Shown here: piece after piece, positions 1 to 35,325 of the stretch
Layout: each line of letters begins with the position of its first letter
How positions within the stretch are numbered: position 1 is the first letter of the stretch
Origin: Flavobacteriales bacterium
GTDB lineage: Bacteria > Bacteroidota > Bacteroidia > Flavobacteriales_D > Crocinitomicaceae
Length of the DNA stretch: 35,325 bases
Reading direction: 5' to 3'
NCBI GenBank assembly: GCA_947491305.1
Contig: CANLIL010000030.1
Coordinates: 1 to 35,325 of the forward strand
The notes under the pieces: generated by a model
Databases searched by the model: none
The model's input: the letters and a program-made list of their open reading frames with translations, nothing else
Told to the model about the DNA's origin: nothing
Made by a program: the position numbers and the translations under genes

Positions 1-38
1 CGTCGGATTTAGTACCGCCCATAACCACTAGCGTGCTT

Positions 39-2405
39 CTAGCCGGAACACATCTCACAAGAGTCTGGGTTTTCTAAAGAGCAAGCGATGGCAGCAGCAT
101 CTTCTTCTAACGCTTTAGCGCTAACTGCAGGTTCTTCTTCAACCGTTTTGTCAACTGTGAATTTAATGGCGTCAGTAGCTGCTTTTGTACGTAAATAGTA
201 CATTCCAGTTTTCAATCCTTTTTCCCATCCGTAGAAATGCATCGATGTTAATTTACCAAAATTGGCATTTTCCATGAAAATATTTAACGATTGTGATTGA
301 CAAATGTATGCGCCACGGTCAGCAGCTTGATCAATAATTGCTTTTTGGGAAATTTCCCACGCTGTTTTGTATAAATCTTTTAAGCGTTGTGGAATTTCGT
401 TGATGTTTTGAATCGAACCATTCGCTGTCATGATTTTTTGACGCACATCTTTGTTCCATAAACCTTCACGCACTAAATCTTTTAATAAGTGTTTGTTTAC
501 AATGATGAATACACCTGATAGTACACTACGTGAATAAATATTCGATGTATATGGTTCAAAACATTCGTTGTTTCCTAAAATCTGAGCCGTTGAAGCCGTT
601 GGCATTGGTGCCAATAACAATGAATTACGAACTCCGTGTTTGATTACTTCTTCACGTAATACATTCCATTCCCAACGATCTGTTGGTGTTACATTCCACA
701 TATCAAATTGGAAAATTCCTTTTGAAACTGGAGATCCAGCATACGATTCATAAGGGCCTAATTCTTTTGACAAATCTTTAGAAGCAGACATCGAAGCGTA
801 ATAAATCGTTTCGAAAATCTCTCTGTTCAACGCACGAGCTTCATCCGATTCAAACGGCAATCCCATTAAAATAAATGCATCTGCTAAACCTTGAACGCCT
901 AATCCAATTGGTCGGTGACGCATATTGGAGTTTTTCGCTTCTTCAACTGGGTAATAATTTTCATCGATAATTCGGTTCAAATTCAACGTTGCTTGGTACG
1001 TTACCTCGAATAATTTATCGTGATCAAATGTTCCGTTTTCAGTTACGTATTTTGGCAAAGCTAACGAAGCCAAGTTACAAACAGCCACCTCATCTGGCGC
1101 AGTATATTCAATGATCTCCGTACATAAATTAGAAGATTTAATTGTGCCTAAATTTTGTTGGTTAGACTTTGCATTTGCAGCATCTTTGTACAACATGTAA
1201 GGTGTTCCTGTTTCAATTTGAGATTCCAAAATTTTGAACCACAATTCTTGCGCTTTAATTGTTTTACGGCCTTTTCCAGCTTTTTCGTAACTTGTATATA
1301 ATTTTTCAAATTCTGCACTGTGTGTATCTGATAAACCTGGACATTCGTGTGGACACATTAACGTCCAATCGCCATTTTCTTTCACACGTTTCATGAACAA
1401 ATCTGGAATCCACAATGCGAAGAAAAGGTCACGCGCACGTGATTCTTCTTTACCATGGTTCTTTTTCAAATCTAAGAAATCAAAAACATCTGCATGCCAT
1501 GGTTCGATGTACATTGCGAAAGAACCTTTACGCTTGCCTCCACCTTGATCAACGTAACGCGCTGTATCATTGAAAACACGTAGCATTGGAACAATACCAT
1601 TAGAAGTACCATTTGTTCCTTTGATGTATGATCCAGTAGCACGAATGTTGTGAATTGCTAAACCAATTCCACCAGCTGATTGAGAAATTTGCGCACAAGA
1701 TTTCAACGTGTCATAAATTCCACTGATGCTATCGTCTTTCATTGTCAACAAGAAACAAGAAGACATTTGTGGTTTAGGCGTACCAGAATTGAATAATGTT
1801 GGGGTTGCATGTGTAAACCAACCTTCCGACATTAAATTGTATGTTTTAATAGCAGATTGAACATCTTTCTTATGGATTCCAACAGCAACACGCATTAACA
1901 TTTGTTGAGGGCGTTCAACAATTATTCCATTTAATTTCATTAAATAAGAACGTGTTAATGTTTTGAATCCAAAATAATCGTAACGGAAATCGCGGTCGTA
2001 AATGATGCTTGAATCTAACAAGTCACGATTTTCAACAATGATATCATAAACATCGTCAGCAATCAACGAAGCATTTTGTCCTGTTTTGGGATCAATGTAA
2101 TGGTGCATATCATCGATTACCTCAGAAAACGTTTTCTTTGTTTCCTTGTGTAAGTTTGAAACGGCTATACGCGACGCTAATAGCGCATAATCAGGATGAT
2201 CAATTGTTTTTGACGCTGCTACTTCAGCAGCTAAGTTATCTAAAACGGTTGTTGTAACCCCATCATAAATACCTTCAATCACCTTCATTGCTACAGCTTC
2301 AGGAGAAACCAACGGATCTAATCCGTAACACATTTTAATTATTCGAGCTGTGATTTTATCGAATTTTACGGCCTCTTTTCTACCGTCGCGTTTTACTACA
2401 TACAT
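39..2405 (-). CDS. nrdA: Ribonucleoside-diphosphate reductase, alpha subunit (class I)
   Basis: Large catalytic subunit that reduces ribonucleoside diphosphates to deoxyribonucleotides in the cytoplasm, working with the radical-bearing beta subunit encoded just upstream. The 788-residue product is normal length for the family. It opens with an ATP-cone ([17 protein letters not shown]), which suggests allosteric activity control by ATP/dATP. The core carries the conserved SSCFLLTM cysteine region and the NLCTEI catalytic motif. The C-terminus ends in CEMCSG, the mobile CxxC arm that regenerates the active-site disulfide. The ATG at 2405 is the natural start because the ATP-cone begins immediately. 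It lies 46 bp after nrdB stop, so the two are probably cotranscribed in the order nrdB-nrdA. Confidence 0.97.
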
Positions 2406-2451
2406 GTCGCCCTTGTTTTTTTATTATACCTAAATATTACCTAATTTTATT

Positions 2452-3426
2452 TTAAAAGTCTTCGCTTAGCGTAAAAGCATGGTTGTCTGTTCCTGACATT
2501 ACACCTGCTTTTTGGTATTCAGCAACGCGTTTTTCGAAGAAATTTGTTTTACCTTGAATGGAGATCATTTCCATGAAATCAAAAGGATTTGTAGCATTGT
2601 ACACTTTTTCATTTCCTAATTCTTTCAACAAACGATCCGCTACAAATTCAATGTATTGCGCCATAAGATCGCTGTTCATTCCAATTAATCTTACTGGCAA
2701 AGCGTCAGTTACAAATTCTTTTTCAATTTCAACTGCATCCATGATGATTGCTTTCACTTGCTCTTTCGATAATTTGTTTACCAAATGGTTGTTGTATAAC
2801 AAACATGCGAAATCACAATGCAATCCTTCATCTCTTGAGATTAATTCATTTGAAAATGCAAGACCAGGCATTAATCCACGTTTTTTCAACCAGAAAATTG
2901 AACAAAATGAACCAGAGAAGAAAATTCCTTCAACAGCAGCAAAAGCAACTAGACGTTCCGCAAAAGAACCATTATCAATCCAACGCAATGCCCACTCTGC
3001 TTTTTTACGCACACAATCAATTGTGTCGATTGCATTGAATAAATTTGCTTTATCTGCCGTGTTTTTGATGTACGTATCAATCAACAACGAATAGGTTTCA
3101 GAGTGAATATTTTCGATTGCTATTTGAAATCCGTAAAAGAATTTAGCTTCCGTGTATTGAACTTCCGATAAAAAATGTTCTGCTAAATTTTCGTTAACAA
3201 TACCATCCGACGCAGCGAAAAAGGCAAGAATGTGCTTGATAAAATGGCGCTCATCGTCATTTAATTTAGTTTCCCAATCAATTAAATCTGGCGCCAAATC
3301 GATTTCTTCAGCTGTCCAAAAACTCGCTTCTGCCTTTTTATAAAAAGACCAAATATCGTCGTGTTGAATTGGGAACAATACAAATCGGTTGTTGTTTGAT
3401 TCTAAAATTGGTTCTGCTTTTGCCAT
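2452..3426 (-). CDS. nrdB: Ribonucleoside-diphosphate reductase, beta subunit (class I)
   Basis: Small, radical-generating subunit of class I ribonucleotide reductase, a ferritin-like all-helical dimetal protein of 324 residues, typical for the family. The dimetal and radical motif ENIHSETY is visible: Glu105, His108 and Tyr112, the last being the expected radical tyrosine. Further carboxylate ligands sit around residues 72-85 and in the later [12 protein letters not shown] segment. It is first in the nrdB-nrdA pair, an order common in Bacteroidota. The start at 3426 ([11 protein letters not shown]) fits the family N-terminus. Upstream is a 435-bp region with a hairpin and repeats that may control the pair. 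Confidence 0.97.
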
Positions 3427-3460
3427 TTTGTTCTTTATTTTTTAAAGTATATAATGCAAG

Positions 3461-3489
3461 GTAAGAAATGTCTGGTTTCTTACTTTTTT
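3461..3489 (+). terminator. Hairpin with T-run, upstream of nrdB
   Basis: Perfect 8-bp arms GTAAGAAA and TTTCTTAC enclose the 7-base loop TGTCTGG, followed on the plus strand by six T. Read on the plus strand it resembles a weak intrinsic terminator that could stop antisense transcription leaving nrdB. Read on the minus strand it lies about 35 bases before the nrdB start and could be a leader structure. The stem is AT-rich, so its stability is modest. Confidence 0.4.
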
Positions 3490-3604
3490 AACTACATAAA
3501 AATTTTTGCTTCCTCTTTTTTGTTTAAAACTAGTTGTAAACGTTTGACTAATTCTCATTGTTTAGAGGCATACAAATTTTGTTAAAATTCTTCCCATTCG
3601 CAAC

Positions 3605-3738
3605 TTAAAGAAATTCACAATAAACGAATGTTATTAACAATGTAAATCGCAATCCCTTTGTCTGCAAACGATAACAAGTTTATCAACACAGAAATTAAAG
3701 ATATTCACAAACTAAAAACTCCTAACTATAACGAATGT
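3605..3738. repeat. Composite direct repeat upstream of nrdBA
   Basis: TTAAAGAAATTCACAA at 3605-3620 recurs as TTAAAGATATTCACAA at 3695-3710, 15 of 16 bases identical and exactly 90 bp apart. Each copy is followed by AACGAATGT, at 3623-3631 and 3730-3738. The arrangement suggests paired binding sites for a regulator, but no known operator was recognised. Confidence 0.5.
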
Positions 3739-3861
3739 AGAAGATTTAATCAATGTGCTGAATTCAAAGGACTTGTTAACTTTTGTATAAAATTAAACTA
3801 GAAAAAGGTGGTATGCAAGAATAATTTTTTGTTATTTTAAACAACGAAATGTTTATAGAAT

Positions 3862-4602
3862 ATGGAAGCGAATACCATGGCTGAAAAGCGCGTTTTTGGA
3901 CTAAAAATTTGGTTGAAATGGAGTCAATCAATCACTCATTTAATATTTCCAGAAGTCTGTTTAATTTGTCAAGGTGAACTGAGTAAATCTTCGCATTCTA
4001 TCTGTTCAATATGTTCACAAGATTTATTATTTACACATTTTGAAAAATACAAAGAGCCGACTGATTTGGATAAATTATTTTGGGGAAGGGTTCAATTAGA
4101 AAACACATTTGCATTGTTGTATTTTGAAAAAGAAAAATCGACACAAAAAATTTTACATGCATTGAAATATCAATCGCGCCCTGCAGTTGGTATAGAATTC
4201 GGGAAAATGATTGGTCAAAAAATAAACGAAATAGCCGCCTTTTCGACAGTTGATTTAATCGTACCTGTCCCGATTCACCCCAAGAAAAAATTTATTCGAG
4301 GCTACAATCAAAGTGAGCAGTTGGCTATTGGTTTGTCTGAGTTTTTGAAAACGCCCTATTCAAATCATTTCATTAACAAAATGCATCACACGGAGAGTCA
4401 AACCAAAAAAGGGCGTTTTGCGCGTTGGGATAACGTGTCTCAAAACTTTACATTACATAACCCTTCGATTGAGCCTACACATATTTTATTAATTGATGAT
4501 GTGATTACAACTGGTGCTACTTTGGAAGCCCTTGTGCGTGTTATTCAAGAAAATAAACCCGAACTTCGCGTCAGTATTGTAAGTTTGGCTATCACAAAAT
4601 AA
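3862..4602 (+). CDS. comF: ComF family amidophosphoribosyltransferase-like protein
   Basis: ComF/GntX-type protein of 246 residues: an N-terminal zinc-finger-like region plus a phosphoribosyltransferase fold. Two CxxC pairs, Cys33/Cys36 and Cys48/Cys51, match the usual metal site. The C-terminal stretch LLIDDVITTGATLE is the PRPP-binding loop of type I phosphoribosyltransferases. The family is tied to uptake of single-stranded DNA in transformation in some bacteria, but the enzymatic substrate is unknown. Two in-frame ATGs (3862 and 3877) are possible starts; the first is taken here. The stop codon overlaps the next ATG by one base (TAATG), implying translational coupling with the FAD oxidoreductase. 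Confidence 0.88.
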   Translation: MEANTMAEKRVFGLKIWLKWSQSITHLIFPEVCLICQGELSKSSHSICSICSQDLLFTHFEKYKEPTDLDKLFWGRVQLENTFALLYFEKEKSTQKILHALKYQSRPAVGIEFGKMIGQKINEIAAFSTVDLIVPVPIHPKKKFIRGYNQSEQLAIGLSEFLKTPYSNHFINKMHHTESQTKKGRFARWDNVSQNFTLHNPSIEPTHILLIDDVITTGATLEALVRVIQENKPELRVSIVSLAITK

Positions 4603-5657
4603 TGGAGAAACAACAACATTTTTTAATTGTAGGTGCAGGTGTTGCGGGATTGTGTATTGGGAAACAGTTACTCGATTTAAATCATCGCGTTACGATCATC
4701 GATAACAATCAAAATGTGAGCACAAATGTTGCGGCGGGAATGATTAATCCAATTGTTTTCCGACGCATGACAAAATCTTGGCGGGTGGATGAATTTCTTC
4801 CATTTGCGAAAAAATTTTACCAGCAATTTGGCGAAATTATAGGTGAAAAAATCTACCATGAAATTACGATTCGTCGTTTATTTTCATCGCAACAAGAGCG
4901 GGATTTCTGGATTGAGAAAGAGAATCTACCGGCGTTTTCTGATTATTTAGCCCCGTTATCGGAAGTAGATTTGAACTATAAAAAAGCCATTAATGAATTT
5001 GGTTCGGGACGGGTAAAAAACGCGGCTTACATTTCTGCAATTCCATTTGTTGAAGGCGCAAAAAATTGGTTAAAATCACTCAATTCTTACCTCGAACAAT
5101 CGTTTGATTACAACGCATTAAATCCAACAACTGGATCATACAAAGGTATTGTATATGATGGCGTAATTTTTTGTGAAGGTGTTGCGATTAAAAACAATCC
5201 TTGGTTTAATTGGATTCCAATAAACCCAACAAAAGGCGAAATATTAACCATACAAACAGATAATTTACCCGAAGACGAGTCCTTGAATCGGAAATGTTTT
5301 GTATTACCAATTGGAAACAATACGTTTAGAATTGGTTCGACCTATGCGTGGAACACCTACAATACATTTCCATCAGAAGAAGGAAAAGAAGAAATCTCTT
5401 CCAATTATAAATTTATTTCAAGAGAACCCTTTTCAATTGTTGCCCACAATGCAGGGATACGTCCAACAATATTAGACAGAAGACCTGTAATGGGTGCCCA
5501 CGAAAAACATTCTAACTTGTTTGTTTTTAATGGTTTGGGCGCTAAAGGTTATTTACTCGCTCCTTTTTTAGCCGCTGAGTTTGTTGCGCATCTTTTAAAA
5601 GGCAGCCCAATAGATAAAGAGCTTCGGGCAGATCGGTTTTTAGATAAAAAACCATAA
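4602..5657 (+). CDS. FAD-dependent oxidoreductase, D-amino acid oxidase superfamily
   Basis: DAO-type flavoprotein of 351 residues. The N-terminal Rossmann motif GAGVAG binds the FAD ADP moiety, followed by an AAGMINP segment typical of glycine/D-amino acid oxidase-like proteins. Near the C-terminus, GIRPTILDRRPVMG and GLGAKGYLLAP match the conserved FAD and substrate-contacting end of the fold. The substrate cannot be read from the sequence; oxidation of an amine or amino-acid-like compound is the family default. It overlaps the comF stop by one base, so the two form a coupled pair. A separate promoter-like box lies after it, before the bacilliredoxin gene. Confidence 0.85.
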   Translation: MEKQQHFLIVGAGVAGLCIGKQLLDLNHRVTIIDNNQNVSTNVAAGMINPIVFRRMTKSWRVDEFLPFAKKFYQQFGEIIGEKIYHEITIRRLFSSQQERDFWIEKENLPAFSDYLAPLSEVDLNYKKAINEFGSGRVKNAAYISAIPFVEGAKNWLKSLNSYLEQSFDYNALNPTTGSYKGIVYDGVIFCEGVAIKNNPWFNWIPINPTKGEILTIQTDNLPEDESLNRKCFVLPIGNNTFRIGSTYAWNTYNTFPSEEGKEEISSNYKFISREPFSIVAHNAGIRPTILDRRPVMGAHEKHSNLFVFNGLGAKGYLLAPFLAAEFVAHLLKGSPIDKELRADRFLDKKP

Positions 5658-5684
5658 AATAAAATAAGTGGTAATTGAAATTTG

Positions 5685-5692
5685 TATTTTTG
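5685..5692 (+). promoter_or_regulatory. Candidate Bacteroidota -7 box for the bacilliredoxin gene
   Basis: TATTTTTG fits the TAnnTTTG -7 consensus of Bacteroidota and would place the start of transcription near 5699, about 20 bases before the ATG at 5720. No good -33 TTG was found at the expected spacing. Confidence 0.4.
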
Positions 5693-5719
5693 TAACTTAA
5701 ACATTCAAATCAAAGAAAT

Positions 5720-6133
5720 ATGTATCCAGCAGAATTAGTTCAACCAATGAAAGACGATCTTACCAACGTTGGTTTTAAGCAATTAACCAGTTCAGAAGAA
5801 GTAGATCAAACAATACCAAACGCAACAGGAACAATGCTTGTTGTTGTAAATTCAGTTTGTGGTTGTGCCGCAGGAAATATGCGTCCAGGAGTTAAATTAT
5901 CTTTAAAAAATGATAAAGTTCCAACTCAATTAGCAACTGTTTTTGCAGGAGTTGATGGAGAAGCGACAACACAAGCGCGCAACTATTTTTTACCGTATCC
6001 TCCATCATCGCCATCAATTGCCTTATTTAAGGATGGGAAATTGGTTCACTTTTTAGAGCGTCATCATATTGAAGGTGGAACAGCGCAAATGATTGCAGAT
6101 AATCTTGCAGAAGCTTACAAAGAGTTTTGTTAA
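5720..6133 (+). CDS. BrxA/BrxB family bacilliredoxin
   Basis: Small thioredoxin-fold protein of 137 residues with the diagnostic CGC motif (Cys47-Gly-Cys49 in NSVCGCAAGNMRP). Family members (B. subtilis YphP/YqiW) remove bacillithiol or related low-molecular-weight thiols from oxidised protein cysteines in the cytoplasm. The C-terminal residue is also a cysteine (KEFC). It is full length, and the start at 5720 (MYPAELVQPM) matches the family N-terminus. It stands alone between the FAD oxidoreductase and the convergent pigment operon and ends in a strong terminator. The exact thiol substrate in this organism is not known from the sequence. Confidence 0.93.
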   Translation: MYPAELVQPMKDDLTNVGFKQLTSSEEVDQTIPNATGTMLVVVNSVCGCAAGNMRPGVKLSLKNDKVPTQLATVFAGVDGEATTQARNYFLPYPPSSPSIALFKDGKLVHFLERHHIEGGTAQMIADNLAEAYKEFC

Positions 6134-6157
6134 GAAGCAAAACGAACAAAATTGCAT

Positions 6158-6183
6158 AGGGACATTAACGTGTCCCTTTTTTT
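6158..6183 (+). terminator. Rho-independent terminator after the bacilliredoxin gene
   Basis: Perfect 7-bp stem AGGGACA / TGTCCCT with a 6-base loop, followed by a run of seven T, 24 bases after the stop at 6133. The stop codon of the convergent CLF-like gene lies in the loop, so the last codons of that gene are built into this hairpin. On the minus strand there is no T-run directly after the stem. Confidence 0.85.
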
Positions 6184-7217
6184 ATAAGTATAAAACCGTG
6201 ACGAATGCCATCAAAATGATTGTAAATCAAAATATGATTACAATTTGTTGGGAATTCAGTGTTAAATGCAGGATGTGCTCCATTAATTTTTCCGTTAAGA
6301 ATTTGTACACCTAAATAGGTCGCAAATCCTGAAATGGTTCTGTAGTCACCTGTTAATTGCTTAAAATTAATTGCAGGTGTTGCAGGAAAAATTTGATGGA
6401 AATCGTCGTACCAAAAATCAAGTCTGTTGTCACCATTTTTTCCTAACAGGATCAAATCAATTGCATCCATTGAGAGTTGATTTTTTTCAAAAAACGCATT
6501 CATTAAAACTGTTAAATCAGCTGTTGAAGGATGGATGATTTGTGTCGTGTCTACAATTTCAGCAACGGCATGTTCAGGGCTATTCGAAAGCAGGAAAAAA
6601 CTTGCTCCTTCGCCACAAATACTGCCTTCAGTATTCGATTGAATTAATTGATCGTTACTTATAATTTCTTTTTTATAGCGCCCTGATAGTAAGTCAATAT
6701 GATAGTTATACGAAGAAATTTCTTCAACGGAACCTACTAATAAAGATGTTTTATTGGTTGTCGCTTCAAAGAATAATTTTGCATCAACGAGTGCATTTTC
6801 AAAAGACAAAGATCCGTTTACATGTGTTGAATTATAACCTGTGTTTTTTGTCATTAAAGCCAACTGCCCTGCCAATGCGTTGGGCGTACTTTGCACAAAA
6901 TTTGTTGGAGTTAAAACTCCTTCATCGTACGCTACAATTTGATTCAAAAAATCAATGCAATTTTCTAAACCACCATTTGCAGTGCCAATAATGATACCAT
7001 CTACTTTTTGGTTTCTATTAACGATTGGAAGCGCTGCAGCTATACCCATTTTAACGGCTTTACCCATTCTTCTTAATAAATTAAGTGGTATAAATTCAGC
7101 ATAAGCTGGTTCAACAATCGGTAAAGTTGCTGCAGAATAAATAGCATAATCCCCTTTTTCAAAAGATAAATCATGTGTTTTTTGAGCTGAAATTGCCTGT
7201 TGATCAATTACATACAT
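6165..7217 (-). CDS. Chain-length-factor-like ketosynthase partner (CLF-1)
   Basis: Thiolase-fold protein of 350 residues related to beta-ketoacyl synthases but without the active cysteine: the nucleophile position is Ser136 in NGSLSFENAL. Such proteins pair with an active ketosynthase and set chain length in type II polyketide systems, as ApeC does with ApeO in aryl polyene synthesis. The start was placed at the ATG at 7217 (MYVIDQQAIS), which overlaps the upstream KS stop by 10 bases; a longer frame to 7241 would overlap more. It is last in operon A after ACP and KS, forming an ACP-KS-CLF module matched by a second module at 17700-20045. Whether it acts on the polyene or on the DAR chains is unknown. 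Confidence 0.82.
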   Translation of the reverse strand: MYVIDQQAISAQKTHDLSFEKGDYAIYSAATLPIVEPAYAEFIPLNLLRRMGKAVKMGIAAALPIVNRNQKVDGIIIGTANGGLENCIDFLNQIVAYDEGVLTPTNFVQSTPNALAGQLALMTKNTGYNSTHVNGSLSFENALVDAKLFFEATTNKTSLLVGSVEEISSYNYHIDLLSGRYKKEIISNDQLIQSNTEGSICGEGASFFLLSNSPEHAVAEIVDTTQIIHPSTADLTVLMNAFFEKNQLSMDAIDLILLGKNGDNRLDFWYDDFHQIFPATPAINFKQLTGDYRTISGFATYLGVQILNGKINGAHPAFNTEFPTNCNHILIYNHFDGIRHGFILIKKGTR

Positions 7218-8407
7218 TTTGAAAAAATTAAAGAGGTACAATTTCCGCCAAATCCAAAAGAATTAGACATTATGTAATGAATTGGCTGCTGCTCACAATA
7301 GGTTTGAATCGGTTGAAATGGAAAAGTATTTATCGGATCCTGACAATTTAAACTTGGGTACAATTCATTATTTTCCATGCTTAAAACAGAAAAGATTGCC
7401 TCCAATGCTCCAGAAGCAGCTAATGTGTGACCAGTATACGATTTTGTAGAATTATAGGGAGGTGGGTTGTTCTCAAAAACAGTAGCAAATGCAGTTGATT
7501 CTGTTTCATCGTTATTAATAGTTCCCGTTCCGTGAGCATTGATATAATTGATTTGGCCAGCTGTTAAACCAGCAACTTGAAGTGCTTTTTGCATGGCTAA
7601 AACAGGACCTACAGCATCTGGTGATGTTGCTGAAGGATGAAAAGCATCATTTGAGTTGCCAAACCCAATAACTTCAGCATATTTTTTTTTCTTGTTGGCA
7701 CACGCTTCATTTTCAAGTACCAAATAAGCGCCTGCTTCGCCTAGATTCAACCCTTTTCTATCTGTTGAAAAAGGAGCACACGCTTCGTCACTTAAAATCA
7801 TTAATGCATTAAAACCATTGACCGTATATTTTGCAAGACTATCCGCGCCGCCAACAATTACACGTTCTAATCGACCACTTTGAATCAATCTTGCACCTAA
7901 TAATATTGCATTTGCAGAGGAAGAACATGCAGTATTTATTGTATCCGTGTAACCCTTTATAGTGTAACGATTGGCAATTTGAAAGGTGTGATCAGATGCT
8001 TCGTAAGATCCAACAAATTCAGAAGCTTCACCTTGTAAATTTGCATCTTCATATAATTTATCCGTATAACACATTCCGCCAACTGTTGAAGCAGAAATAA
8101 ATCCTGTTGTAAAAGAAGAAAGTGCTTCCTCTGATAAATTGGCTGAAGTAATGGCTTGTTGAAATGCAGCTAAAGCAATTAAAGAAGTACGGGTTAATCC
8201 ACTATTTTTAGGAGAATTCGTCAAATTAATAAAATCCTCATCATTAAGTGGGATTTCACCAAAAAGTAAAGAATTAACATAATTAGATTTGAAAAAACGC
8301 GCTTTTTTAATGCCAGATGTACCATTTATCAAGGATGATCTAGCTTCTAAAGCTGAATTTCCGATGGCAGATATTGCTCCAAATCCTGTAACAAATACCT
8401 TTGACAT
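7208..8407 (-). CDS. Beta-ketoacyl-ACP synthase, FabF type (KS-1)
   Basis: Active condensing enzyme of 399 residues. The catalytic triad is complete: Cys161 in NTACSSSANA, His292 in NAHGTGT and His327 in SYTGHTLAASG, with Lys322 before it. It elongates ACP-bound acyl chains with malonyl-ACP by decarboxylative Claisen condensation. It sits between its own ACP (2-base gap) and a CLF-like partner (10-base overlap), so a KS-CLF heterodimer is likely. It closely resembles KS-2 at 18613-19791. Context ties it to flexirubin or dialkylresorcinol chain building rather than housekeeping fatty acid synthesis. Confidence 0.93.
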   Translation of the reverse strand: MSKVFVTGFGAISAIGNSALEARSSLINGTSGIKKARFFKSNYVNSLLFGEIPLNDEDFINLTNSPKNSGLTRTSLIALAAFQQAITSANLSEEALSSFTTGFISASTVGGMCYTDKLYEDANLQGEASEFVGSYEASDHTFQIANRYTIKGYTDTINTACSSSANAILLGARLIQSGRLERVIVGGADSLAKYTVNGFNALMILSDEACAPFSTDRKGLNLGEAGAYLVLENEACANKKKKYAEVIGFGNSNDAFHPSATSPDAVGPVLAMQKALQVAGLTAGQINYINAHGTGTINNDETESTAFATVFENNPPPYNSTKSYTGHTLAASGALEAIFSVLSMENNELYPSLNCQDPINTFPFQPIQTYCEQQPIHYIMSNSFGFGGNCTSLIFSKCM

Positions 8408-8409
8408 CG

Positions 8410-8673
8410 TTATTTTGTTCGGTTTTCCTCGATGTATGCAACAATTGTATTAACGTCAACTAAAATTTGTCTTCCATCGGCTGGATTTTTAATTTTAATG
8501 CCGTATTCTCTGTCCAATAAAACAATTAATTCAACAGAATCAATAGAATCTAAGCCTAAATCGCCCCCAAATAATGGTTCGTCGTCTTTAATGTCATCAA
8601 TCGAAATATCTAACAAATTCAGGTAAGTTATTAAATGATTTTTAAATTCTAACGTTAATTCATTTGTTGTCAT
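8410..8673 (-). CDS. Acyl carrier protein (ACP-1)
   Basis: Phosphopantetheine carrier of 87 residues. The attachment site is Ser43 in GLDSIDSVEL, followed by the usual helix II LIVLLD and a YGIKI segment. It carries growing acyl or polyketide intermediates for the adjacent KS-1/CLF-1 pair. It strongly resembles ACP-2 at 19791-20045, including the LGLDSID and ELIVLLD stretches. The 41-base gap separating it from the permease gene is the longest in operon A and contains a -7-like box, so it may also have its own promoter. Confidence 0.95.
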   Translation of the reverse strand: MTTNELTLEFKNHLITYLNLLDISIDDIKDDEPLFGGDLGLDSIDSVELIVLLDREYGIKIKNPADGRQILVDVNTIVAYIEENRTK

Positions 8674-8686
8674 ATACTTTTTTTTT

Positions 8687-8694
8687 CAAAATTA
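8687..8694 (-). promoter_or_regulatory. Candidate -7 box upstream of ACP-1
   Basis: On the minus strand the sequence reads TAATTTTG, matching TAnnTTTG, 13 bases before the ACP-1 start. No matching -33 TTG was found at 17-23 bases. It would allow ACP-1, KS-1 and CLF-1 to be expressed apart from the rest of operon A. Confidence 0.3.
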
Positions 8695-8714
8695 GAGATT
8701 ATTACCAATACGCA

Positions 8715-9989
8715 TTAAATATAATGTTGTTTTTTTAATTTAAGCAACATTAAAAGTTGACAAATGCTAGAGAAAGTAAGCAAATAACTAATTGGAGCGA
8801 GTAAATCTTTCCAGCCGCCATTTTTCAAAAACAACGTATAATAGCCATCTAAACACCAATGAAGTGGTGAAATTAAGGCAAGAGATTGCATGTAATCTGG
8901 CATCACAAACGTAGGCACCCAAATGCCGCCTATTGCTGCAAAAATAATGATGGATACTGCGCCAAAACCATTGGATTGTTCTTGTGTTTTAGCATATGTC
9001 CCAACACACATCGCATAACTTATAGCTGAAAAAGCAGCTAAAACTGAAAACAGCACTAAGGCTAACATCGAACTATTAATGGTCAAAACAGGTAGCCCAA
9101 TAATTGGAAAAAGAAAACGCCCCATTGCAAAAAGTAAAAGAATTTGGAGTAAGGCTACTATGAAAAAAACAAAGATTTTACTGTAAACAGCAGCAATAAA
9201 TGCAGATGGAATGGTTTGCAAACGAATAAAACTTCCTGCATTTCTTTCTTTCACAATGTTACCTCCAAGCGATATAACCATAAAAAACATAGCGAAAATT
9301 GTCCAAGCAGGAACATTGTGTTGTGTTGAATTAGGCAATACCGCAGTTTTATTTTCTTGAGCAATCGATTCTTTAATCCAACTTTGATGAGAAATTTGCT
9401 TTCGTATTTCAGCTGGTATTTCTTGAAAATCCATCTCTTTAAATAAGCTTTCAAGTACAATTTTATTTTCCAATCCTTTTAAAATAGTAGCCAAACTAGA
9501 AGAAAAAGTAAATCTGATGTTTTCTTGTAAAATAGGATCGTAAACAACTTCTAGGGGTTGATTTCTTTGGGCAGTTACGATTGGTTCTTCTTCAATTGCA
9601 CCAAATGCAGACAACATCGTTTGTGAGAGTAGTGCTGCAGAACCAGACAAATTAGCAGAAAAATTAGTTGGAATATAAATGCCAAATAAATGTTTGTTGG
9701 CTAATGTTACTTTTGAAAAATCAGACTTTTTAGTGGTGTTTTTAATTGTTAACTCAAAATTACCTGATTTTTCAAGCAACGATATCAGTGAATCTCCAGA
9801 ATTTCCAGAATCTTTATTGACAATTAATAAAGAAAATTTATTTTCATTGACAACTTTGAACGCGCTGTCTTGAACAATTGTAATGATTAAAACCAACAGC
9901 ACTGGCATTATAAACAACAAGGCCAAGCCTATCTTATCATTTAATAAAATAAAAAATTCTTTCTTGATGGATGCCAATAGCTGTTTCAT
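8715..9989 (-). CDS. ABC-2 type transporter permease
   Basis: Membrane component of an ABC exporter, 424 residues. Topology fits the ABC2 type-3 family: one N-terminal membrane helix (about residues 20-38), a large non-cytoplasmic domain to about residue 225, then five to six hydrophobic helices including WTIFAMFFMVISLGG and FFIVALLQILLLFAMG. The start at 9989 overlaps the stop of the ATPase gene by one base (TAATG), so the two are coupled. Placement between the BtrH-like acyltransferase and ACP-1 suggests export or membrane positioning of a pigment precursor or finished pigment, but the substrate is not shown by the sequence. Confidence 0.9.
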   Translation of the reverse strand: MKQLLASIKKEFFILLNDKIGLALLFIMPVLLVLIITIVQDSAFKVVNENKFSLLIVNKDSGNSGDSLISLLEKSGNFELTIKNTTKKSDFSKVTLANKHLFGIYIPTNFSANLSGSAALLSQTMLSAFGAIEEEPIVTAQRNQPLEVVYDPILQENIRFTFSSSLATILKGLENKIVLESLFKEMDFQEIPAEIRKQISHQSWIKESIAQENKTAVLPNSTQHNVPAWTIFAMFFMVISLGGNIVKERNAGSFIRLQTIPSAFIAAVYSKIFVFFIVALLQILLLFAMGRFLFPIIGLPVLTINSSMLALVLFSVLAAFSAISYAMCVGTYAKTQEQSNGFGAVSIIIFAAIGGIWVPTFVMPDYMQSLALISPLHWCLDGYYTLFLKNGGWKDLLAPISYLLTFSSICQLLMLLKLKKQHYI

Positions 9990-10747
9990 TAGTCGCGCAG
10001 TTGATTACCAGTTAATGTTAATAATAATTGTTCCAAATCCAGCACGTTATTTTCGATTAATAAATTTTCAAGCGTATCACAAGCGATGATGCTTCCTGTA
10101 TCAATCAAGGCAATACGATTACAAAAATCTTCTGCTTCTTTTAGGTGATGGGACGTATAAACGATCGTTTTACCTTGAGAATTTAATTCATTTAATAAAG
10201 AAAAAATTGCTGTTTTACTTTGTATGTCAACGCCTACCGTTGGTTCATCTAAAAATAGGATTTCCGGATCGTTTAATAAGCCGATTGCTAAATTAATTCT
10301 GCGCTTCATTCCACCTGAGAAGGTTGTTAATTTTGCATTTTTCACATGGCTCAATCCTAATTTTGAAAGCAATGTGTTAATTTTTTCTTTCAGAATGTCA
10401 GATGGTATTTCGCACAAAGCTCCAAAATATGAGAGGTTTTGGTATGCCGTCAATTCTTCGTAAAAAGCAAATTCTTGCGGCACAAAACCAATGTGTTTTC
10501 TAAATGCTTTTGGATTAAAATGTTGGTTATTTAATGTGAACTTAATTGTACCTTTAGATGGTTCAAAAAGGGCACAAAGCAAGGAAATAAAAGTTGTTTT
10601 CCCAGCACCATTTGGACCAAATAATCCTACTTTTTCCCCTTTAAAAACGCAAAAATCAATGTTATTTAGCGAATTAACCTCGGATTTGGGGTATTTTTTT
10701 AACAAATTAGTAATTTCAATTATTACTGATTTGTTTGGAGCTTCCAT
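9989..10747 (-). CDS. ABC transporter ATP-binding protein
   Basis: Nucleotide-binding subunit of 252 residues powering the adjacent permease. Walker A is GPNGAGKT (residues 44-51), the signature is SGGMK (144-148), Walker B is ILFLDE (163-168) and the H-loop His follows in YTSHH. The ATG at 10747 is preferred over an in-frame GTG three bases upstream because it gives a one-base TGATG overlap with the BtrH-like gene. It belongs to the multidrug/antibiotic (CcmA/DrrA-like) ABC-2 type. It sits in the DAR operon, so a lipid-like aromatic substrate is a reasonable inference. Confidence 0.94.
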   Translation of the reverse strand: MEAPNKSVIIEITNLLKKYPKSEVNSLNNIDFCVFKGEKVGLFGPNGAGKTTFISLLCALFEPSKGTIKFTLNNQHFNPKAFRKHIGFVPQEFAFYEELTAYQNLSYFGALCEIPSDILKEKINTLLSKLGLSHVKNAKLTTFSGGMKRRINLAIGLLNDPEILFLDEPTVGVDIQSKTAIFSLLNELNSQGKTIVYTSHHLKEAEDFCNRIALIDTGSIIACDTLENLLIENNVLDLEQLLLTLTGNQLRD

Positions 10748-11763
10748 CACTTAAATTTTATTTTTGACAATTGCGTAAATGCAGCTTTTTCAACCGCGCT
10801 AATTTGATCCAATAAATCAGCACATCGTTCAAAATCTTGTTGCGTTTTGAGCCTTCCTTTAAAAATTCCAGCCATTAAAACCGCACTGTCTCTCCATAAA
10901 TCTCCTGCTTTGGTCAAATGTTCAGAAACTTCTAATAATTCTTTTTCGTCAAGAATGGCTGCTGCTTCCTCTAAAAATGCTGCATAAAGAAAGCGAAAAC
11001 CACCGCCACCAGTGCCAATTTCTTCTTGCATACGAATAATTTGTCCTAAATACAATGCTGCTTGTTTCTCTCCCAGCTGCGAACGCCATTTTCGAATTTT
11101 CTTAGCGGTATGTTGAATTCCAGCAACACCAGCAAAGCTTCCTGGTATATTCAGCATGTCTCTACAATTTCGTTTAATTCCTTTAATGATTGCTTTTTTA
11201 AGCGTTTCATGCGAAATTTGTCCAACATGGATAGGATAATAAACATGGCCTTTTGGAGCAAGTGCACCTTTTGCAAAACGCACTTTAGACAATTCTTCCT
11301 CAGTTAAAGATGTTGTAGTTTCCATCACTGGATCGCTTATTAAATAGGAGTTTTCATTTTTGCCATACACAATTAAATTATGTGCATTAAAATGAAAGCG
11401 GTATTCTTTTGGGAAATAATTAAGGTGAAAAACCCCAACTTGACAGCCTACAGGAATGTTATTGGCAACTTTTTCTTCCAAATAAAGTGCTGCTTTTTCA
11501 GGTGAATTAAATTTCTTTTTTTCAACCTTTATTCCCAAAGCTTTACACGTTCTTTTAAAAATGGCGCCTGGCATTGTTCTGAATGATATTGCAGGTCCAT
11601 TGTTGACTTTCATAAATGGAATCTGAATGTAAAACAATCCTGAGCCAATCCCAAAAGCTAGAGGTTCGGTAATTTTATCAAAACCATGATGTTTCAATAA
11701 GCTAACTGTTACACCATTTTCACAATGTGCAGTTTGATGGTGGTTAAATTGCTTCGCTTCCAT
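10747..11763 (-). CDS. BtrH N-terminal domain protein (candidate ACP-dependent acyltransferase)
   Basis: Protein of 338 residues resembling BtrH plus a DUF4872 C-terminal region. BtrH in butirosin synthesis moves an acyl group from an ACP to a small acceptor through a cysteine. Here the N-terminal segment AHCENGVTVSLLKHHG has Cys14 in the expected nucleophile position. The middle carries a papain-like His/Asp region (YRFHFNAHNLIVYG, LISDPV). The C-terminal third is helical. It overlaps the upstream small gene by 20 bases and the ABC ATPase by one. In flexirubins the polyene acid is esterified to the dialkylresorcinol, so an ACP-to-phenol acyl transfer is the attractive but unproven role. Confidence 0.8.
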   Translation of the reverse strand: MEAKQFNHHQTAHCENGVTVSLLKHHGFDKITEPLAFGIGSGLFYIQIPFMKVNNGPAISFRTMPGAIFKRTCKALGIKVEKKKFNSPEKAALYLEEKVANNIPVGCQVGVFHLNYFPKEYRFHFNAHNLIVYGKNENSYLISDPVMETTTSLTEEELSKVRFAKGALAPKGHVYYPIHVGQISHETLKKAIIKGIKRNCRDMLNIPGSFAGVAGIQHTAKKIRKWRSQLGEKQAALYLGQIIRMQEEIGTGGGGFRFLYAAFLEEAAAILDEKELLEVSEHLTKAGDLWRDSAVLMAGIFKGRLKTQQDFERCADLLDQISAVEKAAFTQLSKIKFK

Positions 11764-12154
11764 TGTAATTCTTCAATTCCGATACAGATAATTCAAACGC
11801 TGTAGCGTATTTTTCTAATTTTTTAGTTGATAATTTTTGGAATACTGTTGGTTTTAAATGGCGTTTAATTTGCCATTTCCAAAATCCTGTATAGCCACTT
11901 AGTACAGTAAAATCCATTAATTTTTCTTCCATAAAAAAAGCGATTGGGCTGCTTATTCCAGCACGAACATTTTGTTGCGCTTCTTTGATACGATCATTAA
12001 TATCGTCCCAAGCATTGTCCAAAGCAACTTTTTTTGCTTCCCAACCAGTACTTAGGTCGGTTTCGTAATTTCCAGCTTCGTTTTTAACATAACAAACCTC
12101 TCTTGTGAAATTATCAAGGGCACTTTTATCTTGAGGTAAATCTTGTTTTTTCAT
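11744..12154 (-). CDS. Uncharacterised small protein between DarB and the BtrH-like gene
   Basis: No family was recognised for this 136-residue protein. It is charged and predicted mainly helical, without a signal peptide or membrane segment, and is rich in aromatic residues near its centre (SGYTGFWKWQIKRHLKP). The start was set at the ATG at 12154 (MKKQDLPQDKS), as the frame upstream opens only with TTG. Seven codon-free bases separate... the coding end overlaps the BtrH-like gene by 20 bases, and the DarB stop is 10 bases upstream. Constant coupling with both suggests it helps the dialkylresorcinol or esterification step, perhaps as a partner protein; that is inference only. Confidence 0.7.
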   Translation of the reverse strand: MKKQDLPQDKSALDNFTREVCYVKNEAGNYETDLSTGWEAKKVALDNAWDDINDRIKEAQQNVRAGISSPIAFFMEEKLMDFTVLSGYTGFWKWQIKRHLKPTVFQKLSTKKLEKYATAFELSVSELKNYNGSEAI

Positions 12155-12164
12155 CAAAAAGGAA

Positions 12165-13313
12165 TTAGCAAACAGTTAATAAACTAAATACATATGAAAA
12201 ACGTGAGCTTTCAGGAACAGCTAGTAAGATTTGATCGCCTACTTTCAGCTTTCCACTGTTCAATAAACCATCTACCATCATATAAATTGATGCTGCTCCC
12301 ACATTTCCTTGGTAAGATAAATTGGTAAACCATTTTTCTTTTGGGATTTCAATATCGTATTCTTTTAGAGCATCGTAGATTTTATCTTCAAAAAAGTGAC
12401 TAGACATATGCGGTAAAAAATAAGCCACTTCATTCACGTCAACTCCTTTTTTTACAATTGTTTCTTTCAATTTTTTAAAGCCCAATTTTACGATGTTTTC
12501 ACCTAATAATTTCACATCTTGCTTGATGCTCAATATCGATTTTTCATAAACTTCAGTAGGAGTATAATCCATGTAACTTTTCAAGGTTCCATCCGAATTT
12601 TTATCAGCGGCCATGTACATACAAGCTTCAGCTTCATTGGCAAAAGAGAATCCTTCAATCCAATCAACGCGAAGAGAAACACCTGTCTCACTTTTCTTGT
12701 TTTCTAATAAAAAAGTAGCTGCGCCATCAGAAAGCATCCATCTTAAAAAATCTTTTTCAAATGCTAAAAATGGATTTTCTTCTAATTCAACTAAGCGTTT
12801 CACCTCTAATTCAAACTGATCAGCTCTTAAAATACGTGACAGACGTTCGGAGCCACTTGAAATTGCTTTGCTTTTTTCGCCTAGTTTAATCGCCATATAC
12901 GCATATTTGAAGGCATGCATTCCTGAACAACAAACGCCTGAAGGAGAAACAACTTCTATCGTGTTAGAATCTGGAAGCCATCCATGTACCATCACTGCGT
13001 GCGAAGGCATCATTTGATCTGGACTTGAAGTCCCACACGATAATAAATCCACTTCTTTTAATTCTTCTGGACGATTTTCAAATAACTTTCTTACTGCCAA
13101 TGCAACCATTTCTGAATTGGTATGTGTCGGAGTTCCATCCGGTTGAATGGCGTAAAATCGATTGAGGATTTTATTGTTTCTTAATACAATTCGTCTAGAT
13201 TTGGAAGTTTGATCATTAATGACGCCTAAAAATGTTTCCATTTCGTCATTTGAAACGGGTTCATTTGGAAAAAAAGAAGCTGTTCTTGTGATGTATACTT
13301 CGTTCAAATTCAT
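12165..13313 (-). CDS. darB: DarB-type ketosynthase III (dialkylresorcinol synthesis)
   Basis: KAS III-fold enzyme of 382 residues. Characterised DarB homologues condense two acyl thioesters into a 2,5-dialkylcyclohexane-1,3-dione, the precursor of dialkylresorcinols. The expected triad is visible: Cys129 in GVCCSGMHA, His302 in FLPHMSSHF and Asn337 in GNVGAAS. Cys128 precedes the nucleophile, giving an unusual double cysteine. The start overlaps the DarA stop by four bases (ATGA), a strong sign of coupling. The DarA neighbour separates this from housekeeping FabH. The acyl partners cannot be read from the sequence. Confidence 0.88.
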   Translation of the reverse strand: MNLNEVYITRTASFFPNEPVSNDEMETFLGVINDQTSKSRRIVLRNNKILNRFYAIQPDGTPTHTNSEMVALAVRKLFENRPEELKEVDLLSCGTSSPDQMMPSHAVMVHGWLPDSNTIEVVSPSGVCCSGMHAFKYAYMAIKLGEKSKAISSGSERLSRILRADQFELEVKRLVELEENPFLAFEKDFLRWMLSDGAATFLLENKKSETGVSLRVDWIEGFSFANEAEACMYMAADKNSDGTLKSYMDYTPTEVYEKSILSIKQDVKLLGENIVKLGFKKLKETIVKKGVDVNEVAYFLPHMSSHFFEDKIYDALKEYDIEIPKEKWFTNLSYQGNVGAASIYMMVDGLLNSGKLKVGDQILLAVPESSRFSYVFSLLTVC

Positions 13314-14212
13314 AATTTTTTTAATTCTGTATTATAAAAATAAGACTTTTTTCTTTTAATGACATTCCTTGTCAATGGCGCAATTAATAATGTGTTAATT
13401 ATTAATAATATTGGCGCAACACAAAACAACGCAAACAGTAAATAAAAACGAAAAGCAATAAGCCAATTCGTTGGGTTGCGTTTCTTAACGATTCCTTTGG
13501 CCCAGATTTTAAATATTTTTTTAGCACGTTCTTCAATAAAAAGGATCGAATCACTGATGACAATGCCTTTTTGTTCGATTAGCGTTTTTTGGAACGTTGA
13601 CAGTTGTTCTGTTGAAAAATGTCTGTACAATAAATCCCCCCAAATAGTGCTATTTTTAATGTCTTGATCGCTAATGCCAGGAAAGGGAAAAATTCCCCAT
13701 TTTTTTGTTTTTTTACCCGTTGACATCCAATGTAAAATTGTTATTGCACTTATTAAATTAGGGTTTTTATCAATTAATGGAACGTTTCCAATCAACTTTC
13801 CGCCTGCATCTTGAATCCTTTTTTTAACACTTTCTTGCGCATTTAACCACATGTTTCTTGCGCCTATAACAGTTACAACAGGTGTGTTTATTATCAATTT
13901 TAGAAACGGTTCATGCTTTAAAAGTGATGTTGTCGGAATGGATGGCGATAAAAACCACGGTTGATATCCCAATACTATTAAATCGTAGGAATCGTATTTG
14001 AATTGAATCGATTCTAAAGCGGTTTCAATCTCTAATACTGATGAAGGCATTTCTTTGTAAAATGAAGCAGAAGTCCAAGGAAACGTATAAGCTTTTGAAG
14101 GCTTAATCTCAACAAAATCAACATCATCCGATTGAAAAGAACGAGAAAAATTATGAAGAATTTCTGTTAATTGTCCAGATTGAGAATAATGAATAACCAA
14201 TATTTTTTTCAT
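13310..14212 (-). CDS. darA: DarA-type dialkylresorcinol-forming enzyme (flavodoxin-like)
   Basis: Protein of 300 residues matching the DarA family, which aromatises the DarB cyclohexanedione to a dialkylresorcinol. The N-terminus ILVIHYSQSGQL has the flavodoxin phosphate-binding loop pattern, so FMN use is likely. A hydrophobic segment (about residues 253-280) near a basic C-terminus predicts a membrane anchor. The start is the ATG at 14212; the longer frame opens only with TTG. It lies 7 bases after the preceding gene and shares an ATGA overlap with darB. The flavodoxin-like fold fits an oxidative aromatisation, but the cofactor is inferred. Confidence 0.85.
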   Translation of the reverse strand: MKKILVIHYSQSGQLTEILHNFSRSFQSDDVDFVEIKPSKAYTFPWTSASFYKEMPSSVLEIETALESIQFKYDSYDLIVLGYQPWFLSPSIPTTSLLKHEPFLKLIINTPVVTVIGARNMWLNAQESVKKRIQDAGGKLIGNVPLIDKNPNLISAITILHWMSTGKKTKKWGIFPFPGISDQDIKNSTIWGDLLYRHFSTEQLSTFQKTLIEQKGIVISDSILFIEERAKKIFKIWAKGIVKKRNPTNWLIAFRFYLLFALFCVAPILLIINTLLIAPLTRNVIKRKKSYFYNTELKKL

Positions 14213-14219
14213 AAACAAC

Positions 14220-14663
14220 TTACAATTTTAAATTATTGGAGGTTTTGCTGTATGCAATTACTGCGTTTTTGATTTCTGATGAAAGGGATAAATAATGTTC
14301 TTTCACAAAAATTCCATCTTCTTTCAAATTGTGATGGTACTTTAATATTTTTGGCGCATTTTCTTGAATCATAATGCGTAGAAAACGATATTCTGCATTT
14401 TTAGGGTTTGTTGCAATTGCAGATTCTAACAGTGTTTTTCCTTCTTTAAAAAACCCTAATTTTTCTTTTGGCGTTTTTTGGGTTTCCGCTTGTTTCATTT
14501 TCAGTGCTCCTGTGTATGCGTCTTTTTCAGCGCCATTCAAGCCTTTTTCAATTTTACTTTGTAAAGCTGTCATAGCAGAAGCTTCTGAACCTGCAATTAT
14601 TTTAAAATATTCTGCTTTAGAAAAAGAAGCGACAAACAACAAAAAACCGAACAACAACTGCAT
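14220..14663 (-). CDS. Secreted helical protein at the head of the DAR operon
   Basis: Unrecognised 147-residue protein. The N-terminus MQLLFGFLLFVASFSKA is a good signal peptide with cleavage after Ala17, placing it in the periplasm. The rest looks like short TPR-type helices (TLLESAIATNPKNAEYRFLRIMIQ). The start at 14663 is preferred to an upstream ATG at 14690 because a -7 box at 14688-14695 would place transcription start between them. It is the first gene of operon A, one to seven bases before darA. A role in holding a periplasmic complex or carrier is possible but not shown. Confidence 0.75.
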   Translation of the reverse strand: MQLLFGFLLFVASFSKAEYFKIIAGSEASAMTALQSKIEKGLNGAEKDAYTGALKMKQAETQKTPKEKLGFFKEGKTLLESAIATNPKNAEYRFLRIMIQENAPKILKYHHNLKEDGIFVKEHYLSLSSEIKNAVIAYSKTSNNLKL

Positions 14664-14687
14664 GTAATAAGCGAGATAAATGAACAA

Positions 14688-14721
14688 CAAAAATACATTA
14701 ATACTTGCTAATTTAGGTCAA
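14688..14721 (-). promoter_or_regulatory. Promoter of operon A (darA-darB operon)
   Basis: On the minus strand TTG (14721-14719) and TATTTTTG (14695-14688) are 23 bases apart, within the 17-23 range reported for flavobacterial TTG/TAnnTTTG promoters. Predicted transcription start is near 14681, leaving a leader of about 18 bases before the ATG at 14663. This is the best promoter match in the window. Confidence 0.55.
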
Positions 14722-14758
14722 ATTTGGTTAAGAAATTTACTTTATTGGGTAGAATCAT

Positions 14759-14766
14759 TATTTTTG
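14759..14766 (+). promoter_or_regulatory. Candidate -7 box of the GT2-DUF2062 gene
   Basis: TATTTTTG matches the -7 consensus and lies 6 bases before the ATG at 14773, so the transcript could be leaderless or nearly so. No -33 TTG stands at the expected distance. Confidence 0.35.
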
Positions 14767-14772
14767 TATACA

Positions 14773-15939
14773 ATGAATTCAACAGAAGCTTTTAAGCGAA
14801 TCAATGCGTGCGTAATTATGCCAACCTATAACAATTCTAAAACACTTGAACGGGTGCTTCTTGGGATATTAAATGAAGTAGAAGGCAAACGAATCATAGT
14901 TGTAAACGATGGCTCAACAGATGCAACAGTGTCAATTTTAGAAAAATACCAGCACTCCATTGAAATACTTCATAACGAAAAAAATCAAGGCAAAGGATTT
15001 TCTCTAAGAAAAGGGTTTAAACGAGCAATTGAATTAGGATTTGACAATGCAATAACGATTGATTCAGATGGGCAACATTTTCCAACTGATTTACCCAAAC
15101 TTTTGAAAATCGCAGAAGAAAACCCATCATGTGTTGTTATGGGTTCACGAAATTTAGAACAAGAAGGAGTGCCTCAAAAAAGTTCATTTGGCAATAAATT
15201 CTCTAATTTTTGGTTTTTAGTGGAAACAGGGATCACGTTGCCCGATACACAAACGGGCTATCGTTTGTACCCTTTAAATCCATTAAAAAAAATGCGGTTA
15301 TTCACATCAAAATTTGAATTAGAGATTGAAGTAATTGTTCGTTTGGCATGGAAAAACATAAAATTCATTCCAGTACCAATCAATGTATTGTACGACCCAG
15401 CTGAACGTGTTTCTCATTTTCGACCAGGGAGAGATTTTTTCAGAATAAGTGTGTTGAATTCTATTTTAGTCACCCTCGCAATCTTGTATTATTTCCCCAA
15501 AAAATTTCTTTCCATTGCAACATTGAAAAAGATAAAAGCTGAAGTGCTAAAAGCCGATGAATCCAATGCCAAAAAAGCAACATCAATTGCTTTTGGAATT
15601 TTTATGGGAATTTTTCCGATTTGGGGATTTCAGTTATTAGTTGGTATTCCTTTAGCCTACTTTTTTCGGTTAAATAAAGTGTTATTCATTGCAGCGGCAA
15701 ACATATCCATTCCTCCAATGATTCCATTTATTCTATATCTAAGTTTGGTGTTTGGGCAATTGTTGTTAACTGGTGAAGTGAATCATTCCGCACTTTTAAA
15801 AACAGATTTTACTACCATAAAAATGAATATGGTTCAATATACAAGTGGTGCGATTATCTTATCAGTAACAGCTTTTTTGTGTTCTTGGATGATCAGTTTT
15901 ATACTTTTTTCTTTGTTTAGAAAAAACCCGAGCATCTAA
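14773..15939 (+). CDS. Family 2 glycosyltransferase fused to DUF2062
   Basis: Membrane-attached transferase of 388 residues. The N-terminal GT-A domain (about residues 10-230) shows CVIMPTYNNSKTLERV, VVNDGSTD and the metal-binding DSDGQH motif (Asp97, Asp99). From about residue 255 a DUF2062 region carries several hydrophobic helices (GIFMGIFPIWGFQLLVG). GT2-DUF2062 proteins recur in aryl polyene/flexirubin clusters, where transfer of a sugar or lipid group to the pigment anchor is suspected. The ATG at 14773 was chosen because the GT domain begins at once; an in-frame ATG at 14680 would run through the divergent promoter. It is convergent with operon B, ending 15 bases from it. Confidence 0.85.
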   Translation: MNSTEAFKRINACVIMPTYNNSKTLERVLLGILNEVEGKRIIVVNDGSTDATVSILEKYQHSIEILHNEKNQGKGFSLRKGFKRAIELGFDNAITIDSDGQHFPTDLPKLLKIAEENPSCVVMGSRNLEQEGVPQKSSFGNKFSNFWFLVETGITLPDTQTGYRLYPLNPLKKMRLFTSKFELEIEVIVRLAWKNIKFIPVPINVLYDPAERVSHFRPGRDFFRISVLNSILVTLAILYYFPKKFLSIATLKKIKAEVLKADESNAKKATSIAFGIFMGIFPIWGFQLLVGIPLAYFFRLNKVLFIAAANISIPPMIPFILYLSLVFGQLLLTGEVNHSALLKTDFTTIKMNMVQYTSGAIILSVTAFLCSWMISFILFSLFRKNPSI

Positions 15940-15943
15940 ATAA

Positions 15944-15968
15944 CTTTTTTATCCTTATAGGTAAAAAG
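15944..15968. terminator. Possible bidirectional terminator between convergent genes
   Basis: CTTTTTTATCC and GGTAAAAAG can pair around a TTATA loop, with T-runs on both strands. It lies between the GT2-DUF2062 stop and the end of operon B and includes the last codons of the dehydratase gene. The stem has bulges and is AT-rich. Confidence 0.35.
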
Positions 15969-16320
15969 CTGTCATTTTCATAAATACTAGTTCTGTTGAA
16001 TGAAGTTGTGCATTTACCTTTAAAAATCCGTCTTCAGTAGTTGAACATTCAATTACAATTGAAATTTCTGGGTGTTCAGTTGGATTCAAAATTGCCAATA
16101 ATTTACATGAAGACATTTTTTTTAACTGCGCTGACCTTCCCAAAAAATCACCAACCATTTCTTTCACCATTTCCATTTCAACCACTCCTGGTGTAACTGG
16201 ATTAGAAGGGAAATGTCCTTCAAAAATTAAATGGTTACTGTTTAATTTCAAGCGGCAGTTTAAACCATTTTCCGTTTTTTCTTGCGCTAAAACCGTATAA
16301 AAATTATTTTTTAATAGCAT
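15955..16320 (-). CDS. FabZ-like 3-hydroxyacyl-ACP dehydratase
   Basis: Single hotdog-fold protein of 121 residues. The FabZ active-site segment is clear: His36 in EGHFPSNPVTPG and Glu50 fourteen residues later, exactly the FabZ spacing. It should remove water from 3-hydroxyacyl-ACP intermediates to give the trans double bonds of the polyene. It is the last gene of operon B, one base after the LolA-like gene. In E. coli aryl polyene synthesis ApeI and ApeP work as a dehydratase complex; this protein may play the ApeI-type catalytic part, with the ApeP-like protein at 22137-22556 as partner. That pairing is inference. Confidence 0.85.
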   Translation of the reverse strand: MLLKNNFYTVLAQEKTENGLNCRLKLNSNHLIFEGHFPSNPVTPGVVEMEMVKEMVGDFLGRSAQLKKMSSCKLLAILNPTEHPEISIVIECSTTEDGFLKVNAQLHSTELVFMKMTAFYL

Positions 16321-16321
16321 C

Positions 16322-16948
16322 TTATAAAGTTGAGAATTTAATATCTAAAATCGCCTTGTTTAGTTGAATGTTTGAAAAAGTATATACCAACTTATCTGTT
16401 TCATTTTCCTTTATTGTTAATTCTTTCAAGGTGCCGTCTTTTTTTGAAAAAACAAGTTGAATGACACTCATGTATTTAGACATTCGTTTATTCTTTGGTG
16501 TTAGATTAATTTTGTAATTGGTTGGGTTTTCATAATAACTCAAGGTGAATTCTTTTGATTCAAAAAAAGCACCAGAGAACATTTTCACCATTAAATCTTG
16601 AATTTTACGAATAACTTTTAATGCGGCAACATTTTTAATTTCTTTCCCATTGTCAAAATACTTAATGGATTGATTGTTAATTAACAATACCGTTTTCTTT
16701 GGAGACACGTGTTCAAAACGAATTTTCCCAGGTTGTTTAAACCACAATTCTCCCGAAGATTTTTGCGCTTCTTTCAACATAGAGGAATACGATGATTCTG
16801 TAAAATCTGCAGAAATCGTACTTGTAGAAGCTTGTTTATCTTTGATGAACTTTTTGCAATATGCACTGTTTTCGCATGATTTATACTCCTGAGCAACAAC
16901 ACTAGAGAAAGAAAATAGAATTGATAATAGGACAACTAACTGTTTCAT
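16322..16948 (-). CDS. LolA-like outer-membrane lipoprotein carrier protein
   Basis: Periplasmic carrier-type protein of 208 residues. The first 19 residues (MKQLVVLLSILFSFSSVVA) form a signal peptide cut before Gln20. The body has the LolA pattern: a segment ISADFTESSYSSML, then SGELWFKQPGKIRFE and repeated beta-strand-rich stretches. LolA ferries lipoproteins across the periplasm; a cluster-borne copy more likely carries the lipid-like pigment or its anchor to the outer membrane. It overlaps the deacetylase gene by four bases and is one base from the dehydratase. The ligand is inferred from context only. Confidence 0.88.
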   Translation of the reverse strand: MKQLVVLLSILFSFSSVVAQEYKSCENSAYCKKFIKDKQASTSTISADFTESSYSSMLKEAQKSSGELWFKQPGKIRFEHVSPKKTVLLINNQSIKYFDNGKEIKNVAALKVIRKIQDLMVKMFSGAFFESKEFTLSYYENPTNYKINLTPKNKRMSKYMSVIQLVFSKKDGTLKELTIKENETDKLVYTFSNIQLNKAILDIKFSTL

Positions 16949-17703
16949 TGAAATAAAGAATTAATGGTTGATTCGTTTACAAATTCTAGGTTTTTTTTGG
17001 CGCTTTTTTCCATAAATACTGGAAGAGCCTTTGCTGTAACATTTAAATTATCATGCATTAAAATAATCGACCCCGGTTTTGCTAAAAATTGTAAGCGGTT
17101 AACAAGCCGTTGAGGTGTTTTAAAAACAGTATCAAACGATCTTTTGTTCCAACCAATTGATTGCAAATTCAATTGATTAATTACGTATGCAATTTTTGGA
17201 TTAGTAAAACCAACAGGTGGGCGTAAAAGATTAATTTTCTTGTTGCAAAGTTGTTGCAAAGTTTGTTGACCAGAAAGCACCTCATCTTTTACTTTTTTTC
17301 TAGACATCATGGCAAAAAATGGCGAATGGTGTTGTGTATGATTTCCAATTAAATGCCCTTCTCGTTGAATTTGTTCCACTAAGTCAGGAAATTGCTGCGC
17401 TTTTGATCCAATTAAAAAAAAGAGTGCTTTGCAATTGTGTTCTTTCAAAACAGCTAAAATTTTAGGCGTATTTTCTGGATGAGGACCATCATCAAACGTG
17501 AGTAAAATAGCTGGTTTTTGAATTCGCGAAATAGACTTAACAAAATAATTCATGCGCATAAATAGCACTCCTGCAGAAAGCACAAAGAAAAAACAAAGCC
17601 CAATGTATAATAACCATTCATTTCTAATCGAAGTATTTGGCGCAACAAAAGCACATATTAGGGCACTAAAAATTACTAAAAACACATTGATTTTATGTTT
17701 CAT
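16945..17703 (-). CDS. Polysaccharide deacetylase-like (NodB domain) membrane protein
   Basis: NodB-fold metal-dependent deacetylase of 252 residues. The motifs are intact: TFDDGPH (Asp71, Asp72), HTQHH (His122, His126), RPP (161-163) and LMHD (His217, Asp218). Two hydrophobic helices at the N-terminus (about 5-22 and 30-48) anchor it in the membrane. The family removes acetyl groups from carbohydrates; here the target may be a sugar or acetylated pigment intermediate. It overlaps the CLF gene by four bases on one side and the LolA-like gene by four on the other, so it is firmly part of operon B. Confidence 0.9.
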   Translation of the reverse strand: MKHKINVFLVIFSALICAFVAPNTSIRNEWLLYIGLCFFFVLSAGVLFMRMNYFVKSISRIQKPAILLTFDDGPHPENTPKILAVLKEHNCKALFFLIGSKAQQFPDLVEQIQREGHLIGNHTQHHSPFFAMMSRKKVKDEVLSGQQTLQQLCNKKINLLRPPVGFTNPKIAYVINQLNLQSIGWNKRSFDTVFKTPQRLVNRLQFLAKPGSIILMHDNLNVTAKALPVFMEKSAKKNLEFVNESTINSLFQ

Positions 17704-18611
17704 TTATTCGTTTTTTTTAGCAGTATCAAACCTAATTTGTCAGCTACTAAATTATTTACAATAAGTGCGTATTTTTTATCTTCCTTCAATAACCAATCGT
17801 GCGCCATGTGCATGCCAAATGCAGAAGCAGTATGATAAAACCCAGAGTAATTAATGTAATTTACCACATTTTCTTGGGGTGAAAAATCAGCGTTATTTGC
17901 GACAAAAACAGCATCCATTTCAGTGAATAAAACGCCATTCTGTTTTAAAAATTTTGAGATGGAATCCTTATAATTCGTTGCGGAAAAGTGCAAGTCAACT
18001 GCTAGCAATTCAATGGGGCTTGTTTTTTGATCAACGACTAAAAAAGTAGCGCCAGAAGTAAATGCAACAGGAGCATGAATCAATGAATCATTCAAACGAT
18101 TTAAAAAATCAATTGCTTCATCAGCAGCACCAGCCAGCACATTAGATTTACCTGCATTTACACATAATAAAGCATCATGAAGGGCAAGTTCAAACGACAA
18201 ACTATTTTGTGTATGCGTCATGTTATAAGCATGGTTCTTTAATTCTAATGATATTTGACCTGCAATTGTGTTGTGTGTTGATTGAATAAATGCTGTAGGC
18301 GATAAAATACTCCCCGAAGTGGTATGAATCGTTTTCAAAAACTTTTCGGTATCCGTTAAACAACCCAATGCCGTACCAACACTAATAGCTTCAAATGGAG
18401 AGTCACACGTTGTTTGGCAATAGTTGGATGCAGCAATAGCCATTCTCAAAATTGGACTTAAACGTCTCAATGCAGCAGGAGCAATATATTCTTTATAATC
18501 AGGATGCACCAAGGAACTCGTTTCATCTAAAATAGAAATCGTGTCCCAAATGTTCTTTTTTGCAAACGTATCTTGGTGCGCTATTGAGGTGATGGAATGA
18601 ATAAATGCCAT
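17700..18611 (-). CDS. Chain-length-factor-like ketosynthase partner (CLF-2)
   Basis: Ketosynthase-like protein of 303 residues lacking the catalytic cysteine: Ser137 stands at that place in TQNSLSFELAL. The surrounding segment SPTAFIQSTHNTIAGQI parallels TPTNFVQSTPNALAGQL in CLF-1, showing the two are paralogues. It is shorter than CLF-1 by about 47 residues. It follows KS-2 by one base and overlaps the deacetylase gene by four. As with ApeC/ApeO, it probably forms a heterodimer with KS-2 that sets polyene length. Confidence 0.82.
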   Translation of the reverse strand: MAFIHSITSIAHQDTFAKKNIWDTISILDETSSLVHPDYKEYIAPAALRRLSPILRMAIAASNYCQTTCDSPFEAISVGTALGCLTDTEKFLKTIHTTSGSILSPTAFIQSTHNTIAGQISLELKNHAYNMTHTQNSLSFELALHDALLCVNAGKSNVLAGAADEAIDFLNRLNDSLIHAPVAFTSGATFLVVDQKTSPIELLAVDLHFSATNYKDSISKFLKQNGVLFTEMDAVFVANNADFSPQENVVNYINYSGFYHTASAFGMHMAHDWLLKEDKKYALIVNNLVADKLGLILLKKTNK

Positions 18612-18612
18612 A

Positions 18613-19791
18613 TCAAATTTTACTAAAAATTAGCGTTGAATTATTTCCTCCAAAACCAAATGCATTGGATAATACATGCGTTACAGGTGCTTTTGTAACT
18701 GTTAGAATAGGTGTTAAATTTGTTTCAGCAATCGAAGTAGAAAAATTCAAATTTGGAAAAAGAATGCCTTCTTGAATGCTCAAAATTGAAATAATTGCTT
18801 CTATTCCACCAGAAGCAGCTAAAGTATGACCAGTATATGATTTAGTGGAACTAAAAGGAGGGACTTGTTCGCCAAAAACTCTTATTAAAGCATGCGATTC
18901 CGACAAGTCATTATTGGGAGTTGCGGTACCATGTGCATTTACATAATCAATATGTGATGCTTGTAAACCAGCAACAGAAAGTGCTTCCGTCATTGAAAGT
19001 ACTGCGCCTGACCCATCAGGCGAAGATGCGGTTTGGTGGTAAGCATCACAAGCATTGCTCCAACCAGTAACAAGCGCTAAAGGTGTTTTAGCTGTTTTAG
19101 AAAGCGAATTTTCACCTTCCAATACAATAAAACCTGCCCCCTCACCTAAATTTAATCCTTTACGGGTTTCGTCGAAAGGTCGACACCATTCTTCGTCAAA
19201 AATCATCAAAGAATTAAATCCAGCAATTGTAAACTGACTCAAGCCATCGGTTCCACCAACAATAACACGATCTAATTGACCGGATTGAATCAAACGAGCA
19301 CCCATCATGATTGCGTTGGTAGCTGAAGAACAAGCTGTTGAGATTGTATTGAAATAAGCGTCAATCCCTAACGAAGCTGCAATTTGTTGCGTTGTTGTTC
19401 CACTTGGGTGATTGCGGTACACCTCTTTATTGTCTACTTCCCCATTCAAAAATTTTAAATACTCTTTTTCACTAACATCCATCCCACCTACCGACGTTCC
19501 AGAGATTAATCCAGTTCGAATATCTGGGTGTAACACATGATTTTTAAAGGCCTCTTTTGCTGCAACCATTCCCAAAAGCGCAGTTCTTGATGCATCATTT
19601 TTTAAATCAAAATGTTCGATCAATTCAGCATTTGAAAAGCGAATTTCACCAACTTTATATTTTTCTGAATAGGGTTTTTCACCTTGACGAATGCCTGTTT
19701 TTTGAGCAAATAAGGATGCTTTTATTTCAGCAACATTATTGCCCAAAGCAGCAATTGCTCCGTATCCAGTAATATAAATTTTAGTTGACAT
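18613..19791 (-). CDS. Beta-ketoacyl-ACP synthase, FabF type (KS-2)
   Basis: Active condensing enzyme of 392 residues with full triad: Cys154 in STACSSATNA, His287 in NAHGTAT and His322 in SYTGHTLAASGG, with Lys317. It resembles KS-1 throughout, including the KSYTGHTLAASG stretch, so the two derive from one module. Its ATG overlaps the ACP-2 stop by one base (TAATG), and CLF-2 follows after one base. It should elongate ACP-bound chains with malonyl units together with CLF-2; this pair is my best candidate for the main polyene synthase since it shares an operon with the starter and reduction genes. Confidence 0.93.
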   Translation of the reverse strand: MSTKIYITGYGAIAALGNNVAEIKASLFAQKTGIRQGEKPYSEKYKVGEIRFSNAELIEHFDLKNDASRTALLGMVAAKEAFKNHVLHPDIRTGLISGTSVGGMDVSEKEYLKFLNGEVDNKEVYRNHPSGTTTQQIAASLGIDAYFNTISTACSSATNAIMMGARLIQSGQLDRVIVGGTDGLSQFTIAGFNSLMIFDEEWCRPFDETRKGLNLGEGAGFIVLEGENSLSKTAKTPLALVTGWSNACDAYHQTASSPDGSGAVLSMTEALSVAGLQASHIDYVNAHGTATPNNDLSESHALIRVFGEQVPPFSSTKSYTGHTLAASGGIEAIISILSIQEGILFPNLNFSTSIAETNLTPILTVTKAPVTHVLSNAFGFGGNNSTLIFSKI

Positions 19792-20045
19792 TAGCTATTT
19801 TTCTCAATATAAGCTGCCAAGGTATTGATTGATTCAAAAATCATTCTACCTTCAGCAGGATTTTCAATTTTAATTCCATATTGACTGTCTAATAAAACAA
19901 TCAATTCTAAGGCATCAATTGAATCTAATCCTAAGCCATTTTCATTGAATAATTGTACGTCGTCATCAATATCAGCCACTTGCATGTCTTCAATGTTCAA
20001 TTGTTCAATGATTTGTGCTTTCAATTTTTCTTTTAACTCACTCAT
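19791..20045 (-). CDS. Acyl carrier protein (ACP-2)
   Basis: Carrier of 84 residues with attachment site Ser42 in GLDSIDALEL. It is a close relative of ACP-1, sharing LGLDSID, ELIVLLD and YGIKI. It overlaps the truncated CLF-like gene by 8 bases and KS-2 by one. It probably presents the aryl starter or growing polyene to KS-2/CLF-2. Confidence 0.95.
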   Translation of the reverse strand: MSELKEKLKAQIIEQLNIEDMQVADIDDDVQLFNENGLGLDSIDALELIVLLDSQYGIKIENPAEGRMIFESINTLAAYIEKNS

Positions 20046-20640
20046 TTTTATATTGTTTATAAATTTTTTCTACTTCTTCTGTTAACGAAAGATTGGTTGA
20101 ATTTTCAACTAAAAATACAAAACATTCTTTAGTTTTTAAAGGATGATCTTCCACCCATGCACATAAGCAATAGGAAGCGCCCTTTTGAAAGGCAAATTTT
20201 AATTGTTCTTCAAAAAAAGAAGCATTGAATTTTTTTTGAATGAAAAAACAACTTTCGCCATACCATTTGTACTTTATAGCTAATTCTCCTGTTACAATAT
20301 TTGGCAGCGTGTAGACAAATAAAGAAGGACTTGGCATATTTAATTCAGTGTAGGAATTAATAAATTTAGCATCAAAATCACTACTTGAACCTGCATTTGA
20401 AAAAACCAAATGTAATCCCTCTTCGGTAATCTCCTGATTCGGCAATGCTTCAGCTATTAATTCAACAGCTAATAAAGCCATTTTAGACAAGCCATCCATT
20501 TTATGGAATTTTGGATAATCTAATTTTAAATGAACATAAAGTTCTTTTGTCCAATTATCATTTTCTTGAAAAGAATAACGTTCTTTTCCATTCACTGCTG
20601 CACCTAATTGAGATAAGTAGCTATGTGTATTAATTTTCAT
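20038..20640 (-). CDS. Truncated CLF/ketosynthase-like protein (CLF-3)
   Basis: Protein of 200 residues that matches only the first half of a ketosynthase fold. SPSLFVYTLPNIVTGELAI aligns with SPTAFIQSTHNTIAGQISL of CLF-2, and FNASFFEEQL stands where CLF-2 has SLSFELAL. No cysteine nucleophile is present and the C-terminal half is absent. The reading frame is intact and ends normally, so it is probably a stable short protein rather than a fresh pseudogene. The start at 20640 shares an ATGA overlap with KS-3, and its stop overlaps ACP-2. A role as a small partner of KS-3 is inferred. Confidence 0.72.
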   Translation of the reverse strand: MKINTHSYLSQLGAAVNGKERYSFQENDNWTKELYVHLKLDYPKFHKMDGLSKMALLAVELIAEALPNQEITEEGLHLVFSNAGSSSDFDAKFINSYTELNMPSPSLFVYTLPNIVTGELAIKYKWYGESCFFIQKKFNASFFEEQLKFAFQKGASYCLCAWVEDHPLKTKECFVFLVENSTNLSLTEEVEKIYKQYKNE

Positions 20641-21719
20641 CGCACTGATTTTAAAATTAATACTGCATTTCCACCACCAAAGCCTGAAGCAGTTTTTAAG
20701 ACATATTGGCACTTTTTCTCTTGGTTTTCAGAAAGAATATTGAGCGATTCTGGCGTTCCTTGTTCATCAAAACCAAGACTTTTAAAAAGCATTGAATGTT
20801 CCATAGAAAGCATACAAATTAAGGTTTCAATAACCCCTGCAGCGCCTAATGTATGGCCAAAATATCCTTTCATGCTATTGAGAGGAATTCCTTGCATTCC
20901 CAAGCGGTTAAATGCAATACTTTCCATATCATCGTTGAAAATAGTACCCGTTCCATGTGCAGATATAAAATCGATATCTGTTGCTGATATCTCGGCTTCT
21001 TTTAAGGCGTTTGAAACAGCTCTGAACAACCCTTCTCCAGTTCTAGAAGGTCCAGAAATATGATTGGCATCATTCGATGTTTTTCCACTCACGTATTCGA
21101 CACAAAACGCTTTCTCTTTTCTTGAAGTTAAATGAATAATGCCACAAGCTTCGCCTAAATTGATGCCTTTTCTAGTCTTATCAAAGGGTTGACACATTTC
21201 ATCACTTAATGCAAACAAACTTTGAAAGCCATAAATAACGAAATCAGAAATTGCATCAATGCCTATAACAAAGGAATCATCGTAGCGTTCAGACTGAATG
21301 TATTGAGCTGCTAAATTAAGTGCAACAACGCCAGAAATACAGGCATTTGAAATAATTATTGGTTCATTTGATGTTGGAAAATGTGCCTTAAGAATCGTTC
21401 TCAAGGGTTCAAATGTGTCATTTGGTAATTGCGATAAATCAGCCTTTGTTGAGCTGATAATAAAACAAGTTTTAGGACTATTTAATCGATCAGAAGTATG
21501 CTCTTTTATTAACGCTTCACATGCAGAATTTAACATAAATTGCAGTGAATTATTTTCAGGTATGCTTATTTTTCCAAGCGGTAAATTTTCTTTATTAAAT
21601 CCAATTGAATCCACCCAATTTAATCCAGAAGTATTGGTGATAAAAGCATTAAAATGCGCGTTTATCCCATTTCCAATCGGACTGATTAATGTGCCATATT
21701 TTAAATAAACATTACGCAT
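20637..21719 (-). CDS. Beta-ketoacyl synthase family protein (KS-3)
   Basis: Condensing-enzyme homologue of 360 residues, more divergent than KS-1 and KS-2. Triad residues are kept: Cys127 in SNACISGVVAL, His255 in SAHGTGT and His289 in GYFGHTLGAAG. The N-terminus is short for the family. The ATG at 21719 (MRNVYLKYG) is chosen over a frame opening at 21752, as it overlaps the thioesterase stop by only 8 bases. It is paired with the truncated CLF-3 through an ATGA overlap. It could catalyse an early or special condensation (for example first extension of the aryl starter, as ApeR-type enzymes do), but this is not shown. Confidence 0.85.
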   Translation of the reverse strand: MRNVYLKYGTLISPIGNGINAHFNAFITNTSGLNWVDSIGFNKENLPLGKISIPENNSLQFMLNSACEALIKEHTSDRLNSPKTCFIISSTKADLSQLPNDTFEPLRTILKAHFPTSNEPIIISNACISGVVALNLAAQYIQSERYDDSFVIGIDAISDFVIYGFQSLFALSDEMCQPFDKTRKGINLGEACGIIHLTSRKEKAFCVEYVSGKTSNDANHISGPSRTGEGLFRAVSNALKEAEISATDIDFISAHGTGTIFNDDMESIAFNRLGMQGIPLNSMKGYFGHTLGAAGVIETLICMLSMEHSMLFKSLGFDEQGTPESLNILSENQEKKCQYVLKTASGFGGGNAVLILKSVR

Positions 21720-22140
21720 TGATCCAAGGTTGTTGTTCTTCCCAATTGGCATAAAAATCGGGTTTGTTTAATTCCAACGTTCGTTCTTTGGCAGATAAGA
21801 AAACTTGAATTGTTTGACCAATAGCCGCCAATTTATTCGTAGATAAATTCAATACTTCGTAACGAAACACAATCTTAGCAGCAGAACGAAATTCTAAGAT
21901 AGCCGTAACTCGAAGGTTTTCACCATAATAAATTGGTGCTTTATGATCTATTTCACTGTGAACAATGGGTGTAAAATAACCTTGATTGAAGATGGCTAAA
22001 TTATCTAAGTTGTATTCTTTCCCCAGACATTCACGAGCGTCTTCAAAAAACTTTAAATAATTGCCATGCCAAACAACACCCATTGCATCTGTTTCACTAA
22101 ATCGAACTGCTAAATCAATAGATTTTTTTAGAACTTTCAT
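21712..22140 (-). CDS. Hotdog thioesterase, 4-hydroxybenzoyl-CoA thioesterase (YbgC) type
   Basis: Thioesterase of 142 residues. The 4HBT motif is plain: RFSETDAMGVVWHGNYLKFF, with Asp18 in the catalytic position. It hydrolyses acyl thioesters in the cytoplasm; in aryl polyene clusters a similar thioesterase (ApeK type) is thought to release or proofread ACP-bound intermediates. The ATG at 22140 overlaps the preceding stop by four bases (ATGA); a longer frame to 22164 is less likely. It overlaps KS-3 by 8 bases. Confidence 0.9.
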   Translation of the reverse strand: MKVLKKSIDLAVRFSETDAMGVVWHGNYLKFFEDARECLGKEYNLDNLAIFNQGYFTPIVHSEIDHKAPIYYGENLRVTAILEFRSAAKIVFRYEVLNLSTNKLAAIGQTIQVFLSAKERTLELNKPDFYANWEEQQPWINA

Positions 22141-22556
22141 GCTAAAACAATTTTTAATTGACAAGTTAACAAATCCGTTTCATTACATCGTGCAATCCCT
22201 TCAATTAAATGTATAGTACCAAATGAACTTAAAACTTTGATGGAGGTTTGAATTAGATTTCCTGCTTCAGCTGTTGCAAAAACCTCCAATTTTGAAATAG
22301 CACCAATGAATCCCATTCCACCAGCATCTTCGCCATTTTGTGTTGCAACATATCCAAATCCAGCAGCACAAGTTTGAGCAATGTTTTCAATTAAAGCAGA
22401 TTCTGACAAACACTTGTTTGCTAAGAATAAATTATCTTCCTCAATTAAAAAAGAAGACTCAAATGATGTTTCATTTGCGTCAAGTAAAGCATCAATCATG
22501 ACAAATGGCGCTCTTTGAGGGATGTATTTTAAGATATTTTCTTTGTTAACTAACAT
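22137..22556 (-). CDS. ApeP-like hotdog dehydratase subunit
   Basis: Hotdog-fold protein of 139 residues like the ApeP family of aryl polyene 3-hydroxyacyl-ACP dehydratases. IPQRAPFVMIDALL and ESALIENIAQT are the family hallmarks. Glu57 in IENIAQ aligns with the FabZ catalytic glutamate, but the histidine expected fourteen residues before it is absent (Leu43). Alone it may therefore be inactive, fitting a heteromer with a His-bearing partner, as ApeI and ApeP form in E. coli. The ATG at 22556 overlaps the acyltransferase stop by 11 bases and the stop overlaps the thioesterase start by four. Confidence 0.82.
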   Translation of the reverse strand: MLVNKENILKYIPQRAPFVMIDALLDANETSFESSFLIEEDNLFLANKCLSESALIENIAQTCAAGFGYVATQNGEDAGGMGFIGAISKLEVFATAEAGNLIQTSIKVLSSFGTIHLIEGIARCNETDLLTCQLKIVLA

Positions 22557-23418
22557 AATATTTGTAAAAATTAAACCATTGATTTGGCGCTTTTTTAACG
22601 TTCGATTCAAGCTCTTCGACATATTTTAGCGCTAATTCTTCCGGAGAAGTAGCATTGATTAAATAATTTGTAGCGCTTAAATCATAATGTAATCCTTTTC
22701 CTTTTAAAGCAAAAACAAATGTTAAAGGAACATTGAATTTATGCGCCATAAAAAATGGTCCTAAAGGAAATTCAGCCAATCCATTTAAAAAAGGCAAGCG
22801 TATTTTTTTTTGATCTTCCACTACGCGATCTGCATGCAAAGCAATCATCTCATTACGCTTTAAAGCTTGGTGTATTAAAATCAAATGTGACATGTCATCT
22901 TTTAGCGGAATTAAATTGAATTTTACCGCTTCAGTTTGTTTAGAAAGAAACCCTTTAATTTTTTCCACTTCAGCGTCCAACATCAAAATATTAATTTTAG
23001 AAGTAATTCTCTCACCAATAAAACTTCCTGCATTTTCCCAATTACCAATGTGACCAGAAAATAAAAACCCGCCTTTTCCTAAAGTATTTATTTCTTTTAA
23101 AACGGCTTCATTTTCAAATGTAAACGAATAGTGTTTTTTTAAAGTGGTTTTCAGTGCGATGCGATCAATCAAAACTTGACCAAAATTGAAAAATGTTCGA
23201 ATCGTATAACCAAAAGACTTTAAATATGAAAATTGAAAGCCTGTTTGATAAAAATGGATCAAAGCTTTTCTATTTTTGCTTGCAAATAAAACGTAATAAA
23301 ACGTCACTAAACGACAAAAAGCATAACTAAAGCGAATGCCAAAAAAACGTATGCTGTATACAAAGAATTGATAGCCTAAAAGAGTACCCTTTGTTTTACC
23401 ATTCCATTTTTTTTCCAT
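22546..23418 (-). CDS. LpxL/HtrB-like acyltransferase
   Basis: Membrane-associated acyltransferase of 290 residues of the lipid A biosynthesis (LABLAT) type. An N-terminal hydrophobic stretch (about 12-47) precedes the HxxxxE motif SGHIGNWENAG (His123, Glu128), and later LHADR and LPFLNGLAEFPLGPF fit the family. LpxL enzymes move acyl groups from ACP to lipid A; similar proteins are standard in aryl polyene clusters, where they likely attach the polyene or a fatty chain to a lipid anchor. It follows ACP-3 by 6 bases and overlaps the ApeP-like gene. Its acceptor is unknown. Confidence 0.88.
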   Translation of the reverse strand: MEKKWNGKTKGTLLGYQFFVYSIRFFGIRFSYAFCRLVTFYYVLFASKNRKALIHFYQTGFQFSYLKSFGYTIRTFFNFGQVLIDRIALKTTLKKHYSFTFENEAVLKEINTLGKGGFLFSGHIGNWENAGSFIGERITSKINILMLDAEVEKIKGFLSKQTEAVKFNLIPLKDDMSHLILIHQALKRNEMIALHADRVVEDQKKIRLPFLNGLAEFPLGPFFMAHKFNVPLTFVFALKGKGLHYDLSATNYLINATSPEELALKYVEELESNVKKAPNQWFNFYKYYVS

Positions 23419-23424
23419 CAGAAA

Positions 23425-23670
23425 TTATTCCGCCATTTTAACTTCAACCATTTGATAGAAATCTTCAAATGTTGCAACTGATTTAAAATCTTCTGCTGAA
23501 GGTTTAAATCCTAAATTTTCTTCAATTACAATCACAAGATCAACATAATCTAAACTACTTAAATCAAGCGTTTCTTGCAAATTGTTTTCAGGTTCAATCG
23601 TATTCGGATCAACTTCAAATTCTTCAGATAAAAAACGTTTTGTCGTTTCAATTATTTCTGCTCTATTCAT
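23425..23670 (-). CDS. Acyl carrier protein (ACP-3)
   Basis: Carrier of 81 residues of a different subtype from ACP-1 and ACP-2. The attachment site is Ser39 in LDLSSLDYVDL, where a serine stands in place of the common aspartate before the modified serine (SSL rather than DSL). It has KPSAEDF before the last helix. It lies 8 bases after KS-4 and 6 before the acyltransferase, so it may feed that enzyme. Confidence 0.92.
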   Translation of the reverse strand: MNRAEIIETTKRFLSEEFEVDPNTIEPENNLQETLDLSSLDYVDLVIVIEENLGFKPSAEDFKSVATFEDFYQMVEVKMAE

Positions 23671-23678
23671 GGTTTTTG

Positions 23679-24902
23679 TTAAAGTTTAAATTTTTTGATG
23701 ATTAACGATGAATTTGTACCTCCAAAACCAAATGAATTGGATAAAAAACAATCAATTTTTGCTTCACGAAACTCAGGCACAATATTTATTTTCGATGAAT
23801 CTTCATCGGGGTTTTCAAAATTAATATTTGGTGCAATAAAATCATTTTGCATCATTAGTAATGAATAAACAACTTCACTTGCGCCTGCCATCCAACATTC
23901 ATGTCCTGTCATGCTTTTGGTTGAACTAACAGGAATCTTTGAGCCCAAAACACCTGCAATTACTTGTGCTTCTGTTGTGTCTCCAACAGGCGTTGATGTA
24001 GCATGCGCATTGATGTAATCAATATCGTTTGGTGTTAAACCAGCCTGTTTCATCGACATTGTCAAGGATCGATATTGGCCGTCAAAATTAGGGTTTGAAA
24101 TATGATCGCCATTGGAAGAGAAGCCATAACCAACAATTTCCCCGTATATTTTGGCATTTCGCTTCAATGCCGATTCTAAGGATTCGATGATAATCGTAGC
24201 TGAGCCTCCTGAAGGAACCAAACCATCACGATCGCGGTCGAATGGTCGGCTTGCTTTGTGCGGTGCGTCATGGCGAATCGAAAATGTTCCTAATCCGTCA
24301 AAACTGCCCATTGCATAAATGTTAATTTCTTGCGCGCCCCCACAAATTACTCGTTCTTGCAAGCCTTGTTTAATCAATAAGTAACCCATCCCAATAGAAT
24401 GCGAACCTGAAGCACAAGCTGCAGACATTGTTAAATTGATGCCTTTCAATTTATAAATCGTAGATAAATTCATGTTTACCGTACAATTCATATTTTGAAA
24501 AATATCACCACTTCCAATCAGTGTTGTATCTTTTCGTTGACGTGCTTTGTCAATTGTTTCTACAACAGCTCCTGCTGTAGAATCATTCCCGAAAATAATT
24601 CCAGTTTCATTGTTCTCAAAGAAATCTGCATCCAAACCAGCCATTTCAACAGCTTCTTTTGTTGACATGTAAGCAAACATTGCAGGTTGGTGCATTCCAA
24701 TTCGTTCTCTTCGCGATAAAAAAGGTTTTAAGTCTGGATCTTTTACAAAGCCAGTTAAACACGATCTATAACCAAATTCTTTTCTCAGCTCATCATAAAT
24801 TATTCCGCTTTTCCCTTCTTTTAAAGAAGTTAAAACTTCGGGAATAGATTCACCGATGCTTGAATAAATACCGATACCTGTGATTACAACTCTGTGTTCC
24901 AT
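23679..24902 (-). CDS. Beta-ketoacyl-ACP synthase, FabB/FabF type (KS-4)
   Basis: Condensing enzyme of 407 residues with complete triad: Cys163 in SAACASGSHSIG, His300 in NAHATSTPVGD and His334 in MTGHECWMAGAS. The MTGHECWMAGAS pattern is FabB-like and distinct from KS-1/2. It stands without a CLF partner and lies between FabG (2-base gap) and ACP-3. In aryl polyene systems one such stand-alone ketosynthase starts the chain (ApeR-like) or supplies fatty-acid-like chains; which applies here is open. Confidence 0.93.
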   Translation of the reverse strand: MEHRVVITGIGIYSSIGESIPEVLTSLKEGKSGIIYDELRKEFGYRSCLTGFVKDPDLKPFLSRRERIGMHQPAMFAYMSTKEAVEMAGLDADFFENNETGIIFGNDSTAGAVVETIDKARQRKDTTLIGSGDIFQNMNCTVNMNLSTIYKLKGINLTMSAACASGSHSIGMGYLLIKQGLQERVICGGAQEINIYAMGSFDGLGTFSIRHDAPHKASRPFDRDRDGLVPSGGSATIIIESLESALKRNAKIYGEIVGYGFSSNGDHISNPNFDGQYRSLTMSMKQAGLTPNDIDYINAHATSTPVGDTTEAQVIAGVLGSKIPVSSTKSMTGHECWMAGASEVVYSLLMMQNDFIAPNINFENPDEDSSKINIVPEFREAKIDCFLSNSFGFGGTNSSLIIKKFKL

Positions 24903-24904
24903 AA

Positions 24905-25636
24905 TTAAGCGTAAATTCCACCATTAATATTAATGACTTCACCTGTAATGTATGCGGCCTTAGGAGAGGCAATAAAACTCACCAAGTCAGCGACTTCTTG
25001 AGGAGTGCCAAAACGATTGGCTGGCACCATTTTTTTCAATTCATCGATGGGCAAGTCGCTCGTCATATCCGAAAGAATAAAACCTGGAGCAACTGCATTC
25101 ACCGTAATATTTCGTTTAGCCACTTCTTGCGATAATGCCTTAGTTGCAGCAATCATTCCCCCTTTTGCAGCGGAATAATTTGTTTGACCTGGAACACCTT
25201 TCAATCCGCTTAAAGAAGCTACATTGATAATTCTACCAGAGCGATTACGCAACATTTTTTGGATTACAGCTTGCGTACAATTGTACATTCCTTTCAACGA
25301 AGTATTGATGACATCGTCCCAATCATTTTCACTTACCCATGGAAATAAATTATCACGTGTAATTCCAGCATTGTTTACCAACACCTCTATTTTATTTTCA
25401 GGATTATTGGTGAACCATTGTTGCATTTTATCCTGCACTTCTTGATTGTTTTTAACATCAAATTGCATTAATTCTGCTGAGCCACCATGTGACTCAATTT
25501 CAGACATTGTTGCTGCTGCAGCTGCTTGATTGGCTGTATAATTGATGATAATATGTAAACTATGATCTAACGACAATTGAATAGCAATTGCCTTTCCCAA
25601 CCCTCTTGATGCTCCTGTAACCAATGCGCTTTTCAT
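24905..25636 (-). CDS. fabG: 3-oxoacyl-ACP reductase, FabG type
   Basis: Short-chain dehydrogenase/reductase of 243 residues, normal for FabG. The cofactor loop is TGASRGLG (residues 7-14), followed by NNAG (88-91) and the catalytic Ser141-Tyr154-Lys158 set in NVASLSGLKG and NYSAAKGG. It reduces 3-ketoacyl-ACP to 3-hydroxyacyl-ACP with NAD(P)H, the step before dehydration in polyene building. The 47-base gap upstream is the widest in operon B and contains a -7-like box. The KS-4 gene follows after two bases. Confidence 0.94.
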   Translation of the reverse strand: MKSALVTGASRGLGKAIAIQLSLDHSLHIIINYTANQAAAAATMSEIESHGGSAELMQFDVKNNQEVQDKMQQWFTNNPENKIEVLVNNAGITRDNLFPWVSENDWDDVINTSLKGMYNCTQAVIQKMLRNRSGRIINVASLSGLKGVPGQTNYSAAKGGMIAATKALSQEVAKRNITVNAVAPGFILSDMTSDLPIDELKKMVPANRFGTPQEVADLVSFIASPKAAYITGEVININGGIYA

Positions 25637-25671
25637 TTCTTTTAAATCAGAGATTAAAATTGTGTTAAATT

Positions 25672-25679
25672 CAAATGTA
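25672..25679 (-). promoter_or_regulatory. Candidate -7 box upstream of fabG
   Basis: The minus strand reads TACATTTG, a TAnnTTTG match, with a predicted transcription start about 29 bases before the fabG ATG. No -33 TTG at proper spacing was found. Confidence 0.3.
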
Positions 25680-25683
25680 TAAA

Positions 25684-27213
25684 TTAAAAATTAAATGAAG
25701 TATTTTTTAATAAATCAGTTACTTTTTTAATTGCCTCAAATTGCGGGATATCTTCATTGATAGTAGCAGATACTGTGCGGATAAGTTCGTAAACATTTTT
25801 AGTATTTGCAGATAAATCTTTGTGCATTTCTAGTGGCAAAAGATCAATTGCTTGACATATTGCCATCATATGAATTGCCATCACTTGAAATCCATTTTCA
25901 ACCACCTTTTTAGTAATTGAGGCGCTGTTTGTACCCATGCTCACAATGTCTTGGTTGTCATTGTTGTTTGAAATGCTGTGCACGTACATTGGATTTGATA
26001 ACATTTGACTTTCTGCCGTAGTAGAAGTTGCTGTAAACTGCATGCCTTGAACACCAAAATTAAACCCTAATTTTTGAGTATTCAAAAACGGCGGGAAATA
26101 ATCATTCAAACGGCTATTCAATAAAAAATTCAATTGTCGTTCGGCCAACATCGTCAACTTCGTAATAACAATTTTCACTTTGTCCATTTCCAACGAAACA
26201 TAATCTCCATGGAAATTTCCGCCATGAAAAACATTCTGTTCATCAGCGCGAACAATTGGGTTGTCATTTGTTGAATTTATTTCATTTTCAATCACTTGTT
26301 TTGCAACGTCCAACGTTTCTTTTATTGGCCCTAAAATCTGCGGCACACATCGAATGGAATAATATTCTTGAACTTTCTTTTTGATTTCAGTTTGCTGTAA
26401 AACAGCATTATCAGCGAATAATTCTTCGCGTTGTTTGATACGCTTGCTTGAAGCTAAAAAATCACGCATTCTTTCGGCAATATGTAATTGCCCTTTGTGG
26501 CGCTTCACTTCGTTTAATCCAACGGAGAAAGAATCATCATACGCCTCTACCAATTCATTAATCATCGAAGAAGAAGCAATTGCCCAATTCATTAAACGGT
26601 AAGAATATATTAAATTCATGGCTCCAATTCCAGTCATACAAGAAGTTCCATTCATTAAACCTAAACCATCTCTTAATTCAATAGCTAACGACTTAATAGC
26701 TAATTCGTTCAAAACATCGCTTGCTTTTCTACGTTCATTCTTGTAACGCACATAACCTTCACCAATTAAATTCAATGCCAAATGCGCCAATTGAACTAAA
26801 TCACCACTTGCTCCTACTCCGCCGTGTTCGTAAATTTCGGGGTAAATTTCATGGTTTAAAAACAATTGTAGTTGTTCAACGACACCATAACTTATGCCAG
26901 AATTTCCTTGTAAGAAATTGTTGACACGCGCAACCAATACCGCGCGAACAGATTCATCATCTAGAACATTTCCAGTTCCAGAAGAATGACTTCTAATTAA
27001 ATTATATTGCAATTCATTTAATTCAGAATCATCAATTTTAAATTGAGCCATCGGACCAAAACCTGTATTGATTCCATAAATGATTTTATCTTTAGAAAAA
27101 TCCTTTAAAAAAGAAAACGACTGGTTGATCGTCTCTTTCATTGCAGCATTTATTTCAAATTGTTTTTTATTTAAAACAAACGCTTCAATTTCTTTTAAGG
27201 TAATGTTGTTCAT
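25684..27213 (-). CDS. Aromatic amino acid ammonia-lyase, probable tyrosine ammonia-lyase
   Basis: MIO-type lyase of 509 residues in the HAL/PAL/TAL family. The self-forming MIO triad Ala135-Ser136-Gly137 lies in HGGVGASGDLVQL, and catalytic Tyr46 in YGINTGFGPM. The sequence resembles what I recall of the characterised Flavobacterium johnsoniae tyrosine ammonia-lyase across most of its length (LQYNLIRSHSSGTG, GGNFHGDY, MLAERQLN). It should deaminate L-tyrosine to 4-coumarate, the aryl starter of flexirubin. The usual substrate-switch positions read Ser75-His76, as in histidine lyases, so substrate is inferred from overall likeness and context. It follows the methyltransferase by 22 bases. Confidence 0.9.
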   Translation of the reverse strand: MNNITLKEIEAFVLNKKQFEINAAMKETINQSFSFLKDFSKDKIIYGINTGFGPMAQFKIDDSELNELQYNLIRSHSSGTGNVLDDESVRAVLVARVNNFLQGNSGISYGVVEQLQLFLNHEIYPEIYEHGGVGASGDLVQLAHLALNLIGEGYVRYKNERRKASDVLNELAIKSLAIELRDGLGLMNGTSCMTGIGAMNLIYSYRLMNWAIASSSMINELVEAYDDSFSVGLNEVKRHKGQLHIAERMRDFLASSKRIKQREELFADNAVLQQTEIKKKVQEYYSIRCVPQILGPIKETLDVAKQVIENEINSTNDNPIVRADEQNVFHGGNFHGDYVSLEMDKVKIVITKLTMLAERQLNFLLNSRLNDYFPPFLNTQKLGFNFGVQGMQFTATSTTAESQMLSNPMYVHSISNNNDNQDIVSMGTNSASITKKVVENGFQVMAIHMMAICQAIDLLPLEMHKDLSANTKNVYELIRTVSATINEDIPQFEAIKKVTDLLKNTSFNF

Positions 27214-27235
27214 TTTGAGTTGAATATAGCACTAA

Positions 27236-28285
27236 TTATTTTAATTTAACCTCTAAAATTGTATGGAAGCTATCTTGATGCAGGTGGTATTCGTTGACAC
27301 ATTCGAAGCCTGCTTTGTCTAAAATATATTTAAAAACAGATGACGAATACATTTTACTATTACCGTTTGCAATGGCTGTAAAATACAAAGAAGTTGCAAC
27401 TAAACTATATGCTGCTGCAGGAAATGTTTGATTATCGATAAACGTTTCCATGATATAGATAGTGGCATCTTTTTTAGCATTTTTCTTGATTTTTAATAAA
27501 ATCATTTCGATTTCATTTTCACTGAAACAATCTAAAAACTGACTCATCCAATACACATCAGCGCCACCTTTTATTTCAGTTGATGGATTTAATATATCGA
27601 TTTCATTGTAATGAACACGGTCTTTTATATCCGTAATTGAATCAATGTTCTTTTTTGCAACCGCTAATTGGCCAGGTAAATCAAACATATCAACTTGCAC
27701 ATTATTATTATATTTTGTGCTAGCAATTGCCCATTTTCCGGTATTCCCACCAATATCAAAAATGGAGGCTGGATTTGATTTAAAAATAATTTTTAAGGCA
27801 TCGTCGAACGAATTATCCGAATAATAATGATCAAATTCAAACCATGCTTTTTTAACATCTTCAGGTAATTGAGACAAGCCTTCATAGACCGTTGACCAAT
27901 CACCAAAAACTTTTAATCCAGCAGGTTTTCCGTCACGAATGGCTTCTTTCAAATTAAATAATCCGTTGTAACAAACATCATTGGTAAAATTAAAATTCAC
28001 ACGGGTCATTTCATCACGTGCTAAAAAATAACCTATATCAGTTAAGGTGTAAAATCCCGTTTCTTTTTGCTTTACAATATCAGCCATTTCAGCCATTTCA
28101 ATCAAAACAGTAACTCCATACAACGAAACAGCTGTTTTTTCAGATATTTCTTTAAGACTTAAGCCATTTTTAACTGCAAACAATTCTTCAAAAACATTAA
28201 ATGCATACATGCAATTAACCGTTTGAAAAACAAAAGGGCTAAATGCTATTTTGTGGGCCTCATATAGAGCTTGAATTGCTTTCAT
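27236..28285 (-). CDS. SAM-dependent methyltransferase, O-methyltransferase type
   Basis: Methyltransferase of 349 residues. The N-terminal third is helical with a winged-helix dimerisation look (LSLKEISEKTAVSLYGVTVLIEMA); the C-terminal Rossmann domain has motif I FDIGGNTGKWA (from Asp177). In flexirubins the aryl ring may carry a methyl group, so this enzyme may methylate ring carbon or a phenol oxygen; the site is not determined by sequence. The ATG at 28285 is used because the frame further upstream opens only with GTG at 28312, inside a -7 box. It leads operon B and directly precedes the ammonia-lyase. Confidence 0.88.
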   Translation of the reverse strand: MKAIQALYEAHKIAFSPFVFQTVNCMYAFNVFEELFAVKNGLSLKEISEKTAVSLYGVTVLIEMAEMADIVKQKETGFYTLTDIGYFLARDEMTRVNFNFTNDVCYNGLFNLKEAIRDGKPAGLKVFGDWSTVYEGLSQLPEDVKKAWFEFDHYYSDNSFDDALKIIFKSNPASIFDIGGNTGKWAIASTKYNNNVQVDMFDLPGQLAVAKKNIDSITDIKDRVHYNEIDILNPSTEIKGGADVYWMSQFLDCFSENEIEMILLKIKKNAKKDATIYIMETFIDNQTFPAAAYSLVATSLYFTAIANGNSKMYSSSVFKYILDKAGFECVNEYHLHQDSFHTILEVKLK

Positions 28286-28311
28286 TGATAATGCTTTATT
28301 TAAATTTAACA

Positions 28312-28319
28312 CAAAGTTA
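28312..28319 (-). promoter_or_regulatory. Candidate -7 box of operon B
   Basis: The minus strand reads TAACTTTG, a perfect TAnnTTTG match. Transcription would begin near 28305, about 20 bases before the ATG at 28285, the same geometry as operon A. No -33 TTG was found at 17-23 bases. Confidence 0.4.
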
Positions 28320-28390
28320 AAATAATAAATTAATTCTATTTATTGTTCTTCTTTTAATGAAGATTCTTTTACTAAATAGTGAAAAATAGC

Positions 28391-28402
28391 AACAATATTG
28401 TT
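28391..28402. promoter_or_regulatory. Palindrome in the divergent control region
   Basis: AACAATATTGTT is a perfect 12-bp palindrome in the 143-bp region between divergent operons B and C, 27 bases before the start of the oxidoreductase gene. It is a candidate operator; the binding protein is unknown. Confidence 0.35.
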
Positions 28403-28428
28403 TTATTTGTACTCACTAGATAAGTACT

Positions 28429-30018
28429 ATGGAAAAATACGACTACGATGTCATAATTATTGGATCTGGCGTTAGTGGTCTAACATCGGCAGCGCTTTTA
28501 TCAAAAGCAGGCTTAAAAGTTTGTGTGCTAGAGCGCCACTATTTAATCGGGGGGTATTTACAAGGATTTGAACGGAAAGGCTTCATTTTTGATACTGCTA
28601 TTCATTGGTTAAATCAATTCAATGAAACGGGAACTGTAACAAAGGTTTTTAATTATTTAGGGCCTGATTTTCCTCGTCCAGTTGAAATGAAAAACATTCA
28701 TCGTCACATTGGTGATGAATATTCATTCTTGTTAACAAACAATCCAGACACCTTAAAAAATAAATTAATTGAAGATTTCCCGCACGAGAAAAAAGGCATA
28801 GAAAAGTTTTTTAAAGCTGCAAAAGTTGTTGCTGATGTCTCTTTAAAATTTCCTGCATTTTTTATTTCACCTGAGACCTTTTCTGGACTTAAAAAAATGC
28901 TGTTTAAATTGAAACAATTGAGCATCATTTATCCATTGATTCAATTCGTTTTTTACGGAGGAGAAAAAGGCATTGAAAAAGGACTTCGTAAATACTTTAA
29001 AGATGAAAAATTATTAAAAATATTTTGTTCTGAATCTGATTTATTATCTTGTCTTTTTCCTATTGCTTGGGCCTACAACAATGATTATCAAAATCCACCA
29101 ATTGGGGGAAGTTTAGTTATTCCAGCATGGTTAAATAAAATAGTTGAAGAACAAAAATCTACCGTAATTTTAAGTGCTGACGTCACAAAAATCGATATTG
29201 AAAACAATACTTTTAAAGGAGTAACTTATAAAAAAAGACACAAAGAATATCGCTTAACTGCAAAGCATTTGATTGCTGCTTGTGATGTTGAACAAGTATA
29301 TAAAAAATTATTGCCTGAAACAGCTGTTCCAGAAACAATCAAACAAAAAATTGATCAATCAGAATTGTACAGTTCGTCGTTAACCCTTTCTATTGCGTTG
29401 AATTGTACTGCTGAATCGTTAGGCTTTGGTGATGAAATGTTGCTCATCTTCAAAGACGATGTTTCAAGAAAAGAGCATTCATCTGGCGATCCATACCAAT
29501 CCTTCATGAGTATTTTAGCACCAACTGTTCGCGACAAAACGTTAGCGCCTGAAAATCATGGTACACTGAATGTTTTTGTGCCCGCTTGGATGGATTATAA
29601 CAACAATTGGGGCGCGGTCAAAAATGAGAAAGGTGAATATGTTCGAACGGACCAATACAAGGCAATCAAAGAAGCTTTTGCGCAAATAATTTTAGACCGT
29701 ATTGAAGAAAAAATATGTCCCAACTTAAAAGAACATATTCTTTTCTATGAAGTTGCAACCCCTGTCACATATCATCGATACACCTTAAATAAAGATGGTT
29801 CAATGATGGGGACACGTCCTGGAAAAGCAAACATGCAATCAAAAGTTGCCCATTACAAAACCCCTGTAAAAAACATTACGATTGGTGGGCATTGGGCAGA
29901 ACTAGGTGGCGGTGTTCCTATTGCTGTAAAAGCCGCATACAATGCAGCTTTAATTGTATTAAAAGATGAAAATAAAGCTGCATATAATGAAATGATCGCA
30001 TATATTAAAAACAATTAA
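28429..30018 (+). CDS. Phytoene desaturase-like NAD(P)/FAD-dependent oxidoreductase
   Basis: Flavoprotein of 529 residues in the carotenoid desaturase/isomerase and retinol saturase group. The FAD-binding motif GSGVSGLTSAALLSKAG begins at Gly12, followed by LERHYLIGGYLQGFERKGF, the usual second dinucleotide stretch. The C-terminal HWAELGGGVPIAVKAAYNAA matches the conserved FAD-closing end. A polyketide polyene needs no desaturase for its double bonds, so a redox tailoring, isomerisation or ring-modification role is more likely; none is shown. It leads operon C, divergent from operon B, with the MMPL gene 8 bases downstream. Confidence 0.88.
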   Translation: MEKYDYDVIIIGSGVSGLTSAALLSKAGLKVCVLERHYLIGGYLQGFERKGFIFDTAIHWLNQFNETGTVTKVFNYLGPDFPRPVEMKNIHRHIGDEYSFLLTNNPDTLKNKLIEDFPHEKKGIEKFFKAAKVVADVSLKFPAFFISPETFSGLKKMLFKLKQLSIIYPLIQFVFYGGEKGIEKGLRKYFKDEKLLKIFCSESDLLSCLFPIAWAYNNDYQNPPIGGSLVIPAWLNKIVEEQKSTVILSADVTKIDIENNTFKGVTYKKRHKEYRLTAKHLIAACDVEQVYKKLLPETAVPETIKQKIDQSELYSSSLTLSIALNCTAESLGFGDEMLLIFKDDVSRKEHSSGDPYQSFMSILAPTVRDKTLAPENHGTLNVFVPAWMDYNNNWGAVKNEKGEYVRTDQYKAIKEAFAQIILDRIEEKICPNLKEHILFYEVATPVTYHRYTLNKDGSMMGTRPGKANMQSKVAHYKTPVKNITIGGHWAELGGGVPIAVKAAYNAALIVLKDENKAAYNEMIAYIKNN

Positions 30019-30026
30019 TTACTGCT

Positions 30027-33000
30027 ATGTTCGGTCAATTTTCAGCACGTGTTGTTTCATTTTTTATTCGTAATTGGATCCTATTTAGCATTTGTTTTAT
30101 TGGATTAATTGGCACGTTATTTAGTGGTATACAACGTTTACATGTTGAAGAAGACATCTACGCCATTTTTCCTAAAGGGAAAGAATACAGTGTTTTTCAA
30201 AAAATAATCCAAAAAAACAAACTAAATCAACAGCTGATTTTTTCAATTGCAGTTCAACAAGATGATCTTGAAAATGAAGAAGCACTTCTCCAAATTGAAA
30301 CAGACTTAAAGAATGACTTTAAAGGAAGAATTGCCTCAATTAAAATTTACCAATCTGTTGATCAGAAAAAATTAATCAATTATTTACAATCAGCTGGTAT
30401 TGCTGGGCTTACCAGCCAAGATTATCAAAAAATCAAGGACAAGTTAAGTCCCGATTCACTTGCTTTATCACTCAAAAAAACGAGTGAGCAACTTAAGTCT
30501 AGCAATGGCATATTTTTAAAATACCTCTTGGCAAAAGATCCTTTAGGAGTAATTAATCCACAATTAAAAAAATTAAACCCGATTAATGATTCTAGCGCCT
30601 ATCATATCAAAGATGACTTAATTTTTACAAAAGATGAAACACGTATTTTATTTTTTGCAGACCATCAATTAAAACAAAAAGATACCAAAAAATTGGTGCA
30701 ATTAAAAACGGATTTAGACCGTTTTAAAAAACACATCAACAGCAAAAATCCATCGTTGAAATTTGACTATTTTGGTACTTTTGAAATTGCAGTCGAAAAC
30801 GCTGTACAAGTTAAAAAAGACACTTTTATAACTACAATTATTGGGTTAGCAGCTATTTTATTGCTTTTAATGCTTTTTTTCAGAAGTGTTTTCGCGCCAC
30901 TTTATTTTATACTACCTGCACTTTTTGGTATGATTTCAGGGGCTGGACTTATTGGGTTTTTTCATCCTTCTATCAGTGCAATTTCATTAGCTACTTCATC
31001 GGTTTTACTCGGAATCGTATTAGATTATTCCTTCCATTTTTTCGCCCATTACAAACACACTGGCAATTTAATTGACACCGTTAAATCAATCAGTGGTCCT
31101 TTATTTATAGGAAGTTTCACTACAATTGCGGCACTTGCAGCTTTGTTATTTACGCATTCAGTTGTATTGCAAAATTTTGGATTAATTGCACTCTTTACAT
31201 TAGGTGGTTCGGCTGTGTTTACTGTTTTCTTTTTACCGGTTTTATTACACCTGTTTCGACTAAAATTACCAAAAGAATCCAAAGCTCTATCAGGCTTCGA
31301 ATTGTCAAAAAAAGTCACACGATTGAGCTTGTTAGTTGTAATCATCATTACCAGTTTTTTTATTTTTAATGATTTAACCATCAAATTTGACGGAGATTTA
31401 AACAACTTATCTTATCATTCGGAAGCATTAAAAGAAAAAGAAAAATATTACACTGGAATCCATCCAGCACAGGTCAAAAAATTCTATGTTGTCGTTTCAG
31501 GAAATTCCAAAGAGAAGGTATTTACAGATAATTACAAGTTATTTAATGCGCTATCAATAGAAAAAAACAAGTTAAAAATCACGGAATTACTCTCAATTGC
31601 TCCTTATCTTATCTCCCAAAAAGATCGGTTCAATGCCCAAGAAAAATGGAGCGCATTTTGGAACGACAAACAAGAGATTGCCCAACAACTTCCGCTTTTA
31701 TTAGAAAAAGAAGGCTTTGCAAAAAATGCCTTTGATCCGTTTGCTGAATGGGTAACAAAACCAACTATAGATCCGAAAGTTGGAGAAGCATTGCTAGAAG
31801 ATTTAGGATTAGACAAATTATACCATATTAACCAGCAAGAATATACAATTATTACAGGTGTTTCTGTAGATCGCTCAACATTAGCACAGTGTAAAGATTT
31901 CATACATAAGTATCCACAAGCTACGATATTAGACATCACAGAAATTGCTGAAAAAATGTTAGTAGATGTAAAAGATGATTTCAATTTTTTACTCTTGTTT
32001 TCTGCTCTTATAGTTTTCATAACTTTATTAATTGTTTATGGTAGAATAGAACTTGCCTTGTTCGCTTTTTTCCCAATGATTATGGGTTGGATATGGATTT
32101 TAGGTATTTCATCCTTTTTTGATATTCCGTTTAATTTTGTAAACATTGTTATTTCAACATTTATTTTTGGCTTAGGTGACGACTTTAGTATTTTCATAAC
32201 AGATGGGATGATTCAAGCGCATAAAACAGGTAAAGGAATCATAAAGACATACAAATCTGCGATTATATTATCCGGTTTAACAACAATCATTGGAACAGGG
32301 GTCTTGTTATTTGCGCAACATCCTGCCATACATTCTATTGCTTTAATTAGTGTTATTGGAATTGCTTCTATTTTAATGATTACGTTATATATTCAGCCAC
32401 TCATTTTCAACTTCTTTGTTACAAAGCGCGTCAAACAAAAGAAAAACCCAATAACGTTATTTATTCTACTTTACAGTTGTTTACTTTTTACTTATTTCAT
32501 TGTTGGAAGTATCATCCTGACAGTTTTATTGATTGTATGTGTTTATCCTCTTCCAATTGCTAAAAAACGAAAACAAAAAGCATTGAACTTTGTCATTTCA
32601 AAATTGGCGAAATCGACCTTATATGCAGGAGTTCACGTAAGTAAAAAAATAATAAAGAAAGAAAAATTAAATTTAGATACCCCTAAAATTCTCATCGCTA
32701 ATCACAGTTCATTTCTAGATATTTTGATGGTATTAATGATCGATCCAAGAGTGCTTATTATGGTTAAAAGTTGGGTCTACAATTCGCCAGTATTTGGATT
32801 ATTCATCCGATATGCTGGTTATCCATTTGCAGAAGAAGGTTCTGAAAGTAATTTAGCCTTTATTCAATCGCGCATAGATGATGGCTATTCAATCGCAATC
32901 TTTCCAGAAGGAACAAGAAGTAAAGACGGGGAAATTAAACGTTTTCACAAAGGAGCCTTTTATTTATCAAAAGCATTAAATGTTCCTATTCAACCACTAT

Positions 33001-33836
33001 TACTTCTTGGCGCGCATGAAGTGAACGCTAAAAATGATTTTATGATCAATTCAGGGGAATTAATCGTAGTGGTGATGGATGAATTAGCAACAACGAATGA
33101 AGAAAGTTATACTGAATTTTCAAAAAGAGCCACTCAACTTATGAGAAAGGCTTATGAAGAAGAAAAATTAGCGCTAACCGGAACGAACTTTTGGCAGTCG
33201 ATGGTGCTAAAAAATTACCTCTACAAAGACCCTACTATTGAATGGTATGTTAAAATAAAATGGTGGTTGGAACGCAAGAATTTTGCCTATTATGATTCAT
33301 TGGCAGGATTAGATGGAGTGGTATATGATTTTGGATGTGGTTATGGTTATCTATCTTATTATTTACATTATAAAAGTAAAAAAAGAAACATCATAGCAAG
33401 TGATTATGATGAAACAAAAATAACTGTTGCAGCAAATGGAATGCACTTAAATACAAATTTGCACTTCCTAACTGCCGATATTCGTTCGCAAACTATTAAA
33501 CCGTTTACCCTTGCATTGGTAAATGATGTTTTACATTACTTAACACCTAAAGAGCAACAAGAATTTTTAGTAAAATTAGGAGCAAACTGTTCAGATGGTG
33601 GAACAATATTGATTCGAGATGGGGAAGTACAACAATCCGCTAATTTAAAAAGAACTCAACTAACTGAGTGGCTTTCTACAAAAGTTTTCAAATTCAATAA
33701 AACTTCCAACAGTTTAAACTTTATTTCTTCAGAAGAAATCAATAAATTTGCTTTAAACAATAATTTCTCATTAGAAAAAAAGCTCCATTCTAAATTCACT
33801 TCGAATGTACTTTGGATTTTGAAAAAACAAGCGTGA
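30027..33836 (+). CDS. Three-domain MMPL transporter / acyltransferase / methyltransferase
   Basis: Fusion protein of 1269 residues. Residues 1 to about 850 form an RND-type MMPL transporter with two repeats of membrane helices and two large outside loops; relay motifs are GIVLDY (Asp333) and FGLGDDF (Asp718, Asp719). From about 865 to 1075 a PlsC-like acyltransferase has NHSSFLD (His893, Asp898) and FPEGTRS (959-965). From about 1085 a class I methyltransferase has YDFGCGYGY (from Tyr1100). Such three-part proteins are known from flexirubin clusters, while E. coli-type aryl polyene clusters have these activities on separate genes. It likely exports or flips the pigment or its lipid while modifying it. 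Coupled to both neighbours. Confidence 0.92.
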   Translation: MFGQFSARVVSFFIRNWILFSICFIGLIGTLFSGIQRLHVEEDIYAIFPKGKEYSVFQKIIQKNKLNQQLIFSIAVQQDDLENEEALLQIETDLKNDFKGRIASIKIYQSVDQKKLINYLQSAGIAGLTSQDYQKIKDKLSPDSLALSLKKTSEQLKSSNGIFLKYLLAKDPLGVINPQLKKLNPINDSSAYHIKDDLIFTKDETRILFFADHQLKQKDTKKLVQLKTDLDRFKKHINSKNPSLKFDYFGTFEIAVENAVQVKKDTFITTIIGLAAILLLLMLFFRSVFAPLYFILPALFGMISGAGLIGFFHPSISAISLATSSVLLGIVLDYSFHFFAHYKHTGNLIDTVKSISGPLFIGSFTTIAALAALLFTHSVVLQNFGLIALFTLGGSAVFTVFFLPVLLHLFRLKLPKESKALSGFELSKKVTRLSLLVVIIITSFFIFNDLTIKFDGDLNNLSYHSEALKEKEKYYTGIHPAQVKKFYVVVSGNSKEKVFTDNYKLFNALSIEKNKLKITELLSIAPYLISQKDRFNAQEKWSAFWNDKQEIAQQLPLLLEKEGFAKNAFDPFAEWVTKPTIDPKVGEALLEDLGLDKLYHINQQEYTIITGVSVDRSTLAQCKDFIHKYPQATILDITEIAEKMLVDVKDDFNFLLLFSALIVFITLLIVYGRIELALFAFFPMIMGWIWILGISSFFDIPFNFVNIVISTFIFGLGDDFSIFITDGMIQAHKTGKGIIKTYKSAIILSGLTTIIGTGVLLFAQHPAIHSIALISVIGIASILMITLYIQPLIFNFFVTKRVKQKKNPITLFILLYSCLLFTYFIVGSIILTVLLIVCVYPLPIAKKRKQKALNFVISKLAKSTLYAGVHVSKKIIKKEKLNLDTPKILIANHSSFLDILMVLMIDPRVLIMVKSWVYNSPVFGLFIRYAGYPFAEEGSESNLAFIQSRIDDGYSIAIFPEGTRSKDGEIKRFHKGAFYLSKALNVPIQPLLLLGAHEVNAKNDFMINSGELIVVVMDELATTNEESYTEFSKRATQLMRKAYEEEKLALTGTNFWQSMVLKNYLYKDPTIEWYVKIKWWLERKNFAYYDSLAGLDGVVYDFGCGYGYLSYYLHYKSKKRNIIASDYDETKITVAANGMHLNTNLHFLTADIRSQTIKPFTLALVNDVLHYLTPKEQQEFLVKLGANCSDGGTILIRDGEVQQSANLKRTQLTEWLSTKVFKFNKTSNSLNFISSEEINKFALNNNFSLEKKLHSKFTSNVLWILKKQA

Positions 33837-35325
33837 TGCAAGAAAACAAACACTATGATTTTATCATACTAGGAAGTGGAATGGGCGGCTTAACAGCTGC
33901 TGCAGTCCTTGCTAAAAATGGTTATCAGGTATTAGTTTTAGAAAAAAATCATCAAATCGGAGGTTCATTACAAGTCTTCAGTAGAGATAAATGTGTTTTT
34001 GACACAGGTGTTCATTACATTGGAGGACTGGACAAAGGCGAGAATTTATACCAATTATTTAACTATTTGGAAATCTACCCCCAATTGAAACTTCAACGCT
34101 TAGATGATAAGGGATATGATTTAATTCGATTCAATGATGGAACAAGTTATTTGCATGGTCAAGGTTATGATAATTTTCAAGCAAATTTAATTGAACAATT
34201 TCCCGATGAAAAACATGTAATCAATAAATTTTGTAAAAAAATCAAAGAAATTTGTGCGCATTTTCCATTATATAATTTGGAAGAAGGGGATGATAAAAGT
34301 ACTAACTATATCAATGATCCTGAAATATTAGCCATTGGTGCATGGGATTATGTTTCCTCTTTGAGCTCAAATGAGCGATTAAAAAATGTTTTGTTAGGCT
34401 CGGGGCCATTGTATGCTGCTAGCAAAACAAAAACACCTTTATACGAAGTTGCATTGATTATGAATAGCTATTTAAAAGGGAGTTATCGACCAATTGATGG
34501 CGGTTCGCAGATTGCAAAAGCAATGTCAAAAACCATTCGAAAATATAAGGGAGAAATAATCAAACATAAACACGTTACAGGTGCTGAATTCAACGAAAAT
34601 GGAACGATAAAATCTGTACATTGCAAAGATGGCTCCTCTTACACCGCTTCTAATTATATTTCAAATATTCATCCAGCTGTCACTTTACAAATTTTTGGGA
34701 AAGAAAATTTCAAGCCTGCATTTTACAAACGCATTCAACGATTGGAAAATACAATTTCAGCATTTATGGTATACATCACCTTTAAAAAGGATGCTTTTGA
34801 GTATATAAATTACAATTCTTATGAGTTTTTTAGTGATGACACATGGACATTAACTGAAAATCAAGGAGATCAATGGCCACAAATGTTGTTTGTTTGTACG
34901 CCAGCATCTTCCAAATCAAAAAAATATGCAGACTCAATGTCTATTATGAGTTATTTGGATAGTTCATCCTTTGAAGAATGGCAAAATACCTATAATACAA
35001 TCTCTGAACCAATGGACAGAGGAACAGCATATGAAGTGTTCAAAAAAGAAAAAGAAGCGTTGATTCTTGCTAAAATTGAAGCGCGTTATCCAGGGATAAA
35101 AGAAAAAATACGGAACGTCTATAGTTCTTCTCCAATAACTTACCGCGATTACATTGGCTCTCCAGACGGATCGCTTTATGGTATCGCTAAAGATTATAAC
35201 AAAGTGCTTGCAACAACGATTAACTCAAAAACAAGCATTCCAAATTTAACACTTACAGGTCAAAACATTGTGTTCCACGGTATTTTAGGCGTTACAATTA
35301 GTGGGTTTGTTACAAGTTTCGAATA
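33836..35325 (+). CDS. Second phytoene desaturase-like FAD oxidoreductase (3' end cut by window)
   Basis: Open frame of 496 codons reaching the window end without a stop. The FAD motif GSGMGGLTAAAVLAKNG begins at Gly13, and VLEKNHQIGGSLQVF follows, closely paralleling the paralogue at 28429-30018. The last visible stretch (NIVFHGILGVTISG) resembles the family's C-terminal end, so only a few tens of residues are probably missing. The ATG overlaps the MMPL stop by one base (TGATG), showing coupling. Substrate unknown; the two oxidoreductases may act at different steps or as partners. Confidence 0.87.
   Translation, partial: MQENKHYDFIILGSGMGGLTAAAVLAKNGYQVLVLEKNHQIGGSLQVFSRDKCVFDTGVHYIGGLDKGENLYQLFNYLEIYPQLKLQRLDDKGYDLIRFNDGTSYLHGQGYDNFQANLIEQFPDEKHVINKFCKKIKEICAHFPLYNLEEGDDKSTNYINDPEILAIGAWDYVSSLSSNERLKNVLLGSGPLYAASKTKTPLYEVALIMNSYLKGSYRPIDGGSQIAKAMSKTIRKYKGEIIKHKHVTGAEFNENGTIKSVHCKDGSSYTASNYISNIHPAVTLQIFGKENFKPAFYKRIQRLENTISAFMVYITFKKDAFEYINYNSYEFFSDDTWTLTENQGDQWPQMLFVCTPASSKSKKYADSMSIMSYLDSSSFEEWQNTYNTISEPMDRGTAYEVFKKEKEALILAKIEARYPGIKEKIRNVYSSSPITYRDYIGSPDGSLYGIAKDYNKVLATTINSKTSIPNLTLTGQNIVFHGILGVTISGFVTSFE

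Follow-up and report, generated by a model that had tools for sequence, protein, structure and literature searches.

Gene content of the locus

The window, i.e. the whole analysed stretch of 35,325 nucleotides, is by its gene content a biosynthetic locus for a bacterial orange pigment (flexirubin), with Crocinitomicaceae nearest; the models for FlxA, DarB, DarG and DarH all score above their cut-offs. The genes lie in two minus-strand runs, each with one ACP-KS-CLF set, and a plus-strand family-2 glycosyltransferase/DUF2062 gene (14680-15939) separates them.

The dar run starts with a putative DarA (13310-14218), which has only weak flavodoxin HMM matches and is named by its position and conservation beside DarB, which it adjoins in relatives too. 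Then come DarB, a ketosynthase of KAS III type with Cys128/His302 (12165-13313; NF053539, 625 bits, cut-off 550), DarG (11744-12157; NF053545, 191.4 bits, cut-off 170), the BtrH-related acyltransferase DarH (10747-11763; NF053550, 473.8 bits, cut-off 300), an ABC ATPase (9989-10750; PF00005), an ABC-2 permease (8715-9989; PF12698), ACP-1 with Ser43 (8410-8673; PF00550), KS-1 with Cys161/His292/His327 (7208-8407; Pfam and NCBIfam) and CLF-1, a KS-fold partner without the nucleophile cysteine (6165-7217; PF13723). No recognised ketoreductase or dehydratase is present in this run.

The second run contains an O-methyltransferase-like gene (27236-28312; PF00891), the tyrosine ammonia-lyase FlxA (25684-27213; NF053541, 803 bits, cut-off 700), a ketoreductase of the SDR type (24905-25636; PF00106), the FabB/ApeR-like KS-4 with Cys163/His300/His334 (23679-24902; best NCBIfam match PRK07967, below cut-off), ACP-3 (23425-23670; PF00550), an LpxL-like acyltransferase (22546-23418; PF03279), a FabZ-like dehydratase (22137-22622; weak FabZ match, below cut-off), a 4HBT thioesterase (21712-22164; PF13279), KS-3 with Cys138/His266/His300 (20637-21752; Pfam), the half-size CLF-3 (20038-20640), ACP-2 with Ser42 (19791-20045; PF00550, and NF006617 with 70.9 bits against a cut-off of 70), KS-2 with Cys154/His287/His322 (18613-19791; Pfam and NCBIfam), CLF-2 (17700-18611; PF13723), a polysaccharide deacetylase (16945-17703; PF01522), a LolA-like gene (16322-16948; PF03548) and a FabA-like dehydratase (15955-16320; PF07977), all on the minus strand. 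A Pfam scan of 30 window ORFs gave no match to a CoA ligase such as FlxY.

Condensing enzymes and their partners

The preliminary description counted five condensing enzymes with intact catalytic residues and three cysteine-less partners. The five are four FabB/FabF-type KSs with a complete Cys-His-His plus DarB, whose Cys128 and His302 are invariant in 10 of 10 aligned DarBs, and the partners CLF-1, CLF-2 and CLF-3 all lie where they had been placed. "Cysteine-less" is right for the nucleophile, as no cysteine occurs at that column in any of 60 aligned CLFs (CLF-1/CLF-2 type alignment), but the CLFs have other cysteines. ACP-KS-CLF does occur twice, in the separate runs. KS-4, described as lone, is adjoined by its own ACP (ACP-3). 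Pairwise identity is 44.6% for KS-1/KS-2, 54.9% for ACP-1/ACP-2 and 29.4% for CLF-1/CLF-2, while KS-1 shares about 32% with KS-3 or KS-4.

Aryl polyene clusters of the ApeO-ApeC/ApeR kind (PDB 6QSP, 7F28, 7F27) resemble the window in having a KS with a short nucleophile-less KS-fold partner and an extra FabB-like KS, but they have one KS-CLF pair and the window has three. The window contains candidate pairs of the ApeO-ApeC type, i.e. a KS with Cys-His-His beside a partner without the nucleophile cysteine. ApeC is shorter (239 aa in 6qsp_B) than CLF-1 (350 aa) and CLF-2 (303 aa); by sequence, CLF-1 is matched to this chain with E 3.4e-7, and CLF-2 to ApeC with only E 0.073. CLF-3 (200 aa) had no match in Pfam or NCBIfam, and it is related to ApeC by fold only, the sequence search giving no match. 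Foldseek ranked 6qsp_B, ApeC in its complex with ApeO, first for the AF2 model (pLDDT 84, pTM 0.84) of CLF-3, with E 8e-6 and TM 0.51, so the CLF label is fair. Cys131 of CLF-3, judged by eye to be nearest to the nucleophile site, is cysteine in 3 of 20 aligned rows. Among solved structures, the best sequence matches of KS-2 are FabFs and ApeO ranks eleventh. KS-4 groups with Klebsiella aerogenes ApeR (support 84) in a KS tree that holds no FabB, and the top PDB hit by sequence is a FabB rather than ApeR 7f27.

An old duplication of the whole module

Rows for the trees came from 60 of 132 mapped stretches, supplemented by three plasmid records and by two FabF genes from the genome to which the window belongs; the KS rows were thinned by hand for speed, to 86 of 122 in the main tree and 43 in a more careful one. 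In the main tree, KS1, with KS-1, formed one clade of 22 rows and KS3, with KS-3, one clade of 25 (both with support 100), and the KS1 clade obtained 99/100 in the careful tree. One branch parted CLF1 from CLF2 (100/100), two CLF rows (G411b and G584 CLF1; branch lengths 9.65 and 7.04 in an earlier tree) having been dropped beforehand as presumably wrong frames. One branch also parted ACP1 from ACP2, with support 97 in a tree of 90 columns that gave long-branch warnings.

The KS, CLF and ACP trees divide into the same two lineages, as the proposed duplication of a whole module predicts. Trees in which KS-1 and KS-2 were not sister or co-evolving lineages had been named as evidence against it, and the trees did not refute it. 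Judging from these sequences, ACP-KS-CLF was duplicated as a unit, long ago, and the result is widespread in Bacteroidota and not particular to this locus; the age follows from the occurrence of KS-1 relatives in seven named Bacteroidota families. Pairwise similarity of all three members would also be expected had the module been copied recently within this locus, without any division of labour. Yet either copy resembles its equivalent in other families more than it resembles the other copy, and this explanation, contradicted by the concordant trees, is highly improbable. The main tree placed KS1 inside KS2; this nesting is not firm, as KS2 as a single clade was not rejected (p-AU 0.334), so the duplication may have run in either direction.

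The two lineages differ at D116/E108, Y135/H128, N158/S151 and P258-S259/Q253-T254 (KS-1/KS-2 numbering), and the last pair adjoins the histidine corresponding to AbApeO His257, a proposed ACP contact (PMC8358021). Two sequences beside dar genes that are KS2 by BLAST (G300, G542a) were excluded from this comparison and from the careful KS tree. In a separate cavity comparison, KS-2 His128 lies near, but by count not at, AbApeO His138, and this was not taken as proof.

Linkage of each module to one half of the pigment

Outside the trees, a KS was typed as KS1 or KS2 by its better BLAST match. It turned out that an ABC permease lies upstream within 2.5 kb of all KS1-type genes (47 of 47) and of no KS2-type gene (0 of 67), whereas KS-3/CLF-3 lies upstream of 61 of 67 KS2-type and 0 of 47 KS1-type genes. 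Counts from the 80 named loci are biased because those loci were found by DarB, and locus counts exceed genome counts because some loci are the same genome twice (G573/L096, G474/L156, G411/L140, G518/L133). In the 21 genomes chosen by KS-1 itself, not by DarB, KS-1 follows the dar ABC genes in 20 and DarB is present in all 21. KS-2/CLF-2/ACP-2 is accompanied by the tyrosine ammonia-lyase, the ketoreductase, KS-3/CLF-3 and KS-4, also in genomes without DarB. For instance, G118, G394, G395 and G427 have KS2-type sets, each with one KS1/KS2-type KS; absence of DarB means a model score not over the cut-off in the first two and no match at 1e-30 in the other two.

The earlier statement that the dar genes accompany one copy, and genes for starter and reduction the other, is thus borne out across loci. 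This linkage supports two modules for two halves, and it is likely that the KS-2 set belongs to the polyene, the coloured half of the pigment, and the KS-1 set to the resorcinol/dar side. There are a few departures: a lone ACP1-KS1-CLF1 lies 63 kb from DarB in G269, DarA/DarB are parted from the module in G418 and G480 as well, and in G300 and G542 the additional KS next to the dar genes does not belong to the KS1 clade.

KS-1 could alternatively be a second aryl-polyene elongation enzyme that boosts synthesis or sets chain length and whose place in the dar operon is accidental. It does group with KS-2, KS-3 and ApeO, with FabF and KS-4 outside (99), and aryl polyene synthesis in Acinetobacter baumannii uses two KSs jointly (PMC8358021). 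The linkage in the 21 genomes disfavours this role, however; the aryl-polyene loci of the four DarB-less genomes and a Persicobacter plasmid stretch are without KS1, and the ApeR-like place is already taken by KS-4, which makes it quite improbable.

Slightly less improbable, though still unlikely, is that KS-1/CLF-1/ACP-1 serves the DarG-DarH-ABC part, in joining the halves or in export, and not ring formation by DarA/DarB; ACP-1, for example, could be the carrier that gives an acyl group to the BtrH-like DarH. In G418 and G480 the module remains with DarG-DarH-ABC while DarA/DarB lie on another contig, 10 of the 15 dar loci that lack both KS1 and a FabZ-like gene following darB retain an ACP behind the ABC genes, and DarH is modelled as an acyltransferase. 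Yet Flavobacteriaceae-type loci have DarG, DarH and ABC genes without the module, and such a role leaves the need for a KS and a CLF unexplained.

Comparison with known loci

The dar operon of Azoarcus sp. BH72 has the order darA-B-D-E-F-(G,H)-I-C-J-K (PMC3949708, Table 1). The window follows it as darA-B-D-E-F-I-C-J-K, with DarG at the darD position and DarH at the darE position, and the two share DarA (by position in the window), DarB, DarD/DarG, the BtrH-like gene, the ABC ATPase and permease, ACP, KS and the gene at the CLF position; Azoarcus has in addition one gene for a PilT-domain protein and one for a prevent-host-death protein. By position, and with order and domains alone compared, ACP-1, KS-1 and CLF-1 correspond to darC-darJ-darK; Azoarcus darK is listed as hypothetical (PMC3949708), whereas the window gene there is a KS-fold partner without nucleophile. 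An arcK insertion in Azoarcus, with darJ not targeted, gave colourless cells, which speaks for the division between the modules; the insertion may be polar.

The flx genes of Chitinophaga pinensis (FlxA-FlxY) share with the window the tyrosine ammonia-lyase, reductase, dehydratases, LolA, deacetylase and acyltransferase, and include several putative ketosynthases (FlxC, I, L, N, O) (PMC3992019). Its dar locus is separate from flx (PMC3992019), whereas the window has both side by side, and its CoA ligase FlxY has no counterpart among the scanned ORFs. Flavobacterium/Chryseobacterium-type flexirubin loci (L138-L158; G genomes f5 and f6) contain dar and flx genes as in the window, but as one merged run with a single ACP-KS-CLF, which is of the KS2 lineage; they lack a KS1 module, and darB and darG flank FabZ-like gene(s).

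Role of the dar copy

In a phylum sample of 30 genomes with DarB, KS-2 was found in all 30 and KS-1 in only 4; one of the 26 genomes without a KS-1-type gene, G300, has the different second copy beside dar. Expressed heterologously, darA and darB sufficed for the resorcinol, and dialkylresorcinol arises from two fatty-acid intermediates (PMC3992019). The preliminary description suggested that one module builds the aryl polyene and the other an acyl or polyene chain for the resorcinol half. The split into two halves agrees with the linkage; a need for module 1 in the resorcinol half finds no support, given those 26 genomes and the sufficiency of darA and darB, and neither does a polyene chain in that half, given the fatty-acid intermediates and a dar run with no recognised ketoreductase or dehydratase. 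The literature examined held no biochemistry of KS-1, and the titles and abstract openings among the matches listed described no comparison of dar and polyene modules.

No classifiable locus (0 of 93) combines the KS1 module with FabZ-like gene(s) after darB, the FabZ class being defined by at least one such gene no more than 1.7 kb behind darB; L139, L142 and L153 show two. On the DarB tree, the FabZ-like state changes once and KS1 four times, giving at most one informative independent contrast. The exclusion may therefore be one historical event, and it was rejected as evidence for replacement, not being independently repeated on this tree.

Taken together, the best explanation, at a probability of roughly 0.7, is a flexirubin locus whose KS-2 set serves the polyene and whose KS-1 set is an accessory dar paralogue feeding DarB. 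FlxA would provide a coumaroyl starter, from which KS-2/CLF-2/ACP-2 with KS-3/CLF-3, KS-4, ACP-3, the ketoreductase and the dehydratases would build the aryl polyene; here gene content, linkage and lineage were observed, and from them we infer the reactions. KS-1/CLF-1/ACP-1 is the old paralogue of that module belonging to the dar operon, as its lineage within Bacteroidota, linkage and gene order show. Its likeliest role, still tentative, would be that of a small non-reducing set handing unreduced beta-ketoacyl-ACP to DarB, a step suggested by the dar run's gene content, with no recognised ketoreductase or dehydratase, and by DarB joining two fatty-acid-like intermediates. The set would be accessory, housekeeping fatty acid synthesis being able to feed DarB by itself. 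We regard as doubtful the stronger proposal of a dedicated non-reducing minimal synthase, parted from the aryl-polyene synthase by whole-module duplication and giving DarB one unreduced beta-ketoacyl-ACP, with the KS1 module and FabZ-like protein(s) encoded after darB as alternative Bacteroidota designs for one and the same resorcinol pigment.

In conclusion, the KS1 and KS2 lineages with their diagnostic residues give a sequence rule for labelling flexirubin ketosynthases. They also raise the question of how the KS/CLF pair encoded in the dar operon functions, being part of an anciently co-duplicated module that remains linked to this operon and yet is missing from most of the sampled DarB genomes.

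Gene content of the flexirubin locus

FlxA, DarB, DarG and DarH scored above the NCBI curated cut-offs in the profile search, so the filing of this region as a flexirubin locus, known here from its genes, is firm at the gene level. The source genome is a 2.53-Mb draft; its DarB and the DarB of a named Crocinitomicaceae bin share 97% identity. A plus-strand glycosyltransferase gene parts two minus-strand gene runs. The dar run (14690 to 6165) encodes a small protein, DarA, DarB, DarG, DarH, an ABC ATPase, an ABC permease and module 1 (ACP-1, ketosynthase KS-1 and its partner CLF-1). The polyene run (28312 to 15955) encodes a methyltransferase, the FlxA tyrosine ammonia-lyase, a ketoreductase, KS-4, ACP-3, an LpxL-like acyltransferase, a FabZ-like dehydratase, a thioesterase, KS-3, CLF-3, module 2 (ACP-2, KS-2, CLF-2), a deacetylase, LolA and a FabA-like dehydratase. 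DarH (10747-11763), a BtrH-related acyltransferase and candidate enzyme for joining polyene to resorcinol, is present in dar loci both with and without the KS1 module. Besides, a 1269-aa protein (30027-33836) in which an MMPL-type exporter domain is fused to acyltransferase and methyltransferase domains adjoins an FAD protein (28429-30018), for which carotenoid isomerase is the best NCBIfam match, below cut-off; relatives were found beside many related loci.

The preliminary description had listed intact condensing enzymes, cysteine-less partners and two ACP-KS-CLF sets, which residues, alignments and identities confirmed. Cys, two His and the GFGG gate are intact in all four ketosynthases (KS-1 to KS-4), DarB carries Cys128 and His302 (both unchanged across 10 of 10 relatives in the alignment), and the nucleophile Cys occurs in 0 of 60 aligned CLF-1/CLF-2-type proteins. 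The pairwise likeness of the two modules was also borne out, with identities of 54.9% for ACP, 44.6% for KS and 29.4% for CLF. CLF-3 had no family match in the profile search. Its predicted structure is good (pLDDT 84, pTM 0.84), and in Foldseek the model matches ApeC first (E 8e-6, TM 0.51), the half-size protein that pairs with ApeO; VIA-align against ApeC gave Z 12.2 over 181 residues at 4.7 A, and many KS chains score similarly.

Joint divergence of the two modules

In the 86-row tree, homologues of KS-1 (KS1 type) form one group of 22 and those of KS-3 one group of 25 (support 100 each), and KS1 support is 99/100 in the careful 43-row tree. The CLFs downstream of the KS genes show the same two-way split (100/100; 60 rows), as do the ACPs upstream (97; 59 rows, only 90 columns). 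Since the three trees split alike, ACP, KS and CLF diverged as one. The KS1 rows of the 86-row tree come from Crocinitomicaceae, Chitinophagaceae, Spirosomataceae, Reichenbachiellaceae, Cyclobacteriaceae, Saprospiraceae and Prolixibacteraceae. A topology with KS2 as one clade is not rejected (p-AU 0.334), and KS1 may have arisen within KS2 or beside it. The earlier interpretation is supported in part: an old duplication of the whole module stands, as does the linkage of one copy to darA/darB and of the other to the starter and reduction genes, but a need for module 1 in making the resorcinol half, or a polyene chain for that half, is not supported.

Linkage and distribution of the modules

The linkage map covers 132 stretches (52 from sample genomes including the window, 80 named). 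An ABC permease gene lies at most 2.5 kb upstream of KS1-type genes in 47 of 47 cases and of KS2-type genes in 0 of 67, and KS-3/CLF-3 lie upstream of 61 of 67 KS2-type and 0 of 47 KS1-type genes. Because the named stretches were found via DarB, 21 genomes found via KS-1 itself were counted besides, 18 (including the window's) from the order sample of 199 genomes and 3 from the phylum sample of 395. KS1 is behind the dar ABC genes in 20 of them; DarB is in KS1's own run in 18 and somewhere in the genome in all 21. The exceptions are G269, where an isolated ACP1-KS1-CLF1 and DarB are 63 kb apart, and the pair G418 and G480, with DarA/DarB on another contig. G300 and G542 carry a second KS beside the dar genes, outside the KS1 clade. 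KS2-type sets also occur without DarB over the model cut-off (G118, G394) and without a DarB match at 1e-30 (G395, G427 and G476, the last being less complete). A further set lies on a Persicobacter plasmid, in a 25-kb stretch without annotated dar genes or KS1.

At E 1e-70, 34 of 395 phylum-sample genomes have a KS1/KS2-type ketosynthase. Among the 30 with DarB over cut-off, typed by whichever query scores higher, 30 carry KS2 type and 4 carry KS1 type (G000, G253, G269, G391). Of 24 genomes searched more deeply, nine f6 and four f5 genomes, whose loci have Flavobacteriaceae/Weeksellaceae gene order, each hold a single KS1/KS2-type KS. Enough sequence was available to classify 93 dar loci: KS1 is present in 49, another 29 lack it and carry one or more FabZ-like genes directly after darB, and the remaining 15 show neither feature; in 10 of these 15 an ACP is retained behind the ABC genes. 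On the DarB tree, KS1 requires 4 changes and the FabZ-like gene(s) 1.

The FabZ-like small proteins lie between darB and darG in Flavobacteriaceae-type loci, and in none of the 93 loci do they co-occur with the KS1 module. Two per locus were found in three loci read (L139 11135-12018, L142 11068-12037, L153 11083-12024), with weak FabZ/ApeP matches. An ACP after the ABC genes with no KS1/CLF1 was seen in the dar runs of the Mucilaginibacter loci L098, L099, L102, L113 and L128 and of G099, a genome with one KS1/KS2-type ketosynthase in total.

DarB homologues of about 40% identity occur on plasmids of Bacteroides ovatus and Prevotella nigrescens (L164 11409-13134; L165 11355-13125). The adjoining gene encodes a helix-turn-helix or TetR regulator, and the 25-kb stretches contain no annotated dar partner. 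In several Bacteroidota genomes a DarB-like match lies within a longer frame of about 617-675 aa (G397:C1:688835, G573:C25:49010, G182:C12:543156, G254:C42:17966, G280:C390:646); the 20 kb surrounding those of G397 and G573 showed no other recognisable dar or flx gene.

Comparison with published systems and proposed roles

The gene order of the Azoarcus dar operon is the same as that of the window's dar run, with darJ listed as ketosynthase, darC as ACP and darK as hypothetical (PMC3949708, Table 1). Azoarcus is reported colourless after insertion in arcK or arcT (PMC3949708), and therefore DarJ is no substitute for ArcK there, barring polar effects. The C. pinensis polyene is described with five putative ketosynthases, and resorcinol was obtained from darA and darB alone (PMC3992019); E. 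coli was still pigmented after apeR deletion (PMC8253772). From these reports, the component parts of the locus are already known. Two points were not found stated in our literature search: that the ACP-KS-CLF sets of the dar and polyene runs were duplicated together long ago, and that the dar copy is optional.

Going by known enzymology, KS-2/CLF-2 are the probable counterpart of ApeO-ApeC in elongation and KS-4 that of ApeR, with moderate sequence evidence for these exact matches, and KS-3/CLF-3 are an additional pair of the polyene set. Five columns separate the KS1 and KS2 lineages, each agreed by 27-29 of 29 KS1 and 38-40 of 40 KS2 rows (G300 and G542a left out). P258-S259 (KS1) or Q253-T254 (KS2) directly follow the His that matches AbApeO His257, which is conserved, lies on the surface and is a proposed ACP contact (PMC8358021), and this pair is in loop 2, a suggested modulator of gating (PMC7138838).

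The locus is of a known kind. DarB couples one beta-ketoacyl partner with one unsaturated acyl partner. In the favoured reading KS-1 would provide DarB with an unreduced beta-ketoacyl-ACP, because neither a ketoreductase nor a dehydratase was recognised in the window's dar run and DarB products are reported to derive from two fatty-acid intermediates (PMC3992019).
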